NCBI GenBank assembly: GCA_027489355.1
Contig: JAIXZY010000079.1
Span: 1-64,000 of the forward strand
Reading direction: 5' to 3'
Length of the DNA stretch: 64,000 bases
DNA from: Paracoccaceae bacterium
Lineage (GTDB): Bacteria > Pseudomonadota > Alphaproteobacteria > Rhodobacterales > Rhodobacteraceae
A model generated the notes under the pieces. The model had not been told where the DNA came from. It saw only the letters and a program-made list of their open reading frames with translations, and did no database searches. The position numbers were made by a program, and so were the translations under genes. How positions within the stretch are numbered: position 1 is the stretch's first letter; each line of letters starts with the position of its first letter. Below are positions 1-64,000 of this stretch, piece after piece.

Positions 1-41
1 AACACCCTCGGGGCATACCGTACCAATCCAAGGTACACCGG

Positions 42-644
<603 letters not shown>

Positions 645-670
645 TGGACTTGCCGGAAAATGTGGAGAGC
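645..670. repeat. Left terminal inverted repeat of the IS3-family element
   Basis: The sequence from 645 shares TGGACTTGCC at the outer end and TGTGGAGAGC at the inner end with the reverse complement of 1720-1746. The middle differs and one base is gained on the right side. Confidence 0.85.
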
Positions 671-697
671 ACCAAGTGAGAAACCAAGAGGCGTTCT

Positions 698-971
698 ATG
701 GGAAACGGGAACGGACCGACGCCGGAGTTTCGGCGTGAAGCGGTGCGGCTTGCACCGCCCAGTGGCCGGACGCGGCGGGAGATTGCGGAGGATCTGGGCA
801 TCGGCTTGTCGACGCTGACGCGGTGGCTTCACTAGGAACGGGGGTGTCAGGGAGCCGAGTGAGGCACCGGTCGATGTCCATGCCGAGTTGAAGCAGAATG
901 CGGTTCTGAAGCAGGAGCGCGACATCTTAAAAAAGGCCGCGGCCTTCTTCGCGAAGGAGGGAAGTCGATGA
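698..971 (+). pseudogene. IS3-family OrfA (helix-turn-helix subunit), frameshifted
   Basis: The frame from ATG 698 gives a start-proximal HTH region with the motifs FRREAVRLA, RREIAEDLGIG and STLTRWL, and stops at 833-835. The missing second half continues in the next frame with LKQERDILKKAAAFFAKEG, the leucine-zipper end of OrfA, and stops at 969-971. One frameshift near 830 therefore breaks the gene. OrfA normally binds the IS ends and is fused to OrfB by programmed frameshifting. Confidence 0.8.
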
Positions 972-1717
972 CCTTCGGCTTCCTCGAAGCGGAGAAGGCC
1001 AGCTTGCCGATCAGCCGGATGTGTTGTGTCCCCGAGGTCAACCAAAGCCCGCATGCACCGAGATCTCGTCGATGAGGGACATGAGATCGAGCGGCATCGC
1101 ACAGCGCGGCTGATGCGCGAGAACCAGTTGATCGCGCGGCAGAAGCGGCGCTTCAAACGGACGACGGACAGCGAGCATGCCTGGCCGGTCGCACCGAACC
1201 TTGTGGCGCAGGACTTAATGGCGGACGGCCCGGACCGGAAGTGGGGGGCCGACATCTCCTACATCTGGACGGCCGAGGGCTGGATCCACCTCGCCGTCGT
1301 CTTGGACCTCTTCTCTCGTCGCGTCGTCGGCTGGGTCACGAGTGACCGCCGAAGCGGGACCTCGCCGTCGAAGCGCTGCGCCGTGCTCTCGCGGCGCGCA
1401 GCCCCGTCCCAGGACTGGTTCGTTCGGACCGCGGATCGCAATAATGCTCTGTCGACTACCAGGCGCTGCTCCGCAAACGCGGCATCCTGATCTCGACGAG
1501 CGGGCGCGGAAACTGCTTCGATAACGCAATAGTCGAGACGTTCTTCAAGACCATCAAGTCCGAGTTGGTTTGGACGGTCGCCTGGAAATCCCGCCTGCAG
1601 GCCGAAAACGCCGTCGCCAGATACATCGACGGGTTCTATAACCCCATCAGGGGGCATTCGTCACTCGGCTTCCAGACCCGCATCGCCTTCGGGCGAAAAG
1701 TCCGGGAAGTAAGCTAA
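968..1717 (+). pseudogene. IS3-family OrfB (DDE transposase), multiply disrupted
   Basis: ATG 968 overlaps the orfA stop as usual for IS3. The N-terminal motif FLEAEKASLPISRM is followed by a deletion of roughly 40-45 codons near 1040, and the frame resumes at RMHRDLVDEGHEI. The DDE core is readable in pieces: the first Asp in WGADISYI, the second in VRSDRGSQ, and the Glu in IVETFFKTIKSELVW. A frameshift lies near 1350 and an in-frame TAA follows the second Asp motif near 1441. The protein cannot be made intact. Confidence 0.85.
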
Positions 1718-1719
1718 AC

Positions 1720-1746
1720 GCTCTCCACACAACTTGGGCAAGTCCA
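1720..1746. repeat. Right terminal inverted repeat of the IS3-family element
   Basis: This is the reverse-complement partner of 645-670. It begins three bases after the orfB stop codon (1715-1717). The base just outside it begins the IS481-type remnant. Confidence 0.85.
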
Positions 1747-1849
1747 TCCCCAACTCCCGGCTCAGCTGCGCGAGCGAAGCTTGCGATCGCTGTATTGCTG
1801 CTCGGACGGCGTGCGTGGTGGTGGCGCTCCCCTGACGAACTTGTCCCAT
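1747..1849 (-). pseudogene. N-terminal remnant of an IS481-type transposase
   Basis: From ATG at 1849 the minus strand encodes about 34 residues with the motifs MGQVRQGSATTTHAVR, SQASLAQLSRELG, the opening of IS481-family HTH transposases. Homology stops where the IS3 right end begins at 1746. The upstream sequence to about 1905 (TGTGTGATCCCGTGG read on the minus strand) could be the IS481 left end, but that boundary is a guess. The rest of this transposase is missing. Confidence 0.55.
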
Positions 1850-2060
1850 GGTGCTTCCTTGGATTCCTTCAGAAGGATCGCACCATCAAACCACGGGATC
1901 ACACACCTAGTGGCAGTACATCGCACCAAGCAAACCGATGCAGGCCCCTAGACGAGCGTTTCAGCCGTCTCGCTGGCACCCGGAATAGGGCGAGCTGTTC
2001 AAGGAGGGGTTGAAGCCCTGATCACCTCTGCGCCAAGGTGGAGCCGCCCGGAAAGGAACC

Positions 2061-3128
2061 ATGATGTCCGACGCCCTTGAATGGATCGAGACCCCCGCCT
2101 TCGTCGTGCGCGATGCCGTCGTCCGCCGGAATATCGCGGCCTTTCAGTCCTATTGCGACCGGCAGGGGCTGGCGCTGCGTCCACATGTGAAGACGCACAA
2201 GCTGGTCCGCTATGCGAAGGCACAGATCGAAGCAGGCGCCAGGGGCATCACCTGCCAGAAGATCGGCGAGGCCGAGGTCATGGCCGACGGCAGCATCGAT
2301 GACATCCTGATCACCTACAACATCCTTGGCCCCGAAAAGCTGACGCGGCTTCGGGCGCTGTCCGACCGGGTGCCGCGCCTTTCGGTCGTGGCCGACAACG
2401 ATACCGTGGTCGACGGCCTGTCGCAGGTCTTTGCCGATGCTGACCGGCCCCTGACAGTTCTGGTGGAATGCGACACCGGCGGAAGACGGTGCGGCGTGCA
2501 GACCCCGGCCGAGGCCCTGGCGCTGGCCCGGCGGATTGCGGCGTCGGCAGGCATCCGCCTTGGGGGGCTGATGACCTATCCGGCGGCGGGCGGTGCGTCG
2601 GACGCGGCCGCCTTTCTGTCGCAGGCGCGGGACATGCTATTGCGCGATGGGCTGGACTGTTCCGTCGTGACCTCGGGCGGGACGCCTGACATGTGGACGG
2701 CACAGTCGGGCGGCGTGCTCACCGAATACCGGGCTGGAACCTACATCTATAACGACCGTTCGCTGGTCCAGCGCGGCACCTGCGGCTGGGACGATTGCGC
2801 GGGGCATGTGCTGGCAACGGTGGTCAGCACTCCGACGCCCGGCCGCGCCGTGATCGACGCCGGGTCCAAGGCGCTGAGTTCCGACCTTCTGGGGCTGACC
2901 GATTACGGACACGTCCTTGGACGGCCGGACATCCGCATCACGGGGCTGAGCGAGGAACATGGCGTGCTGGCCGTCGATCCCGCGCGTCCGCTGAACGTCG
3001 GCGAAAGGGTCCGCATCGTCCCTAACCACGTCTGTGTCGTGTCGAACCTGTTCGACCGGATCTGGATCGAACACGCGGACGGGATGCTGGAAGAAGCGGC
3101 GGTCGACGCGCGCGGTCGCGTGACCTGA
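2061..3128 (+). CDS. DSD1-family PLP enzyme (D-threonine aldolase / D-serine dehydratase-like)
   Basis: A 355-residue fold-type III PLP enzyme with an alanine-racemase-like N-terminal barrel and a D-serine-dehydratase-like C-terminal domain. The Schiff-base lysine is in RPHVKTHK (about residues 42-49). The C-terminal PNHVCVV supplies the His and Cys of the divalent-metal site that characterises D-threonine aldolases and eukaryotic-type D-serine dehydratases. It would cleave or dehydrate a D- or L-threo beta-hydroxy amino acid; the substrate cannot be read from sequence. The start follows a GGAAAGG ribosome site at 2051-2057. A paralogue lies at 4238, with a LysR regulator between them. Confidence 0.85.
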   Translation: MMSDALEWIETPAFVVRDAVVRRNIAAFQSYCDRQGLALRPHVKTHKLVRYAKAQIEAGARGITCQKIGEAEVMADGSIDDILITYNILGPEKLTRLRALSDRVPRLSVVADNDTVVDGLSQVFADADRPLTVLVECDTGGRRCGVQTPAEALALARRIAASAGIRLGGLMTYPAAGGASDAAAFLSQARDMLLRDGLDCSVVTSGGTPDMWTAQSGGVLTEYRAGTYIYNDRSLVQRGTCGWDDCAGHVLATVVSTPTPGRAVIDAGSKALSSDLLGLTDYGHVLGRPDIRITGLSEEHGVLAVDPARPLNVGERVRIVPNHVCVVSNLFDRIWIEHADGMLEEAAVDARGRVT

Positions 3129-3179
3129 GCGCCGAGCGCAAGCTGCGGTAGACTTGCGGCCAACTGCTTGATCTAGTGC

Positions 3180-3196
3180 GCCATGCGACCACATGG
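3180..3196. promoter_or_regulatory. CCATG-N6-CATGG dyad upstream of the LysR gene
   Basis: CCATG (3181-3185) and CATGG (3192-3196) form an inverted repeat ending 10 bases before the chosen LysR start. The left arm with its neighbours reads GCATGGCGC on the minus strand, one base off the GCATGGCGG motif found in other intergenic spots of this cluster. This may be an operator; it is unproven. Confidence 0.35.
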
Positions 3197-3206
3197 AGCT
3201 TACGGT

Positions 3207-4124
3207 ATGGAAAGCCGCTGGCTGGAAGATTTCCTGAGCCTTGTCGACACGCGCAACTTCTCGCGGTCCGCCCAGGCGCGCTACACGACGCAACCCGCGT
3301 TCAGCCGCAGGATCAAGAGCCTGGAGGAATGGGTTGGTGCCCAGTTGTTCAACCGGACCACGCAGCCCATCACCCTGACCCTGTCCGGAGAGCGATTTCG
3401 TCCGGTTGCCGAGGACGTCCTGCGCCGGCTGTACCAGGGGCGCGAGGAGGCGCGGCGGATCGGCGACGTCAACTCGCAGACGATCCGTTTTGCCGCGACG
3501 CATAGCCTGTCGCTGAACTTCTTCCCGGCTTGGCTGCGGGCGCTGGAGCTGCGCAGCCACACATTCAACACGCGTCTGGACACCAGCCAGTTCAACGAAT
3601 GCATCCACATGCTGCAGCGCGGCGAGTGCCAGTTCCTGATCAGCTACACCCACGCCGTCATTCCGATGCACCTGCCGCCCGAACATTTCACGTCGAAGGT
3701 AGTCATGCACGATCAGCTGGTGCCCGTCACTTTGCCCGACACCGAGGGACATCCGGTCGACCAGCTGCCCGGCACCGAGGAAGAGCCCGTCCATTACCTT
3801 GCGTATGCCGAGACGTCGGCGATCGGCAAGGTGGTGGAGCACATGATCGCTGCCTGGGAGGAGCCCTTGCACTTGAACCGGGTCTTCGTCTCGCACATGG
3901 CGGCGGTGCTGAAGGCGATGAGCTCCGAGGGGCGGGGCACCGCATGGCTTCCCGAGAGCCACCTGACGCGGGAATTCGCAGATGGCTCTCTTGTCCGCGC
4001 CGGCGACGCTCGCTGGGATATTCCGGTCGAGGTGCGGATGATCCGCTCGCGCGATCCGCTGCCCGACATGGCCGAAGAACTCTGGAGCCTGCTGCCAGGG
4101 GAAGAGGACTGCGGCTGGGGTTGA
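3207..4124 (+). CDS. LysR-family transcriptional regulator
   Basis: A 305-residue LysR protein. The winged HTH occupies about residues 1-60 (FLSLVDTRNFSRSAQ, TTQPAFSRRIKSLEEWVG, QLFNRT), followed by an effector-binding domain. The start at 3207 (MESRWLEDF) matches the usual LysR N-terminus better than the in-frame ATG at 3183. Unlike most LysR genes it is co-oriented with its neighbours, between the two DSD1-family genes, so it could be cotranscribed with the second. It is the only regulator in the catabolic cluster and is the natural candidate to control it; the inducer is unknown. Confidence 0.9.
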   Translation: MESRWLEDFLSLVDTRNFSRSAQARYTTQPAFSRRIKSLEEWVGAQLFNRTTQPITLTLSGERFRPVAEDVLRRLYQGREEARRIGDVNSQTIRFAATHSLSLNFFPAWLRALELRSHTFNTRLDTSQFNECIHMLQRGECQFLISYTHAVIPMHLPPEHFTSKVVMHDQLVPVTLPDTEGHPVDQLPGTEEEPVHYLAYAETSAIGKVVEHMIAAWEEPLHLNRVFVSHMAAVLKAMSSEGRGTAWLPESHLTREFADGSLVRAGDARWDIPVEVRMIRSRDPLPDMAEELWSLLPGEEDCGWG

Positions 4125-4134
4125 TGCGTCAGCG

Positions 4135-4143
4135 GCATGGCGG
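4135..4143 (+). promoter_or_regulatory. GCATGGCGG motif upstream of the second DSD1-family gene
   Basis: One of three exact copies of this 9-mer seen in intergenic regions of the catabolic cluster (others at 8883-8891 minus strand and 13668-13676). It sits about 95 bases before the ATG at 4238. Confidence 0.3.
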
Positions 4144-4237
4144 GTGGCGCAGCTTGCATTGGCCTCGGCCGGACCGCTGTGGTTGACTTGCCGGCACGCC
4201 CGCGATCCCACCGGGCCGACCCTGCCCGGAGCGCGCG

Positions 4238-5383
4238 ATGACAACCCTTGCCAGCCTGGAAACGCCCTGCCTGATCCTTGACCGGGGCCGACTGGAACGG
4301 AACGCGGCCAGGATGACGGCCCGCTATGCCGGGACCGGGGTCAAGCTGCGGCCGCACATGAAGACGGCCAAGTCGATCGACGTGGCCCGCATTGCGCTGA
4401 CCGGCAATTTCGGCGGCATCACCGTTTCAACCCTGAAAGAGGCCGAGTACTTCGCCGATCATGGCATCGAAGACATCACCTATGCCGTGGGCCTGGTCCC
4501 CGAGAAGATCCCGCGCGTCGCCCGGCTCTTGCGGCGCGGGGTGCAGCTGACCGGGATAACCGACAGTCCCGCGATGGCCGAAGCGATCAGCCGCGCCGCC
4601 GAGGCCGAGGGCGTGGTCGTCGATATGCTGATCGAACTCGACTCCGGCGAACGGCGTGGGGGCCTTTTGGCCGGGAGCGCAGAGGTCGTCGCGCTTGGCC
4701 GCGCGCTGAATGACCTGCCGGGGACGCGACTGTCCGGCGTGCTGACCCATGCCGGCAATTCCTACCAGTGCCGCAGCTTCGACGCGCTGCACGAGGTCGC
4801 CGAAGCTGAGCGGCTGGTCGCCGTCACTGCGGCAGAGCAGCTGCGCGCCGCCGGATTGACCTGTCCGGTGGTCAGTGTCGGCTCGACCCCCACTGCGGTG
4901 CACGGACAGAACTTCAAGGGACTGACCGAGATGCGCTGCGGCGTCTACATGTTCGGCGACGTCTTCCAGCACGAGATCGGATCCCACGGGCTGGAAGATA
5001 TCGCGGTTTCCGTGCTGGCGACCGTAATCGGCCACCGGCCCGACCTGAACGCCGCGCTGATCGACGCGGGGGGGCTGGCGCTGTCCAAGGACCGCAGCAC
5101 CGGCGCGCCGGGCCTGCCCGAGGACGTCGGTTTCGGCATGATCATGGACGAAAGCTGCTCGCGCCGGATCGGAAGGGTGCGGGTGGGGCATGTCTACCAG
5201 GAACACGGGATGCTGGTCAGCGACGGACCGTTCCCGTTTGACGAGCTGCCGGTGGGGGCGCGGGTCAGGGTGCTGCCGAACCATGTCTGCATGACGGCGG
5301 CGATGTATGACGGCTACCGGGTGCTGGACCCGGCCGATCCGCGCCGCGTCGCGGACTTCTGGCCCCGCGTCAACGGCTGGTGA
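4238..5383 (+). CDS. DSD1-family PLP enzyme, second copy
   Basis: A 381-residue paralogue of the product at 2061, with the same plan but clearly divergent sequence. The PLP lysine is in RPHMKTAKS (about residues 38-46), a conserved LTHAGNSY lies mid-protein, and the metal-site motif PNHVCMTAAM is near the C-terminus. Two members in one cluster suggest different substrates, stereochemistry or steps, for example an aldolase and a dehydratase. The following SDR begins 29 bases after the stop, so the two are probably cotranscribed. Family assignment is firm; the reaction is not. Confidence 0.85.
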   Translation: MTTLASLETPCLILDRGRLERNAARMTARYAGTGVKLRPHMKTAKSIDVARIALTGNFGGITVSTLKEAEYFADHGIEDITYAVGLVPEKIPRVARLLRRGVQLTGITDSPAMAEAISRAAEAEGVVVDMLIELDSGERRGGLLAGSAEVVALGRALNDLPGTRLSGVLTHAGNSYQCRSFDALHEVAEAERLVAVTAAEQLRAAGLTCPVVSVGSTPTAVHGQNFKGLTEMRCGVYMFGDVFQHEIGSHGLEDIAVSVLATVIGHRPDLNAALIDAGGLALSKDRSTGAPGLPEDVGFGMIMDESCSRRIGRVRVGHVYQEHGMLVSDGPFPFDELPVGARVRVLPNHVCMTAAMYDGYRVLDPADPRRVADFWPRVNGW

Positions 5384-5412
5384 CACCACTTCAATCCAAA
5401 GGGAGCGCAGAG

Positions 5413-6195
5413 ATGGGCGTCTTCGACCGCCTCCGTCTTGACGGCAAGACGGTTTTCATCACCGGCGGAAGCCGGGGCCTGGGGCGCGAGATCGCGCTGG
5501 CACTGGCCGAGGCCGGCGCCGACATCACCCTGGCCGCCCGCACCGAGGAAAGCCTGGAGCGGACGGCCGCCGACATCCGGTCGCTTGGCCGCAAGGTGAC
5601 GACGATCGTGGCCGACATGGCCGACCCCGCCACCTGCGAGACGGCATGCGCCCGCGCGGTGGAGGAGGCGGGCTGCTTCGACATCCTGGTCAACAACATC
5701 GGCGGGCGACGGGTGAACGTCGGGCTGGAGGAGATGGCGCTGGACCAGTGGCAGCAGCTGCTGGACCTGAACCTGACCTCGACCTACCTCTGCTGCAAGC
5801 ATATGGGCGGCGCGATGATCCGGCGGGGCAGGGGCGGGCGGATCATCAACCTCGCCTCGATCAACGCGATGGTCGCGGGGCGCAACATCCACGGCCGGCA
5901 TTACGAGGCCGCGAAGGCGGCCGTGCTGATGCTAACGCGGTCATTGGCGGTGGACTGGGCCAAACACGGGATCACGGTCAACGCGATTTGCCCCGGCATC
6001 TTCGGGACCGAACCGAACCGGATCTGGGCCGAAAAGAACCCGGCGATCATCGAGGGCTATGTCCAGACCATCCCGATGCGCAAGCTGGGCGAGCCCGAGG
6101 ATCTGGGCCCGCTCGCCGTCTATCTGGCCAGCGACGCGGCCCGCTACATGACGGGCGCCGGGCTGGTGATCGACGGCGGATATACCTGTCTGTAA
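5413..6195 (+). CDS. SDR-family NAD(P)-dependent oxidoreductase
   Basis: A 260-residue classical short-chain dehydrogenase. The cofactor motif GGSRGLGRE lies at about 20-28, NNIGG replaces the usual NNAG, and the C-terminal DGGYTCL is typical. The Tyr-Lys pair is in HYEAAKAAV, giving YxxxK, with LASINAM contributing the Ser. The start at 5413 is preceded by GGGAGCG and matches the family N-terminus; an upstream in-frame ATG at 5380 overlaps the previous stop. It probably oxidises or reduces a hydroxyl/keto group of an intermediate from the neighbouring PLP enzymes. Confidence 0.85.
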   Translation: MGVFDRLRLDGKTVFITGGSRGLGREIALALAEAGADITLAARTEESLERTAADIRSLGRKVTTIVADMADPATCETACARAVEEAGCFDILVNNIGGRRVNVGLEEMALDQWQQLLDLNLTSTYLCCKHMGGAMIRRGRGGRIINLASINAMVAGRNIHGRHYEAAKAAVLMLTRSLAVDWAKHGITVNAICPGIFGTEPNRIWAEKNPAIIEGYVQTIPMRKLGEPEDLGPLAVYLASDAARYMTGAGLVIDGGYTCL

Positions 6196-6211
6196 GTGAG
6201 GGGCGGGGGCC

Positions 6212-7354
6212 TCAGCCCTCGCCACCTTCGGACCACCAGCTGCCGCGCAGGACCATGCCGCGGCTGACGAGGCCGGTCTCCGCCACGATCACCTCGCCCG
6301 ACACGTCGACATGCTCGAACCGGCCCTGGGCCAGTTCCAGGATCGTCGCATCGCCGGGCGTACCGGGCTTCAGCGAGCCAAGCTCGGGCCGCCGCAGGGC
6401 GCGGGCGGGGTTCTGGGTGGTGGCCCGGATCACCTCGGTCAGGGACATGCCAAGCGCCATGAACTTCGACATGACGGCCAGCACGTCATGTGCCGGGCCG
6501 TCGCAGCACAGGACATGGACGTCGGACGAGATCACGTCGGGAAGGATGCCCTCGGCCAGCATCGGGCGGGCGGACTTGAAGGCAAAGCCGCCGAAACCGT
6601 GACCGATGTCGAAGATGATCCCACGGCGGCGGGCCTCCAGAATATCCTCGCGGATCCGGCTGCCACGGGTGACCGGCGCGTTGGGGAACGGGCGGAAGCA
6701 ATGGGTCAGCACGTCGCCGGGGCGTAGCGCCTCGAGCACCTCTTTCCGGCCGGGCGGGGGAAAGTCGATATGCGCCATGACGGGCAGGTCCAGCTCTTCG
6801 GCCACCTCGATGGCGAGGAGGAGCGGCGCAAGGCCCGAGCTGCCGCCGGCGCGGGCGCCGACGCGGGCCTTGATCCCGACGATCAGGTCCAGGTTCTTTT
6901 CGGCCAGGTCCAGGCATTCGCGGTTGTCGAGAAGCCGAAGATCCTCGCATTCGCCCATCATCACGGTCTTCGAGAAGGCGAAGATGCCGGGAAAGGAGAT
7001 GTTCAGATAGGCCAGGATGCGCGGGGCGGCGGGTTCGACGATGAACTTGCGCAGGCCCGCGAAGTTGCCCGCCCCCGCGCTGCCTGCGTCGACGAAGGTG
7101 GTGGTGCCACTGCGCTTGGCGATGGTTTCGGCATCGACGCCCAGCGAGGTGCCGCCCCAGTAGACATGACTGTGCATGTCGATCAGTCCCGGGGTCACGA
7201 TACGGCCCGAAACGGTGCGGACCTCGCGCGCCTCTTGTCCGAGGTCCGGGCCAAGCGCGGCGACCCTGCCGCCCTCGAAGGCCACGTCCATTACGCCGTC
7301 AAGGTCCTGCTCCGGGTCGATCACCCGGCCGCCCTTCAGAAGCAGGTCATACAT
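6212..7354 (-). CDS. Amidohydrolase/deacetylase-family metallohydrolase (EF0837/Atu3266-like)
   Basis: A 380-residue amidohydrolase-superfamily TIM barrel. The HxH metal motif is in GLIDMHSHVYWGG, a probable carboxylated lysine in VGIKARVG, later His ligands in MAHIDFPP and LTHCFRPF, and the catalytic Asp in ISSDVHVL. This matches the poorly defined EF0837/AHA_3915/Atu3266 group, of which one member hydrolyses acetyl-(R)-mandelate in vitro; physiological substrates are largely unknown. It is read left, just downstream of the aldehyde dehydrogenase (12-base gap), so the two form an operon. A role in releasing an N-acyl or ester group is inference. Confidence 0.85.
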   Translation of the reverse strand: MYDLLLKGGRVIDPEQDLDGVMDVAFEGGRVAALGPDLGQEAREVRTVSGRIVTPGLIDMHSHVYWGGTSLGVDAETIAKRSGTTTFVDAGSAGAGNFAGLRKFIVEPAAPRILAYLNISFPGIFAFSKTVMMGECEDLRLLDNRECLDLAEKNLDLIVGIKARVGARAGGSSGLAPLLLAIEVAEELDLPVMAHIDFPPPGRKEVLEALRPGDVLTHCFRPFPNAPVTRGSRIREDILEARRRGIIFDIGHGFGGFAFKSARPMLAEGILPDVISSDVHVLCCDGPAHDVLAVMSKFMALGMSLTEVIRATTQNPARALRRPELGSLKPGTPGDATILELAQGRFEHVDVSGEVIVAETGLVSRGMVLRGSWWSEGGEG

Positions 7355-7366
7355 GGAATTCTCCTG

Positions 7367-8812
7367 TCAGTAGCGGATGCCGACATTCTTGGTCTGCACA
7401 TAGCCGAGCAGCGCCTCTTGCCCCTTCTCGCGGCCATAGCCGGACCGTTTCATGCCGCCGAACGGGGTTTCCACGCCGCCCGCCCACCATTCGTTGACGT
7501 AGATCTGGCCCGCGACAAGGCGGTCGGCGGTCCAGTGCGCCAACCGCAGATCGCGGGTGTAAACGCCCGCTGCCAGACCGTAATCGGTGCCATTGGCGAT
7601 GGCGATCGCCTCTTCCGGCGTGTCGAAGGGCAGGACGACCAGCACGGGGCCGAAGAATTCCTCTTGCGCGATCCGCATGTCCGGGCGGACGCCGGTGAAG
7701 ATGGTGGGGGCCATGAAATGCCCCTTGTGATCCGCCACGCGCGCGCCGCCCATCACGAGGGTCGCGCCCTCGGCGACGCCCGCACGGCAAAGCGCTTCGA
7801 CCCGGTCAAGCTGGCGGGCGTTGATCAGCGGCCCCATGTCGCAGCCGTCGATCCCGGGCCCGACGCTGCGCTGCGCTGCGAGTGTCCGGATGCGCTCTAC
7901 CAGTTCGTCATGGATCGAGCGATGCACGATCAGCCGCGCCCCGGCCGAGCAGATCTGGCCGGCATGGTGGAAGATGCCACGGGTCGCCGAGGCGGCCGTC
8001 CGTTCCAGATCGGCGTCGGCGTAGACAATGGCACCGGACTTGCCGCCAAGCTCCATCACGCAGGGAATGACCCGTTCGGCTGCGGCGCGCAGGACGCTTT
8101 TCCCCGTCTCGACCGAGCCGGTGAAGACGATGTGGTCGATGTCGGGGTGGCTGACCAGCGCGGCCCCGGCCTCGTAGCCATAGCCACAGACGATGTTCAC
8201 CGCGCCCGCCGGGACCCCCGCACGGTGGCAGGCCTCGGCCAGCAGGAACAGGCTGAGCGGCGAATCCTCCGGCGATTTCAGAACGACGGTATTTCCGGTG
8301 ACGATGGCGCAGGCGACCGAACGCGCGCCGACCGGCAGGGGGCCGTTCCAGGGAACGATCTGGGCCGAAACGCCGTAGGGTTCGTGGGTGGTATAGTCGA
8401 TGTAGCCCGCGCCAAGCGGGATCTGCCGGCCCTCAAGCTTGTCGGCGAGGCCCGCGTAATATTGAAGGTAGCGCTGGGTCAGGGCCACCTCGGCCCGGCC
8501 CGCGGCCAAGGTCTTGCCGTTGTCGCGGCATTCGACCAGCGCGATCTCGTCGGCCAGGTCGCCCAGATGGCGCGCGACCTCGACCATCAGGTCGCCCCGG
8601 CGATGCGGGCGCAGATCGCGCAACACGCGGCTGTCGAAACAGCGCCGTGCCGCCGCGACGGCGCGGTCTATGTCGTCGGCGGTGCCGCTCGCGACCTCGG
8701 CAATGGGCTCGTCCAGTGCGGGGTCGGTCACGGTGATCCGCCCGCCGTCGCCGCCGTCGACCCAGGCGCCGTCGATGTAGTTCTGCCAGTAGGGCCGTAC
8801 CGTCTGTGTCAT
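7367..8812 (-). CDS. NAD(P)-dependent aldehyde dehydrogenase
   Basis: A 481-residue aldehyde dehydrogenase of normal length. Visible motifs are IVPWNGPL and FTGSVETGK for cofactor binding, the general-base Glu in MELGGKSG, the nucleophilic Cys in GQICSAGARL, and EEFFGPVL and FGGMKRSGYGRE near the C-terminus. The start at 8812 (MTQTVRPYWQNYIDGAW) fits the family and excludes a 30-residue upstream extension. It heads a two-gene operon with the amidohydrolase and is divergent from the M81 gene. It may oxidise the aldehyde made by aldol cleavage in the DSD1-family step. Confidence 0.9.
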   Translation of the reverse strand: MTQTVRPYWQNYIDGAWVDGGDGGRITVTDPALDEPIAEVASGTADDIDRAVAAARRCFDSRVLRDLRPHRRGDLMVEVARHLGDLADEIALVECRDNGKTLAAGRAEVALTQRYLQYYAGLADKLEGRQIPLGAGYIDYTTHEPYGVSAQIVPWNGPLPVGARSVACAIVTGNTVVLKSPEDSPLSLFLLAEACHRAGVPAGAVNIVCGYGYEAGAALVSHPDIDHIVFTGSVETGKSVLRAAAERVIPCVMELGGKSGAIVYADADLERTAASATRGIFHHAGQICSAGARLIVHRSIHDELVERIRTLAAQRSVGPGIDGCDMGPLINARQLDRVEALCRAGVAEGATLVMGGARVADHKGHFMAPTIFTGVRPDMRIAQEEFFGPVLVVLPFDTPEEAIAIANGTDYGLAAGVYTRDLRLAHWTADRLVAGQIYVNEWWAGGVETPFGGMKRSGYGREKGQEALLGYVQTKNVGIRY

Positions 8813-8844
8813 GCGTTCCACCTTCGCCGTCCGGCGCAGTATTC

Positions 8845-8872
8845 CGGCATCCGCCAGGCGTGGCGAATGCCG
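8845..8872. promoter_or_regulatory. Long inverted repeat in the divergent aldehyde dehydrogenase / M81 promoter region
   Basis: CGGCATCCGCCA and TGGCGAATGCCG are near-perfect 12-base arms (one mismatch) separated by GGCG. The repeat sits about 35 bases from the aldehyde dehydrogenase start and could be an operator or a 5' leader hairpin. Confidence 0.4.
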
Positions 8873-8882
8873 AAAGCCGATA

Positions 8883-8903
8883 CCGCCATGCCACAAACGC
8901 ATG
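8883..8903. promoter_or_regulatory. CATGC-N7-GCATG dyad with GCATGGCGG motif
   Basis: CATGC (8887-8891) and GCATG (8899-8903) form an inverted repeat. Positions 8883-8891 read GCATGGCGG on the minus strand, the motif shared with 4135 and 13668. It lies midway between the divergent starts at 8812 and 9013. Confidence 0.35.
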
Positions 8904-9012
8904 TGACCCGGCCACCATGCCTCAGGCGCATCAGCCTAGACCGACCTTGCATTGGCGGCCAGAGGTTGGCGCGGCCTATCGTCCGGGAAGATACCTGACC
9001 GGGATTACAGCA

Positions 9013-10545
9013 ATGCCCCAGACCGCCCCCCGCCGCGTCGCGATCCTTGGCCTGATGCTGGAGAGCAACCGCTTTGCCCCCGTCATCACCGAGGAAGACT
9101 ATCTCAAACGCGTCTATCTGGCGGGGGAAGAGATCCTTGAGGATCTCTATTGCCCCGACCCGAAGCTGCCCACCGAAATCCGCGGCTTCCGGGCCGAGAT
9201 GGACAGCCGCGACGACTGGACCCCGGTGCCGATCCTCGTCGGGCTGGTCGAGGCGGGCGGACCGCTCGACCACGCCTTCTTCGAAACCGCGATGCAGGAG
9301 ATCCGCAGCCGCCTGACGGCTGCGTTGCCCGTGGATGCGGTCTACATCTCGAACCACGGGGCGATGATCACCACGGCCAACACCGACCCCGACGGCGAGA
9401 TCTTCGCGGCCGTGCGCAAGATCGTCGGGCCGGATGTGCCGGTTGTCGCGACCCTGGACCTGCATGGCAACGTTTCCGAGCGGATGGTTGAAAGCGCGGA
9501 TGCCATCGTCGCCTACCAGACCAACCCGCATGTCGACATGCTGGAACGCGGGCGCGATGCCGCCTCGATCCTGCATGAACTTTTCGCCGGCATGAAACCC
9601 GAGGTTGCCTTCCTGCGCCTGCCCGTGGTGCCGCCGACCGTCACGCTTCTGACCGAGGCTGGGCCCTATGCCGACATCATGAACTTCGGCCAGTCGCAGC
9701 TGGACGACAAGGTGATCAACGTCTCGATCCTGGGCGGATTTGCCTACAGTGACACGCCGAAGAACGGGCTGGCGATCATCGTCACCTCGCGGGTCCGCGA
9801 CGGCAGCGCGCGGCGGGCGGCGAACCGGATCGCGCGCTTCGCCTGGAACCAGCACAGGCGCTTCGTGCCGAAGCTGACCGGACTGGACGACACGGTGAAG
9901 CGGGTGCTGGAGGTCGGCGCCGACCCGACGCTTCCCGCGGTGATCCTGGCCGATGTGTCGGACAATCCGGGCGGTGGCGGCAACGGCAACACGATGTGGA
10001 TTCTCGAAGCCTTGCACAAGGCGGGCGCGACCGGAGTGATCGTGGGGGTGATCAACGACCCCGCGCTGGCGCAAGAAGCGGCAACCCTGGGGCAGGGCGC
10101 CCGCTTCCGTGCCGTGTTCAACCGGGTGCCGCCCGATGACTTCTCGCGCCGGTTCGAGGCGGACGCCCGCGTGGCAGCGATCCGCGACGGCGATTGTGTC
10201 GGCCGTCGCGGCTTTTATGCCGGGCGGCGGATGAACCTGGGCCTATCGGCGCTTCTCGACCTGGGCGGTATTCAGGTGGTGGTGATCTCGATCCGCACGC
10301 AGTGCGCCGATCCGATCTTCCTTGAAATGATGGGGCTCGACATCGGCAAGGCCCGGGCTGTGGTGGTCAAGTCCCGCGGCCATTTCCGCGCGGGCTTCGA
10401 TGAATTCTTCCAGCCGGACCAGGTGATCGAGGTCGACGTGCCCGGCCTGACCTCGCCCGTCCTGACCCGCTTCGATTTCCGCTCGATGCCGCGCCCGGTC
10501 TTTCCGATCGACGAGGTGGTCGACTGGACCCCGCCGCAGGACTGA
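9013..10545 (+). CDS. M81-family (MlrC-like) metallohydrolase
   Basis: A 510-residue M81/MlrC-family protein. The N-terminal DUF1485 domain carries the zinc-site motifs DLHGNVSERM and a later NPHVDM, and the MlrC C-terminal domain follows with DVSDNPGGGGNGNT. The founding member, microcystinase C, cleaves small peptides; most relatives are uncharacterised and lie beside transporters and amino-acid enzymes, as here. The start at 9013 (MPQTAPRRVAILGLMLESN) is chosen by family fit. It is transcribed alone, away from the aldehyde dehydrogenase, and ends at a bidirectional-looking hairpin. Hydrolysis of an amide or peptide-like substrate is plausible. Confidence 0.85.
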   Translation: MPQTAPRRVAILGLMLESNRFAPVITEEDYLKRVYLAGEEILEDLYCPDPKLPTEIRGFRAEMDSRDDWTPVPILVGLVEAGGPLDHAFFETAMQEIRSRLTAALPVDAVYISNHGAMITTANTDPDGEIFAAVRKIVGPDVPVVATLDLHGNVSERMVESADAIVAYQTNPHVDMLERGRDAASILHELFAGMKPEVAFLRLPVVPPTVTLLTEAGPYADIMNFGQSQLDDKVINVSILGGFAYSDTPKNGLAIIVTSRVRDGSARRAANRIARFAWNQHRRFVPKLTGLDDTVKRVLEVGADPTLPAVILADVSDNPGGGGNGNTMWILEALHKAGATGVIVGVINDPALAQEAATLGQGARFRAVFNRVPPDDFSRRFEADARVAAIRDGDCVGRRGFYAGRRMNLGLSALLDLGGIQVVVISIRTQCADPIFLEMMGLDIGKARAVVVKSRGHFRAGFDEFFQPDQVIEVDVPGLTSPVLTRFDFRSMPRPVFPIDEVVDWTPPQD

Positions 10546-10559
10546 TTCAACGGAAAGAA

Positions 10560-10589
10560 CCCCGCCTCCGCAGGGGAGACGGGGCTTTT
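10560..10589. terminator. Hairpin between convergent M81 and cyclodeaminase genes
   Basis: CCCCG-C-CTCC (10560-10569) pairs with GGAG-A-CGGGG (10575-10584) with one mismatch and is followed by CTTTTC. It follows the M81 stop by 15 bases and faces the end of the gene at 10633, so it probably ends the M81 transcript. Confidence 0.6.
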
Positions 10590-10632
10590 CCGTCCCCGCG
10601 CGCGGGAGGAACGACGCGCCGGACAGAGTGGC

Positions 10633-11601
10633 TCAGTAGTCGACCTCGGTTCCCAGCGCCTTTTCCCTTGCCCGCCGGACCGCCAGGTCGGCAACGACCA
10701 GATCCTGCAGCGCGACGCCGGTGCCGTCGAAGATCGTGATCTCCGCGTCCGACTGCCGGCCCTGCGCCATCCCCGCAAGCACTTCGCCCAGTGGGGTCAG
10801 GTCGGCTTGAGTGATCAGGCCCGCGGCAAAGGCGTGCTGGCAATCGCCGATGCTGACCGCCTGCGCCGCCTCGTCCACGAAGACGCGGGCCGCCGCCAAC
10901 AGGGCGGGGTCCAGTTCCTGCTTGCCCCTGGTGTCCGCGCCCATCGCGCTGATGTGGGTGCCGGGGCGAATCCAGTCGCGCATCAGGATCGGCCGCTGCG
11001 AGGGGGTGACGGTCACGATGATTTCGGCTGCACGGGCGACGGCCTCGGCGGTGGCTTCGGCCACGCAGTCGATGCCCATATCGCGCAGCGCCCGGGCAAA
11101 GCGGGCGCTGCTGTCGGGGTTCATGTCCCAGGCGTGGACCTTGTCGATCCGCCGCACCGACATCGTGGCGCGCAACTGGTGCATCGACTGGCCTCCAGTG
11201 CCGATGATGCCCAGGACCGAGGCATCCTTGCGCGCCAGCGCCCGTGTCGCCAGCGCCGAGGCCGCTCCGGTGCGGATGCCGGTCAGGTAGTTCGCGCTGA
11301 CCAGCGCCGCGGCGCGGCCGGTGTCGGGGTCGAAGAGCAGGGTCGAGGACTGGTGGTTGGTCAGTCCCCGGCCCAGGTTGTGCGGCCAGTAGCCGCCTGC
11401 CTTAAGTCCCAGGAAAGGCACGGAAACATCGCCTCCGGCCTTCACGCCGTAGACCGCGTCGGCGTGGCCCACGACCTCGCGCACCACCGGATAATTCCGC
11501 GCCTCGCCGCGTGCCATGGCGGTGAAGGTCGCGGCGACCGCCTCGATGGCGTCTTCCACGCCGACAAGCTTCTGCGCGAGGTGTTCAGAGATGATCAGCA
11601 T
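10633..11601 (-). CDS. Ornithine cyclodeaminase / mu-crystallin-family protein
   Basis: A 322-residue protein of the ornithine cyclodeaminase family. The Rossmann motif is GIIGTGGQS, and typical blocks include TGIRTGAASALAT and HISAMGADTRGKQEL. Family members include ornithine cyclodeaminase, alanine dehydrogenase, ketimine reductases and the iminosuccinate reductase of the beta-hydroxyaspartate cycle, so the reaction cannot be fixed; an NAD(P)H-linked imine/amino-acid interconversion is most likely. It is the last gene of a leftward three-gene operon and begins 10 bases after the preceding SDR stop. Confidence 0.85.
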   Translation of the reverse strand: MLIISEHLAQKLVGVEDAIEAVAATFTAMARGEARNYPVVREVVGHADAVYGVKAGGDVSVPFLGLKAGGYWPHNLGRGLTNHQSSTLLFDPDTGRAAALVSANYLTGIRTGAASALATRALARKDASVLGIIGTGGQSMHQLRATMSVRRIDKVHAWDMNPDSSARFARALRDMGIDCVAEATAEAVARAAEIIVTVTPSQRPILMRDWIRPGTHISAMGADTRGKQELDPALLAAARVFVDEAAQAVSIGDCQHAFAAGLITQADLTPLGEVLAGMAQGRQSDAEITIFDGTGVALQDLVVADLAVRRAREKALGTEVDY

Positions 11602-11611
11602 GGCCGCCTTC

Positions 11612-12409
11612 CTATTGCGATTCCAGGATGAATTCGCCGATCATGACGTTCATCCCGGCCAGAAGCCCGCCATCCACCGGCAGGGCGACGCCGGTGATGT
11701 AGCTCGCCTCGGCCGAGCCCAGGAACGCGACCGCCTTGGCGATGTCCTCGGGCTCGGCCACGCGGCCCAGCGGATACCAGCGGGCAAGCTTTTCAAAGAC
11801 CTGCGGGTCCTTCTCCTGCCGGATCTTCCAGGTGATGTTGTCGGTGCGGACCGACCCCGGCAAAACCGCGTTGCAGCGGATGCCGTGGCGACCGTATTCC
11901 GAGGCGACCGATTGCGTCAGGTTGATCAGCGCGGCCTTCGCGGCGCTATAGGCCGGGTTGCCAAAGTAGCGCACCCCGTTGACCGAGGAGATGTTGACCA
12001 CCGCCCCGCCGCCCCGCGCCTGCATCCGCGGCAGGACCGCGCGCAGGCAGTGGTAGGTGCCGTTCAGGTTGACGTCGATCTCCTTGTGCCAGGTCTCAAG
12101 CCCGATCCCGGCCAGGTCGCCCGCCTCGGTGAAAGCGGCGTTGTTGACCAGAAGCGTCAGCGGGCCAAGCGCCGCCTCGCAGGCGTCCAGCGCCGCCGTG
12201 AGCGCAGCCATGTCTGTGATGTCCGCCCTGGCTGGAAAGGCGGTGCCGCCCGCGTCGCGGATCAGTCGGGCCGTCGCCTCGGCGCCCTGCGCATCAAGGT
12301 CAAGCACCGCCACCGCAGCGCCCTCCCGCGCCAGGTGCAGGGCAATCGCGCGCCCGATGCCATGCGCGGCGCCGGTCAACAGGGCGGTGGTCGTGTCATG
12401 TCTGGGCAA
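11612..12409 (-). CDS. SDR-family NAD(P)-dependent oxidoreductase
   Basis: A 265-residue classical SDR. The cofactor motif GAAHGIGRA is at about 13-21, NNAAF follows, the catalytic region has ISSVNG and then YSAAKAALI (YxxxK), and the C-terminus has ALPVDGGLLAG. It is the middle gene of the leftward operon with the unrecognised TIM-barrel-like protein and the cyclodeaminase-family protein. It is a different subtype from the SDR at 5413, so the pathway probably has two separate alcohol/ketone steps. Confidence 0.88.
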   Translation of the reverse strand: MPRHDTTTALLTGAAHGIGRAIALHLAREGAAVAVLDLDAQGAEATARLIRDAGGTAFPARADITDMAALTAALDACEAALGPLTLLVNNAAFTEAGDLAGIGLETWHKEIDVNLNGTYHCLRAVLPRMQARGGGAVVNISSVNGVRYFGNPAYSAAKAALINLTQSVASEYGRHGIRCNAVLPGSVRTDNITWKIRQEKDPQVFEKLARWYPLGRVAEPEDIAKAVAFLGSAEASYITGVALPVDGGLLAGMNVMIGEFILESQ

Positions 12410-12430
12410 GGTGTCCTCCGGTCGGTTCTG

Positions 12431-13570
12431 TCACAGGGCGCGGGCGATCCAGTCCAGCGACTGAAGCCGCATGTGCCCGTAATTGTAGAAGGAAATCCGG
12501 TCCGCCCCGGCGTCCCGCGCCGCCCTGACGCAGGCGGCAAGCTCGTCGGCGCCGGTTACATGCGGCCAGGTGGGGCGCAGGATGAAGCCAAGCGCGGCGT
12601 TTTCGCCCACCGTGGCGCGCACCTCGGCGATGTCGGCGGCAATGGCTTCAATTCCGCGCTGGTAGGCCGTCACGTCCAGCCGGTCGGCCGTGCGGCTCAG
12701 GGCGGCAAGATCGCTGCCTTCGCGCCAGCACAGGTTGTTCGGGGTCTGGACCGACGGGATGACCGAAAGCCCGGTTTCGCGCGGCAGGGCGTCGCGGATC
12801 TCGGCGATCAGGCTGGTCACGGTTTGAGCCCGCATGTCCTGCCATGCTGCCCAGTCCGGGTCTGCCTGTGGGTCGGGCAGGGGGGCGCTGCCATCGGCCA
12901 GGAAGGTGTCCAGATCCTGCCGCGCCCGGTCCGCCAGCGCCGCGCCGTCCAGCCCGGCCTCGCGGGCCCGGACCAGGCAGGCGGGGCAGAAACAACTGCC
13001 CAGCAGCGTCTCGGCCGCCGGGGGCAGGTCCACCAGCTCGAACTCGTGGTGATGCCCGTGGCGATAGGTCTGAAAGCCCGGCGTCTCGATCGCCACCTCG
13101 CGCACGCCCGGCTGCGCGGCGGTGTCCAGGCAGAGAGCCGTCAGATAGCGCCGGACCTCGGGCTGCGAAGGGCAGAGCGCGTTCACAAGCACGTCGCCGA
13201 AGGGCGTCTGGCATGCCAGGTCGGGATGCGCCGCTCCCAGCCGGGAATTGTGCAGGCCCACGGTCCAGGCGGTCACCTGAAGGTCCGGCGCGTGGCGCGC
13301 AAGTTCGGCAAGTGCGTCATGTTCCACGACCATCCGCGCCGCCTGCGGTTGCAGCAGGCCATAGCGCGCGGGGTCCGGGCGGAAATAGACGGTGCCGTCT
13401 TCGGGGAAGATCACCCGTCCGCGCGGGCTGTGCGGGCGCAGGAATTTCCCGGCGTGATAGGCGGTGGCCAGAGAGACCCAGTTCAGCCCTGCACCCCGCA
13501 ACCGGGCCGCGACCTTGGGAGTGCCTTCATCCTGCAGGTCCCAGGGGTAGACGAACATGCCGCGCAGCAT
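12431..13570 (-). CDS. Unrecognised protein, probable TIM-barrel hydrolase-like fold
   Basis: A 379-residue protein with no confident family. It opens MLRGMFVYPWDLQDEG and has alternating strand/helix stretches that look like a TIM barrel, including VTAWTVGLHN, VREVAIETPGF, GLSVIPSVQ and DRISFYNYGHM. A Cys-rich SCFCPACLVRAREAG lies near the middle, of a kind seen in some sugar-hydrolase-like barrels. There is no signal peptide. It is first in a leftward operon with an SDR and a cyclodeaminase-family gene, so it probably acts in the cytoplasm on the imported compound. Reading it as a glycosidase-like protein is a weak inference. Confidence 0.7.
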   Translation of the reverse strand: MLRGMFVYPWDLQDEGTPKVAARLRGAGLNWVSLATAYHAGKFLRPHSPRGRVIFPEDGTVYFRPDPARYGLLQPQAARMVVEHDALAELARHAPDLQVTAWTVGLHNSRLGAAHPDLACQTPFGDVLVNALCPSQPEVRRYLTALCLDTAAQPGVREVAIETPGFQTYRHGHHHEFELVDLPPAAETLLGSCFCPACLVRAREAGLDGAALADRARQDLDTFLADGSAPLPDPQADPDWAAWQDMRAQTVTSLIAEIRDALPRETGLSVIPSVQTPNNLCWREGSDLAALSRTADRLDVTAYQRGIEAIAADIAEVRATVGENAALGFILRPTWPHVTGADELAACVRAARDAGADRISFYNYGHMRLQSLDWIARAL

Positions 13571-13654
13571 CGGTGGCCTCCATCGCGCGCAGGGCTAAAA
13601 AGGCGCAAGGCCCCACTTCCTGATCCGAAGCTACCGCTGGCGTGGGAGGGCGGC

Positions 13655-13680
13655 CAATGCCATGCGGGCATGGCGGCATT
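13655..13680. promoter_or_regulatory. GCCATGC-GG-GCATGGC perfect dyad in the divergent promoter region
   Basis: Perfect 7-base arms at 13659-13665 and 13668-13674 are separated by GG. The right arm is part of GCATGGCGG (13668-13676). The left flank CAATGCCATGCGGG (13655-13668) recurs as CAATGCTATGCAGG at 14794-14807, ahead of the ABC operon. It lies between the genes starting at 13570 (leftward) and 13821 (rightward) and is the best operator candidate of the cluster. Confidence 0.45.
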
Positions 13681-13820
13681 CGGGAAACGCATTCGCCTTG
13701 CGGGCCGGGTGCGGGCTAAGCAAGACTTGTGCATCGCTCGCCGCCGATGCCGGACGGCCGGGGAACGCCCGGCAATGCTGGCTTGAGCGATGCGCAATTG
13801 ATCCAGGGGAGATGCGCAGC

Positions 13821-14702
13821 ATGAAGAACATCGTCGTCACCGGGGGCAGCGGCAAGGCAGGCCGTGCAGTCTGCCGTCACCTGGTCGAGCGCGGCTATAC
13901 CGTGCTGAACGTGGACATGACGGCCTCGCCCGATCCGGTCTGCCCGCTGCTGAAGGTGGACCTGACCGATTTCGGCCAGGTGATGGACGCGATGCAATGG
14001 ACCGGCGGCAAGGACCATCCCTTCCGCCAGTTCCGCACCCCGGACGCTGTCGTCCACCTGGCCGCGATCCCGGTGCCCGATACCACGCCCGAGCAACTGA
14101 CCTTCCGCACCAACATCGTCTCGACGTACAACGTCTTCGACGCGGCGCTTCGCGCAGGCGTGCGGCGGATCGTCTGGGCCTCGTCCGAGACGACGCTGGG
14201 CCTGCCGTTCAGTCCGGCGAACCCGCCCGCCTATGCCCCGGTCGACGAAGATCACCCGATGCGTCCCGAAAGCGCCTATTCCCTGTCGAAGGATCTGTCC
14301 GAGGAGATGGCCCGCCAGATGGCGCGCTGGAACCCGGGCACGACCTTCATCGGCCTTCGCCTGTCCAACGTGATGGAGCCGCAGGACTATGCCCGGTTTG
14401 CCGGCTGGCAGGAGACCCCGCGCTTCCGCGAATGGAACCTCTGGGGCTACATCGACGCCCGCGACTCCGCCCAGGCGGTGCGCCGGTCGCTGCATGTCGA
14501 CATGGAAGGGGCGGACCATTTCATCATCGCCAACGGCAACACCGTGATGACCCGCGACAGCGCCGACCTTATGGCCGAAGTCTACCCGGGGGTCGAACTG
14601 CGCGGCAACGTGACGGGGCGCGCAACGCTTCTGTCCATCGACAAGGCGCGAAAGGTTCTGGGCTACGCGCCCGAACATGACTGGCCGGGTCCGAAGGGCT
14701 GA
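13821..14702 (+). CDS. NAD-dependent epimerase/dehydratase-family oxidoreductase
   Basis: A 293-residue extended-SDR protein. It has the NAD motif GGSGKAGRAV, a VVHLAAIP block, WASSETTLGLP in the position of the catalytic Ser/Thr, and YSLSKDL as YxxxK. The overall shape recalls UDP-hexose 4-epimerases and hexuronate dehydrogenases, but the substrate is not evident. ATG 13821 is chosen because the GGGGAG site at 13806-13811 abuts an alternative ATG at 13812. A strong terminator hairpin follows, so it is transcribed separately from the ABC operon. Confidence 0.85.
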   Translation: MKNIVVTGGSGKAGRAVCRHLVERGYTVLNVDMTASPDPVCPLLKVDLTDFGQVMDAMQWTGGKDHPFRQFRTPDAVVHLAAIPVPDTTPEQLTFRTNIVSTYNVFDAALRAGVRRIVWASSETTLGLPFSPANPPAYAPVDEDHPMRPESAYSLSKDLSEEMARQMARWNPGTTFIGLRLSNVMEPQDYARFAGWQETPRFREWNLWGYIDARDSAQAVRRSLHVDMEGADHFIIANGNTVMTRDSADLMAEVYPGVELRGNVTGRATLLSIDKARKVLGYAPEHDWPGPKG

Positions 14703-14727
14703 ACCTTTTCGCTTTATGGCGAATGCC

Positions 14728-14761
14728 GGGGCGCCCTGCTGCATGGCAGGGCGCCCCTTCT
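14728..14761 (+). terminator. Strong rho-independent terminator
   Basis: Twelve-base perfect arms GGGGCGCCCTGC (14728-14739) and GCAGGGCGCCCC (14746-14757) with a six-base loop, followed by TTCT. It lies 25 bases after the dehydrogenase stop and separates that gene from the ABC operon. Confidence 0.85.
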
Positions 14762-14793
14762 CCGTTCTGGGAACCCGCTTATGCGTTGCCCTT

Positions 14794-14807
14794 CAATGCT
14801 ATGCAGG
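14794..14807 (+). promoter_or_regulatory. Motif CAATGCTATGCAGG shared with the 13655 dyad
   Basis: Twelve of fourteen bases match 13655-13668. It lies about 140 bases before the first ABC gene, in the only untranslated region ahead of that operon, so it may be a second binding site for the same regulator. Confidence 0.3.
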
Positions 14808-14944
14808 GCCAACATACCCCCATGCGTTTATTCAATTTCAGTTGCGTCATTTTGGGCTTCACAGTGGGTCCATCAAGAACGGCCGCCAGATGCCGCATCG
14901 GAACACCACTGCAGATCCGTAACACCAACAGGAGACTCCTCCAC

Positions 14945-16168
14945 ATGACCCATCCCTTCCGGACGTCGACGGCGATCCTGGCCCTCAGCCTTGGCATGGC
15001 GGGCCTGGCTTCGGCCGAAACCGTCGTCGATTTCACCGTCGCCGAGTACAGCTCGAAGACCGGCCCCTATTTCCAGGAGGTCGCCGACGCCTTCCAGGCC
15101 GAGAACCCCGACATCAAGATCAACATCGAAGTCGTTCCGTGGGACACGCTTCTGCAGCGCCTGACCACCGACGTCGCCGGGGGCAGCGCGCCCGACATCT
15201 CGATCATCGGCACCCGCTGGCTGCTGGACTTCGCCTCGCAGGGCGTGGCCGAGCCGATCGACGGCTACCTGACGCCTGAATTCAAGGGCACGTTCATCGA
15301 CACCTTCATGGCGCCCGGCGTCATCGACGGCAAGATCATGGGCCTTCCGGTCGCGGCCTCGGCTCGGGCGATGATGATCAACAAGGACCTGTACGACAAG
15401 GCCGGGGCTACCCCGCCCAAGACCTGGGACGAGCTTTACGAAGCCTCGAAGAAGATCGCCACGCTGCCGGAAACCTTCGCCTTCGGCCTGCAGGGCAAGG
15501 AAATCGAGACCGACGCCTATTTCTACTACGCGCTCTGGACCCACGGGGGCGACATTCTCAAGGCCGACGGCACCAGCGGGCTGGACAGCCCCGAGGCGCT
15601 TGAGGCGGCGACCCTCTACAAGAAGATGATCGACGAAGGCCTGACCCAGCCCTCGCCCACGAACTACACCCGCGAGGATGTGTTCAACCTGTTCAAGCAG
15701 GGCAAGGTCGGCACGATCTTCACCTTCCCGATGCTGATCCCGCAGATCAAGGCCGAGGCGCCGGACCTGAAGTACCAGATCCTGCCCTTCCCGGAAGGCA
15801 AGTCGAAGGCGACCTACGGCGTCACCGACACGCTGATGATGTTCGCGGACTCGGATGCCAAGGAAGCCGCGTGGAAGTTCATCGAGTTCGCCTACAAGGA
15901 CGAATGGCGCGAGAAGTTCGACATGGGCGAAGGCTTCCTTCCGGTGACGAAGAACGTGGCGGCGCTGCCCTACTTCACCGAAGACCCGGACGTGGCCGGC
16001 TTCGCGGCGGGCTTGCCCTACGCCAAGTTCGCCCCCACCATCGCGAACTGGGAAGAGATCGCCGATGTGACCGTTCGTACCCTTCAGCAGATCTATCTGG
16101 GCGAGGTTACCGCCGAAGAAGGTCTGAAGTCGGCCGCGGGCGAGATCAACAAGATCCGCGGTCTTTGA
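14945..16168 (+). CDS. ABC transporter substrate-binding protein (sugar type, family 1)
   Basis: A 407-residue extracellular solute-binding protein. Residues 1-24 form a Sec signal peptide (ALSLGMAGLASA, cleaved before ETVV). The mature protein has the family-1 pattern: FQAENPDIKINIEVVPW, GGSAPDISIIG and GLPVAASARAMMINKDLYDKAG. These proteins mostly bind oligosaccharides, glycosides or polyols in the periplasm. The start at 14945 follows an AGGAGACTCC site. It heads a four-gene importer operon. Its neighbours suggest an amino- or amide-containing ligand, but the binding pocket cannot be judged from sequence. Confidence 0.93.
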   Translation: MTHPFRTSTAILALSLGMAGLASAETVVDFTVAEYSSKTGPYFQEVADAFQAENPDIKINIEVVPWDTLLQRLTTDVAGGSAPDISIIGTRWLLDFASQGVAEPIDGYLTPEFKGTFIDTFMAPGVIDGKIMGLPVAASARAMMINKDLYDKAGATPPKTWDELYEASKKIATLPETFAFGLQGKEIETDAYFYYALWTHGGDILKADGTSGLDSPEALEAATLYKKMIDEGLTQPSPTNYTREDVFNLFKQGKVGTIFTFPMLIPQIKAEAPDLKYQILPFPEGKSKATYGVTDTLMMFADSDAKEAAWKFIEFAYKDEWREKFDMGEGFLPVTKNVAALPYFTEDPDVAGFAAGLPYAKFAPTIANWEEIADVTVRTLQQIYLGEVTAEEGLKSAAGEINKIRGL

Positions 16169-16178
16169 TCCCGACGCA

Positions 16179-16207
16179 GAAGAGAGCGGCCGCGCGCCGC
16201 TCTCTTC
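16179..16207 (+). promoter_or_regulatory. Intercistronic hairpin after the binding-protein gene
   Basis: Perfect 12-base arms GAAGAGAGCGGC (16179-16190) and GCCGCTCTCTTC (16196-16207) with a five-base loop. It sits 10 bases after the binding-protein stop and before the first permease gene, without a T-run. Such hairpins commonly protect the upstream mRNA and let the binding protein be made in excess of the membrane subunits. Confidence 0.7.
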
Positions 16208-16255
16208 GATTTGACGGCGAAGTTGCGCCCAGTGGAATGCCGGGCCGGGGGAACG

Positions 16256-17158
16256 ATGGCTAACCGCATCCAGAAATCCGTGCCTTTGATGATGATCCTG
16301 CCGGGTCTTGCCCTGGCGGTTGCGATCATCGGCTATCCGATTTTCGACCTGGCCTGGACCTCGTTGCAGGATGTCAGCCGCTTCGGAAAGCTGACCGGGT
16401 TCAACGGCGGCGAGAACTACGCCGAGGTCTTCGGCGACCCGCTGTTCTGGGAATCGCTCTGGCGGACCGGAATCTGGACGCTGGCCGTCGTGCTGGGGAC
16501 GCTGGCGATCTCGATGCCGGTGGCGATGATCCTGAACGACGATTTCTACGGCCGGGGCCTGGCGCGGGTGATCATCATGCTGCCCTGGGCCATCTCGCTG
16601 ACCATGACGGCCGTGGTCTGGCGCTGGGCGCTGAACGGGCGCGCGGGCCTTTTGAACGCAACGCTGATGAACGCGGGCATCATCGACCAGCCAATTGAAT
16701 GGCTCGCCACCGCTTCGACCGCCTTCGTCGTCGAGATTTTGGTGGGCATCCTGGTCTCGATCCCGTTCACCACGACGATCCTGCTGGGCGGGCTGTCGTC
16801 CATGCCGCAGGACGCTTACGAGGCCGCCGTGGTGGACGGTGCCTCGGGTTGGCACCAGTTCCGCTACATCACGCTGCCGCTGATGAAGCCTTTCATCAAC
16901 ATCGCCATCGTGTTGAACGTGATCTACGTCTTCAACTCGCTGCCGATCATCTGGGTGATGACCGAAGGCGGGCCGGCCAATGGCACCGACATCCTGGTCA
17001 CTTACCTGTACAAGCTCGCCTTCCGCTTCGGCCAGCTGGGCAAGGCCTCGGCGATCTCGCTGATCATGTTCTTCGTCCTTTTGGCATTCACCATGCTGTA
17101 TGTCGCCCTGGTCAGCCGCAACGACCGCGACGATGCCGCGCCGGAAGAGGAGGTCTGA
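16256..17158 (+). CDS. ABC sugar transporter permease, MalF-type
   Basis: A 300-residue inner-membrane permease with about six transmembrane helices, the first at [19 protein letters not shown]. The EAA loop [14 protein letters not shown] at about residues 200-213 contacts the ATPase. The start at 16256 (MANRIQKSV) lies behind a GGGGGAA site and removes a short non-conserved extension. It pairs with the permease at 17160, whose start follows the stop by one base, to form the heterodimeric channel. Confidence 0.92.
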
Positions 17159-17159
17159 C

Positions 17160-17990
17160 ATGACCAGCAAGACGACGCGCAGCATCCTCTACTGGGCGAT
17201 CCTTTCGCCGCTGATGGTGGTGATCCTGTTTCCGTTCGGCGTCATGTTCGTCACCGCCGTCCGCCCACGGGCCGAGTTGTTCACCTACCCGCCGACCTGG
17301 GGCTTCAGCGAATTCCGCTGGGAAAACTTCTCGGAGATGTGGGTCAAGACCAACTTCGGCGGGGCGCTGCTGAACAGCCTTTACGTCAGCATCTCGGCGA
17401 CGGTGGTCGCGCTTGTGCTGTCGATCCCGGCGGCCTACGCGATGTCGCGCTATCGCTTCGCGGGCAAGGGGGCCTACCGCACCTTCCTGCTGATGACGCA
17501 GATGATGTCGCCCATCGTGCTGGTCCTGGGCCTGTTCCGGCTGATGATGGCGCTGGGCCTGGTCAACGACCTGAACTCGCTGGTGTTGACCTATGCCGCC
17601 TTCAACATGGCCTTCACCATCTGGATGCTGCAAAGCTACTTCAACTCCATCCCCCGCGACCTGGAAGAGGCCGCCTGGATGGACGGGGCCAGCCACCTGA
17701 CCAGCCTTGTGCGCATCTTCCTGCCGCTGGCCGTGCCGGCAATGGTGGTGACGGCGATCTTCACCTTCATCAACAGCTGGAACGAATTCGTGCTGGCGCT
17801 GACCATGATGCGCTCGTCCGAGGACTTCACCCTGCCGGTCCAGATCTACGCGCAGGTTGCCGGACGATATCAGGTGGAATGGCACCATGTCATGGCCGCG
17901 ACAGTCCTCGCCACCGTTCCAGTCGCCATCGTGTTCTCGTGGCTGCAGCGCTACCTGATCCGGGGCATGGCGCTGGGTGCCGTCAAATGA
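17160..17990 (+). CDS. ABC sugar transporter permease, MalG-type
   Basis: A 276-residue inner-membrane permease. Helices are visible at ILYWAILSPLMVVILFPFG and LLNSLYVSISATVVALVLSI, and the EAA loop is EEAAWMDGASHLTSL. The C-terminal helix is followed by the usual short cytoplasmic tail. It is the second channel subunit of the importer, and the ATPase gene begins 26 bases later. Confidence 0.92.
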   Translation: MTSKTTRSILYWAILSPLMVVILFPFGVMFVTAVRPRAELFTYPPTWGFSEFRWENFSEMWVKTNFGGALLNSLYVSISATVVALVLSIPAAYAMSRYRFAGKGAYRTFLLMTQMMSPIVLVLGLFRLMMALGLVNDLNSLVLTYAAFNMAFTIWMLQSYFNSIPRDLEEAAWMDGASHLTSLVRIFLPLAVPAMVVTAIFTFINSWNEFVLALTMMRSSEDFTLPVQIYAQVAGRYQVEWHHVMAATVLATVPVAIVFSWLQRYLIRGMALGAVK

Positions 17991-18016
17991 CCAGACTGTC
18001 TTACAAGGATTGAACG

Positions 18017-19075
18017 ATGTCCTCTGTCACCATCCGCGGGGTCAGGAAGAAGTACGGCGCAATGGATGTGCTGCACGGGATCGACCTGGAAATCCGTGAC
18101 CGCGAATTCGTCGTGCTGGTCGGCCCGTCGGGCTGCGGGAAATCCACGCTGCTTCGCATGATCGCTGGGCTGGAAAGCATCTCGGCCGGGGACATCCTGA
18201 TCGGCGACCGCGTGGTCAACGATGTCCCGGCCAAGGCGCGCGACATCGCCATGGTGTTCCAGAACTACGCGCTTTACCCGCACATGTCGGTCTACGAGAA
18301 CATGAGCTTCAGCCTGCGCCTGAAGCGCATGACCAAGGACGTGATCGACCGCAAGGTGCGTGAGGCGGCCGAAATCCTGAACCTGTCCAAGTTCCTCGAT
18401 CGCTCGCCCCGGCAGTTGTCCGGCGGCCAGCGCCAGCGGGTAGCGATGGGGCGGGCCCTGGTGCGCGACGCGCAGGTGTTTCTCTTCGACGAGCCGCTGT
18501 CGAACCTCGATGCCAAGCTGCGCGTGGTCATGCGGACCGAGATCAAGGCGCTGCACCAGCGGCTGCAGACAACCTCGGTCTACGTGACGCATGACCAGAT
18601 CGAGGCGATGACCATGGCCGACCGGATCGTGGTGATGAACGCCGGCCGTATCGAGCAGATCGGCACGCCGCTGGAACTTTACGACACGCCGGCCAATCTC
18701 TTCGTGGCGGATTTCATCGGATCGCCGTCGATGAACTTCCTGCGCGGTACGCTGGATAACGGCGGGCTTCGGCTTGCGGATGGCACCCTCTTGCCGCTGG
18801 AGAAAGTCGGCCGGGGCACCTTGGGGCAGAAAGTGGTCTTCGGCATCCGGCCCGAGCATCTGGTTCTATCCGAAGATAGCCGTAACCTCGCCGCCGAAGT
18901 GGAGGTGGTCGAGCCGACCGGAGCCAATATCCAGGTCTACGCCAAGGTCGCCGGGTCGCCGCTTTGTGCTGTGTTTACCGAGCGGCACGATTTTCGACCG
19001 GGGCAAAGAATAATGCTATCCTGGGACTATGAAAGATCCCACCTGTTCGACGATGCGACAGGGCAGAGGCTGTGA
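18017..19075 (+). CDS. ABC sugar transporter ATP-binding protein (UgpC/MalK-like)
   Basis: A 352-residue ATPase. It has Walker A GPSGCGKST, Q-loop FQNYALYPH, signature LSGGQRQR, Walker B VFLFDEPLSNLD and the switch His in VTHDQ. After about residue 240 comes the TOBE/OB regulatory domain typical of MalK/UgpC-type subunits (FGIRPEHL). It powers the importer with the permeases at 16256 and 17160. No separate regulator is present in the operon. Confidence 0.93.
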   Translation: MSSVTIRGVRKKYGAMDVLHGIDLEIRDREFVVLVGPSGCGKSTLLRMIAGLESISAGDILIGDRVVNDVPAKARDIAMVFQNYALYPHMSVYENMSFSLRLKRMTKDVIDRKVREAAEILNLSKFLDRSPRQLSGGQRQRVAMGRALVRDAQVFLFDEPLSNLDAKLRVVMRTEIKALHQRLQTTSVYVTHDQIEAMTMADRIVVMNAGRIEQIGTPLELYDTPANLFVADFIGSPSMNFLRGTLDNGGLRLADGTLLPLEKVGRGTLGQKVVFGIRPEHLVLSEDSRNLAAEVEVVEPTGANIQVYAKVAGSPLCAVFTERHDFRPGQRIMLSWDYERSHLFDDATGQRL

Positions 19076-19137
19076 TGTCGATGCACGCCGTCACGTGCCA
19101 TTGAATTCAGGAAATGACTTCGGCCTGAAAGCTGGCC

Positions 19138-19920
19138 TCACTTCCCGACGAACTCGAAGGAAAAGTCACGCCCTGCGTCGGGCGGCGGGGCCGGGAAGGG
19201 CGCGGAGCGGCGGATGTGGTCCATCGCGATCTCGTCAAGGGCAGCGTTCCCGGAGCTTTTCAGGACCTGTACCGCTGAAAGGCCGCCGTTCGGGGAGATG
19301 CTGAAGCCCACGATCGCCGTCCCCTTGCCTGCGCCGAGTTTCCGTCCCGTTGCGCGGACCTTCTTCAGAATGGCCTTCGCGTAGGCACGAGGCGACAGTT
19401 CGCCCCCCGTCGCCTTTGCCCGGGAGCCAGCAGAACTGGCCGTCGTCACAGGGCTGGACGCGCCTTCCTCCGCGCGCGGCTCTTCCGGCTTTTTCGGCCG
19501 CTCCGGCTCGGGGGCGGATTTCGGCGCGGACTTCGTCGGTTTCGGCTTTGGCCGCGGCGTCGAGTCGATCGTCTCCGCCGCGTCTTGATCTGGCTGCTTG
19601 AGGGACAGATCGGAAAGCCTTGGGGTGACAAGCTTCCGCAGTGGGGGAGGTACCACATTATCGGGCAGGACCGGGGCCGGATCTGTCACCTGGGCAGGGG
19701 CGGTCGGGGCGGGCTCGGACAAGACGGCGTCAGGTGCGGTTTCGACGACCGCGGTGATCGCGGGGGTGGACGAAGGAAGGGGGGCAAGATCCAGGACGAT
19801 GGCCTTCGTCCGATGCTGGGCCGCAAGGGCAAAGGCCGCCGCGCCACCAAGCAGGCCCAAGGCAGCCGTGCCGGCGAAAAGCCAGCCTGCGAACCGTGCG
19901 CTGGACCGCGGACTGGTCAC
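19138..19920 (-). CDS. tonB: TonB-family energy transducer
   Basis: A 260-residue TonB. There is an N-terminal membrane anchor (FAGWLFAGTAALGLLGGAAAFAL), a long Pro/Lys/Glu-rich periplasmic spacer (PRPKPKPTK, PEPERPKKPEEP) and a C-terminal TonB domain with GTAIVGFSISPNGGL and FPAPPPDAG. It carries proton-motive energy from ExbBD to the outer-membrane receptor. It is the last gene of the receptor-exbB-exbD-tonB operon and overlaps the exbD stop by 4 bases, so it is dedicated to the heme receptor at 21179. Confidence 0.92.
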   Translation of the reverse strand: MTSPRSSARFAGWLFAGTAALGLLGGAAAFALAAQHRTKAIVLDLAPLPSSTPAITAVVETAPDAVLSEPAPTAPAQVTDPAPVLPDNVVPPPLRKLVTPRLSDLSLKQPDQDAAETIDSTPRPKPKPTKSAPKSAPEPERPKKPEEPRAEEGASSPVTTASSAGSRAKATGGELSPRAYAKAILKKVRATGRKLGAGKGTAIVGFSISPNGGLSAVQVLKSSGNAALDEIAMDHIRRSAPFPAPPPDAGRDFSFEFVGK

Positions 19921-20327
19921 GGCGCGGTCTCAAGCCCGACGAGAGCGACCTTCAGGTAACCCGCCTCGCGGAGGCGGTCCAGAACCTGCATCAGATCACC
20001 ATAACCGACGGACTTGTCCGCACGCAGGAACACGGGCGTCTCGCGCTGGCCGCCGCTTTGCGCGTCAAGGGCCGTGCCAAGGACCTCTGCCGCGACAGGC
20101 CTGTCATCGATCAGGACGGCGCGGTCCGCCGTCACGGTCAGCCACAGTGGATCCGGGGGACGCTCTCCCGCCGGGGCAGAGGAGCCGGGCAGGCTTACCG
20201 GCACATCGACCGTCGAAAGCGGGGCCGCCACCATGAAGACGATCAGCAGGACAAGAATCACGTCGATGAAGGGCGTCACGTTGATTTCGCCAAGTTCCGT
20301 GTCATCGTCGTCCGGCCGCAGCGCCAT
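19917..20327 (-). CDS. exbD: Biopolymer transport protein ExbD
   Basis: A 136-residue ExbD. After a short cytoplasmic tail, one transmembrane helix NVTPFIDVILVLLIVFMV holds the proton-handling Asp (FID), followed by the periplasmic domain. It works with ExbB as the proton channel that energises TonB in the inner membrane. It starts 3 bases after the exbB stop. Confidence 0.95.
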   Translation of the reverse strand: MALRPDDDDTELGEINVTPFIDVILVLLIVFMVAAPLSTVDVPVSLPGSSAPAGERPPDPLWLTVTADRAVLIDDRPVAAEVLGTALDAQSGGQRETPVFLRADKSVGYGDLMQVLDRLREAGYLKVALVGLETAP

Positions 20328-20330
20328 TCT

Positions 20331-21185
20331 TCAGCCCTCTCTCATATGGGCGTCCAACTCGCGGCTGAAGCGCAGGAGCAGCTCGGTCCGTGCATCCGCC
20401 AGCGCGTGCCGAAAGGCCGCCACCCGCCGCACCACGACATTGTAGAGCAGCACTGCCGGGATCGCGGCGACAAGGCCGATGCCGGTGGCAAGTAGAGCCT
20501 CGGCTATGCCCGGTGCGACAACGGACAGGTTCGTGGTCTTGGTCTCGGCAATGGCGAGAAAGCTGTTCATGATGCCGAAGACGGTGCCGAAGAGGCCGAT
20601 GAAGGGTCCTACCGATCCGATCGAGGCCAGAAGCCCGCTGCCCGACCGCAGCCGGCGGATGGCCCCCGCCTCGATCCGGTCAAGACGCAGGTCCAGACGT
20701 TCGCGGACGGCGGCGCGGAGGTCGGCGGACAGGACGGTCGGCAGCTGCGCCGCTTCGTCCCGCACTGCCTGAGAGGTCAGGGCGAGCGGGCATGTGCCGG
20801 AAAGCGCGACAAGGCCGGGTTCGGCCGCCACCGTCCGGTGCGCCCGACGCAGCCGCGCAAAGGCGAGGGCGAATTCCACCGACTTGAAGAGGAATACCGC
20901 CAGGACGGCGGCAAAGCCGAGGGCCAGCGCCGCCATCACCGCCTGGACGACCCAATGCGCCTTGGCGACAAGTCCGACAAGCTTGGTCTCGACCGGGCCG
21001 GAGGCGTTGGCGTGCAAGGCCTCCGGCAGGTCATATGTGCCTGACAGGGCCGTTTCTGCACCGCCAACCGTCGAGCCATCGCCTGGGACGGAAGCTTCGC
21101 TTGTCACCACCGGTGGCACACTGTCCTGCGCAGAGGCCGCACCGGCAAGGCACAGTGCGCAGACTACGGCCCAGGCCCTTACCAT
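20331..21185 (-). CDS. exbB: Biopolymer transport protein ExbB, with N-terminal signal/periplasmic extension
   Basis: A 284-residue MotA/TolQ/ExbB-family protein. Residues 1-20 look like a cleaved signal peptide ([13 protein letters not shown]), followed by a low-complexity periplasmic stretch and then the conserved core: a first helix near [22 protein letters not shown], and the pair around [20 protein letters not shown] and [15 protein letters not shown]. Extended ExbB proteins of this kind are known in several Proteobacteria. It overlaps the receptor gene end by 7 bases and forms the channel with ExbD. Confidence 0.93.
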
Positions 21186-23287
21186 GTCAGGCTCTTCCCG
21201 ACCGAAAGCTTGGCATTGACCCCGGGGGCGAGGTCCAGCGCAAGGTTGTTGCGGTAGGTGGCGTCGAAAACGTTCTCGACGGTCAGGTTCAGTTCCAGCC
21301 CCGCCAGGGCACCTTCGGTCGGGGACCAGGTCACGAAGAGATCATGCGTGTCGTAAGCGGGTCCCGAGGCGCTTGTATTCACCTCGGTCGCGCCAGGGGT
21401 ATAGTTGGTGATGCCGTCGAAATACTGCGCGCGCCATCCGAGGATCAGGCCGCGATCGGGAAACTTGGCCCCGACCGTCAGCGCCACGTTTTCGGCTGGC
21501 GTGTCAGAGAGTTGCAGGCCGGTGGTTCCATCCTTCGACTTCACCTTGCTCCAGGCCAGCCCGGCGAACCAGCGTTCGGCGTCGTATGACGCCTCCAACT
21601 CCGCACCCCAGATTTCGGCGGACCGAAGGTTGATGAAATACGGGTCGACCCCCGGCACGCCGGTAGAGTTGCGGACGATCATCTGGTCGATGGCGTTGTG
21701 GAACCCCGTCAGCTTCATCTGCAGGCTGTCGTCCGCGGCAAGCACGCCCTCGCGCTGCCAGGTCGCCCCAAGCTCGATGGTCCGGGCGGTCTCTTTCTTC
21801 AGGTCCAGACTCGCGACCTGCGGGTCCGAGGAATAGAGCTCGTCCAGCGTCGGCATCCGCTCGGTGCTGGCAAGCGAGCCAAAGACCGAGAGGCTGTCGC
21901 TGAGGTCGTACATCGCGGCGAAAGAGGCCGAGACGGCCGTGTCCGACGTGTCCCCTCCCTCGGCGGAGGGAGGCAGGTTCCGGCCGCTGCGATCGCCGAA
22001 ATCGACGCGCAGCCCGGGGATCAGGGTCAGCCTGTCGTCATGGACGAACTCTCCCAGGGCATAGAGGCCCAGCTTGCGGTCGGTGCCCTGCGGGTGAAAG
22101 CCGATCTCGCCCACGGAAGAAGCCGAGCTGCGGTCCTGCTCGGAAAGTTGCAGGCCCAGGGTCAGGGTATTCGCCCATGCGCCGGACGACAGGTCGGCCT
22201 TGTTCTCGATCTTCAGCGCCACGGCTTCGTATTCATACTCGCTGGGGCAAACCACCTGGCTGCGCCCGGGGGCGCAGAACAGGCCCGGGCCGGGGCGGAT
22301 ATTGGTCTTTTCCAGCCAGGTGTCGGTCCAGGACAGTTGCACCGTCAGATCCAGAAGGTCGCTGTCGGCAAAGCCGTTGCGCCAGGTCAGCGTCAGGGTC
22401 TCGTCGCGCGAGGCGACATCGGCGATGCCGAAGACCGGTATCGTCGCTCCTCCTGTCGGAGTGACGGGTGAATCCTCAAGGCTGGTCTCGGTGCGGGAAT
22501 AGGCCAGTGTCAGGTCCTGGTCGCCGTCGTTGCCGAAGGTAAGCCTGCCCTTCACCAGGCCGGACGTCGCGTTGTGCTCGGTCCCAAGGATGTCGTCGCC
22601 CGATCCGTCCTGCATCACATCGCCGCGCGTCCGGTTCAGCGCCGCAAGGAATTCGGCGTTCCCCGCCCGCTGCGCGAAGGTCACTCCGCCCGTCGTCGTG
22701 TCGCCGTTCGTGGCCGTTCCCAGTCGGAACTTCAGCGCCGCGCTCTCTCCATCCTCCAGGTAGTCCGAAGCGTCGCGGGTCGTGAAGGCGATGACGCCGC
22801 CGATCACGCCCGAGCCGTAAAGGGTGGACGACGCCGGTCCCCGCAGTACCTCCACCCGCTTGTAAAGGTCGAGATCAGAGAAGAACGAACCCACCCGGTA
22901 GGCCTCGAAGAACTTGGGCGCGCCGTCGACGGTGACCTTGATGCGCTCTTCAGATGCCACCTGCTCGGCATTGCCGATGCCGCGGATGTTCAGGGCCTGT
23001 CCCAACATCCGGGCCGAGGCACCGGCGGTCTGCACGCCCGGGATGGCCTTGAAAACGTCTGCCAGCGTCTTCGGCTGGCGGATGGCAAGGTCCTCTTCCC
23101 CAAGCGCGGTGACCGCCTGCGGCGTGTCGATGGCGACGCGGCCGGTGCCCGTGCCAAGGATGATGCGGCCCAGCATCTGGAAGAAGCCTTCCTGGGCCTC
23201 CTGAGCCGCGACCGGGGCGGCAAGCGTCAGCGCGATGGCGGTGGTCAGGACAAGCCCGCGTCGTGCGGGCCAGAGCGGTGTGGTCAT
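21179..23287 (-). CDS. hmuR: TonB-dependent heme/hemoglobin-type outer-membrane receptor
   Basis: About 702 residues. A signal peptide ends in [10 protein letters not shown], a plug domain has [30 protein letters not shown] and [19 protein letters not shown], and a beta-barrel closes in a terminal aromatic ([10 protein letters not shown]). ATG 23287 is chosen because GAAGGG abuts the ATG at 23293 but is 6 bases from 23287. The classical FRAP/NPNL boxes of heme receptors are not obvious; the equivalent region reads [13 protein letters not shown]. The heme assignment rests on the divergent hemS-hmuTUV operon. The symbol is by analogy. Confidence 0.85.
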
Positions 23288-23360
23288 GGTCATCCCTTCG
23301 GGTCGGTCTGCGAAAGGGCTGGCCATGCGCTGGAGGGCGTGGGCTGGCGGCAGAAGATTC

Positions 23361-23412
23361 TGACTTGAACTGTCAGGAATTGGCTTCTAGAAAGTCCGAC
23401 AGTTACTGTCAA
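23361..23412. promoter_or_regulatory. Overlapping face-to-face promoters of the heme locus
   Basis: On the plus strand TTGAAC (23365-23370) and TAGAAA (23388-23393) are spaced by 17 bases. On the minus strand TTGACA (complement of 23407-23412) and TAGAAG (complement of 23384-23389) are also spaced by 17 bases. The two -10 elements share the palindrome TTCTAGAA, so the receptor and hemS promoters occupy the same DNA. The plus -35 lies inside TGACTTGAACTGTCA (23361-23375), which fits the TGA-N9-TCA iron-responsive operator of RirA-type regulators. The minus -35 adjoins the dyad GACAGT-T-ACTGTC (23398-23410). Confidence 0.55.
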
Positions 23413-23495
23413 GTATACGCTTGCAGGTGACAAAGCCTTCGCGCCCCAGCTTGAAGCCAGTGACGCGCGTCCCCAGAACAGATGGAAGGATGCTC

Positions 23496-24527
23496 ATGGC
23501 CCTGCTTGGCCCCCAAGACATTCGCGCATTGCGCGCCGAAAACCCCAAGGCGCGCGCTCGCGATTTTGCCGCATTGCACCAGATCACCGAGGCGGAACTG
23601 CTGGCAGCGCATGTCGGCCACGGTGCAACACCCATTGTGGCCGATCCCGACCGGCTGATGCCCTGGGCGGGACGTCTGGGCGACGTCCTGGCTCTGACGC
23701 GGAACGACCATTGCGTCCACGAACGCAGGGGCACCTATTCCGACTACCGCACCGGCGCCTTCGCGTCGATGGTGCTCGACCCCGAGATCGACCTGCGCAT
23801 CTTTCCAAAGCACTGGGTCCATGCCTTCGCGGTCGAGGAGCCCACGGAGGACGGTCCGAAGCGCAGCCTGCAGGTCTTCGACGGGGCGGGGGATGCCGTG
23901 CACAAGGTGCATCTGAAGCCGGTGTCGCGGCACGAGCTTTGGGCGGACTTGCTGGGCAACATGCGTATTGCGGCGCGGCCGCTCGGCCTAACGCCCCGCC
24001 TGCCTGTCCAGCCCGCGAGGACAGACGCCGCCTGTGCCGCCGCCTTGCGCACGGCCTGGGACCGGATGACCGACACGCACCAGTTCCTGGGCCTTGTGAA
24101 GGACCACGGGATGAATCGTCTGGGGGCCTACCGCATCGCGGGCGCTCCCTATGTTCAGCGACTGGACCCCGAGGCCGTGACGCTGACCCTGCGCCAGGCG
24201 GCGGACAGCCGGGTCCCCGTGATGATCTTCGTCGGCAACGCGGGCTGCATCCAGATTCACGGTGGACTGATCGAGAAGATCGTGCCGATGGGACCGTGGA
24301 TCAACGTGATGGACCCGCGCTTCAATCTGCACCTGCGCGCCGACCGTCTGGCCGAGGTCTACCGCGTCTGGAAGCCCACGCGCACGGGCGACGTGTTCAG
24401 CGTCGAGGCCTTCGCGGCGGATGGCGAGCTGATCCTGCAGATCTTCGGATACCGCAAGGACACGCCTGCCGAACCCTGGAATGCCCTTGTCGCTGCGCTG
24501 CCGACTCTGGAAGCGGTGACGGCATGA
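23496..24527 (+). CDS. hemS: Hemin-degrading / heme-trafficking factor HemS
   Basis: A 343-residue HemS/ChuS/HmuS-family protein built of two repeats, visible as DVLALTRNDHCVHERRG in the first half and VPVMIFVGNAGCIQIHGGLIEKI in the second. It binds heme after import and passes it on or opens the ring in the cytoplasm. ATG 23496 is preferred because GGAAGG (23484-23489) abuts ATG 23490 but is correctly spaced from 23496. It is first in the rightward operon hemS-hmuT-hmuU-hmuV and its stop overlaps hmuT by 4 bases. Confidence 0.92.
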   Translation: MALLGPQDIRALRAENPKARARDFAALHQITEAELLAAHVGHGATPIVADPDRLMPWAGRLGDVLALTRNDHCVHERRGTYSDYRTGAFASMVLDPEIDLRIFPKHWVHAFAVEEPTEDGPKRSLQVFDGAGDAVHKVHLKPVSRHELWADLLGNMRIAARPLGLTPRLPVQPARTDAACAAALRTAWDRMTDTHQFLGLVKDHGMNRLGAYRIAGAPYVQRLDPEAVTLTLRQAADSRVPVMIFVGNAGCIQIHGGLIEKIVPMGPWINVMDPRFNLHLRADRLAEVYRVWKPTRTGDVFSVEAFAADGELILQIFGYRKDTPAEPWNALVAALPTLEAVTA

Positions 24528-25354
24528 TCCGTATTCTGGTCCTGTTTCTGGTCCTGGCCGCATCCGCCCGGGCCGAAGACGGCCCGCGCGTCATAACGCT
24601 TGGCGGCTCGGTCACCGAAATTGCCGTGGCCCTGGGGGCCGAGGATCGTCTTGTCGCGCGTGACACGACTTCCACTTTCCCGGAGAGTGTCCTGTCCCTG
24701 CCGGATGTCGGCTATATCCGGGCATTGTCGCCCGAGAATATCCTGGCACTCGATCCCGCACTGATCATTGCGGAAGGAGATGCAGGTCCCCCCGCGGCCG
24801 TCGAGGTGCTGAGGTCGGCCGGTATCCCCTTCGTCCTCGTTCCCGAGGCGACGGATCCCGCCGGCGTCATCGCGAAGATTGCCGCTGTCGCCGATGCGCT
24901 GGACCTGCCCGGTGATGCGCTTGCAGCCGAAGTGCGGGCCGGGCTTGACGCCGCCGCCGGGCGGGCTGCCGATGTCTCGCAGCCCAAGCGCGTCCTCTTC
25001 ATCCTGTCGCTGCAGGGCGGTCGGGTGATGGCTGGGGGCGAGGGGACCGAGGCGGAAGGGATCATCCGCCTCGCCGGCGGAGTCAACGCCGGGGCGGGTT
25101 TCCAGGGCTACAAGCCGATGACGGACGAAGCGGTGCTGGCCGCACAGCCGGACGCGATCCTGATGATGGACCGGGAAGGAACCCTGTCGATCTCGGATGC
25201 GGATGTGCTGGCCCAGCCGGCCTTGTCGCAGACCCCGGCGGCGATCACGGGTGCGATCCTCCGCATGGACGGCGCGCTGCTTCTGGGCTTCGGCCCCCGT
25301 ACCCCCGAGGCAGCCCGGACACTGCATGACGCGCTTTACGGTGATGGCAGGTGA
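24524..25354 (+). CDS. hmuT: Periplasmic heme-binding protein HmuT
   Basis: A 276-residue class-III (TroA/BtuF-like) binding protein with a signal peptide (ILVLFLVLAASARA). The mature start RVITLGGSVTEIAVALGAEDRLVARDTT is the standard opening of hemin-binding subunits, and GGRVMAGGEGTEAEGII lies further on. It carries heme from the receptor to HmuUV. It overlaps hemS by 4 bases at the 5' end and hmuU at the 3' end, which implies translational coupling. Confidence 0.93.
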   Translation: MIRILVLFLVLAASARAEDGPRVITLGGSVTEIAVALGAEDRLVARDTTSTFPESVLSLPDVGYIRALSPENILALDPALIIAEGDAGPPAAVEVLRSAGIPFVLVPEATDPAGVIAKIAAVADALDLPGDALAAEVRAGLDAAAGRAADVSQPKRVLFILSLQGGRVMAGGEGTEAEGIIRLAGGVNAGAGFQGYKPMTDEAVLAAQPDAILMMDREGTLSISDADVLAQPALSQTPAAITGAILRMDGALLLGFGPRTPEAARTLHDALYGDGR

Positions 25355-26406
25355 TGGTCGAGCTTTCTCTGCCATCAGTGCAGCGCCGCCTGTCCGGCCC
25401 GACCCTGTCGCTGGCCATGACCGGGTTGCTGCTTGCAGCCTCGATGCTGTCCCTGACTTCGGGAGCGGCGGGCCTTGGTCCGGACGACCTTCTTGCTGCC
25501 CTGTGGGGGGAAGGGCTAAGCCCCCGTGACAAGGTCGTCCTGTTCGACATCCGCTTGCCGCGTCTGGCGCTTGGCATGACCGTCGGCGCCGCGCTGGCCG
25601 TGTCCGGCGTCCTGCTTCAGGGCCTTTTCCGCAATCCGCTGGCCGATCCGGGCATCGTGGGCGTCAGCGCCGGGGCGGGATTGGGCGCGGTCCTGGCCAT
25701 AGTTCTGGGCGGCCTCCTTCCGGCGGCGCTGACCACTGCCTTTGGACCGGCGCTGGTTCCTCTGGCAGCGGGGCTGGGCGGCTGGGGGACCACGATCTTG
25801 CTATACCGCATAGCGACCTCGGGCCGGCGCACCGACGTCGCCCTGATGCTGCTTGCCGGCATCGCGCTTGCGGCCCTGGCCGGCGCAGGGACGGGGGTGC
25901 TGACCTACCTTGCCGACGACCGGCAACTGCGAGACCTCACGTTCTGGAGCATGGGGTCCCTCGCCGGGGCGACCTGGACCAGCCTTGCCGCCGCCCTGCC
26001 TCTTGTGGCGCTGGCGCTGCTGGTCGCTCCGCGGCTGGCGCCGGGGCTGAACGCCCTCGCGCTGGGCGAGGCGCAGGCCGCCCACATGGGCACCGACGTT
26101 CAGGTTCTGAAGCGCCTGACGATCCTTTCCGCCGCAGCAGCAACGGGTGCGGCCGTGGCGGTATCGGGCGGGATCGGCTTCATCGGTATCGTCGTGCCGC
26201 ATCTGTTGCGTCAGGTCCAGGGACCGGATCACCGCCAGCTTGTCCCGAATGCCGCGCTGCTCGGAGCCGCGCTTCTGGTGCTGGCCGACCTTGTCTCGCG
26301 CAGTATCGTCGCGCCGGCGGAACTGCCGATCGGCATCCTGACCGCATTGATCGGTGCGCCGGTCTTCCTATGGATGCTTCTGCAACGCGCAGGACACAGG
26401 GGGTAG
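25354..26406 (+). CDS. hmuU: Heme ABC transporter permease HmuU
   Basis: A 350-residue FecCD/BtuC-family permease with about ten hydrophobic helices. Diagnostic blocks are DIRLPRLALGMTVGAALAVSG, LFRNPLADPGIVGVSAGAGLG and GGIGFIGIVVPHLLR. The ATG at 25354 overlaps the hmuT stop; a GTG at 25351 is also possible. It forms a homodimeric channel for heme with HmuV. Confidence 0.94.
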   Translation: MVELSLPSVQRRLSGPTLSLAMTGLLLAASMLSLTSGAAGLGPDDLLAALWGEGLSPRDKVVLFDIRLPRLALGMTVGAALAVSGVLLQGLFRNPLADPGIVGVSAGAGLGAVLAIVLGGLLPAALTTAFGPALVPLAAGLGGWGTTILLYRIATSGRRTDVALMLLAGIALAALAGAGTGVLTYLADDRQLRDLTFWSMGSLAGATWTSLAAALPLVALALLVAPRLAPGLNALALGEAQAAHMGTDVQVLKRLTILSAAAATGAAVAVSGGIGFIGIVVPHLLRQVQGPDHRQLVPNAALLGAALLVLADLVSRSIVAPAELPIGILTALIGAPVFLWMLLQRAGHRG

Positions 26407-26407
26407 C

Positions 26408-27181
26408 ATGCTGGAACTGGCGGATGTCTGTGTCCGGCTGGGCCGGCGGCGGGTGCTGGAGGGCATCTCGCTGACTGTCCGCCCGGGTGAACTGCTGGCG
26501 ATCTGCGGTGCGAATGGTGCGGGCAAGAGCACGCTCCTGAAGGCTCTTCTCGGCGAGTTGCCGGCGACCGGTTCCATCCGGCTGGGCGGCCATGACGTCT
26601 TGCGGGCGAAGGCCGCACATCTGGCTCGTCTGCGGGCGGTCCTGCCACAGGAAAGCGAGGTGGCCTTCGGATTCACCCTGGGCGAGATCGTCAGCATGGG
26701 CCGTGAGGCCGGAGATTTCGCAACACGGCCCGAAGTGACGGACCTGGCCCTTGCCGCCGTCGGCCTGGAGCACCGGCAGGCCGAGGACATTCGCAACCTC
26801 TCTGGCGGCGAGCGTCAGCGTGGCCATCTGGCCCGCGCACTTGCCCAGGTCTGGGAGCCGGTCGGTCCGCGCGGCCCCCGCTGGCTGATGCTTGACGAGC
26901 CGGTGGCAAGTCTGGACCTTGGGCACCAGCTGCAGATCATGCGCCTTGCCCGCAGCTATGCCGATGCAGGGGGAGGGGTGGTTGCGATCATGCATGACCT
27001 GAACCTTTCTGCTATGTTTGCCGACAGGATGGCCTTTCTGATCGGCGGACGGCTGGCGGCCAGCGGTTCGCCCCTGGACGTGATGCGGACGGATGTGCTG
27101 GAGGCCGCATACAGGTGCCGGATCGCCCTGAACTCGGCCCCGAAAAGCGGCCCGTGGCTGCTGCCCCAGGCTTGCAGCTGA
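26408..27181 (+). CDS. hmuV: Heme ABC transporter ATP-binding protein HmuV
   Basis: A 257-residue ATPase. Walker A is GANGAGKST, the signature is LSGGERQRGHLARAL, Walker B is WLMLDEPVASLD and the switch His is in IMHDLN. The insertion WEPVGPRGPR between signature and Walker B is typical of HmuV-type heme ATPases. It starts 2 bases after hmuU and ends the operon. The next 262 bases before ureD hold no gene that I can recognise. Confidence 0.95.
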   Translation: MLELADVCVRLGRRRVLEGISLTVRPGELLAICGANGAGKSTLLKALLGELPATGSIRLGGHDVLRAKAAHLARLRAVLPQESEVAFGFTLGEIVSMGREAGDFATRPEVTDLALAAVGLEHRQAEDIRNLSGGERQRGHLARALAQVWEPVGPRGPRWLMLDEPVASLDLGHQLQIMRLARSYADAGGGVVAIMHDLNLSAMFADRMAFLIGGRLAASGSPLDVMRTDVLEAAYRCRIALNSAPKSGPWLLPQACS

Positions 27182-27443
27182 ACGGTCCCGCCGGTCCGCG
27201 AATGCTGCACCTGCCAAAAGCCGATGCCTTGGCGCAGCGACTGTGACGACATGGAAGAAACGACTGTACGAGATATCCCCGGCCGCGGATGGTAGTTCCG
27301 TGAACGGCGCGGAATTGGGCAGACTGCCTGCCCATCGTGCAGATGCGCCCGTTCTTGCCGGCAACGTCGGCCCAGTGAGGTCTTCGCGAATGACCTCGGC
27401 ACCGGATCGACTTACCCCGGCAGTGCGGAAGGTCCGGATCCCC

Positions 27444-28256
27444 ATGATCGCCAACTCCCCACTTTCCCTTGAACGGAGCCACGGCCTTGCCCGGCTTTCC
27501 TTCCGGCAGGATGGCGTCCGGACCCGGTTGGAGCGGCTGCATCAGTCCGGCTCGGCCAAGGCGTTCGTCCACCCGTCGCACAAGGGGCTGGACGTCATTC
27601 TGTTGAACACATCGGGCGGAATGACGGGCGGGGACCGCTTGTCCTATGCGCTGTCGCTGGAGGCGGGCTGCCGGGTGACGGCGGCGACGCAGACGGCCGA
27701 GCGGGCCTATCGGTCCGAGGCGGGCGTGGCGCAGGTGTCGGTCGAGCACGAGGTCGGACCGGGCGCACATCTCGACTGGTTGCCGCAAGAGACGATCCTG
27801 TTTGATGGATCCGCCCTGGACAGGGTGACAACAGTGCGGCTGGGACCGGGCGCATCCTGCCTGACGCTCGAAGCGGTAGTCCTGGGCCGCGCGGCGATGG
27901 GCGAAGTGGTGCGGCGGGTCAGTCTGACGGACAGACGGCAGGTGATCCGGGGCGACGTGCCTGTGCTGGTCGAGCCCTTGCGTCTGGCCGATGCGATGCT
28001 GCAGGCAGGGTTGGGCGTCTTGCAGGACGCCAGGGCTTTTGCCAGCCTTGCGCTGGTAGCCGAGGGCGCCGAAGCGCGCCTGCAGTCGGTGCGGTCAGTT
28101 CTGGATGAACCGGGCGTGTCCGGCGGGGCCTCGGGCTTCGATGGCAGGCTGACGGTGCGGCTGATGGCGGCGGATGGCTGGCCGATGCGGCGGCAAATCC
28201 TGCGGGTGCTGGCGGTGCTGCGCGACGCACCCCTGCCCCGCGTTTGGCAGATGTGA
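27444..28256 (+). CDS. ureD: Urease accessory protein UreD
   Basis: A 270-residue UreD/UreH protein, with LNTSGGMTGGDRL, TQTAERAYRS and LPQETILFDG. It is the scaffold that binds apo-urease and, with UreF and UreG, guides nickel to the active site. ATG 27444 is preferred: it has GGAAGG 10 bases upstream and matches the family start (SPLSLERSHGLARLSF), whereas earlier in-frame starts at 27243 and 27390 add non-conserved residues. It is first gene of the urease operon, and ureA follows 9 bases after its stop. Confidence 0.93.
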   Translation: MIANSPLSLERSHGLARLSFRQDGVRTRLERLHQSGSAKAFVHPSHKGLDVILLNTSGGMTGGDRLSYALSLEAGCRVTAATQTAERAYRSEAGVAQVSVEHEVGPGAHLDWLPQETILFDGSALDRVTTVRLGPGASCLTLEAVVLGRAAMGEVVRRVSLTDRRQVIRGDVPVLVEPLRLADAMLQAGLGVLQDARAFASLALVAEGAEARLQSVRSVLDEPGVSGGASGFDGRLTVRLMAADGWPMRRQILRVLAVLRDAPLPRVWQM

Positions 28257-28265
28257 GGACATGCG

Positions 28266-28568
28266 ATGAACCTGACCCCCCGTGAGCGGGAAAAGCTTCT
28301 GGTCAGCGTGGCAGCCATGGTGGCGCGCGGCCGGCTGGCCCGTGGCGTCAAGCTGAACCACCCCGAAGCGGTGGCGCTGATCACCGATTTCGTCGTCGAA
28401 GGCGCGCGTGATGGTCGCAGCGTGGCCGACCTGATGGAGGCAGGCGCGCATGTGATCCGCGCCGATCAGTGCATGGAGGGCATCCCCGAGATGATCCACT
28501 CCGTCCAGGTCGAGGCAACGTTCCCCGATGGCACCAAGCTTGTCACCGTCCACCACCCGATCCGCTGA
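28266..28568 (+). CDS. ureA: Urease subunit gamma
   Basis: A 100-residue UreA of normal length, starting [16 protein letters not shown] with the central [21 protein letters not shown] and the C-terminal [14 protein letters not shown]. It is a structural subunit of the nickel urease, which hydrolyses urea to ammonia and carbamate in the cytoplasm. It is separate from ureB, as in most Proteobacteria. Confidence 0.98.
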
Positions 28569-28578
28569 GAGGCCCCTG

Positions 28579-28752
28579 ATGAAACGTCTTGTTCCCGTTT
28601 TGATGCTGCTGCCCTCTGCCGCGCTGGCCCATCCCGGGGACCACCACGCGACGGGACTCCTCCACCTTCTGACCGAGCCGGACCACCTGGCAATGATCGC
28701 CCTGGTCGTGGCCGTCCTTGGCTATGCCATCTATCGCCGGGTCCGGTCATGA
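28579..28752 (+). CDS. Small membrane protein in the urease operon
   Basis: A 57-residue peptide with an N-terminal signal-like helix ([13 protein letters not shown]), a His-rich loop [14 protein letters not shown], one transmembrane helix [14 protein letters not shown] and an RRVRS tail. It overlaps ureB by 4 bases, which argues that it is translated. The His cluster after the signal region might bind a metal such as nickel, but that is a guess. I do not assign a family. Confidence 0.7.
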
Positions 28753-29054
28753 TCCCCGGCGAGGTCCTGCCCGCCGAGGGCGACATCGAGCTGAACGCGG
28801 GTGCGCCCGTCACGGTGCTGATGGTGGCCAACACCGGCGACCGTCCCGTGCAGGTGGGTAGCCACTATCATTTTGCCGAGACGAACGCAGCCCTGTCCTT
28901 CGACCGGGACACGGCGCGGGGCCAGCGGCTGGACATCGCGGCGGGAACGGCGGTGCGGTTCGAGCCGGGGCAGAGCCGTGAGGTGCGGCTGGTGCCCTTT
29001 GGCGGGGCGCGGGTGGTCTACGGGTTCAATCAGAAAGTCATGGGGCCGCTATGA
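28749..29054 (+). CDS. ureB: Urease subunit beta
   Basis: A 101-residue UreB, with [18 protein letters not shown], the highly conserved [19 protein letters not shown] and [16 protein letters not shown]. It is a structural subunit that assembles with UreA and UreC. The 5' end overlaps the small membrane-protein gene by 4 bases. Confidence 0.98.
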
Positions 29055-29179
29055 TCCGCTGGCCGCTTTCCGCCGGGCCTGCAATTGCTGTCGCGCCACT
29101 GTCAGGTGGTTGTGCGTTGGTGCGGTACCCGGGCGCCTCAGCCCGCCCCTTGCCAAGGAGCCAACCATGTTCCCGATGA
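29051..29179 (+). CDS. Possible 42-residue ORF overlapping ureB and the next gene
   Basis: ATG 29051 overlaps the ureB stop by 4 bases and opens a 42-codon frame ([20 protein letters not shown] and on) that ends 13 bases inside the next gene. The coupled position resembles real small genes, but the composition is unremarkable and no family is recognisable. It may be only a chance frame in the 112-base gap. Confidence 0.2.
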
Positions 29180-29481
29180 TGACCCCCGCCCAGCTGATCA
29201 GCCTGTCCTTCAAGACCGGGTTCATGCTGGCCGAAGCGCAGATGGTGATCGGGATGCGGATGATGGGGATGGCGGGCCTCTGGCGCGTCACCCCGTCCGA
29301 AAATGCCCGGATGTCCTCCGAGAAGGTCAAGGTGATGGGGCAGTCAGCAGCGGCGGCGACGCAGGCCGTCATGGCCGGAAAGCCGCCTGCATTGATCGCC
29401 GAAGCCGCGCTGAAACCCGTCGCCCGGGCCACCAAGTCCAATGTCAAGCGCCTGGCCGCCCGTGGCCCCGGCCAGCCCTGA
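29167..29481 (+). CDS. Conserved-type hypothetical protein in the urease operon
   Basis: A 104-residue protein between ureB and ureC. It has a methionine-rich N-terminal helix (AEAQMVIGMRMMGMAGLW), a conserved-looking SENARMSSEKVKVMGQSAAAATQAVMAGK and a basic Ala/Pro C-terminus. Helical regions of this kind recall phasin-like or antifreeze-annotated small alphaproteobacterial proteins. It starts after a CAAGGAG site and ends 9 bases before ureC. Its function in urease assembly or elsewhere is unknown. Confidence 0.75.
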   Translation: MFPMMTPAQLISLSFKTGFMLAEAQMVIGMRMMGMAGLWRVTPSENARMSSEKVKVMGQSAAAATQAVMAGKPPALIAEAALKPVARATKSNVKRLAARGPGQP

Positions 29482-29490
29482 GAGGTCCCG

Positions 29491-31197
29491 ATGCCCGCCC
29501 TGATCTCGCGCGCCGCCTATGCCAGCATGTACGGCCCCACCACCGGCGACCGGCTGCGGCTGGGCGATACCGACCTGATCGTCGAGGTGGAGCGCGACCT
29601 TACCACCTATGGCGAGGAGGTGAAGTTCGGCGGCGGCAAGGTGATCCGCGACGGGATGGGGCAGTCGCAGGTCTCCCGCGCACGGGGCGCGATGGACACG
29701 GTGATCACCAACGCGCTGATCATCGACCATACCGGCATCTACAAGGCCGACGTGGGCCTGCGCGACGGGCGGATCGCGGCCATTGGCAAGGCCGGGAACC
29801 CGGACACCCAGCCCGGCGTGACCATCGTCATCGGCCCGGGGACCGAGATCATCGCGGGCGAGGGGCGCATCCTGACCGCAGGCGGGATGGACGCGCATAT
29901 CCATTTCATCTGCCCCCAGCAGGTCGAGGATGCGCTGCATTCCGGCATCACCACGATGCTCGGCGGCGGCACCGGCCCGGCGCATGGGACTTTGGCGACG
30001 ACCTGCACCCCCGGCCCCTGGCATCTGGGGCGGATGATCCAGGCGGCGGATGGGTTGCCGATGAACCTGGCCTTTGCCGGGAAGGGCAACGCCAGCCTGC
30101 CCGAGGGGATCGTCGAGCAGGTGCGTGGCGGCGCGGCGGCACTAAAGCTGCATGAGGATTGGGGGACCACCCCTGGGGCCATCGACTGCTGCCTTTCCGT
30201 CGCCGACGAGATGGACGTGCAGGTGATGATCCACACCGACACGCTGAACGAAAGCGGGTTCGTCGAAAACACCCTCGCCGCCTTCAAGGGCCGCACGATC
30301 CACGCCTTCCACACCGAAGGCGCAGGCGGCGGCCATGCGCCGGACATCATGAAGGTGGTGGGCTGGCAGAACGTGCTGCCGTCCTCGACCAACCCGACGA
30401 TGCACTACACGGTGAACACCGTGGAGGAACATCTCGACATGCTGATGGTCTGCCACCACCTCGACAAGCGCATCCCCGAGGACGTCGCCTTTGCCGAAAG
30501 CCGCATCCGGCGCGAGACGATCGCGGCCGAGGATGTGCTGCACGACATGGGGGCCTTCTCAGTGATCTCGTCGGACAGCCAAGCGATGGGCCGGGTGGGC
30601 GAGGTGATCACCCGCACCTGGCAGACCGCGCACAAGATGAAGGTCCAGCGCGGGCGGCTGGCGGAAGAGCAGGGGCAGAACGACAACCTCCGTGTCCGCC
30701 GCTACATCGCCAAGTACACGATCAACCCGGCCATCGTGCACGGGATCAGCCAGCACATCGGCAGCGTCGAGGTCGGCAAGCGCGCCGATCTGGTGCTCTG
30801 GAACCCCGCCTTCTTCGGCGCCAAGCCCGAGATGGTGCTGATCGGCGGCATGATCACCGAGGCGCAGATGGGCGACCCGAACGGGTCGATCCCGGTGCAG
30901 CCGATGTATTCCCGGCCCATGTTCGGCGCGCAGGGGCGGGCGGTGGAACGCTCCGCCGTGATGTTCGTCTCGAAAGCCGCGCAGGAGGATGATCTTCGCG
31001 GGCGGCTGGGCATCGCCAAGGATACGCTGGCGGTCGAGAACACCCGGAACATCCAGAAGCGCGACATGATCCACAACTCGACCACCCCCAAGGTCGAGAT
31101 ACACCCCGAAACCTACGAAGTCCGCGCCGACGGCGAAGTCATCACCTGCGCCCCCGCGAAGGAGCTTCCCCTCGCGCAGCGCTATTTCCTGTTCTGA
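29491..31197 (+). CDS. ureC: Urease subunit alpha (catalytic)
   Basis: A 568-residue UreC. All dinickel ligands can be seen with a +2 offset from Klebsiella numbering: His136 and His138 (DAHIHF), carbamylated Lys219 ([10 protein letters not shown]), His248 (MIHTD), His274 (HAFHTE) and Asp362 (SSDSQ). The flexible-flap Cys321 and His322-His323 (CHHLD) are present. The enzyme is therefore expected to be active once nickel is inserted by UreDEFG. ureE starts one base after the stop. Confidence 0.99.
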
Positions 31198-31198
31198 C

Positions 31199-31711
31199 AT
31201 GACCACGCTTCTGAAATCCGCCCCGCCCCTCGCCCATGACCGGGTCGTCCTGGACTACGACCAGCGCCTGTTGCGGCGGAAGCTGCTGACCACGGCGGGA
31301 GGGCGCGAGTTCCTTGTGGACCTGCCGTCGGTCACCAACCTCGACGACTACTGGGGCTTCCAGGTCGACGGGTTGAACATCGAGATCGTCCCCGCCCCCG
31401 AATCCGTGCTGGTCATCACCGGGGACCTCACGCGCCTCGCCTGGCACATCGGCAACCGCCACACGCCCTGCCAGATCCACCCCGACCGCTTGGTCATCCG
31501 CGAGGATCACGTGCTGGAGCGCATGCTTCAAGGTCTAGGTGCCACGATCCGGCGCGAGAGCCTGCCGTTCAAGCCCGAGGGCGGGGCCTATGGCCACGGC
31601 CGAACGATGGGCCATTCGCATGGCGACGACCACCATGACGCCGAGCAGTTCGGCTGGCACCACCACGGCGACGGGCAGATGCATTTCCATGCGCCGAAGA
31701 GCGCAAAGTGA
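31199..31711 (+). CDS. ureE: Urease accessory protein UreE (nickel metallochaperone)
   Basis: A 170-residue UreE. The N-terminal domain has LDYDQRLLRRKLLTTAGGREFLVDLP and the metal-binding domain has AWHIGNRHTPCQI and DHVLERMLQGLGATI. The C-terminal tail is His-rich (MGHSHGDDHHD, WHHHGDGQMHFH), a nickel store or delivery tail seen in some UreE proteins. It overlaps ureF by 4 bases. Confidence 0.96.
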   Translation: MTTLLKSAPPLAHDRVVLDYDQRLLRRKLLTTAGGREFLVDLPSVTNLDDYWGFQVDGLNIEIVPAPESVLVITGDLTRLAWHIGNRHTPCQIHPDRLVIREDHVLERMLQGLGATIRRESLPFKPEGGAYGHGRTMGHSHGDDHHDAEQFGWHHHGDGQMHFHAPKSAK

Positions 31712-32340
31712 CCGCGCTCCTCACCCTAGTGCAGTGGCTCTCCCCCGCCTTCCCGACCGGGGCCTTCGCCTACAGCCACGGGCTGGAACGGGTGATCGCC
31801 GGCGGGGACGTGACCGATGCAGCAAGTCTTGAGACGTGGCTTAGGAATGTCCTGCACTACGGCGCGGGGTGGCAGGATGCGGTGCTGCTCACCCACGCGC
31901 TGGCCGCAGGCGCGGATCATGCGGCACTCGATGCGCTCGCGCGCGCCTTGGCGCCGTCGGCCGAGCGGTTGCAGGAAAGCGCAGAACAGGGTGCAGCACT
32001 GGCGCGGATGCTGTCTGGGCTGACCGGACGGGCGCTGCCGGCGCGGATGCTGCCGGTGGCAGTTGGCGAGGCGGCCGCGCCGCTGGGCCTGCCGGCCGGT
32101 CAGGTGGCGCAGTTATACCTGCAGGGTTTTGCCGGCAACCTGTGTACGCTTGCCACGCGGCATGTGCCTCTTGGCCAAAGCGAAGGACAAGGCGTGCTGG
32201 CGCGGCTCCTGCCGGAAATCGAAGTGCTGGGAAGCTGGGCGGCCGTTGCCTCGCTGGAGGATCTGGGAAGTTCGGCTCTGGCCGCGGACCTTGCGGCGTT
32301 TCAGCATGAGATCATGGATGTGAGGATTTTCCGGACATGA
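31708..32340 (+). CDS. ureF: Urease accessory protein UreF
   Basis: A 210-residue UreF beginning with the conserved [21 protein letters not shown]. It is an all-helical protein that bridges UreD and UreG during urease activation. It overlaps ureE at its start and ureG at its end by 4 bases each. Confidence 0.95.
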
Positions 32341-32966
32341 CGACGCATGGACCGTTGCGGGTGGGAATCGGCGGGCCGGTGGGGGCGGGGAAAACCACGC
32401 TGACCGAAAAGCTTGCCCGCGCGCTTGGCTCCCGGCTATCGATGGCTGTCATCACCAACGACATCTACACCCGCGAGGATGCCGAGGCGCTGACCCGCGC
32501 CCAGGTCCTGCCCGCGTCCCGCATCCGGGGCGTCGAAACCGGCGGCTGTCCCCATACCGCGATCCGCGAGGACGCCTCGATCAACCTCGCCGCCGTGGCC
32601 GACCTGAACCGCGCTTTCCCCGACCTCGACCTGATCTTGATCGAGAGCGGGGGTGACAACCTTGCTGCCACCTTCAGCCCAGAGCTTGCGGACCTGACGA
32701 TCTATGTCATCGACACGGCGGCCGGACAGGACATTCCGCGCAAGCGCGGGCCCGGGGTGACGAAATCGGACCTTCTGGTCGTGAACAAGACCGACCTCGC
32801 CCCGCATGTCGGAGTCGATCTGGACCTGCTCGAGGCCGACACGGCAAAGGCGCGCGGCAATCGGCCCTATGCAATGGCCCAGCTGCGGCACGGGATCGGC
32901 GTGCAAGAGGTGGTCGACTTCATCGTGAAACACGGCGGCATGCAGCCGCGGGGTGACGCGAGGTAA
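32337..32966 (+). CDS. ureG: Urease accessory GTPase UreG
   Basis: A 209-residue SIMIBI GTPase. The P-loop is [11 protein letters not shown], followed by [10 protein letters not shown], the metal-binding CPH in [34 protein letters not shown] and the guanine-specificity [10 protein letters not shown]. It hydrolyses GTP to drive nickel transfer into UreC. It is the last gene of the operon; about 140 bases without a gene follow. Confidence 0.98.
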
Positions 32967-33056
32967 GCAAGGGTTCTTGCTTCATCCGCTGCGGGCGGCC
33001 CCTGCCGACTGATGACAGCGCCTGCTGGCCGGAAGACCCGGCCTGCGGCTGCAAAC

Positions 33057-33087
33057 GGAAAGGGCCAGCGGCTTGCGCCCCTGGCCC
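33057..33087 (-). terminator. Probable terminator of the leftward gene at 33106
   Basis: GGGCCAG (33062-33068) and CTGGCCC (33081-33087) form a 7-base stem. Read on the minus strand the stem is followed by TTTCC. It lies 19 bases beyond the stop of the secreted-protein gene and probably also separates it from the urease operon. Confidence 0.5.
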
Positions 33088-33105
33088 GTCCCAGCACCGA
33101 TGGGC

Positions 33106-33918
33106 TCAGTTGGTCAGCAGGTAATAGCTGTTCCGCGACCCGCCCATGTTCTGCACGGTCACATAGAAATAGCCGTCCCATGCCGGGGTCCAGTCGCAAT
33201 ACAGCTTGTCCGACCAACTCACGTCGTAGCAGATCACATTGCCGTTCTCGTCCGTGACCGCAACGTCGAGGTTCGCGTCCCCGTCGCCCACCACCGCAAC
33301 CTCGGCGTAGGAGTTGCCGTAATACGGGATCTCCCAGACATCGGTCTGCCCGGCCGGCAGCCGCGAGAGCCATTCGACCGCACCACCGATCCTGCCCCGG
33401 CCGGTTTCGGCCATCGCGTCCTCGATCACGCCCAGCAGCGCCTCGTCGTCGGCTGCCAGCTCCTTGGCCTTGGCGAACATCGCATCCGCGGTCACCGGGG
33501 CGTCGGCAGCGCCTTCGTCCTCGTTCGCGGCGCTGAAGAAGGTAGCCTTGGCCACAGCGCGCGGGGTGCCGTCGTTCATCATCGGTGCCGGCGCGGCCGG
33601 GGCGGCAGGGGCCGCCTTCTTCGCAAAGGCGGCCTGGTCGACCGTGACCTTCGCCGGGTCCAGGGCGGCGGCCTCTGCCGTCTTGACCTCGACCGACGCG
33701 GCAAGCTTGGCCGCTGCCAGGACCGTCACTGCATCACCCTGAGCCCCGCCCACGGCATAAAGTTCTTGCGCAAGGCCCACGGTCGAGGCCGCCCCCGGCG
33801 CTGCGCCCTCGGCCACGGCGCCGACGTTCGGACCGCTCTTGTCCTGGGCGAGTGAGGGAAGCGCCACGGCAGCCAGGGCAGTGGTGGCAAGGGCGAACGA
33901 AATTCCTTTAAGCGTCAT
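33106..33918 (-). CDS. Secreted protein with a PPC-like C-terminal domain (copy 1)
   Basis: A 270-residue protein with a Sec signal peptide (ISFALATTALAAVALPSLAQ), an Ala-rich middle (APAAPAAPAPM), and a compact C-terminal beta-domain with YAEVAVVGDGDANLDVAVTD, CYDV, CDWTPAWDGYFYVTVQ and the terminal NSYYLLTN. This last part resembles bacterial pre-peptidase C-terminal (PPC) domains, with a likely Cys-Cys disulfide. Start 33918 gives the signal peptide directly. The paralogue at 34027 has the same C-terminal plan. Periplasmic or surface location is inferred; function is unknown. Confidence 0.8.
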   Translation of the reverse strand: MTLKGISFALATTALAAVALPSLAQDKSGPNVGAVAEGAAPGAASTVGLAQELYAVGGAQGDAVTVLAAAKLAASVEVKTAEAAALDPAKVTVDQAAFAKKAAPAAPAAPAPMMNDGTPRAVAKATFFSAANEDEGAADAPVTADAMFAKAKELAADDEALLGVIEDAMAETGRGRIGGAVEWLSRLPAGQTDVWEIPYYGNSYAEVAVVGDGDANLDVAVTDENGNVICYDVSWSDKLYCDWTPAWDGYFYVTVQNMGGSRNSYYLLTN

Positions 33919-34026
33919 GTCGGCCTCTATCGGTTGGCCGTCCTGCCAGGGACGGAATGGGCGGATCATCGCAGGTGTTCACGAAGTTGAGAAGTCGGGT
34001 TTCCGTGACAAATTCCGTCACTTGGA

Positions 34027-34704
34027 TCAGTTTCCCAGCAGACGATAGCTGTTACGCGCCGCGCCCCCGTTGTGGATCGTGACCTGGAAGAAGCCGTTGC
34101 GCGCCGGTGAAAACCGGCAGAGCGAGGGCGAGGCAGTCGCGGGCACGGCGCAGACCACACCTCCGCCGTCGTCGGTGACCGTCATGCCAAGGCCGCTATC
34201 CCCGTCCCCGATCAGCCCGATCTCGGCCAGCGTTTCACCCGGCAGCACCAGCAGCCAACTGTCGCTCTGGCCGCCGTCCAGCGTCGCCGAGGTGCTGATG
34301 GCCGTCGGACGCCGCCCATGCGGAAGCTGGGCGTCCAGATCGTACACCAGGTCCTGCAGATCGGGATCGTCCCCCGCAAGACCTTGCGCCAGGGCGATTG
34401 CGGCGCTGCCGGCCGGATCGGGCGCGGTCGCGGCCCCCTCAGGCTGATCGGGCGAGGATGCCCCGGCCGTGGTGCGCCTCCATCCCGCCGGCGGGCGCAG
34501 CGTGACCTCTCTCGCAAGGCGGATCGCGGTGATGAGAAGCACCGGGTCTCCTACGGCAAGGGCCTGTTCATAGGCTCTCTGCGCAAGGATCAGCTGCGCG
34601 GCTGCACCCGGCGACCCGCTCTGGTCGGCGGAAAGATTGGGGGTCTCGGCCCGGGCAGGCAGGCTCAGGACAAGCAGCAGGAAAGTCAGGAGGGCGGCGC
34701 GCAT
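34027..34704 (-). CDS. Secreted protein with a PPC-like C-terminal domain (copy 2)
   Basis: A 225-residue paralogue of the downstream gene. The signal peptide ALLTFLLLVLSLPARAE is followed by a helical stretch (AAAQLILAQRAYEQALAVGD, AIRLAREVTLRP), then the beta-domain with LAEIGLIGDGDSGLGMTVTDDGG, CAVPATASPSLCRFSPARNGFFQVTIHN and the end NSYRLLGN. It shares with copy 1 the GDGD..L...VTD, two Cys, NGFF/DGYF and NSY.LL.N landmarks. The tandem arrangement (108-base gap, same strand) points to gene duplication. No enzymatic motif is visible. Confidence 0.8.
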   Translation of the reverse strand: MRAALLTFLLLVLSLPARAETPNLSADQSGSPGAAAQLILAQRAYEQALAVGDPVLLITAIRLAREVTLRPPAGWRRTTAGASSPDQPEGAATAPDPAGSAAIALAQGLAGDDPDLQDLVYDLDAQLPHGRRPTAISTSATLDGGQSDSWLLVLPGETLAEIGLIGDGDSGLGMTVTDDGGGVVCAVPATASPSLCRFSPARNGFFQVTIHNGGAARNSYRLLGN

Positions 34705-34815
34705 GGCAACTTCTTGATGTGAGATGCGAGTCTGGCAAAGCGGCGCGGAAGGAACAAGCCGGAAAGCTTTTCGCCCCGCCCGTTTCACGTTAGCAGGTGT
34801 CCAGAGAGGTGACAC

Positions 34816-35964
34816 ATGCGCGATATCCTGGACAGGCTGCTGGCCTTCGACACCGTGAGTTCCAGGCCCAACATGGCCTTGCTGGACTATGTGAAGGGCC
34901 TGCTCGAGGCGGCGGGCCTGCGGGTTCTTCTGGTTCCGGACGCCTCGGGCGGCAAGGCGAACCTTTTTGCCTCCACCGGCCCCGATGGGGTGGGGGGCGT
35001 CATGCTGTCCGGCCACACGGATGTCGTGCCGGTCGAAGGGCAGCACTGGACCAGACCGCCCTTCGCCTTGACCGAGGCGGAGGGGCGCTACTACGGGCGC
35101 GGGGCGGCGGACATGAAGGGCGTCGGCGCCGGCGCGATCGAGGCGATGCTGCTGGCCGCGCGCCGCCCGCTGAAGGTCCCGCTGCATCTGGCGCTGTCTT
35201 ATGACGAGGAGATCGGCTGCATGGGGGTGCGGAGCCTGATCGACCTGCTTGCCACCGCCCCGGTAAGGCCCCGCTTCTGCATCGTGGGGGAGCCGACGGG
35301 AATGCAGGTCGCGACCGGCCACAAGGGCAAGGTCGCACTGAGGGCGACCTGCGTGGGGCGGGAGGGGCATTCGGCGCTGGCTCCGCTGGCCTTGAATGCC
35401 CTGCACCTGGCGGGGGATTTCCTGGCGGCGGTGCGGCGGGTGCAGGCCGAGGTGGCGGAAAGCGGGCTGCGCGACGGGGACTACGACGTGCCGTATTCGA
35501 CGCTGCACGTGGGTAAGATGGCCGGCGGCGTGCAGGTCAACATCGTGCCGAACCATGCGGCGATGGATTTCGAGATCCGCTCTCTGGCTGGCGAGGACGT
35601 GGCCGGGCTGATCCGGCGGCTGGAGGATGAGGCGGAGGCGATCGTGGCGCCCCTGCGGGCCGAGTTCCCGGAGGCGGCGATCCGGGTGGAGCGGCTCTGG
35701 GACTACCCCGGCCTCGGCACCCCCTCGGACGCCGAGGTGGTGCGCTTCGTGAAGGGGCTGACCGGGGCGAACGGAACGATCAAGGTTGCCTTCGGGACCG
35801 AGGGCGGGCTGTTCGATGCCCGTCTTGGGGTGCCGACGGTGATCTGCGGGCCGGGGTCGATGGCCCAGGGTCACAAGCCGGACGAATTTGTCTCGGTCGA
35901 GCAGGTGGAGCGGTGCCGGGGGATGCTGGCGGCGCTGGTGGATCGGCTGGAGGCTGGGTTCTAG
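34816..35964 (+). CDS. argE: Acetylornithine deacetylase-like M20 peptidase
   Basis: A 382-residue M20 metallopeptidase. Metal and catalytic motifs are all present: SGHTDVVPV (His and catalytic Asp), GRGAADMKG (bridging Asp), DEEIGC (catalytic Glu), GEPT and the final GPGSMAQGHKPDEFV. The sequence from DRLLAFDTVS is typical of ArgE, which removes acetate from N2-acetylornithine in arginine synthesis. Other M20 deacylases share these motifs, so the exact substrate is probable rather than certain. It stands alone, preceded by an AGAGAGG site. Confidence 0.88.
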   Translation: MRDILDRLLAFDTVSSRPNMALLDYVKGLLEAAGLRVLLVPDASGGKANLFASTGPDGVGGVMLSGHTDVVPVEGQHWTRPPFALTEAEGRYYGRGAADMKGVGAGAIEAMLLAARRPLKVPLHLALSYDEEIGCMGVRSLIDLLATAPVRPRFCIVGEPTGMQVATGHKGKVALRATCVGREGHSALAPLALNALHLAGDFLAAVRRVQAEVAESGLRDGDYDVPYSTLHVGKMAGGVQVNIVPNHAAMDFEIRSLAGEDVAGLIRRLEDEAEAIVAPLRAEFPEAAIRVERLWDYPGLGTPSDAEVVRFVKGLTGANGTIKVAFGTEGGLFDARLGVPTVICGPGSMAQGHKPDEFVSVEQVERCRGMLAALVDRLEAGF

Positions 35965-36070
35965 CCGGTCTGTCCACGGTGGACATTTCCGGATTGCCGT
36001 TTTCAGCCAATGGGTTGGCCGTGGGCGGCAAGGGTTTGTTAACCAGGGGTCCGGGCTTCTTGACTGACCC

Positions 36071-36130
36071 CGGGGGGTTTCACACCCCCCGGACCCCCCG
36101 TGGAGTATTTGCGAAAAGAGCAAGGAAAAT
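36071..36130 (-). repeat. Dispersed 3' repeat, copy A (long form)
   Basis: Read on the minus strand it contains TTGCTCTTTTC, then AAATACTCCACGGGGGG, then a hairpin GGGGGG-TGTGAAA-CCCCCC. It lies in the region beyond the 3' end of the leftward DUF1287 gene. The core GGAGTATTT...AAAAGAGCA recurs at 41111, 41461 and 49913. Confidence 0.7.
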
Positions 36131-36190
36131 TTGATTTAAATCTTGGGCATTTGGCGGTGGCGGCGGCCAGGGGGCGTGTCGTGCGACCGC

Positions 36191-36796
36191 CTATTGCAGC
36201 GCCTTCAGCTGCGCGGCTTCTGCCTGGCCGATCCGGTAATGGCCGGTCATCGGGTAGGCGAAGAGGATGTCTTCCTCCTGCGCGCCGCGGCCGATGTTGT
36301 GCAGGATCAGCGGCACACCCTCGGCCGTGCGCCGGTCGGAGACGATGCCGATGTGGTCGAGGTTGCCGGGCAGCTTCCAGGTGATGATGTCGCCGGGAAG
36401 GTAGGGCGTCGGGCCTTCGTCGAGCGGCAGGGACGCGCCGATCCGGGTGAAGAGCGTCTGCAGGTTCGGCACCCGGCGGTGGTCGATGTTGCGGTCGGTG
36501 TGGTCGAGGCCCCAGAGCGCCGGATAGGCCGGGAAATCGGCGGTCATGTCGCGGTTCACCGCGGCTTGCAGGTCGATCCCCCAGGCGTCGCGCAGGGCGC
36601 GGATGACCACGTCGGTGCAGACCCCGCGGTCGCGGGGAACGTCGCCGCCGGGGAAGGCCAGCGCCGCATAGCCGGGATCGTAGCTCAGGGTGACGCCGAT
36701 CTGCGCCCGCGCGGCGGCGGTCAGCCGCGAGGGTTCCGACCCCGCGAAGGCAGGGAGCGCAAGCACCAGGGACAGGATCAGGGCAATGGACCGCAT
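36191..36796 (-). CDS. DUF1287-family secreted protein
   Basis: A 201-residue protein with a signal peptide (SIALILSLVLALPAFAG). The conserved core has GVTLSYDPGYAAL, DRGVCTDVVIRALRDAWGIDLQ, DHTDRNIDHRRVPNL and a C-terminal PGDIITWKL, LDHIGIVSD and HNIGRGAQEED. The Cys in GVCTDVV, His in LDHIG and His-Asn in HNIG form an NlpC/P60-like Cys-His arrangement, so a periplasmic amidase or peptidase is plausible, although the family is uncharacterised. An ATG at 36808 is an alternative start. Confidence 0.85.
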   Translation of the reverse strand: MRSIALILSLVLALPAFAGSEPSRLTAAARAQIGVTLSYDPGYAALAFPGGDVPRDRGVCTDVVIRALRDAWGIDLQAAVNRDMTADFPAYPALWGLDHTDRNIDHRRVPNLQTLFTRIGASLPLDEGPTPYLPGDIITWKLPGNLDHIGIVSDRRTAEGVPLILHNIGRGAQEEDILFAYPMTGHYRIGQAEAAQLKALQ

Positions 36797-36896
36797 GTGC
36801 CGAATCATGCCTGCTTCACGCTGCCGTGGGTAGTCCGGATTTCCCGTGATCTGCACGGGCTGGCACCTTTCCGCCGGGGTCGGTAAGAGTTCCGTG

Positions 36897-37946
36897 ATGG
36901 CTGTTACACTCACCTCCCTTGCCGATCTTGCGACGCATGGCTTCGATGACATCATCGACGTCCGCGCGCCTGCGGAATTCGCCGAGGATCATCTGCCCGG
37001 CGCGATCTCGCTTCCCGTGCTGGATGACGAGGAACGGGCGCGGGTGGGGACGATCTACAAGCAGGTTTCGCCCTTTTCCGCCCGCAAGATCGGCGCGGCC
37101 CTGGTGGCAAAGAACGCCGCTTTGCATCTGCAGGGGCCCCTGGCCGACAAGCCGGGGGGCTGGCGGCCCTTGGTCTATTGCTGGCGGGGCGGGCAGCGGT
37201 CGGGGTCCTTCGCGACGATCCTGGGCCAGATCGGCTGGCGGGTCGAGACGCTGGTCGGCAGCTACAAGACCTGGCGCGGGCTGGTGGTGCGCGAGGTCTA
37301 CGACACTCCGGTGAGGGCGCCGGTGGTGGTGCTGGACGGGAACACGGGCTCGGCCAAGACCGAGGTGCTGAACCTGCTGCCGCGTTTCGGGGTGCAGGTG
37401 ATCGACCTGGAGGGTCTCGCTCGGCATCGCGGCTCGCTGTTTGGCAATGTCGGGCCGCAGCCGTCGCAGAAGGCGTTCGAGGGGGCCCTGGCGCTGGCCC
37501 TGGCGCAGCTGGACCCGACGCGGCCGGTGGTGGTCGAGGCGGAAAGCTCCAAGATCGGCAACTGCCGCCTGCCGCCGGAAATCTGGAAGGCGATGGTCGC
37601 CGCGCCCCGGGTGGCGATTGCGGCCCCGCGCGCGGCCCGGGCGGAGTATCTGGCGCGGGCCTATGCCGACCTGACCTGCGACGCGGATCGGCTGGCGGCC
37701 ACGGTCGGGCTTTTGAAGCCGATGCATGCGGCCGAGGTGATCGAGGAATGGCTGGCCCTGGCGGCCTCGGGCCAGCACGCGGCCCTGGCCGACAGCCTGA
37801 TGGAGCGGCATTATGACCCGCGCTACGGCAAGCACCGGGCGCGGATGGCCGTTCCTGTTCAAGAGGTTGGCGCATCCGACCTGCGGCCCGAGGCGCTGCC
37901 GGGGATCGCCGAGGCGGTGGCGGCGGCGGTGAAGCGGCTGGCCTGA
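36897..37946 (+). CDS. selU: tRNA 2-selenouridine synthase
   Basis: A 349-residue SelU/MnmH. The N-terminal rhodanese domain has the catalytic Cys in YCWRGGQRSGSF (about residue 98). The C-terminal half has a P-loop LDGNTGSAKTEVL and EAESSKIGN. It replaces sulfur by selenium at the wobble 2-thiouridine of Lys, Glu and Gln tRNAs via a geranylated intermediate. The start at 36897 (MAVTLTSLADL) fits the rhodanese start. Its selenium donor enzyme SelD is encoded at 41624, on the other side of dnaE2. Confidence 0.95.
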   Translation: MAVTLTSLADLATHGFDDIIDVRAPAEFAEDHLPGAISLPVLDDEERARVGTIYKQVSPFSARKIGAALVAKNAALHLQGPLADKPGGWRPLVYCWRGGQRSGSFATILGQIGWRVETLVGSYKTWRGLVVREVYDTPVRAPVVVLDGNTGSAKTEVLNLLPRFGVQVIDLEGLARHRGSLFGNVGPQPSQKAFEGALALALAQLDPTRPVVVEAESSKIGNCRLPPEIWKAMVAAPRVAIAAPRAARAEYLARAYADLTCDADRLAATVGLLKPMHAAEVIEEWLALAASGQHAALADSLMERHYDPRYGKHRARMAVPVQEVGASDLRPEALPGIAEAVAAAVKRLA

Positions 37947-37967
37947 CGCGTCGGAACGTGGCAGAAT

Positions 37968-37982
37968 GTTCTGCCTTTGTTC
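37968..37982 (+). promoter_or_regulatory. LexA (SOS) box of dnaE2
   Basis: GTTC-TGCCTTT-GTTC is an exact match to the alphaproteobacterial LexA operator GTTC-N7-GTTC. It lies 19 bases before ATG 38001. Its presence rules out the in-frame TTG at 37977 as a start, because that would be inside the operator. Confidence 0.9.
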
Positions 37983-38000
37983 ACATCGCGAGTCGCTGCC

Positions 38001-40994
38001 ATGCCCTTCGTCGAGCTTTCGGCGCTGACCAATTTCACCTTCCTTACCGGGGCTTCGCACCCCGAGGAAATGGTCCTGCGCGCCGCCGAGATGGGAATGG
38101 AGGCGATCGCGGTGGCCGATGTGAACTCGGTCGCGGGGATCGTCCGTGCGCATACCAAGTGCCGCGAGCTGGCGCGGGACGGGGGGCCGAAGCTGCGGCT
38201 GATCCCGGCGGCCAGGGTGGTGCTGGAGGACGGGTTCCAGGTGACCTGCCTGCCGAGGGATCGGGCGGCCTGGGGGCGGCTGAGCAGACTGTTGAGCCTG
38301 GGACGGCTGCGCGCGGTGAAGGGGGCCTGTCGGCTGGACCTGGCGGACCTTCTGGAATGGGGCGAAGGGATGGAGCTTCTGGTCCTGCCGCCTGACCAGC
38401 GGCTGACGCTGGCGGCGGTGGGCGAGGTGATGGAGGGGCGGCTGTGGCGCGCGCATGTCGCGCGGCTGACGGTGCGGTTTCCCGGCCAGGTGAGCCTTGG
38501 GCTGGCGCCGCGCTATGACGGGCAGGACCAGGGGCGGTTCCAGCGGCTGGCGAAGGCGGCCTCGGCGCTGGGGGTGCCGGTGGTGGCCACCGCGCTGCCG
38601 TTCCTGCACCACGGGCGGCGGCGGCGGCTGGCGGATGTGCTGACGGCGATCCGACTGGGCGTGCCGGTGGACAGGCTGGGGCGGAAGGCCTTGCCGAACA
38701 ACGAGGGGCGCTTGCGGTCCGAAGGCGAGATGCTGCGGCTGTTCGCCGGGCAAGAGGCGGCGGTGGCGCGGGCCGGAGAGATGGCGGCGCGGGCGGCCTT
38801 TTCGCTGGACGAGTTGCAGTATGAATATCCCTCCGAGGTGACGGGGGGCGAGACGGCCTCGGACCGGCTGGCGCGGTTGGCCGAGGCAGGGCTGGAGGGA
38901 CGCTATCCCGAAGGCGTGCCAGAGCGGGTGCGGGCGCAGATGGCGCATGAGTTGGCGCTGATCGGGAAGCTGCGGTATGAGCCCTATTTCCTGACCGTCC
39001 ACGACATCGTCGACTTTGCCCGGAAGCGCGGGATCCTGTGCCAGGGGCGGGGGTCGGCAGCGAACTCGGTGGTCTGCTATGCGCTGGGCGTGACCTCGGT
39101 CAGCCCCGAGATCGGGACGATGGTGTTCGAACGCTTCATCTCCGAGGCGCGGAACGAGCCGCCGGACATCGACGTCGATTTCGAGCATGAGCGGCGCGAG
39201 GAGGTGATCCAGCACATCTACGAGAAATACGGCCGGCACCGGGCGGGGCTCTGCGCGACGGTGATCCATTATCGCGGCAAGCGGGCGGTGCGCGAGGTGG
39301 GCCGGGCGATGGGCCTGTCGGAGGATACGCTTGCCGCCATGTCCAGCCAGATCTGGGGCTGGGGCGGACCTGGGGCGGTGACGGAGACGCGGCTGCGCGA
39401 GATCGGGCTGGACCCGACGGATGCGCGGCTGGTGCAGACGATGGAGCTGGTGGACGAGATCCAGGGCTTTCCGCGCCACCTGTCGCAGCACGTGGGCGGG
39501 TTCATCATCACCGAAGGCCGGCTGGATGAGCTGTGTCCGGTGGAGAACGCGACGATGGAGGACCGGACGGTCATCCCCTGGGACAAGGACGACATCGACA
39601 CGCTGAAGATCCTGAAGGTGGATATCCTGGCCTTGGGGATGCTGTCCTGCATCCGCAAGGCGTTCGATTTGCTGGAGAAACACCACCACCAGCGGATGAC
39701 CCTGGCGACGCTGCCGCCCGAGGACCCGGAGACCTACCGGATGCTCTGCCGGGCGGATTCGCTTGGGGTGTTCCAGGTGGAATCACGCGCCCAGATGAAC
39801 TTCCTGCCCCGGATGCGGCCGAAGTGCTTCTACGACCTGGTGATCCAGGTGGCGATCATCCGGCCGGGACCGATCCAGGGCGACATGGTGCATCCCTTCC
39901 TGCGGCGGCGGAACGGACAGGAGCAGGTGAGTTTCCCCTCGGACGAGCTGGGCCGGGTGCTGGGCAAGACCCTGGGGGTGCCCTTGTTCCAGGAGCAGGC
40001 GATGCAGATCGCCATCGTGGGGGCCGGGTTCACTCCGGACGAGGCCGACCGGCTGCGCAGGTCGCTGGCGACGTTCAAGAAGCACGGCAATGTCAGCGAG
40101 TTCAGCGACCGGTTCATCGGCGGCATGCTGGCGAGGGGCTATGACGAGGACTTCGCGCGGCGCTGCTTTGCCCAGATCGAGGGGTTCGGCAGTTACGGCT
40201 TCCCCGAAAGCCATGCCGCGAGCTTTGCGCTTCTGGTCTATGCCTCGGCTTGGGTGAAGCGGCACCACCCCGGGATCTTCGCCTGCGCGCTGCTGAACTC
40301 GCAACCGATGGGCTTCTATGCCCCGGCCCAGATCGTGCGGGACGCGCGAGAGCATGGGGTGACGGTCCTGCCACCCTGCATCCAGCGCAGCGATTGGGAC
40401 AACCGGATGGAGTGGCTCGACCGGCCGCAGAAGGCTCCGGAACTGGCGCTGCGGCTGGGGTTCCGGCAGATCAAGGGCATCGCCGAGGAGGAGGCGCGCT
40501 GGATCACGGGCGCGCGGGGCAACGGATACCAGACCGTGCAGGACGTCTGGCGCCGCGCCGGGGTCGGTCCGCAGGTCCTGTCGCGCCTGGCCGAAGCCGA
40601 CGCCTTCGCCTCTCTGGGCATTTCCCGCCGCGATGCGCTCTGGGCAGCGGGCGCTCTGGTGCAAGGCGCGCCCTTGCCACTTTTCGCCGCCGACATGGAC
40701 GGCGAGGGCATCGTGGAGCCCGAGGTGCGGTTCCGGGAGATGACCACGGGCGAGGCGGTGGTCGAGGATTACGTGGCGATGCGCCTGACGCTGCGGTCGC
40801 ATCCGATGGCGCTGCTGCGTCCGGTCCTGGACGCACCCTGCGCTGGATATTCAGACGGAGAAGCCGTCGCCGGGGGCATCGAGCCCCCGTCAACGGCGTT
40901 GCCACGGAAAACGGGCATGCGGGGTGCGCAAAGACCGGGCGCGCGCGGCCGGGAAAGTCCACGGCAAATGGCTGTTGCAGCCGAGGCGATCTGA
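38001..40994 (+). CDS. dnaE2: Error-prone DNA polymerase DnaE2 with aberrant, probably truncated C-terminus
   Basis: A 997-residue protein. It opens with the PHP domain (FVELSALTNFTFLTGASHPEEM) and contains the polymerase core: GRGSAANSVVCYALGVT, PPDIDVDFEHERREEV, DKDDIDTLKILKVDILALGMLS and PESHAASFALLVYASAW. It follows the family to LRSHPMALLRP near 40823, after which the usual OB-fold (roughly 100-150 residues) is absent and replaced by about 57 unrelated residues rich in Gly, Pro and Arg. SOS mutagenesis normally also needs ImuA and ImuB; neither is adjacent. The gene may be damaged or still partly active. Confidence 0.9.
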   Translation: MPFVELSALTNFTFLTGASHPEEMVLRAAEMGMEAIAVADVNSVAGIVRAHTKCRELARDGGPKLRLIPAARVVLEDGFQVTCLPRDRAAWGRLSRLLSLGRLRAVKGACRLDLADLLEWGEGMELLVLPPDQRLTLAAVGEVMEGRLWRAHVARLTVRFPGQVSLGLAPRYDGQDQGRFQRLAKAASALGVPVVATALPFLHHGRRRRLADVLTAIRLGVPVDRLGRKALPNNEGRLRSEGEMLRLFAGQEAAVARAGEMAARAAFSLDELQYEYPSEVTGGETASDRLARLAEAGLEGRYPEGVPERVRAQMAHELALIGKLRYEPYFLTVHDIVDFARKRGILCQGRGSAANSVVCYALGVTSVSPEIGTMVFERFISEARNEPPDIDVDFEHERREEVIQHIYEKYGRHRAGLCATVIHYRGKRAVREVGRAMGLSEDTLAAMSSQIWGWGGPGAVTETRLREIGLDPTDARLVQTMELVDEIQGFPRHLSQHVGGFIITEGRLDELCPVENATMEDRTVIPWDKDDIDTLKILKVDILALGMLSCIRKAFDLLEKHHHQRMTLATLPPEDPETYRMLCRADSLGVFQVESRAQMNFLPRMRPKCFYDLVIQVAIIRPGPIQGDMVHPFLRRRNGQEQVSFPSDELGRVLGKTLGVPLFQEQAMQIAIVGAGFTPDEADRLRRSLATFKKHGNVSEFSDRFIGGMLARGYDEDFARRCFAQIEGFGSYGFPESHAASFALLVYASAWVKRHHPGIFACALLNSQPMGFYAPAQIVRDAREHGVTVLPPCIQRSDWDNRMEWLDRPQKAPELALRLGFRQIKGIAEEEARWITGARGNGYQTVQDVWRRAGVGPQVLSRLAEADAFASLGISRRDALWAAGALVQGAPLPLFAADMDGEGIVEPEVRFREMTTGEAVVEDYVAMRLTLRSHPMALLRPVLDAPCAGYSDGEAVAGGIEPPSTALPRKTGMRGAQRPGARGRESPRQMAVAAEAI
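40863..40897. repeat. Hairpin-forming inverted repeat at the aberrant dnaE2 3' end
   Basis: CGGGGGC (40871-40877) and GCCCCCG (40883-40889) form an inner stem, and GCCGT (40863-40867) and ACGGC (40893-40897) an outer stem. It begins about 40 bases after the point where DnaE2 homology ends. It may be a repetitive element or a terminator-like structure that came with the truncation. Confidence 0.5.
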
Positions 40995-41110
40995 AGCCCC
41001 ATCGGCTCCGGCCGCCCACTCAACGCGGCCTGACCGCGCAGATCCCCGCAGCGTTGTCCCCGAGGATGCCCCCGAAATCCGGGCGTTGGCGCGGGTAGAG
41101 AGTGCGGACG

Positions 41111-41145
41111 CTCCGCGGGGAGTATTTGAGGAAAAGAGCAAATCA
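41111..41145 (-). repeat. Dispersed 3' repeat, copy B (short form)
   Basis: Read on the minus strand: ATTTGCTCTTTTCCTC, AAATACTCCCCGCGGAG. The end CTCC-CCGC-GGAG can fold. It is inverted relative to copy C at 41461, 315 bases away. Confidence 0.6.
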
Positions 41146-41460
41146 GGAAGAGCGACGCGGTGGCAGACTGTCCGAAGGGTACGCTTTCCTGCCCTTACCT
41201 TCGGCTGGCCCCCTGCCGCCATTACAGTCATTGCCCCACAAATCTTAAGGAGCGCGTTCCCTGATGTCCCCGGCATCCGCGCCAGCCACGCAGTCTGACC
41301 AGGCAGCACGACAATGCGCCCCGGCGGTCGGCACCTCTTACAGTGCGAAGGGAGAGCTTCCCACGCCGCCGGGACGACTTGCCCTTTTGCGGTCATCGGG
41401 ACTCCTCCCTGTACCGCATGCCAAGCAAAGCCGGGAATGGTTAAGAAACCCTGGATGCAC

Positions 41461-41492
41461 CTTGCTCTTTTGAAAAATACTCCCGCCGGAGG
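41461..41492 (+). repeat. Dispersed 3' repeat, copy C (short form)
   Basis: Reads CTTGCTCTTTTGAA, AAATACTCCCGCCGGAG, with CTCC-CGCC-GGAG as the foldable end. Together with copy B it gives imperfect outward-facing inverted ends to the segment 41111-41492. Confidence 0.6.
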
Positions 41493-41538
41493 CTCCCACC
41501 TGTGTCGGGAGCGCCGCGCCTGCAGGACCCGGAGCCGC

Positions 41539-41562
41539 GTAGGGTGGGCGATCCGCCCACCG
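41539..41562. repeat. GTAGGGTGGGCG palindrome, imperfect copy
   Basis: GTAGGGTGGGCG-ATC-CGCCCACCG is an imperfect version of the perfect palindrome at 49843-49869. It lies about 60 bases before the selD start. Confidence 0.6.
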
Positions 41563-41623
41563 TCCCCGCTCGTCATTCCGCACCGGCTGGGCTAGACCTG
41601 CGCCGACCACAGAGGAGGCGACG

Positions 41624-43804
41624 ATGACCCCCGCATATCCCCAGATCCGCGACCTTGTGCTGATCGGCGGCGGCCATGCCCATGCGCTGGTCCTGCGGAT
41701 GTGGGGGATGGACCCCTTGCCCGGCACGCGGCTGACGGTGATCAACCCGGACCCCGTGGCCCCCTATACCGGCATGCTGCCCGGGCTGATCGCCGGGCAT
41801 TACCGGCGCGACGAACTGATGATCGACCTGGTGCGTCTCGCCCGTTTCGCCGGGGCGCGCGTGATCCTGGACCGCGCGACGGGCATCGACCGGGAGGCGC
41901 GGCTGATCCATCTGGCCGGGCGTCCGCCGCTGCCCTACGACCTTGCGGCGATCGACGTGGGCATCACCTCGGACCTGCCGTCCTTGCCGGGGGCTTTGGA
42001 GCATGCGGTCGCCGCCAAGCCCCTCGGGCGCTATGCCGAGGCTTGGCAAGCATTCGTGGCCGCACCACCCGCCAAGCCCCGTGTGGTGATCCTGGGGGCG
42101 GGCCTTGGCGGAGTGGAGCTGGCGCTTGCCTCGGCGCACCGGCTGCGGGGGCGGGATGCAGTGGTCACACTTCTCGACCAGGCGGCAGAGTTCCTGCCTG
42201 CACTTTCTGGCAAGGCGCGGGGGGTGTTGCAGGCACGGCTTCAGGCAGCGGGCGTGGTCCTGCGGCTGGGGGTCCGGGTGGTCGCGATCGGACGGGATTC
42301 GGTGCGCTTGGAGGGCGGCGAGGAGGTCGCGTCGGACTTCACGCTGACCGCCACAGGCGCGCGGCCGCATGGCTGGCTGGCCGAGACCGGGCTGCGGCAG
42401 GAGGGCGGCTTCCTTCTCACCGATACGACCTTGCGGACCTCGGACCCGTCGATCTTCGCCAGCGGGGATTGTGCCGGCATCGAAGGCGATCCGCGGCCCA
42501 AGGCGGGGGTCTTCGCGGTGCGGGCTGCGAAGGTGTTGCACAAGAACCTGCGGGCGGCTCTGGCGGGCAAGCCTTTGCAGGCGTTCCGGCCGCAGTCGGA
42601 CTACCTCAAGCTCATCTCGCTGGGCGCGCAGGCGGCGGTGGCCGAGAAATGGGGGCTTGTCGCCCATGGTCCGCGCTGGTGGCGGCTGAAGGACCGGATC
42701 GACCGGAAGTTCATGGCGAAGTTCGAGGATTACCCGGCGATGGCGGCGCGGGCGGTTCCGGCGGCGGCGACCGCGGGCTTGGCGGAGCATCTGGCGGGGC
42801 GGCCCCTCTGTGGCGGCTGCGGCGCGAAGCTGGGGCCGGGGGTGCTGTCGCAGGCGCTGGGGGCGGTGCCGGCTCCGGTCCGGGCCGAGGTGCTTTCGGG
42901 GCCGGGGGACGATGCGGCGGTGCTGGCGGCGGGGGCGGGCGTGCAGGTGCTGACGACCGACCATTTGCGGGCGTTCTGCCATGATCCCCGGTTGATGGCG
43001 CGGTTGACGGCGATCCATGCGCTGGGCGACGTCTGGGCGATGGGGGCCGCGCCACAGGTGGCGCTGGCGCAGGTGACGCTGCCGGCGCTCGGGCCAAAGT
43101 TGCAGGCGCGGATGCTGGCCGAGGTGATGGAGGAGGCGGCGTCGGTCTTCCGCGCGGCGGGGGCCGACGTGGTGGGCGGGCATTCGACCGAAGGGGCCGA
43201 GCTGACCGTCGGGTTCACGGTGACGGGCCTGGCCGACCGGCCCATCGGCAAGGGTGGGGCGCAGGTTGGTGACGCTCTGGTACTGACGAAGCCCCTCGGG
43301 TCGGGCACGATCCTCGCAGCCGAGATGGCGTTGTCGCGGGTGTCGGGGCTGCTGCTGGGCGAGGTCTGGGCGGCGTGCATTGCGCAGATGTCGGTGGCGC
43401 AGGGCTCGGCCTCGGCGATCCTGGCACCGGTGGCGCGGGCGATGACGGATGTGACGGGGTTCGGGCTGGCCGGGCATCTGTTGGAGATGCTTGAGGCCTC
43501 AGGCGTGGCGGCGCGGCTGCGGCTGGCCGATGTGCCGGTGATTCCGGGCGCGGTGGAGTTGGCGGCGGCCGGTGTGGGCTCGTCGCTGCAACCGGCAAAT
43601 CTGGCGGCGGTGAGCTGGCGAATGGATGCGCCGCAGGACGGCCGCGTGGCGCTGCTGACGGACCCGCAGACCTGCGGGGGGCTGTTGGCCTCGGTGCCTG
43701 CCGATCAGGCGGCGGCGCTGGTCGCGCGGCTGAGGGAGGCCGGGCATCAGGCGGCGGTGATCGGGGAGATCGTTGCCGGGGAGCCGCGCCTGACCGTGGT
43801 CTAG
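41624..43804 (+). CDS. selD: Fused FAD/NAD(P) oxidoreductase - selenide, water dikinase
   Basis: A 726-residue two-domain protein. Residues 1 to about 375 form an NDH-2-like pyridine nucleotide-disulfide oxidoreductase (LVLIGGGHAHALVL, VVILGAGLGGVELALAS, IFASGDCAGI). From about 390 it is a selenophosphate synthetase: LCGGCGAKLGPGVL holds Cys396, Cys399 and Lys402, followed by GPGDDAAVL and AIHALGDVWAMGAAP. SelD makes selenophosphate from selenide and ATP; the fused flavoprotein could reduce selenium compounds for it. No selenocysteine codon is used at the active site. The stop overlaps the convergent PfkB gene stop in CTAG. Confidence 0.95.
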   Translation: MTPAYPQIRDLVLIGGGHAHALVLRMWGMDPLPGTRLTVINPDPVAPYTGMLPGLIAGHYRRDELMIDLVRLARFAGARVILDRATGIDREARLIHLAGRPPLPYDLAAIDVGITSDLPSLPGALEHAVAAKPLGRYAEAWQAFVAAPPAKPRVVILGAGLGGVELALASAHRLRGRDAVVTLLDQAAEFLPALSGKARGVLQARLQAAGVVLRLGVRVVAIGRDSVRLEGGEEVASDFTLTATGARPHGWLAETGLRQEGGFLLTDTTLRTSDPSIFASGDCAGIEGDPRPKAGVFAVRAAKVLHKNLRAALAGKPLQAFRPQSDYLKLISLGAQAAVAEKWGLVAHGPRWWRLKDRIDRKFMAKFEDYPAMAARAVPAAATAGLAEHLAGRPLCGGCGAKLGPGVLSQALGAVPAPVRAEVLSGPGDDAAVLAAGAGVQVLTTDHLRAFCHDPRLMARLTAIHALGDVWAMGAAPQVALAQVTLPALGPKLQARMLAEVMEEAASVFRAAGADVVGGHSTEGAELTVGFTVTGLADRPIGKGGAQVGDALVLTKPLGSGTILAAEMALSRVSGLLLGEVWAACIAQMSVAQGSASAILAPVARAMTDVTGFGLAGHLLEMLEASGVAARLRLADVPVIPGAVELAAAGVGSSLQPANLAAVSWRMDAPQDGRVALLTDPQTCGGLLASVPADQAAALVARLREAGHQAAVIGEIVAGEPRLTVV

Positions 43805-44784
43805 ATCAGGCCTTCCTTGCGGAAGAGGGCTTTCAGATCGGTCTCGGGCCGTGCGCCGAAGTGGGAGATGACCTCGGCGGCCGCGACGCAGCCCATGCGG
43901 CCGGCGGTGGCGAGCGACTGGCCGGTGGCGAGGCCGTAGAGGAAGCCCGCGGCGAACTGGTCGCCGGCTCCGGTCGCGTCGACGGGGACGACTCGGTTGA
44001 CCGGAACGATGGCTTCCTCCTCGCCGCGGACGACGATCACGTCGTGGCCCGACCGGGTGCAGACGACGAGACCCGCGTCCTGCGCCGCCTGCTCCAGCGC
44101 GGCGGAGAGGTCGGTCTGGTACAGGGACGACCATTCGTGTTCGTTGCCGATCACGTAGTCGAGCGACTTGACCAGACGGCGGAAGTCGTCGCGGTGGCGG
44201 TCGACGCAGAACGGGTCGGAGAGCGCGATGCCGGCCTTGCCGCCCGCGCGGTGGCAGAGTTCCACGGCGCGTTCGAAGGCCTGTTTGCCCTTGGGCTTGT
44301 CGTAGAGATAGCCTTCAAGGAACAGGATATCGGCGCTGCCGGCAACGCTGTCCGACACGTCGTCGGGGCCGAGTTCGGAGGAGATGCCAAGGTAGGTGTT
44401 CATCGACCGCTCGCCGTCGGGGGAAACGAAGATCATCGAGCGGGAGGTGGGGAGTTCGCCGCCGGGGACGGGGGGGTTGACGAAGTCGGTGCCTTCCTTG
44501 GCCATCGTCTGGGCGTAGAAGCGGCCCAAGGCGTCGTCGTGGACGCGGCCGATGAAGGCGGTCGTCAGGCCCAGGTTTCCCAGACCCGCCAGCGTGTTCG
44601 CCACCGACCCGCCGGGGGCCTGCTGGCGGTTGGTCATCGCGCCGTAGAGAAGCTCGCCCCGCTCCCGCTCCACCAGCTGCATGATGCCCTTCTGGATGCC
44701 CATCAGGTCGAGGAACGAGTCGTCGGCCGAGGAAAACACATCGACGATGGCATTGCCGATGCCGACGACCTGGTAGGACTTCAT
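43801..44784 (-). CDS. PfkB-family carbohydrate/adenosine kinase
   Basis: A 327-residue ribokinase-fold protein with VVGIGNAIVDV at the start, the substrate-site GGSVANTLAGL, and the PfkB signature VDATGAGDQFAAGFLYGL with the catalytic Asp. Close alphaproteobacterial relatives are annotated adenosine kinase; a sugar substrate is not excluded. The ATG at 44784 overlaps the nth stop by 4 bases, so it is translated from the nth message. Confidence 0.9.
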   Translation of the reverse strand: MKSYQVVGIGNAIVDVFSSADDSFLDLMGIQKGIMQLVERERGELLYGAMTNRQQAPGGSVANTLAGLGNLGLTTAFIGRVHDDALGRFYAQTMAKEGTDFVNPPVPGGELPTSRSMIFVSPDGERSMNTYLGISSELGPDDVSDSVAGSADILFLEGYLYDKPKGKQAFERAVELCHRAGGKAGIALSDPFCVDRHRDDFRRLVKSLDYVIGNEHEWSSLYQTDLSAALEQAAQDAGLVVCTRSGHDVIVVRGEEEAIVPVNRVVPVDATGAGDQFAAGFLYGLATGQSLATAGRMGCVAAAEVISHFGARPETDLKALFRKEGLI

Positions 44785-45425
44785 GCGGTCTTCTCCGGGT
44801 AAAGGCACCAGTCCCGGATCGGGCAGATGCCGCATTTGGGTTTGCGCGCGACGCAGATATACCGGCCATGCAGGATAAGCCAGTGATGCGCGTGCAGCTG
44901 GTATTCGGCGGGGACGTTGTCCTCGATCGCGCGTTCGACGGCGGTCTCGTCGCGGCCGGGGGCGATGCCGGTGCGGTTGCCGACGCGGAAGATGTGGGTG
45001 TCGACGGCCTGCGCGGGATGGTGGAACCACATGTTCAGCACCACGTTCGCGGTCTTGCGACCCACCCCAGGCAGGGTGACGAGCGCGGCGCGGGACGAGG
45101 GGACCTCGCCCCCGAAATTCTCGATCAGCAGACGCGAAAGCTTGATGACGTTCTTCGCCTTGTTGCGGAACAGGCCGATGGTCTTGATGTGCTCGATCAG
45201 CCCCTCTTCGCCCAGGGCGAGCATCCTTTCCGGCGTGTCGGCGATCTGGAAAAGCCGGCGCGTCGCCTTGTTCACCCCGGCATCGGTCGCCTGCGCCGAC
45301 AGCGCCACGGCCACCAACAGGGTGAAGGCATTGGTATGGTCCAGCTCGCCCTTCGGATGCGGCTCGGCTTCCGCGAAGCGGGCGAAGATCTGTTTCAGCG
45401 TGGCATAGGGCAGTTGCGCGGTCAT
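44781..45425 (-). CDS. nth: Endonuclease III
   Basis: A 214-residue base-excision repair glycosylase/AP lyase. The helix-hairpin-helix is LPGVGRKTANVVL with the catalytic Lys, the catalytic Asp is in VDTHIFRV, and the C-terminus has the C-X6-C-X2-C-X5-C iron-sulfur loop (CVARKPKCGICPIRDWC). It removes oxidised pyrimidines. It is divergent from the Ada/Ogt gene at 45528 and coupled to the PfkB kinase. Confidence 0.97.
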   Translation of the reverse strand: MTAQLPYATLKQIFARFAEAEPHPKGELDHTNAFTLLVAVALSAQATDAGVNKATRRLFQIADTPERMLALGEEGLIEHIKTIGLFRNKAKNVIKLSRLLIENFGGEVPSSRAALVTLPGVGRKTANVVLNMWFHHPAQAVDTHIFRVGNRTGIAPGRDETAVERAIEDNVPAEYQLHAHHWLILHGRYICVARKPKCGICPIRDWCLYPEKTA

Positions 45426-45527
45426 GGCCCTATGCAGCACGAATGGCGCGGGCCGACAAGCCGCAGGAAACGGGTCGCGGCACGCGGGCGGCGCGATTAG
45501 ATGAAGCGCATAGCCGAGGAAGCGCAG

Positions 45528-46358
45528 ATGACCGACCAATCCCCGTCCTACCATTACCAGGTGATCGGCCGCGCCTTGCAGGTGATCGACGCTGAAGGCC
45601 CCGCCCTGACGCTGGACCAGCTGGCGCAGCGGATGAACATGAGCCCCGCGCATTTCCAGCGGGTGTTCAGCCAATGGGTCGGCGTCAGTCCGAAGCGGTA
45701 TCAGCAATACCTGACGCTGGGCCATGCCCGCCGCCTTCTGGCCGAGCGTCACACCCTTCTGGGAACGGCGCTGGAAACCGGCCTGTCGGGGACGGGCCGC
45801 CTGCATGACCTGTTCCTGACCTGGGAGGCGATGTCGCCGGGGGATTATGCACGCGGCGGCGCGGGGCTGGAGATCCGCTGGGGCTGGTTCGAAAGCCCCT
45901 TCGGTCCGGCGCTGGTCATGGCCACGGCCAAGGGCATCTGCGGCATCGGCTTTGCCGACGAGGTCGGCGCCGAGGCCGCGCTGGAGGATCTGGTCCGCCG
46001 CTGGCCCAAGGCGGCTTACGTCGAGGACCCGACCGCGATCCGTCCGCTGGTCGACGCGGCCTTCGGCGGGCAGGCGACCAGCCTTCACCTGATCGGTGCG
46101 CCGTTCCAGATCAAGGTCTGGGAGGCGTTGCTGGCGATCCCCACCGGCCATGTCACCACCTATGCCGACATTGCCGAGGCCATCGGCCACCCGCAGGCGC
46201 ACCGGGCGGTGGGAACGGCCGTCGGACGCAACCCGATCAGCTTCCTGATTCCCTGCCACCGCGCGCTGCGGCGGGACGGAGGCCTTGGGGGGTACCACTG
46301 GGGCCTGCCCCGCAAGCGCGCCATGCTGGCCTGGGAAGCGGCGCGCACAGATCTGTGA
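45528..46358 (+). CDS. AraC-type HTH fused to methylated-DNA-protein cysteine methyltransferase
   Basis: A 276-residue Ada-like protein lacking the N-terminal zinc phosphotriester domain. Residues 10 to about 110 form an AraC HTH (LTLDQLAQRMNMSPAHFQRVFSQWVGVSPKRY). The rest is the O6-alkylguanine transferase, with the acceptor Cys in NPISFLIPCHRALRRDGGLGGYHWG. ATG 45528 is chosen because GAGGAAG lies 7 bases upstream; 45501 is possible. It reverses O6-methylguanine damage and may autoregulate. Confidence 0.93.
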   Translation: MTDQSPSYHYQVIGRALQVIDAEGPALTLDQLAQRMNMSPAHFQRVFSQWVGVSPKRYQQYLTLGHARRLLAERHTLLGTALETGLSGTGRLHDLFLTWEAMSPGDYARGGAGLEIRWGWFESPFGPALVMATAKGICGIGFADEVGAEAALEDLVRRWPKAAYVEDPTAIRPLVDAAFGGQATSLHLIGAPFQIKVWEALLAIPTGHVTTYADIAEAIGHPQAHRAVGTAVGRNPISFLIPCHRALRRDGGLGGYHWGLPRKRAMLAWEAARTDL

Positions 46359-46474
46359 TGGGCGGAACCCTGCCGAGGTGCAGGGAACCGCCTGCCTCTC
46401 GACGCCGTTGGTGTATTGTGGCACGGGTCTGAGCACAGGCCCACCAAAGGGCGAATTACGAGGCGAGAGCAAAG

Positions 46475-47131
46475 ATGATGATGAAGACCCCCCTGTTCCT
46501 GGCCGTGGCTGGCGCGCTGGCGCTGACCGCCTGCGTCGATCCGAACGCCTATCCGAATGACCCGAACGCCCGCCAGCGCAATGGCGCGGTGATTGGCGGT
46601 CTCGTCGGCGCGGTGGCCGGCGCTTCGGTGTCGGACGGCGACGACAAGCTGAAGGGCGCGATCATCGGCGGCGCCCTGGGTGCCGGGACCGGCGCGCTGA
46701 TCGGTGCCGACCTCGACCGTCAGGCCGCCGAACTGCGCGGCTCGCTGAACTCGAACATCTCGGTCACCAACACCGGCGAATACCTGATCGTGAACATGCC
46801 GCAGGACCTGCTGTTCGCGACCGACAGCGCCTCGGTCCGCCCGGACCTGCGGGCTGACCTGTCGACCGTATCGTCGAGCCTGCTGAAGTACCCGAACAGC
46901 CGGATCGAGGTGATCGGCCACACCGACAACACCGGGTCGGCCGCCTACAACCAGGACCTGTCGCAGCGCCGCGCGGTCGCGGTCGCCAGCGTCCTGCGCG
47001 AGAATGGCGTGCCGGGCAACCGCATTGCCGCCTATGGCCGGGGCGAGGACCAGCCCATCGCGTCGAACCTGACGGCCGAGGGCCGCGCCCAGAACCGTCG
47101 CGTGGAAATCATCATCCGCCCGATCCGCTGA
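46475..47131 (+). CDS. OmpA-family outer-membrane lipoprotein (YiaD-like)
   Basis: A 218-residue lipoprotein. The lipobox is LTAC (Cys about residue 22), followed by a glycine-zipper segment (GAVIGGLVGAVAGAS, GAIIGGALGAGTGALIGAD) and a C-terminal OmpA peptidoglycan-binding domain (IEVIGHTDNTGSAAYNQDLSQRRAVAV). It tethers the outer membrane to peptidoglycan. A strong terminator follows, so it is probably monocistronic. Confidence 0.94.
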   Translation: MMMKTPLFLAVAGALALTACVDPNAYPNDPNARQRNGAVIGGLVGAVAGASVSDGDDKLKGAIIGGALGAGTGALIGADLDRQAAELRGSLNSNISVTNTGEYLIVNMPQDLLFATDSASVRPDLRADLSTVSSSLLKYPNSRIEVIGHTDNTGSAAYNQDLSQRRAVAVASVLRENGVPGNRIAAYGRGEDQPIASNLTAEGRAQNRRVEIIIRPIR

Positions 47132-47147
47132 TCCAGTCGGCATCGGG

Positions 47148-47178
47148 AAAGGGGGTCAGCCGCGGCTGGCCCCCTTTT
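47148..47178 (+). terminator. Rho-independent terminator after the OmpA gene
   Basis: GGGGGTCAGCC (47151-47161) pairs with GGCTGGCCCCC (47164-47174), followed by TTTT and preceded by AAA, so it could work in both directions. Confidence 0.85.
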
Positions 47179-47234
47179 GCTTGGCGATCCGGCCAGAATC
47201 GGTCATATTTCCGGACCAATAACCAGGGTCCGCC

Positions 47235-48002
47235 ATGCCATTCCTGAAAGTCACGCCCGAGAAGCTGTCGAATTCCGTCGTCCGTCAGATCGAGCAGCTG
47301 ATCCTGCGCGGCGTCCTGCGTCCTGGGGAGCGGCTGCCGTCGGAACGCGACCTGGCCGAGAAGATGGGCGTCTCGCGCCCGTCCCTGCGCGAGGCGATCG
47401 CGGACCTGGCCGAGCGGGGGCTGCTGGTCAGCCGGGCCGGGTCGGGGATCTTCGTGGCCGAGGTATTGGGATCGGCCTTCTCGCCCGCGCTGGCGCAACT
47501 GTTCTCGACGCATGAAGAGGCGGTCTTCGACTATATCAGCTTCCGCCGCGACATGGAGGGGTTGGCGGCCGAACGGGCGGCGGTCTACGGGTCGGAGACG
47601 GACCTGAAGCTGATCGACACGATCTTCCGCAAGATGGAGCTGGCGCACCAGAAGCGCGATCCCTCGGACGAGGCGCAGCTGGATGCCGAGTTCCACATGG
47701 CGATCATCGAGGCCAGCCACAACGTGATCATGCTGCACATGCTGCGGTCGATGTTCGACCTTCTGCGGCAGGGCGTGTTCTACAATCGGCAGGTGATGTT
47801 CAAGAACCGCATGACGCGGGACCAGCTTCTGGACCAGCACCGCGCAATCAACGCCGCGATCCAGGCCCGCGACCCCGCTGCTGCGCGCGAGGCGGTGGGG
47901 GCGCACATGGCCTATGTCGAGACGGCCTTCCACGACCAGATGCGCGCCGAAAGGCACGAATCCATCGCCCGCCAGCGGCTGGAGCAGGAGGCAAGCCGCT
48001 AG
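47235..48002 (+). CDS. FadR/GntR-family transcriptional regulator
   Basis: A 255-residue GntR protein. The winged HTH is RPGERLPSERDLAEKMGVSRPSLREAIADL, and the all-helical FCD effector domain begins near residue 90, with a metal-site pattern (DAEFHMAIIEASHN, DQHRAI). Length and sequence resemble the PdhR/LldR/GlcC group that senses pyruvate, lactate or glycolate. The partner genes are not evident; accA follows after 80 bases on the same strand. Confidence 0.9.
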   Translation: MPFLKVTPEKLSNSVVRQIEQLILRGVLRPGERLPSERDLAEKMGVSRPSLREAIADLAERGLLVSRAGSGIFVAEVLGSAFSPALAQLFSTHEEAVFDYISFRRDMEGLAAERAAVYGSETDLKLIDTIFRKMELAHQKRDPSDEAQLDAEFHMAIIEASHNVIMLHMLRSMFDLLRQGVFYNRQVMFKNRMTRDQLLDQHRAINAAIQARDPAAAREAVGAHMAYVETAFHDQMRAERHESIARQRLEQEASR

Positions 48003-48082
48003 GCCGGGCCGCTCCCGGGCCTGCCGAGTTGCATCAGGCGGGGCGCGCGGGCATATAGATGCGGTCCCGAAAAGGAAGCGCC

Positions 48083-49042
48083 ATGCAGTATCTCGATTTT
48101 GAAAAGCCCCTCGCCGACATCGAAGGCAAGGCGGAAGAGCTTCGCGCGATGGCGAAGACCGGCTCCGGCATGGATGTGTCCAGGGAGGCCGAGGCGCTGG
48201 ACCGGAAGGCGGACGCAGCGCTGCGCGATCTCTACAAGAACCTGACGGCCTGGCAGAAATGCCAGGTGGCCCGCCACCCGGACCGGCCGCATTGTCAGGA
48301 TTACATCGAACAGCTGTTCACCGAATTCACCTCGCTGGCCGGGGACCGGGCCTTTGCCGACGACCATGCGGTGATCGGCGGGCTTGCGCGGTTCAACGAC
48401 CAGCCGGTCATGGTGATCGGGCATGAGAAGGGCAACGACACCAAGTCCCGCATCCAGCGCAACTTCGGCATGGCGCGGCCCGAGGGCTATCGCAAGGCGA
48501 TCCGGCTGATGGACCTGGCGGACCGGTTCCGCATTCCGGTCATCACGCTGATCGACACTGCCGGGGCCTATCCCGGCAAGGGGGCCGAGGAGCGGGGGCA
48601 GGCCGAGGCCATCGCGCGGTCGACCGAAAAGTGCCTCGCCATCCGGGTGCCGCTGATCTCGGTCGTCATCGGCGAGGGCGGCTCGGGCGGGGCGGTGGCC
48701 TTTGCGACGGCGAACCGGGTGGCGATGCTGGAGCATTCGATCTACTCGGTGATCAGCCCCGAGGGCTGCGCGAGTATCCTGTGGAAGGACGCCGAGAAGA
48801 TGCGCGAGGCGGCCGAGGCGCTGCGACTGACGGCGCAGGATCTGCAGAAGCTTGGGATCATCGACCGGATCGTGAAAGAGCCGCTGGGCGGGGCGCAGCG
48901 GTCGCCGAAAGAGGCGGTCGAGGCGGTGGGCAAGGCGATCGAGGCGATGCTGGGCGAGCTGACCTCGAAGAAGCCCGAGGCGCTGGTGAAGGACCGGCGG
49001 CAGAAGTTCCTGGACATGGGTTCGAAAGGGCTTGCCGCTTGA
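48083..49042 (+). CDS. accA: Acetyl-CoA carboxylase carboxyltransferase subunit alpha
   Basis: A 319-residue AccA with [69 protein letters not shown] and [10 protein letters not shown], together with [12 protein letters not shown]. It forms the carboxyltransferase with AccD in fatty-acid synthesis. ATG 48083 is preferred over 48059, having AAAAGGAAG upstream. Its stop overlaps the TTG start of the next gene. Confidence 0.98.
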
Positions 49043-49353
49043 ATCCCTGGCTGATCGTTGCCATCGCAGGGCTGATGGAGACCGGCTGGGCGCTGGGACT
49101 GAAGTATTCGGAAGGCTTCACCAAGCTGGTGCCGTCGGTGATCACGGTGGTTCTGGCGCTGGGGTCGTTCTACCTGCTCTCTGCCGCGATGAAGAGCCTG
49201 CCGGTCGGCACGGCCTATGCGGTCTGGGTGGGCATTGGCGCCATCGGCACCGCCGTCGCGGCGGTGTTCCTGTTCCAGGAGCCGGTCAACGTCATGCGGG
49301 TGACGGGGGTGCTACTGATCCTTGCCGGGATCGTGGCGCTGAAATTCGCATGA
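49039..49353 (+). CDS. SMR-family multidrug/guanidinium exporter (SugE/Gdx-like)
   Basis: A 104-residue four-helix membrane protein with the conserved Glu in [21 protein letters not shown], matching the Gdx/SugE branch rather than EmrE, and [17 protein letters not shown]. The only usable start is TTG 49039, which overlaps the accA stop in TTGA. Gdx proteins export guanidinium in exchange for protons; others export quaternary ammonium compounds. No guanidine riboswitch is visible because the gene is coupled to accA. Confidence 0.9.
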
Positions 49354-49835
49354 GGCCCTGGCTGCTCGTCGCGGCCCTGCTCGCGACGCGGGTCGCGGCG
49401 GGGACGCTGGAGGGGCGGCTGGTGACCTTCACGGTCGAGACCTGGGACGACCGCGCCGCCCCGCTGCTGGTCGCGCGGGGGCGGACGGTGGCCGTGGGGC
49501 AGGGCACCGAGTTCGGGCTGGGGCCGGAGGGGTTCACCGGCGGTCTCGAAGTGGTGCCGGTGGCGGTGGAGATCGGGCCGAACCGGATCGAGCTGAGCTA
49601 TCCGCGCGGCATCGGCCGGTTCTACCAGGCAAGGTTCAACGGCTATGTGCTGCGCTTCGAGACGGAATGCGCGCTGTTCGACAAGGTTGCCATCGACCCT
49701 GTGGGGACGACGATGAAGGTCACGGAGGTCTGGGCAGAGACCGGGGCGCTTTTCATCAACGTCTCGGGCCTGGGCTACGGGCCGGACTCCCGGCTGGCGC
49801 TGGATATCGAGGTCGCGGACTGTCCGCTGAGCTGA
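49350..49835 (+). CDS. Hypothetical secreted protein
   Basis: A 161-residue protein with a signal peptide (LLVAALLATRVAAG). The mature part is beta-rich (LVTFTVETWDD, LEVVPVAVEIGPNRIELSY) and has Cys in ETECALFD and near the end in VADCPLS, possibly a disulfide. The ATG overlaps the SMR stop by 4 bases. I recognise no family and would place it in the periplasm. Confidence 0.75.
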   Translation: MRPWLLVAALLATRVAAGTLEGRLVTFTVETWDDRAAPLLVARGRTVAVGQGTEFGLGPEGFTGGLEVVPVAVEIGPNRIELSYPRGIGRFYQARFNGYVLRFETECALFDKVAIDPVGTTMKVTEVWAETGALFINVSGLGYGPDSRLALDIEVADCPLS

Positions 49836-49842
49836 CGGCATC

Positions 49843-49869
49843 GTAGGGTGGGCGATACGCCCACCCTAC
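49843..49869. repeat. GTAGGGTGGGCG perfect palindrome
   Basis: GTAGGGTGGGCG-ATA-CGCCCACCCTAC has perfect 12-base arms. It follows the stop at 49835 by 7 bases and could act as a terminator hairpin for both strands. A diverged copy is at 41539. Confidence 0.8.
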
Positions 49870-49912
49870 CGCGGCGCCCTGGGGGTCGGTGGGTTCGCGT
49901 GGGGCCGGCGGC

Positions 49913-49962
49913 TGGGGGTTTCACACCCCCAGACCCCCGTGGAGTATTTCTGAAAAGAGCAG
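49913..49962 (-). repeat. Dispersed 3' repeat, copy D (long form)
   Basis: On the minus strand it reads CCTGCTCTTTTC, AGAAATACTCCACGGGGG and ends with a hairpin CTGGGGG-TGTGAAA-CCCCCAG. It starts 23 bases past the stop of the leftward plsC gene and closely matches copy A at 36071. Confidence 0.75.
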
Positions 49963-49985
49963 GACAGCCCCAGGACGGCCGGGCG

Positions 49986-50711
49986 TCAGGGACGGAACCC
50001 GGCTTCGGCCATCAGCCGGTTCGAGTTCGTCTCGACCTCGGCTTCCAGCTTCGCCATGAACGCCTGCACCTTGAGTCCGGGATCGATCGGGGCCAGGAAT
50101 TCCACTACGGCGGTCCCGGGTTTGCGCCGGATGCCACGTTTCGGCCAGAAGAGGCCCACGTTCGCGGCGACCGGGACGCAGGGCTGCGCCAGCTGGTCGT
50201 AGAGGAGGCCCGTGCCGACCTTGTAGGGCAGCTTTGCCCCCGGCGCGACGCGGGTGCCTTGCGGGTAGATGATGAGTTGGCCCGGTTCCGCCGCGCCCCT
50301 GGCCACGTCGGATTTCATCCTGGCGATGGCTGCGCCGCGCTTGCCGCGATCCACCGGGACGCAGCCGATGCGCAGGGCGTATTGGCCGAGGAAGGGGGTG
50401 AACATGAGTTCCCGCTTCATGATGAACTTGCCCGCGGGAACCGCGTTGAAGATCATGATGATGTCGAGGAAGCTTTGATGCTTGGCCGCGATCACGCATT
50501 CGCCCGTGGGCGGCGTGCCGCGGACCTCGGATTTCAGGCCGGTGAGGACGCGGAGCGAGGCCAGCGTCCAGCGGCAGAAGGTCTTGCAGGCGACACGCGC
50601 CCCGTAGCGCGAGACCAGCGCCCAGGGCGCGAAAAGGACGGCGATCACCGCCATCGCCAGGTACATCTGGACGATGAAGATCAGCGAGAGCAGCCAGCGG
50701 ATCGGGGTCAT
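49986..50711 (-). CDS. plsC: 1-acyl-sn-glycerol-3-phosphate acyltransferase
   Basis: A 241-residue PlsC-family acyltransferase. There is an N-terminal membrane helix (LLSLIFIVQMYLAMAVIAVLF), the catalytic HX4D in KHQSFLDII, and the later conserved YPQGTR block. It converts lysophosphatidate to phosphatidate at the inner membrane. It overlaps the ftsX stop by 4 bases, so ftsE-ftsX-plsC is one operon. Confidence 0.93.
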   Translation of the reverse strand: MTPIRWLLSLIFIVQMYLAMAVIAVLFAPWALVSRYGARVACKTFCRWTLASLRVLTGLKSEVRGTPPTGECVIAAKHQSFLDIIMIFNAVPAGKFIMKRELMFTPFLGQYALRIGCVPVDRGKRGAAIARMKSDVARGAAEPGQLIIYPQGTRVAPGAKLPYKVGTGLLYDQLAQPCVPVAANVGLFWPKRGIRRKPGTAVVEFLAPIDPGLKVQAFMAKLEAEVETNSNRLMAEAGFRP

Positions 50712-51604
50712 GTCAGCTCTCTCAGCTTCTGGAAGGCGGCGCGGCGGGTGGCGAGGAAGGCCACGATAGCGGCCAGCGGCGGCAGCGCCAAGGGCCAGAG
50801 CCAGCCCGCGCCCGTGAAGCCGAGGCCGGTCAGGAAGCCGCCGGCGGCGTCGGCGGCGGGAAGGGCGGCGACGCCGACAAGGCCCGCGGCGGCCCCGATG
50901 GCCGCCCCGGTCAGGGCGCGCAGCGTGAAGCGGCGGACGAAGGCGCGGGCGATGTAGCTGTCCTTGGCGCCGACGAGGCGGAGGACGCGGATCACCTCGG
51001 CATTGGTGGCCAGCGCCGCGCGGGCGGCAAGGGTGATCATCGCGGCCATCGCGGCGCCAATCAGCGCGATGGAGAGGACGCCGAGGAGGCGGATGCGTTG
51101 GGCGGCCTCGGCCAGGGGGCGGCGCCAGCGGGTGTGGTCGTCGAGGACGGCGCCCGGGGCCTCGGCCGTCAGGCGCTGCTTCAGGCCCTCGGCGTCGTAG
51201 GGCGGGTCGGCTTCCACGACTTCGATCAGGCGGGGGATCGGCAGGGCCTCGACGGGCAGGTCGGGGCCGAACCAGGGTTCGAGAAGCTGTTTCGTCTCGG
51301 CATCCTCGATCAACCGGTAGCTCTTGATGCCGGGAGTGGAGGCCAGCGCGGTGAGGATGGCGTCGGTCTGGATCTGGACCTGCTCCTCGGGCGCGGACAG
51401 GCGGATGGTGGCGGTCTTGGCCAGCGCCTCGGACCAGCGGGTGGCGAGGCGGCCGGAGGCCAGCGAGAGGGCGAGCGCGAAGACGCAGAGGAAGGTCATC
51501 GCGCCCGCGGTGAAGGTGGTGAGCCAGGCGGTGGGGCCGGAGGGCGGGACGACCTCCAGCGCGCGGGTGGCGGGCGAGGCGGGCTTGGCGGTCGGGAGCC
51601 TCAC
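50708..51604 (-). CDS. ftsX: Cell-division protein FtsX
   Basis: A 298-residue membrane protein with an N-terminal helix (WLTTFTAGAMTFLCVFALALSL), an extracytoplasmic loop and a C-terminal FtsX domain with three helices (LLGVLSIALIGAAMAAMITLAARAAL and on). The start is GTG at 51604, overlapping the ftsE stop in GTGA. With FtsE it activates periplasmic peptidoglycan amidases at the septum. Confidence 0.9.
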   Translation of the reverse strand: MRLPTAKPASPATRALEVVPPSGPTAWLTTFTAGAMTFLCVFALALSLASGRLATRWSEALAKTATIRLSAPEEQVQIQTDAILTALASTPGIKSYRLIEDAETKQLLEPWFGPDLPVEALPIPRLIEVVEADPPYDAEGLKQRLTAEAPGAVLDDHTRWRRPLAEAAQRIRLLGVLSIALIGAAMAAMITLAARAALATNAEVIRVLRLVGAKDSYIARAFVRRFTLRALTGAAIGAAAGLVGVAALPAADAAGGFLTGLGFTGAGWLWPLALPPLAAIVAFLATRRAAFQKLRELT

Positions 51605-52278
51605 AGGTCGGCCCCCGCAAGCTGGACGCGGTGCTTGGCGATGCGCAGCACGCGGGCCTGGATCTGCGCCTTGGCCTGGCGGATCAGGTTCAGGTCGTGG
51701 GTGGCGACCAGGATGGTCTTGCCCATCTTGTTCAGCTCGACCAGCAGGGTGAGGATGCGGAGCGACATCTCCCAGTCGACGTTGCCGGTGGGTTCGTCGG
51801 CGAGGATCACGTCCGGGTCGACGATCACGGCGCGGGCCAGGGCAGCGCGCTGGCGTTCTCCGCCCGACAGTTGCGGGGGCAGCGCGTCGGCCAGGTGTTT
51901 CAGGCCGACCCAGCCCAGAAGATCGTCCATGTCCTGCGGCGAGCTTTCGCGGTCGGACACGGTGAAGGGCAGCGCCATGTTGGCGGCAAGGCTCATGTGG
52001 TCCAGGAACTTGCAGTCCTGATGGACGATGCCGATGCGGCGGCGGGTGCGGGCGATGTCGTCGCGGGACAGCTTGGTGACGTCGTTGTCGAACAGCGTCA
52101 CGCGGCCCGAGGTCGGGCGCAGCTCGGCATAGGCCAGCTTGAGGAAGGTCGATTTCCCCGCCCCGGACGGGCCGGTGAGGAAGTGGAAGGACCCCGGCGC
52201 CAGTTTCAGCGAGACGTCGGTCAGAAGCTCGCCCCCGCCATAGCTGTAGGCCACGTTCTCGAAGGTGATCACGGTCAT
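51601..52278 (-). CDS. ftsE: Cell-division ATP-binding protein FtsE
   Basis: A 225-residue ABC ATPase. Walker A is GPSGAGKST, the signature LSGGERQRAALARA, Walker B VILADEPTGNVD and the switch His in VATHDL. The opening VITFENVAYSYGGG is typical of FtsE. ATG 52278 is chosen by family length; an upstream in-frame ATG at 52353 adds 25 odd residues. It is divergent from the zinc-ribbon gene. Confidence 0.95.
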   Translation of the reverse strand: MTVITFENVAYSYGGGELLTDVSLKLAPGSFHFLTGPSGAGKSTFLKLAYAELRPTSGRVTLFDNDVTKLSRDDIARTRRRIGIVHQDCKFLDHMSLAANMALPFTVSDRESSPQDMDDLLGWVGLKHLADALPPQLSGGERQRAALARAVIVDPDVILADEPTGNVDWEMSLRILTLLVELNKMGKTILVATHDLNLIRQAKAQIQARVLRIAKHRVQLAGADL

Positions 52279-52370
52279 CCCCTGCTGGACCCGGAAAGCG
52301 GCACATGTGCCTTCATTGCGCTTTCCATCGCACAGGCCGAAACGATTGCACAAGAGCGAGCGACAAACCC

Positions 52371-52399
52371 TTGGAACGACTGGAATTAGGGTCTACAAC
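52371..52399 (+). promoter_or_regulatory. Possible sigma-70-type promoter of the zinc-ribbon gene
   Basis: TTGGAA (52371-52376) and TACAAC (52394-52399) are spaced by 17 bases, and the gene starts 37 bases further on. Confidence 0.35.
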
Positions 52400-52435
52400 A
52401 ATCGCGGCAGCCAGAGGAAACGGGCTGGAGGGACG

Positions 52436-53398
52436 ATGATGCGGTTGGTTTGTCCGAACTGTGAGGCCAAGTACGAGGTCCCCGAGGATGCGATCCCCGA
52501 GACCGGGCGCGACGTCCAGTGCGCCAATTGCGGCCACGCGTGGTTCCAGATGCGGCCCCGGGTCGAGACGGCGGCAGCGCCGGTGGTCGCGGCCCCGGTG
52601 ACGCCCCCCGCGCCGCCAGTGGCAGAGCCGGAGCCCGTCGTTGCCGAACCCGTGGCCGAGCCGGTCGCGCCTGTCGCCGAAACGGTGGTCGTCCCCGCGC
52701 CCGAACCCGAGCCCCAGCCTGGACCCGAACCCGAGGCGGTCGCCCCGGTGGCAGAAGAGCCTGCTCCGGTTCCGGAGCCCGCGCCCGAACCGGTCGTCGC
52801 GGTCGTGGCCGAGGCCCCGCCGGCCGTGGTCGAAGCCGATGCCGGGATCGACGACGACGTTGCCCCCGAGGCGCCGGCCGCTGCGGCGGTGGCCGGGGCG
52901 GCGGGCTATGCGGTGGACGACTCGGTCCTTGCGATCCTGCGCGAGGAGGCCGAGCGCGAGGCCCGCGCCCGCCAGGCCGAGGCCGCGCGGCCGCTGGAGA
53001 CCCAGCCGGATCTGGGGATCGACCAGGCGATGCCGGTCGCGGCGAAGGTTCCCGACGTCGTGGCGGAGGACCCGGCGCTGGTGGCGCGCCGGACCCGCCT
53101 GCCGGATGTCGAAGAGATCAACTCGACGCTCCGGCCTTCAGATGTGGCGGCAGAGGATATCGCCCCCGAGGCGATCCCGACCGCGGCGGACGGGCGGAGC
53201 AGCTTCCGCAGCGGGTTCCTTCTGGTGCTGACCGTGGCGATCCTCGGCTCGGCCATTTATGCCAGCGCGGACGCGATTGCCGAGGCGGTGCCGGCGCTTG
53301 CAGGTCCGCTGCAGGGCTACGTCGCCTTCGTGGACAGCCTGCGGCTGCAGCTGGACGGGCTGATGCAAAGCGCAACCGTGGCGATCAACGGCAACTGA
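52436..53398 (+). CDS. MJ0042-type zinc-ribbon membrane protein
   Basis: A 320-residue protein. The first 35 residues form a CXXC...CXXC zinc ribbon (Cys6, Cys9, Cys29, Cys32) ending GHAWFQ, typical of the MJ0042 family. A long Pro/Glu/Ala/Val-rich linker follows (repeated PEP, EPV and VAEPV units to about residue 140), then a hydrophobic segment FLLVLTVAILGSAIYASADAI near the C-terminus. It is common next to ftsE in Rhodobacteraceae-type genomes, but the role is unknown. A GGAGGGACG site precedes it. Confidence 0.85.
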   Translation: MMRLVCPNCEAKYEVPEDAIPETGRDVQCANCGHAWFQMRPRVETAAAPVVAAPVTPPAPPVAEPEPVVAEPVAEPVAPVAETVVVPAPEPEPQPGPEPEAVAPVAEEPAPVPEPAPEPVVAVVAEAPPAVVEADAGIDDDVAPEAPAAAAVAGAAGYAVDDSVLAILREEAEREARARQAEAARPLETQPDLGIDQAMPVAAKVPDVVAEDPALVARRTRLPDVEEINSTLRPSDVAAEDIAPEAIPTAADGRSSFRSGFLLVLTVAILGSAIYASADAIAEAVPALAGPLQGYVAFVDSLRLQLDGLMQSATVAINGN

Positions 53399-53473
53399 GA
53401 AACCGTTTCGGCTTGCCCCTGAGCGGGCGGGCCATTATCCCTTGCGGCCAAGCCAGACCGCGAGGAATCCGCC

Positions 53474-55207
53474 ATGACAAATGCCCGTTTCGACAAGTCG
53501 AAGCTTCCCAGCCGCCATGTGACCGAAGGCCCCGCCCGCGCGCCGCATCGCAGCTACTTCTACGCGATGGGCATCACGGAAGAGGAAATCCACCAGCCCT
53601 GGGTCGGCGTCGCGACCTGCTGGAACGAGGCGGCCCCCTGCAACATCGCGCTGAACCGTCAGGCGCAGATCGTGAAGCAGGGCGTGAAGAAGGGCGGCGG
53701 CACCCCGCGCGAGTTCACGACGATCACCGTGACCGACGGCATCGCCATGGGGCACGAGGGGATGCGGTCCTCGCTCGCGTCGCGCGATGCCATCGCGGAC
53801 ACTGTCGAACTGACGATGCGCGGGCATTGCTATGACGCCATCGTGGGCCTTGCGGGCTGCGACAAGTCGCTGCCGGGGATGATGATGGCGATGGTGCGGC
53901 TGAACGTGCCGTCGGTCTTCATCTACGGCGGGTCGATCCTGCCGGGCCGCTACAACGGCCAGGACATCACCGTGCAGGACATGTTCGAGGCCGTGGGCAA
54001 GCACCAGGCCGGCAACCTGTCGGACGCGGAGCTTGAGATCATGGAGCGGGTGGCCTGCCCGTCCTCGGGCGCCTGCGGGGCGCAGTACACGGCGAACACG
54101 ATGGCTTGCGTGTCGGAAGCCATCGGTCTGGCGCTGCTGAACTCCTCCAGCGCCCCGGCGCCCTATGAAAGCCGCGACCAGTATGGCGAGGCCTCGGGCG
54201 TGGCGGTGATGAACCTGATCGAGAAGAACATCCGCGCCCGGGACATCGTGACCCGCAAGGCGCTGGAAAACGCGGCGCGGGTCGTGGGCTGCACGGGTGG
54301 TTCCACCAACGCGGCGCTGCACCTCCCGGCCTTGGCGAACGAGGCGGGGATCGACTTCGATCTCTTCGACGTGGCCGCGATCATGAAGGACACGCCGTAC
54401 TTCGTCGACCTGCGTCCCGGCGGCAAATATGTCGCCAAGGACCTGCACGAGGTCGGCGGCGTGGCCGTGGTGATGAAGGAACTGGCGAAGGCGGGCCTTC
54501 TGCACCTGGACTGCTTGACCGCGAGCGGCAAGACGCTGGGCGAAAGCCTGGATGAAATCCGCGGCGAGGCGGACGGCCGGGTGATCTATCACATCAACTC
54601 GCCCATCACCAAGACGGGTGGCGTTGTCAGCTTGCGCGGCAACCTCGCGCCCGACGGGGCCATCGTGAAGGTCGCGGGCATGACCGAGGCCGAGCAGGTC
54701 TTCACTGGCCCGGCGCGGGTCTTCGAATGCGAGGAAGACGCCTTCGAGGCGGTGAAGAAGCGCGAGTACAAGGAAGGCGAGGTCATCGTCATCCGCAACG
54801 AAGGCCCCGCAGGCGGGCCGGGGATGCGCGAGATGCTGGCGACCACGGCGGCGCTGTCGGGTCAGGGCATGGGCAAGAAGGTGGCGCTGATCACCGACGG
54901 CCGCTTCTCGGGCGCGACGCGGGGCTTCTGCGTGGGCCACGTGGGACCGGAAGCTGCGCATGGCGGGCCGATCGCGCTGTTGAAGAACGGCGACGTGATC
55001 AGCCTGAACGCGCTGACCGGCGAGCTTTCGGTGGCGCTGTCCGACGAGGAACTGGCGAAGCGCAAGGCCGAATGGAAAGGGCCGCGCAAGACCCAATACA
55101 CCAGCGGGGCGGTCCACAAGTTCGCGCGGCTGGTGGGCGGCGCGCGCTGGGGGGCGGTGACGCATCCGGGCGCGAAGGAAGAAAGCCACGTCTACATGGA
55201 CCAGTAA
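53474..55207 (+). CDS. ilvD: Dihydroxy-acid dehydratase
   Basis: A 577-residue IlvD/Edd-family enzyme. Iron-sulfur cluster and signature blocks are present: [43 protein letters not shown] and [17 protein letters not shown]. It dehydrates dihydroxy acids to the 2-keto acids of valine, isoleucine and pantothenate synthesis. Length and the [10 protein letters not shown] motif fit IlvD rather than phosphogluconate dehydratase. A DUF6478-type gene follows after 6 bases. Confidence 0.96.
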
Positions 55208-55213
55208 GGTCCG

Positions 55214-55987
55214 ATGGCCGGACGCATCGCGCAAGCTCTGCTGGGCTGGCACCAGCGCCGCACCGAAGAGCGCTGGATGCGTCTGGCTGAGACGGCTCCG
55301 GGGCTGGAAAGCTTTGAGCTGAGGGCCTTGCGGGCCGAGGCGCGGGGGATGCGGCGGCAGCTTGACCGGGTACTGCAGGCGGCGGATGCGCGGCTTGCGG
55401 TTCCGCCCTTGGGCGCGGGCCTGCCGCAGATGCCGCTTGGCACCGACTGGAGCTGGCGGCCGGATGCCTGGCGCGGGGCGCTGCCCGACACTGGCGCGGT
55501 CTGCGCGGGCGACCGCACGGCCCTGGGCGAAGGGCTGGCCGTCTACCACGACTGCCCCCTGGGCGAGGTGGTGGTGCGCCAGTTGCGCAACGGCGCGCCC
55601 GAGGACCGGGCGCCCTATGGGCTGGCCCTGGATGTCTTCGGCTTCCGCGGCAGCTTCCTGTCTCTGTCCCTGACCCTGCCCGAGGCCGCCATCGACGGGC
55701 TCAAGGCACGGCACCTGGTGCGGGTGGAACTGGTGATCGACAGCGACCGCCCGGTGAAGGCCTATGCCCGGCTGAACATCAAGCACGGCCCCAACCTGGC
55801 CCAGCCCGTCAGTGCCCTTCCCGCCGAGGGGCGCGAGAAGCTGGCCGAATTCGACCTGGCCTATACCGATCTCAACGACCGGCGGATCGAGAGGGCCTGG
55901 CTGGACCTGATCCTGAACGAACCCGCGATGACCCGGATCGTGATCCGCGACGTGGTGGCAAGCCGTCGTCCAAGGGCAGAGCTATAA
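55214..55987 (+). CDS. DUF6478-type hypothetical protein
   Basis: A 257-residue cytoplasmic protein with no signal peptide. It starts with a helical part (WHQRRTEERWMRLAE, ARGMRRQLDRVLQ), then LPLG.DWSWRPDAWRGALP and a beta-rich part with VYHDCPLGEVVVRQLRN, FGFRGSFLSLSLTLP and NIKHGPNLAQPVSALP. This pattern fits the DUF6478 family of Rhodobacterales. Function is unknown. It is probably cotranscribed with ilvD and the next gene. Confidence 0.75.
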   Translation: MAGRIAQALLGWHQRRTEERWMRLAETAPGLESFELRALRAEARGMRRQLDRVLQAADARLAVPPLGAGLPQMPLGTDWSWRPDAWRGALPDTGAVCAGDRTALGEGLAVYHDCPLGEVVVRQLRNGAPEDRAPYGLALDVFGFRGSFLSLSLTLPEAAIDGLKARHLVRVELVIDSDRPVKAYARLNIKHGPNLAQPVSALPAEGREKLAEFDLAYTDLNDRRIERAWLDLILNEPAMTRIVIRDVVASRRPRAEL

Positions 55988-55988
55988 G

Positions 55989-56345
55989 ATGGAGATGAAG
56001 GTCGAACAGGCCCGGATTGCCGGCGGCGTCTGGGAGGCGGTGGTGACGGCCGCAGAGCCTCTTACGGTCGAGGCGATGCGCGACGGGCGGCAGATCGAGG
56101 GTGTAAGCGTCGCCCCGGTCGCCGGTACGACGGATCGCTACGCGGTGCGGGTGCCGATCCCGGCCTGGGTGCTGAATGACGGCGTGCAGACGATCCTGGT
56201 GCAGGCTGGCGGTGCTCGGCTGGCGGCGGTCACTCTGGTCGCCGGGCAGCCGCTGGAGGAAGACATCCGCGCGGAGCTGGGTCTGCTGCGTGCCGAGCTG
56301 GACCTGCTGAAGCGCGCCTTCCAGCGCCACGTCCGCGAAAGCTGA
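55989..56345 (+). CDS. Hypothetical protein with C-terminal helix
   Basis: A 118-residue protein. It has a beta-rich start (EQARIAGGVWEAVVTA, RYAVRVPIPAWVLNDGVQTILVQ) and a C-terminal helix LGLLRAELDLLKRAFQRHVRES that could be a short coiled coil. It begins one base after the DUF6478-type stop, so the two may act together. No family is recognised. Confidence 0.7.
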   Translation: MEMKVEQARIAGGVWEAVVTAAEPLTVEAMRDGRQIEGVSVAPVAGTTDRYAVRVPIPAWVLNDGVQTILVQAGGARLAAVTLVAGQPLEEDIRAELGLLRAELDLLKRAFQRHVRES

Positions 56346-56353
56346 GCCGCGGC

Positions 56354-56387
56354 GGGCTTCCCCCTTCCGTTCGCAAGGAGGAAGCCC
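56354..56387. terminator. Hairpin between convergent genes at 56345 and 56402
   Basis: GGGCTTCC-C-CCTT (56354-56366) pairs with AAGG-A-GGAAGCCC (56375-56387) with one mismatch. There is no long T-run on either side, so termination is likely but not certain. Confidence 0.6.
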
Positions 56388-56401
56388 GGAATGACCGGAG
56401 G

Positions 56402-56887
56402 TCAGAGTTGCGAGAGCAGGTGCTCGCCGGCCGAAATCTCGCAGCCGGTCCCCGTTTCCGGGTTGTAGCGGGTGACCACGCCGTCCTCGGCCAGCAGCGA
56501 ATAGCGTTTGGAGCGGTTGAAGAACCCCAGGTGCGGGACGTCGAAGGTCAGGCCAAGCGCCTTGGTGAAGCTGGCGTCGGCGTCGGCCAGCATGGTGATC
56601 CCGGCGGCGGTGGCCCCGGTTGCCTCGCCCCAGGCCTTCATCACGAAGGGGTCGTTGACCGACACGCAGATGATCTCGTCCACGCCCTTGTCGGCGAATT
56701 TCTTCGCGGTGCGGATGAAGCTGGGGACGTGGGCGGTCGAGCAGGTGCCAGTGTAGGCACCGGGCAGGCCGAAGATCACGACCTTGCGGCCCTTGAGCCG
56801 TTCGGCAAGCGCCACCGCCTCGGCACCGTTGTCGCCCATGTGCAAGAGCGTGGCCTCGGGCAGTTTCACCCCTTCTGCGATCGTCAT
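56402..56887 (-). CDS. Peroxiredoxin, Prx5/AhpE-like
   Basis: A 161-residue peroxiredoxin. The peroxidatic Cys lies in FGLPGAYTGTCSTAHVPSF (PxxxTxxC), with SVNDPFVMKAWG following, the pattern of the Prx5 group that also includes glutaredoxin-linked enzymes. A Cys in GTGCEISAG near the C-terminus could be a resolving residue. It reduces hydrogen peroxide or alkyl peroxides. ATG 56887 is preferred (MTIAEGVKLPEATL), with an AAAGGA site. It is divergent from the ferredoxin-reductase gene. Confidence 0.93.
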   Translation of the reverse strand: MTIAEGVKLPEATLLHMGDNGAEAVALAERLKGRKVVIFGLPGAYTGTCSTAHVPSFIRTAKKFADKGVDEIICVSVNDPFVMKAWGEATGATAAGITMLADADASFTKALGLTFDVPHLGFFNRSKRYSLLAEDGVVTRYNPETGTGCEISAGEHLLSQL

Positions 56888-56953
56888 GTCCTGTCCTTTC
56901 CTGATGGTGCGTTGCACCTGTTGCCGCTTGGGTTATAGGGTCCGGCGCGGAAC

Positions 56954-58174
56954 ATGCCAGAGGGGGGCGCGATGCGGGTGGTGATCGTGGGGGCCGGACA
57001 GGCCGGGGCGGCGCTGGCGGCGAAGCTGCGGGCACTGGGGCACCAGGGCGAGATCGTCATGCTGGGCGATGAACCCGCGCCGCCCTACCAGCGCCCGCCG
57101 CTGTCCAAGGCCTATCTCCTGGGCGAGATGGAGGAGGACCGGCTCTGGCTGCGCGCGCCGGAGTTCTGGGCCGAGCAGGGGGTCGAGCTGCGGCTGGGCC
57201 AGGCGGTGACGGGGATCGATCCGGTGGCGAAGACGGTCACGGTGGATGGCGAGGTGCTGTCCTATGACCATCTGGCGCTGACGACGGGGTCCACGCCTCG
57301 GCGGTTGCCGGCGGCCATCGGCGGGGCGCTGGAGGGCGTCTACACGGTGCGGACGCTGGCGGATGTCGACTCGATGCGCGCCGAGTTCCTGCCGGGCCGC
57401 AGGGTCATCATCGTCGGCGGCGGCTATATCGGGCTGGAAGCGGCCGCAGTGGCGTCGAAGCTGGGGCTGGATGTCACCGTGCTGGAAATGGCCCCGCGCA
57501 TCCTGCAAAGGGTCGCTGCGCCCGAGACCTCGGACTATGTCCGGGCGCTCCACCAGGCGCATGGCGTCAAGGTGCTGGAGTCCACCGGGCTGAACCGGCT
57601 TCTGGGCGACGACCGCGTCACCGGGGCGCTTCTGACCGACGGGCGCGAACTGCCGGCGGACTTCGTCATCGCGGGGGTTGGGATCACACCGAACACGCAG
57701 CTGGCCGAGGGAGCCGGGCTGACGCTCGACAACGGGATCGCCACGGATGAGATGGGCCGCACCTCGGATCCGGCGATCTGGTCGGCGGGGGACTGCGCGT
57801 CCTTCCCGTGGAAGGGCGGCCGCATCCGGCTGGAGTCGGTGGGCAACGCGATCGACCAGGCCGAGGCGGTGGCGGCGAACATCCTGGGCGCGGGTGCGCC
57901 CTATGAGGCGAAGCCCTGGTTCTGGTCGGACCAGTACGACCTCAAGCTGCAGATCGCTGGGCTGAACACGGGTTACGACCGGATCGTCACCCGCAAGGGC
58001 GAGGGCGACGTGGTCAGCTTCTGGTATTACCGGGGCGCAGAGCTTCTGGCGGTGGATGCGATGAACGACAGCCGGGCCTACATGGTCGGCAAGCGGCTGA
58101 TCGAGATGGGCAAGTCGCCCGCCCCCGAGGTGATCGAGACCGCCCCCGACCTGAAGCCCTTGCTCAAGGCGTGA
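56954..58174 (+). CDS. FAD-dependent ferredoxin/rubredoxin-type reductase
   Basis: A 406-residue flavoprotein with two Rossmann folds (VVIVGAGQAGAALAAKLRA and VIIVGGGYIGLEAAAVASKLG) and the FAD motif WSAGDCASFP, plus the reductase-type C-terminal domain (WFWSDQYDLKLQIAGL). YQRPPLSKAYL is typical of rhodocoxin, putidaredoxin and biphenyl-dioxygenase ferredoxin reductases. No ferredoxin or P450 partner lies nearby. An internal ATG at 56972 (MRVVIVGAG) is an equally good start. Confidence 0.92.
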   Translation: MPEGGAMRVVIVGAGQAGAALAAKLRALGHQGEIVMLGDEPAPPYQRPPLSKAYLLGEMEEDRLWLRAPEFWAEQGVELRLGQAVTGIDPVAKTVTVDGEVLSYDHLALTTGSTPRRLPAAIGGALEGVYTVRTLADVDSMRAEFLPGRRVIIVGGGYIGLEAAAVASKLGLDVTVLEMAPRILQRVAAPETSDYVRALHQAHGVKVLESTGLNRLLGDDRVTGALLTDGRELPADFVIAGVGITPNTQLAEGAGLTLDNGIATDEMGRTSDPAIWSAGDCASFPWKGGRIRLESVGNAIDQAEAVAANILGAGAPYEAKPWFWSDQYDLKLQIAGLNTGYDRIVTRKGEGDVVSFWYYRGAELLAVDAMNDSRAYMVGKRLIEMGKSPAPEVIETAPDLKPLLKA

Positions 58175-58229
58175 GCCCCCTCAAACTGCCTTTCCCCGAA
58201 CGGGAGGGGGAGCGGAACGCGGAGACCTG

Positions 58230-58790
58230 ATGCGGATCATTGGTGGCAGCCGACGCGGACTGAAGCTTGCCGAAGTGGGCGAGGGCGACGCAGCGGCGCA
58301 TCTGCGCCCCACCTCGGACCGGGTGCGCGAGGCGATCTTCAACCTGCTGATCAACGCGCATGGCAACCCGGTCGCGGGGGCGCGCGTGCTGGACCTCTTC
58401 GCCGGGACAGGGGCGCTGGGGCTGGAGGCGCTGAGCCGGGGGGCCGTGCACGCGACCTTCGTGGATGACGGGGCAAAGGCGGTGGGCTTGATCCGGGCGA
58501 ACATCGCGAAGATGCGGGCCGAGGGCGAGACGCAGGTGCTGCGGCAGGACGCGGTCCGGTTGGGACCGAACCCGGGTGCGCCTTTCGGGCTGGTTTTCCT
58601 GGACCCGCCCTATGGGAAGGCGTTGGGCGAGGCGGCCCTGACGGCGGCGCGCAAGGGCGGGTGGCTGGCCCCCGGCGCGATGGTCGTCTGGGAAGAAGGC
58701 GTTGCGGTTACCGTACCTGAGGGATTCCGGCAGGTGGATCAGCGGAAGTATGGGGACACGGTGGTGACGTTGCTGCAGGCCCCGGAATGA
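58230..58790 (+). CDS. rsmD: 16S rRNA (guanine966-N2)-methyltransferase
   Basis: A 186-residue RsmD with MRIIGGSRRGLKL, the RPTSDRVREAIFNLL block, the SAM motif VLDLFAGTGALGLEALSRG and the catalytic LDPPYG. It methylates 16S rRNA. It overlaps the HAD gene by 4 bases, so both are translated from one message. Confidence 0.96.
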   Translation: MRIIGGSRRGLKLAEVGEGDAAAHLRPTSDRVREAIFNLLINAHGNPVAGARVLDLFAGTGALGLEALSRGAVHATFVDDGAKAVGLIRANIAKMRAEGETQVLRQDAVRLGPNPGAPFGLVFLDPPYGKALGEAALTAARKGGWLAPGAMVVWEEGVAVTVPEGFRQVDQRKYGDTVVTLLQAPE

Positions 58791-59452
58791 CCCGTCCGGT
58801 CGCGGTTCTGTTCGACTGCGACGGGGTGGTCGTGGACAGTGAGCGCCCGACCCTGGCGCTGTTTGTCGAGGAATTGACTGCGCATGGCCTGCCGCTGACG
58901 CTGGAGGCCTTTGAGGCCGGCTATCTTGGCCTGACGGTCGAGATGGTGGCACAGCAGGCGACACGGGCCGGGGCGCGGCTGCCCGAGGGCTGGGTGGCGC
59001 AGTTCTACGCCCGCATGAACGAGATGCTGAGGGCCGGGGTGCCGCTGGTTGCAGGGGTGCTGGGGGTGCTCGACCGGCTGGATGCGGCGGGGATTCCTTT
59101 TGCGATGGCGTCGAACGGGTCGCTTGCCAAGATGCAGATCACGCTGGGACAGCACGGGATCGAAGGGAGGTTCCGGGCGGTCCTGTCGGGGCAGGCGCTG
59201 GGTCGGCCAAAGCCCGCGCCGGACGTCTATCTGGCGGCAGCTGCAGCCTGTGGCGCGCGGCCCGGGGCCTGCGTGGTGATCGAGGACAGCGCCCAGGGCG
59301 CGCGGGCGGGGCTTGCGGCAGGGGCGCGGGTGCTGGGATATGCGCCACATGGGGCGGGAACGGCAACCGCGCAGAGCCTGGCCGCCTTGGGGGTGCCGCT
59401 GTTTCACCGGATGGAAGAGCTTCCGGCGCTGCTGGGGTTGGAAAGCGTCTGA
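58787..59452 (+). CDS. HAD-superfamily hydrolase (phosphatase/phosphoglucomutase-like)
   Basis: A 221-residue HAD protein. Motif I is LFDCDGVVVDSE, motif II MASNGS, motif III Lys in GRPKPAPDVY and motif IV VIEDSAQG. It belongs to the Gph/YqaB/beta-phosphoglucomutase-like subfamily with a helical cap. The exact substrate cannot be told. Confidence 0.9.
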   Translation: MTRPVAVLFDCDGVVVDSERPTLALFVEELTAHGLPLTLEAFEAGYLGLTVEMVAQQATRAGARLPEGWVAQFYARMNEMLRAGVPLVAGVLGVLDRLDAAGIPFAMASNGSLAKMQITLGQHGIEGRFRAVLSGQALGRPKPAPDVYLAAAAACGARPGACVVIEDSAQGARAGLAAGARVLGYAPHGAGTATAQSLAALGVPLFHRMEELPALLGLESV

Positions 59453-59460
59453 CGCGGTCC

Positions 59461-60060
59461 TCAGATCCGGCGCCGGGCGCGAAGAGCGGCGCCGATGGTT
59501 CCGTCGTCAAGGTAGTCCAGCTCGCCCCCGATCGGGACACCCTGGGCCAGCGTGGTGATCTGGACGTCGGTCCCGGAGAGGGCGTCGGCGATGTAATGCG
59601 CGGTGGTCTGGCCGTCGACTGTGGCGTTCAGCGCAAGGATCACCTCGCGGGTGGCCTCCTCGGCCACGCGGGCGACGAGGCGGGGGATGCCCAGTTCCTC
59701 GGGGCCAATGGCGTCAAGCGCCGAGAGGGTGCCGCCAAGCACGTGGTAGCGGCCCTTGAACACCTGGCCGCGTTCCATCGCCCAGAGGTCGGCCACGTCC
59801 TCGACCACGCAGATCTCGCCCGTGGCGCGGGCGGGGTCGGCGCAGATGCCGCAGACTTCGGTGGTGGAGATGTTGCCGCAGATGCGGCAGTCCTTGGCCG
59901 AGAGCGCGACCTCGGCCAGGGCCTGGGCCAGCGGGGCCATGAGCTGGCCGCGCTTCTTCAACAGCGTCAGGACGGCCCGGCGGGCTGAGCGTGGACCAAG
60001 GCCCGGCAGGCGGGCCATCAGCTCGATCAGCGCCTCGATGCCGGTTTCGTCCCGCGTCAT
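59461..60060 (-). CDS. recR: Recombination protein RecR
   Basis: A 199-residue RecR. It has an HhH ([18 protein letters not shown]), a four-Cys zinc finger ([16 protein letters not shown]), and a Toprim domain ([34 protein letters not shown]). It loads RecA at gaps with RecFO. It overlaps the ybaB stop by one base. Confidence 0.97.
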
Positions 60061-60404
60061 CAGACCGGAGGCCGCATTCCCGCGGGCAGGCCAAGCTCTT
60101 CGGCGATGCGGGCCATTTCGCTTTGCGCGCGGTCGTTGCCGCGGATCTGGGCGTCGCGGATCGCGGCGACGATCAGGTCCTCCACCACTTCCTTCTGCGA
60201 CGGGTCAAGGAGGCTGGGGTCGATGTCCAGCCCGGTCACGCCGCCCTTGGCGGTGACGCGCGCCTTGACCGCGCCGCCACCCGCTTCACCGATGACGATG
60301 ATCCGGCCCAGCTCTTCCTGCAGCTCGGCAAGACGGCCCTGCATTTCCTGCGCGGCCTTCATCATCTTGCCCATGTCGCCCAGTGCGCCCAAACCCTTCA
60401 GCAT
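60060..60404 (-). CDS. YbaB/EbfC-family nucleoid-associated protein
   Basis: A 114-residue protein with a helical start ([23 protein letters not shown]) and the conserved [25 protein letters not shown]. YbaB dimers bind DNA, and the gene sits with recR in many bacteria, as here. The usual upstream neighbour dnaX is one gene away, with a GNAT gene between. Confidence 0.95.
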
Positions 60405-60458
60405 GTCGATCTCCCGTGGTTTTGTCTGAGATACGGGCTGGAGGGCCGGGGCGCAAGC

Positions 60459-60923
60459 TCAGGGCGTGGCGCGGAACAGCATTCTGCGCGGCAGGAAGCC
60501 GGCGGCGCGGAAGAAGGCGTGGGCGTCGTGATTGCCTTCCCAGGTGTCGAGAAGGATTTCGTCGACCTTCAGGTCCCCGGCCAGCTGCCGGGCGGCGTCC
60601 AGCAGCGCGCGGCCCTGGCCCTGGCGACGGGCCTCGGGCGCGACGGCGATGTGGTCGATCATCAGGCGACGGATGGCGGGCGAGAAGATCGAGGCCTCGC
60701 GCGTCTGGAGCTGGCAGAGGGCGTAGGCGGTGGCCGGTTCGCCCATCAGGAAGGCGGTGCAGCCGGGGTCGCTCAGCCGGTCGGCGAAGTACTGCGTCAG
60801 GGCCTGCGGGTCTGGCGTGGGATAGAACACGTCGGGGTAGCGGGCCGCGTGCCAGCCTTGCACATGGGCATTCAGCCGCGCCAGGGTTGGCGCATCGGCC
60901 AGCGTGGCGCGGCGGGGCGTCAT
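60459..60923 (-). CDS. GNAT-family N-acetyltransferase
   Basis: A 154-residue GNAT protein. The acetyl-CoA loop is IAVAPEARRQGQGRALLDAA, followed by LDTWEGNHDAHAFFRAAGFLPRRML. It starts with RRATLADAPTLARLNAHVQ. Its ATG overlaps the dnaX stop by 4 bases, so it is translationally coupled to dnaX. The substrate is unknown; a RimI-like protein target or small amine are both possible. Confidence 0.92.
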   Translation of the reverse strand: MTPRRATLADAPTLARLNAHVQGWHAARYPDVFYPTPDPQALTQYFADRLSDPGCTAFLMGEPATAYALCQLQTREASIFSPAIRRLMIDHIAVAPEARRQGQGRALLDAARQLAGDLKVDEILLDTWEGNHDAHAFFRAAGFLPRRMLFRATP

Positions 60924-62680
60924 TCCTCGAACGGGTCCCAGTCGTCGTCGACCTCGGGCTCTGCCACGGGCAGGGCGGTCTCGGCAGCCTGGGCGGTGAT
61001 CGCCTCGGGACTGCGGACCTGCGCGATCTTCGCGCCGGGGAAGGCGGTCAGGATCGCCTGCACAAGGGGGTTTTCGGCCGCTTCTGCCTTGACCTGGGCA
61101 AGTTCGGCATTCCGCGCCTCTGCAATCGTCTGCTGGCCACCCGAGGATACGACCGAAACCCCCCAGCGCGCGCCGGTCCAGCCTTGCAGGCGCTGGCCGA
61201 GGCGGGCGGCGAGGTCAGGCTTGGCGCCGGGTGCGGGCTCGAACTCGATCCGGCCGGGGGCATAGCGCGCAAGGCGGAGGCCGGTCTCGACCTCGTTCAA
61301 AAGGAGCATGTCCCGCTTCGCCCGGATCAGCTCGATCACCTGCTCGAAGGTGGCGTAGACCTGAAGCTGGCCCTCGGCAAGGGCGGGGGCGGCGGCGGTC
61401 ATCGTGGGCCCGCGGGTGGGGGCCGCGTGCATCGGCGCCATGCGGGGCGTGTGGACCGTCGCGCCACCGGCGGGGGCGCCGCCGGCGATGCTGCCGCCGC
61501 CACCGCCGGTCGGCGGGCGCGGGCTTTCCTGCAGCTTCTTCACCAGCGTTTCGGGGTCGGGCAGGTCGGCCACATGGGTCAGGCGGATGACGGCCATCTC
61601 GGCCGCCATCATCGCGTTGGGGGCAAGGCTGACCTCTTCGATGGCCTTGAGCAGCATCTGCCACATCCGCGTCAGCGCCCGCATCGGCAGGCGGCTGGCC
61701 ATGTCCTGACCCCGGCTCTGTTCGTCGGGGGGCGTGGTCGGGTCTTCGGCGGCGGAGGGGTTGATCTTGATGACCGAAATCCAGTGCGTGATCTCGGCCA
61801 GGTCGCGCAGGACGGCCATCGGGTCGGCGCCGTCGGCGTATTGCGAGGAAAGCTCGGCCAGCGCGGTTGCTGCGTCGCCCTTCATGATCAGGTCGAAGAG
61901 GTCGAGCGTCCGGCCCCGGTCGGCAAGGCCCAGCATGGCGCGGACTTGATCCCCCGTCGTCTCGCCCGCCCCGTGGGCAATGGCCTGGTCCATCAGGCTC
62001 ATCGCGTCGCGGACCGAGCCCTCGGCGGCGCGGGTGATCAGGGCAAGCGCGTCGGGGGCGAGCTTCGCGCCTTCCAGGTCGGCCACCTTCGCCAGGTGGG
62101 CCATCATCACCTCGGGTTCGATCCGCTTCAGGTCGAAACGCTGGCAACGGGACAGGACCGTGACCGGGACCTTGCGGATTTCAGTGGTGGCGAAGATGAA
62201 TTTGACGTGGGCGGGGGGTTCTTCCAGCGTCTTCAGAAGCGCGTTGAAGGCCGCCGTGGACAGCATGTGGACTTCGTCGATGATGTAGACCTTGAACCGC
62301 GCAGAGGCCGCCCGGTAGTGGACGCTGTCGATGATCTCACGGATGTCGTTCACGCCGGTGCGGGAGGCGGCGTCCATCTCCATCACGTCGACGTGGCGGC
62401 CTTCGGCGATGGCGCGGCAGGGTTCGCAGACGCCGCAAGGTTCGGTCGTCGGGCCGCCAGTGCCGTCGGGGCCGACGCAGTTCAACCCCTTGGCGATGAT
62501 CCGCGCCGTGGTGGTCTTGCCCACCCCACGGACCCCGGTCATCACGAAGGCATGGGCGATCCGGTCCGCCGCAAAGGCGTTCTTCAGGGTGCGGACCATC
62601 GCCTCTTGCCCGATCAGGTCGGCAAAGGTCTGCGGGCGGTACTTGCGGGCAAGGACCTGGTAGGCTTTCTCGTCGGACAT
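60920..62680 (-). CDS. dnaX: DNA polymerase III subunits gamma/tau
   Basis: A 586-residue DnaX. The clamp-loader ATPase has Walker A GVRGVGKTTTARI, zinc-binding Cys (CGVCEPC), Walker B YIIDEVHMLS and NALLKTLEEPPAHVKFIFATTE. A long Pro/Gly-rich linker and C-terminal tau-type domain follow from about residue 390. I did not find a convincing slippery A-run for gamma production. It is first of the dnaX-GNAT-ybaB-recR group. Confidence 0.97.
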   Translation of the reverse strand: MSDEKAYQVLARKYRPQTFADLIGQEAMVRTLKNAFAADRIAHAFVMTGVRGVGKTTTARIIAKGLNCVGPDGTGGPTTEPCGVCEPCRAIAEGRHVDVMEMDAASRTGVNDIREIIDSVHYRAASARFKVYIIDEVHMLSTAAFNALLKTLEEPPAHVKFIFATTEIRKVPVTVLSRCQRFDLKRIEPEVMMAHLAKVADLEGAKLAPDALALITRAAEGSVRDAMSLMDQAIAHGAGETTGDQVRAMLGLADRGRTLDLFDLIMKGDAATALAELSSQYADGADPMAVLRDLAEITHWISVIKINPSAAEDPTTPPDEQSRGQDMASRLPMRALTRMWQMLLKAIEEVSLAPNAMMAAEMAVIRLTHVADLPDPETLVKKLQESPRPPTGGGGGSIAGGAPAGGATVHTPRMAPMHAAPTRGPTMTAAAPALAEGQLQVYATFEQVIELIRAKRDMLLLNEVETGLRLARYAPGRIEFEPAPGAKPDLAARLGQRLQGWTGARWGVSVVSSGGQQTIAEARNAELAQVKAEAAENPLVQAILTAFPGAKIAQVRSPEAITAQAAETALPVAEPEVDDDWDPFEE

Positions 62681-62751
62681 GGAATCCTCGGTCAGTCCGG
62701 GGCAGATTAGGGCGCGGGGGGCGGAAGGTCCACCGGGAAGCGCCCTTCCGG

Positions 62752-63711
62752 TCAGCCGTACTGGGCCAGACCTGCGGCGCGCGTGCGCTTGCCGACGTAT
62801 CCCAGGTCGCGCCGGGCGGCCGCGTCCGAGGTGGTGAACGCGCGTCCGATCAGCCGGACCATCGTGCGCGACAGCGGCGGATCGCCCGAGGCGCCGACAA
62901 GCGACCAGAGCGCTTCCATCAGTCCGCCCATCCGGCGAGCGACCCCGTAGGGCATCGAGGGCGCACGGCTTGCATCCTGACCCAGGCTTCGCGCGACCTC
63001 GATGACGAAGGTGCGGAAGGTTGTCGGCTCGCGGTCGTTGATGAAATAGGCCTTCCCTCCGGCCTCGGCCCGGATGGCGCAGAGCACGGCTTCGACGACA
63101 TTGTCGGCATGGCAGGTGACGCAGGGAAACTGTCCCTTGTCGATGAAGCCGAACATGCGGCGTCGGAGAAGGGCCGGGAGCGCGACGGAAAAGGCATCGC
63201 CCGTACCCCAGATCGCCGGGGGGCGCAGCGCCAGCGTCCGTAAGCCGGGGGCGTTTGCGGACAGGACGGCGGCTTCGGCTTGGGCTTTCGAGGCGATGTA
63301 GGGCATGCTGCTGTACGGGTAGGTCATGGCGGCCTCCGTCATCCCACGGGCGGGCGTTCCCGCATCGTCCATCACGACCGCGGCGGCGCTGACAAAGATG
63401 AAGGTTCCGGCCCCGGCCTCGCGCGCGGCCTGAAGCAGGCGGTTGGTGCCTTCGACGTTGGTCTCGAAATAGGGCGCGCGCGGACCGGCCAGGCGGAAAT
63501 GCGCCGCCGCATGGACGACCGTGTCGACCCGCGGCAGCTGCGGCATGTCCTGCCCCAGGTCGCCGCGGACGGGAACGGCCCCAAGCCCCGCGAGCGTGCG
63601 GTCCGATGCCTCGGACCGGGACAGCGCATAGACCATGTGGCCTGCCTCGACCAATGCAGGAACGATGCGGCGTCCGAGAAACCCGGACCCGCCAGTGACG
63701 AAAGTTGTCAT
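62752..63711 (-). CDS. NAD-dependent epimerase/dehydratase-family protein
   Basis: A 319-residue extended-SDR protein. It has FVTGGSGFLGRRIV, TVVHAAAHF, the catalytic-region SAAAVVMDD and MPYIASKAQAE (YxxxK). The sequence resembles bacterial relatives of 3-beta-hydroxysteroid dehydrogenase and dihydroflavonol reductase; the substrate is not identifiable. Start 63711 (MTTFVTGGSG) is unambiguous. A probable TetR gene lies 7 bases upstream on the same strand. Confidence 0.88.
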   Translation of the reverse strand: MTTFVTGGSGFLGRRIVPALVEAGHMVYALSRSEASDRTLAGLGAVPVRGDLGQDMPQLPRVDTVVHAAAHFRLAGPRAPYFETNVEGTNRLLQAAREAGAGTFIFVSAAAVVMDDAGTPARGMTEAAMTYPYSSMPYIASKAQAEAAVLSANAPGLRTLALRPPAIWGTGDAFSVALPALLRRRMFGFIDKGQFPCVTCHADNVVEAVLCAIRAEAGGKAYFINDREPTTFRTFVIEVARSLGQDASRAPSMPYGVARRMGGLMEALWSLVGASGDPPLSRTMVRLIGRAFTTSDAAARRDLGYVGKRTRAAGLAQYG

Positions 63712-63718
63712 GGCTTCC

Positions 63719-64000
63719 TCAATCTGTGGGGGGATTGCGCAGAACGCTGGCCGCGGTCTTTCGCAGGGCGGCCAGAACCGCCTGGTCAGGGGGGCCGGTT
63801 CCGGCGACATGAAGCAGAGCCGCGGCGTGGGCCGTGGACCACAGCAGGTCTGCCGCCGTGGAAACCTCGGTCGCAAGAGCGTTGCGGGCGGCAAGTGCCG
63901 CGAGCTTCGCGTCAAGGTGCTGGCGGGACAGGGTCGCCGCAGGAATGTCCGCGCCCGACAGCATCCGGGCGGTCATCGCGGCGTAAAGATGGGGCCTTTC
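63719..64000 (-). CDS. C-terminal part of a probable TetR-family regulator (runs off the window)
   Basis: The open frame continues to the window edge, giving ERPHLYAAMTARMLSG, then a helical region (AADLLWSTAHAAALLHVAGTG) and a C-terminal LRKTAASVLRNP. The HLY.AM and W...H.A.LLH patterns fit the WHG-type C-terminal domain of TetR regulators. The DNA-binding domain lies outside the window. An ATG at 63976 is internal. It may control the epimerase-family gene that follows it. Confidence 0.65.
   Translation of the reverse strand, partial: ERPHLYAAMTARMLSGADIPAATLSRQHLDAKLAALAARNALATEVSTAADLLWSTAHAAALLHVAGTGPPDQAVLAALRKTAASVLRNPPTD

Follow-up and report, generated by a model that had tools for sequence, protein, structure and literature searches.

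A conserved 17-kb gene cluster of Rhodobacterales that probably imports an acylated amino sugar and degrades it oxidatively

Gene content and conservation

The window, i.e., the whole stretch of DNA that was analysed, comprises 64,000 nucleotides of a Paracoccaceae bacterium, and its positions 2061 to 19075 hold 15 genes, here lettered A to O, all of them intact, open and full-length. On the forward strand lie A (2061–3128), a PLP protein of the DSD1 family, B (3183–4124), a LysR-family regulator, C (4238–5383), a second DSD1-family PLP protein, and D (5413–6195), a short-chain dehydrogenase that resembles gluconate 5-dehydrogenase but stays under its cut-off (230 bits against 279). The reverse strand then carries E (6212–7354), an EF_0837/PRK09237-type amidohydrolase that passed the model NF006689 with 409.3 bits (cut-off 371), and F (7367–8812), an aldehyde dehydrogenase (ALDH). 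G (9013–10545, forward) has the M81 domains; its identification as the microcystinase MlrC, with hydrolysis of microcystin-type peptides, was rejected at 153.8 bits against a cut-off of 999 (NF041767). Three reverse-strand genes follow, namely H (10633–11601), of the OCD/mu-crystallin family, I (11612–12409), a second short-chain dehydrogenase (SDR), and J (12431–13570), which is treated below. K (13821–14702, forward) is an extended SDR of the epimerase/dehydratase family, with weak best scores against PDB chains (43.8 bits). The remaining genes, all on the forward strand, encode a binding protein of the sugar type, L (14945–16168), the permeases M (16256–17158) and N (17160–17990), and the UgpC-type ATPase O (18017–19075; 514 bits, cut-off 432). 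The SBP_bac_1 protein, the permease pair and the UgpC/MalK ATPase, which bears OB/TOBE domains, make this system a CUT1 sugar ABC importer.

The families named in the original prediction were all found at the positions assigned to them, as full-length open genes. Since all 15 gene types co-occur in six named Rhodobacterales genomes, the gene order differing in two, the conserved 17-kb set is a functional unit; purifying selection is apparent on all 15 genes in comparison with Tabrizicola soli (dN/dS 0.04–0.21). Presence in relatives was judged by tblastn with a coverage of at least 0.5–0.55, gene calls came from a home-made ORF/GC3 caller, and the survey may omit records very near the window. 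The neighbourhood survey suggested with the original prediction thus found a conserved set and not only isolated pieces, though sub-sets of the cluster also stand alone in other genomes.

The DSD1 proteins and the beta-hydroxyaspartate cycle

Both A and C combine an Ala_racemase_N domain with a D-ser_dehydrat domain and carry the metal motif NHVC, which is the H-x-C of the dehydratases and not the H-x-D of the aldolases; a PLP domain together with a D-ser_dehydrat domain bearing His-x-Cys places them with the DSD1-type dehydratases and ammonia-lyases. The His-x-Asp ligands and the extra active-site histidine of D-threonine aldolase are absent from A and C, and both features are present in BhcC of the same genome. 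Aldol cleavage by the DSD1 pair, one of the two reactions originally predicted for it, is therefore unsupported. The closest solved relative of C is D-threo-3-hydroxyaspartate dehydratase (311 bits); C aligns end to end with this enzyme and with D-serine dehydratase (3wqc, 3anu) and retains their H-x-C, whereas its genomic setting suggests amino-sugar acids as the substrate.

For A, the closest relative, both overall and among solved structures, is D-threonine aldolase, and one could imagine that A cleaves a C6 amino-sugar acid, releasing glycine as well as a C4 aldehyde for F to oxidise to a tetronate or tartrate. Genes of tetronate catabolism do adjoin A in two genomes, in one of which their families were tested, and genes of tartrate catabolism do so in one other; GMC and tetronate genes were each tested in one genome. 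In two of the three genomes, however, these neighbours are arranged tail to tail with A, and the presence of H-x-C and the missing aldolase histidine weaken the aldolase reading further, which makes it distinctly improbable.

The cluster shares DSD1-family and OCD-family members with the beta-hydroxyaspartate cycle, but has neither its aminotransferase nor its dehydratase: no BhcA or BhcB family was found among A–O, and both lie on contig 4 of the window genome in a complete bhcRABCD operon, with all five genes above their cut-offs. H is a paralogue of BhcD and 52% identical to the BhcD of this genome, and A and C are distant relatives of BhcC, which might be taken to point to a variant of the cycle. 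Yet A (196.6 bits) and C (139.6 bits) stay under the curated BhcC cut-off of 690, and H (417.7 bits) under the BhcD cut-off of 500; with the complete operon located elsewhere, such a variant is largely refuted and retains hardly any probability. The cycle was accordingly rejected as the identity of the cluster, which the original prediction had also kept distinct from it. In one relative (L038), the bhc pair native to that genome probably accounts for H and the A-like gene.

The glycosidase-fold protein J and its partner I

J has no Pfam or NCBIfam match at E 0.001 and was overlooked in the original prediction. Its structural model (pLDDT 95) is a glycosidase-like barrel, for which the best fold matches in the PDB were PgaB of GH153, followed by GH42 and GH156. 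While J has a barrel fold like that of the GH153 (PgaB) and GH156 glycosidases, it is set apart from them by an identity of 12–14% to the leading fold matches and by the lack of a sequence-level match: no profile match to solved chains was obtained under E 0.49, and none to GH153, GH156 or GH42 in Pfam. Because the nearest folds are at just this level of identity, the activity of J is a guess. Its residues D11 and H107 are invariant in 45 alignment rows.

In one genome collection, 501 relatives of J were found. I lies directly downstream of J in 71 of 77 loci, and this pair was more widespread in the survey than any other element. The predicted glycosidase fold and the prevalence of the J–I pair suggest that amino sugars or their acids, and not free hydroxy-amino acids, are the likely substrate.

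Gene neighbourhoods of J and I

Neighbourhoods were counted for the best 80 of the 501 J relatives, a sample biased to close relatives in which many loci are short contigs where absences carry little weight. A deacylase gene adjoins J–I in 38/80 loci, being of the E type in 21 and of the D-aminoacylase type in 17, with no overlap (P 0.0027 over the 80 loci, a value inflated by kinship among them); neither type was seen in the other 42. Among the 42 J loci that are well flanked, 15 have the E type, 12 the D-aminoacylase type and none both (P 0.0016, again inflated by kinship). The two deacylase types substitute for each other beside J–I, and it is from this genomic context that E is proposed to be an N-deacylase. 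E belongs with the cog3964-type amidohydrolases (Atu3266, EF_0837) and aligns to the structure of the former, 2ogj, at 207 bits. The cog3964 enzymes, such as Atu3266, act on esters of the acetyl-mandelate type; we know of no activity on amino-sugar acids in this family.

DSD1-family PLP genes are found beside J–I in 25 of the 80 loci, RidA in 18, RpiR-type regulators in 26 (two members tested) and a NitT-type importer in 34, the labels RpiR, NitT and Gfo/Idh for neighbour clusters being based on one or two tested members. In the closest relatives, RidA adjoins A or E; a RidA of the cluster type was not found in the window genome. Half of the deacylase loci (19/38) have no DSD1 gene within the available sequence. 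Counted against an amino-sugar scheme were these loci, the 42 with neither deacylase, the NitT-type importers at so many J loci, the occurrence of E-type genes without DSD1 genes in several genomes of the family, and the lack of the cluster RidA in the window genome.

J–I with an importer frequently occurs without A–H, and E, D, A and RidA stand together with an RpiR-like gene, and without J, in stretches of two genomes (G168 and G026). Such arrangements, and the confinement of G at 74–95% to ten window-type loci, would be explained by two adjacent modules, of which I–O would serve the import and glycosidic cleavage of an amino sugar and A–H would handle a hydroxy-amino acid or amino-sugar acid as a substrate of its own. 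This division is nevertheless unlikely, given the deacylase genes that adjoin J–I and the fact that all 15 gene types are kept together across two gene orders. As to the original prediction, the set as a conserved unit was supported, and its association of a sugar-type importer with an N-acyl hydrolase and DSD1 enzymes is compatible with the neighbourhoods; what fell was the aldol cleavage, and what it missed was J.

The locus of Leeia oryzae (L105) contains importer genes 53–60% identical to L–O, J, I, a DSD1 gene, RpiR, a D-aminoacylase and RidA. It also encodes 2-keto-3-deoxygalactonokinase (274 bits), along with the phospho-aldolase that belongs to it (290 bits; cut-off 207). In an Undibacterium locus (L092), the 2-keto-3-deoxygalactonate kinase accompanies RidA, J, I and a DSD1 gene. 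The two loci support an amino-sugar scheme, but genes for 2-keto-3-deoxygalactonate were found in these J loci only, and the J of both falls outside the window clade.

A proposed pathway and its relation to ong

The alternate deacylases, DSD1 genes and RidA that neighbour J–I follow the logic of the ong pathway, which is built from the same parts, RpiR-type regulators included. The ong pathway of Pseudoalteromonas serves N-acetyl-glucosaminate (GlcNAc1A) from chitin oxidation and uses an amidohydrolase-superfamily deacylase and then a fold-III PLP enzyme that removes ammonia; its parts are the D-aminoacylase-like OngB, OngC, RidA and a KDG kinase, and OngC also deaminates D-serine and D-threonine (PMC9537276). 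A structure of OngB is available, and relatives of D-aminoacylase act on N-acetyl-D-amino acids (PMC12017989). The cluster resembles ong in its amidohydrolase-superfamily deacylase and fold-III PLP enzyme and, in its close relatives, in the RidA beside A or E. It differs in having a sugar-type ABC importer, another type of deacylase, a LysR regulator, J, I, K and the M81 and OCD genes, and in lacking RidA, RpiR and the KDG kinase; as A–O do not make up the ong set, the likeness is in logic only.

These enzymes also bear on a non-sugar alternative, sketched in the original prediction, in which an N-acyl or peptide-bound beta-hydroxy-D-amino acid would be imported, hydrolysed at its amide by G and E, dehydrated by C or A and oxidised as an aldehyde by F. 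It would suit the substrates just mentioned for OngC and the D-aminoacylase relatives, the closeness of C to D-threo-3-hydroxyaspartate dehydratase, and the dipeptide-type importers of two Roseobacteraceae clusters. Set against the sugar-type importer, the predicted glycosidase fold of J and the two keto-deoxy-galactonate loci, we regard it as unlikely.

Most likely, the 17-kb set imports an acylated amino sugar and degrades it oxidatively via the glycosidase-like J. We infer the reactions, their order and the sugar from the computed gene content, conservation, J fold prediction, metal motifs and deacylase exclusion, and the full scheme, in which the locus serves the catabolism of an N-acylated 2-amino-2-deoxy sugar, has about even chances of being correct. 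The substrate would most likely enter as a small glycoside through L-M-N-O, and J would split the glycosidic bond in the cytoplasm. I, perhaps with K, would oxidise the freed N-acylamino sugar to the aldonic acid. By analogy with ong, E would then remove the N-acyl group from this acid, and C, probably also A, would release ammonia by PLP/metal chemistry, leaving a 2-keto-3-deoxy sugar acid; RidA may assist this step in relatives. The keto acid could reach central metabolism via D and F, or via the 2-keto-3-deoxygalactonate kinase and neighbouring aldolase that the window genome encodes outside the cluster. The best single guess for the sugar, itself doubtful, is GalNAc or its acid. No lactonase was identified for this route, in which G and H have no step and the places of K, D and F are tentative; K could possibly be a uronate dehydrogenase of an amino-aldarate route ending in tartrate. 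A literature search in a library with few subscription journals recognised no paper on this cluster or on galactosaminate catabolism.

A wider proposal, a real possibility though short of an even one, is that J represents a glycoside hydrolase family not described before, and that J and I together supply a widespread oxidative pathway for N-acylamino sugars. In this pathway, amino-sugar acids would be deacylated by cog3964-type amidohydrolases, and DSD1-type enzymes would act as ammonia-lyases; 2-keto-3-deoxygluconate or -galactonate would form with no phosphorylated amino sugar on the way. If true, this would assign a physiological function to the glycosidase-fold family of J, which matched no Pfam or NCBIfam model, and likewise to the cog3964-type amidohydrolases and to those DSD1-family genes whose products look like D-threonine aldolase or D-serine dehydratase. 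The oxidative amino-sugar-acid route of marine chitin degraders would then also operate in Rhodobacterales and other Alphaproteobacteria, where it would rely on another importer and another deacylase.

In the flanks of relatives that were inspected by eye, haem-uptake genes were not seen adjoining the cluster. In the window, the adjoining TonB, ExbB and haem-receptor genes score as a haem-uptake set, and a siderophore (hydroxyaspartate) link to these neighbours was dropped on these two grounds.

Content and Conservation of the Cluster

The window comes from a 4.2-Mb draft genome, where it makes up the opening 64 kb of contig 44 (146,935 bases). Fifteen full-length genes, A to O, lie within 2061-19075, and family scans (Pfam, NCBIfam) bore out each family claimed for this 17-kb cluster: two DSD1-type PLP proteins (A, C), a LysR regulator (B), two short-chain dehydrogenases (D, I), an amidohydrolase (E), an aldehyde dehydrogenase (F), an M81 protein (G), an ornithine-cyclodeaminase-family protein (H), an epimerase-like extended SDR (K) and a sugar-type (CUT1) ABC importer (L-O). 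Ahead of gene A, the start of the contig holds a tRNA-Met (42-118) and an incomplete integrase-core (rve) frame (1026-1490), which may mark the cluster's left edge as the scar of a mobile element. On the other side, TonB, ExbB and a haem-receptor gene (19138-23326, opposite strand) are read as a haem-uptake set separate from the cluster.

J was present in 10 of the 248 family genomes searched, and in the stretches read only one of these besides the window (G178) carried the whole set. Scanning 84,980 species genomes with the J alignment gave 501 relatives, the best 80 of which were kept for a locus survey; the nearest of these were in Tabrizicola and Rhodobacter. In the 80 loci and the extra flanks read, all fifteen gene types were found in Tabrizicola soli, T. 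oligotrophica (L030), Rhodobacter sp. YIM 73028, a Rhodobacteraceae MAG (L033), and Aliiruegeria lutimaris and Tropicimonas sp. IMCC6043, the last two having a different gene order, extra importers and identities of 52% for C, 54-56% for A and 62% for H. Gemmobacter straminiformis (L034) and a Rhodobacterales MAG (L031) had all but D in the stretches fetched. Since all fifteen types occur together in several genomes, and dN/dS between the window and T. soli was 0.04-0.21 for 15 of 15 genes, the neighbourhood survey proposed with the original prediction found a conserved set and not only isolated pieces, though sub-sets do occur alone (J-I with an importer; E-D-A-RidA in the family genomes G168 and G026). 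The cluster is a real, conserved catabolic locus, and no description of it was found in the literature searched. The LysR gene B appeared as two reading frames in Rhodobacter sp. YIM 73028 (L109:18227-19195).

RidA, a cluster-associated gene in relatives, neighbours A or E in T. soli, Rhodobacter sp. YIM 73028 and G. straminiformis, and between A and B at L028:20423-20818 and L109:17812-18135. In the window, 54 bases (3129-3182) separate A from B, with no RidA between them, and the cluster RidA is absent from the whole genome, whose six RidA genes were at most 33% identical to the five RidA proteins compared, three having no match.

The J Protein

No model in Pfam or NCBIfam recognised J (12431-13570, minus strand) at E 0.001, and its profile comparison with solved chains gave nothing below E 0.49. 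Its AlphaFold model was a confident barrel (mean pLDDT 95.2, pTM 0.93), for which the best solved Foldseek match was the C-terminal glycosidase domain of PgaB (GH153; E 2e-11, TM 0.63), followed by matches that included GH42, GH156 sialidase, GH35 and GH20. Because identity in the leading matches was 12-14%, J shares a fold with GH153 and the others, not a family, and judged from the model it is most likely a new glycosidase-like protein. GH153 is reported to cleave partly deacetylated poly-GlcNAc (PMC5933820), and GH156 to use Asp14 and His134 (PMC6811678). D11 and H107 of J, which follow strands 1 and 3, were kept in 45 of 45 aligned rows; their equivalence to the GH156 residues is a guess. 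By eye, no signal peptide was evident at the start of J.

A Proposed Amino-Sugar-Acid Route

The Pseudoalteromonas ong cluster is described as degrading N-acetyl-glucosaminate: OngB, which is D-aminoacylase-like, deacetylates it, OngC, a fold III PLP enzyme, converts glucosaminate into 2-keto-3-deoxygluconate and ammonia, and the cluster also includes RidA (OngD) and a repressor of RpiR type (PMC9537276). Deacylase, DSD1-type PLP gene, RidA and RpiR are also the kinds of parts found beside J-I. The likeliest reading, with about even chances, is that the window's cluster is a variant of this oxidative logic, with a new glycosidase-like protein. L-O would import the substrate, J would cleave a glycosidic bond, I and perhaps K would oxidise at C1, E would remove the N-acyl group, C and A would eliminate ammonia, and a 2-keto-3-deoxy acid would then enter metabolism, as we infer for every reaction of the scheme.

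Among the best 80 of 501 J loci, 77 had enough sequence, and 71 of these carried I directly 3' of J in the same orientation. An E-type deacylase was found beside J-I in 21 of the 80 and a D-aminoacylase type in 17, with both in none (chance of no overlap 0.0027, the exclusion being inflated by kinship of the loci); when only the 42 loci flanked by over 6 kb on each side were counted, the figures were 15, 12 and 0 (P 0.0016, likewise inflated). Such mutual exclusion is the pattern that two enzymes with one job would give. DSD1-type genes stood beside J-I in 25/80 loci; 15 genomes, together about 65 Mb, held 38 (E at most 1e-20 to C), so that a random 21-kb stretch would hold one about once in 80. 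RidA was present in 18/80, 15 of them also with a DSD1 gene, and RpiR-type regulators (30 genes; family confirmed for two members) in 26. The importer was of CUT1 or NitT type (NitT-type binding protein in 34/80), and its type was clustered on the J tree (13 changes versus 34.7 in shuffles). Against the amino-sugar reading, however, the DSD1 gene was absent from 19 of 38 deacylase loci in the sequence examined, and 42 of the 80 had neither deacylase. A family of ~113-residue proteins without a Pfam match (E 1e-5; e.g., L071:12960-13301) occurred in 26 of these 80 loci, often adjoining J.

As for the other enzymes, two genomes pair D with E homologues (G168, G026; J not in the stretch read), and three have a GMC oxidoreductase near F (L116, L117, L118; the family, tested in L118, scored 514 bits, below the cut-off of 605). 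A DgaE-related PLP protein near E in G168 (142 bits) and G152 (127 bits), both well below cut-offs, is a weak pointer to amino-sugar acids.

Identity of the Sugar

The clearest parallel to ong was Leeia oryzae (L105), with RidA, an importer (53-60% identity to L-O), J, I, a DSD1 gene, RpiR and a D-aminoacylase (502 bits to 9g5m, 466 to AfDam, 454 to PpOngB), followed by genes for 2-keto-3-deoxygalactonokinase (DGOK; 274 bits) and 2-dehydro-3-deoxy-6-phosphogalactonate aldolase (290 bits, cut-off 207). In an Undibacterium locus (L092), DGOK (136 bits) accompanies RidA, J and I, and a DSD1 gene runs off the end of the contig. In these two, the genes suggest a galacto-type amino-sugar acid. Their bearing on the window's sugar is limited, because DGOK occurred in only these two of the best 80 of 501 loci and their J proteins fall outside the window clade of the J tree. 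On contig C79 of the window genome, a DGOK gene (356 bits) adjoins an aldolase gene of KDPG type (121 bits, short of the Eda cut-off of 156); since SMP-30 and GH42 genes lie beside them, this pair probably serves galactosides. A NagA-family gene just over its cut-off suggests that the classical route may coexist in this genome. Among individual candidates for the cluster's sugar, GalNAc or its acid leads, though we consider it rather unlikely.

The DSD1 Pair

C aligned over 379 residues with D-threo-3-hydroxyaspartate dehydratase (311 bits), and A was overall nearer to D-threonine aldolase (178 bits). The metal ligands of D-threonine aldolase are given as His-Asp, with an extra His as base, and those of D-serine dehydratase as His-Cys, the extra His being absent (PMC4401734). 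A and C both have the motif NHVC and lack the His that the genome's BhcC carries in the aligned column; H-x-C was found in 28 of 31 aligned rows, H-x-D in that BhcC and one BhcC-like row (L038), and the remaining row was truncated. From the H-x-C motif and the missing His, both A and C are predicted to eliminate ammonia. Of the aldol cleavage or dehydration originally proposed for the pair, the dehydratase side is thereby favored, and the aldolase ligands and His are lacking. Aldolase activity of A still has some backing from genes for C4 acids that neighbour A in three genomes. In L016 a gene for tartrate dehydrogenase (539 bits, cut-off 470) lies immediately upstream of A in the same orientation; in L110 and L112 tetronate genes adjoin A, although they face it tail to tail. 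These tetronate-catabolism genes (L110:10715-15465 and L112:8396-13136) are in two MAGs, with kinase, decarboxylase and isomerase confirmed in L110.

H and the Beta-Hydroxyaspartate Cycle

H was 52% identical to the genome's BhcD and scored 417.7 against the BhcD model, below the cut-off of 500, and by this comparison is classed as a BhcD paralogue. The bhcR, A, B, C and D genes lie together on contig 4 of the window genome (G000:C4; L131:4796-10214), 5 of 5 over their cut-offs. On both counts the cluster was rejected as the beta-hydroxyaspartate cycle, in agreement with the original prediction. Among the best 80 of 501 loci, H was found at 62-89% identity in nine of window type; L044 held a contig-end fragment, and L038 had a 49% match that is probably BhcD itself. 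In this last genome, Thalassovita aquimarina, a BhcD-like and a BhcC-like gene (L038:1100-3500) lie close to the J-type cluster.
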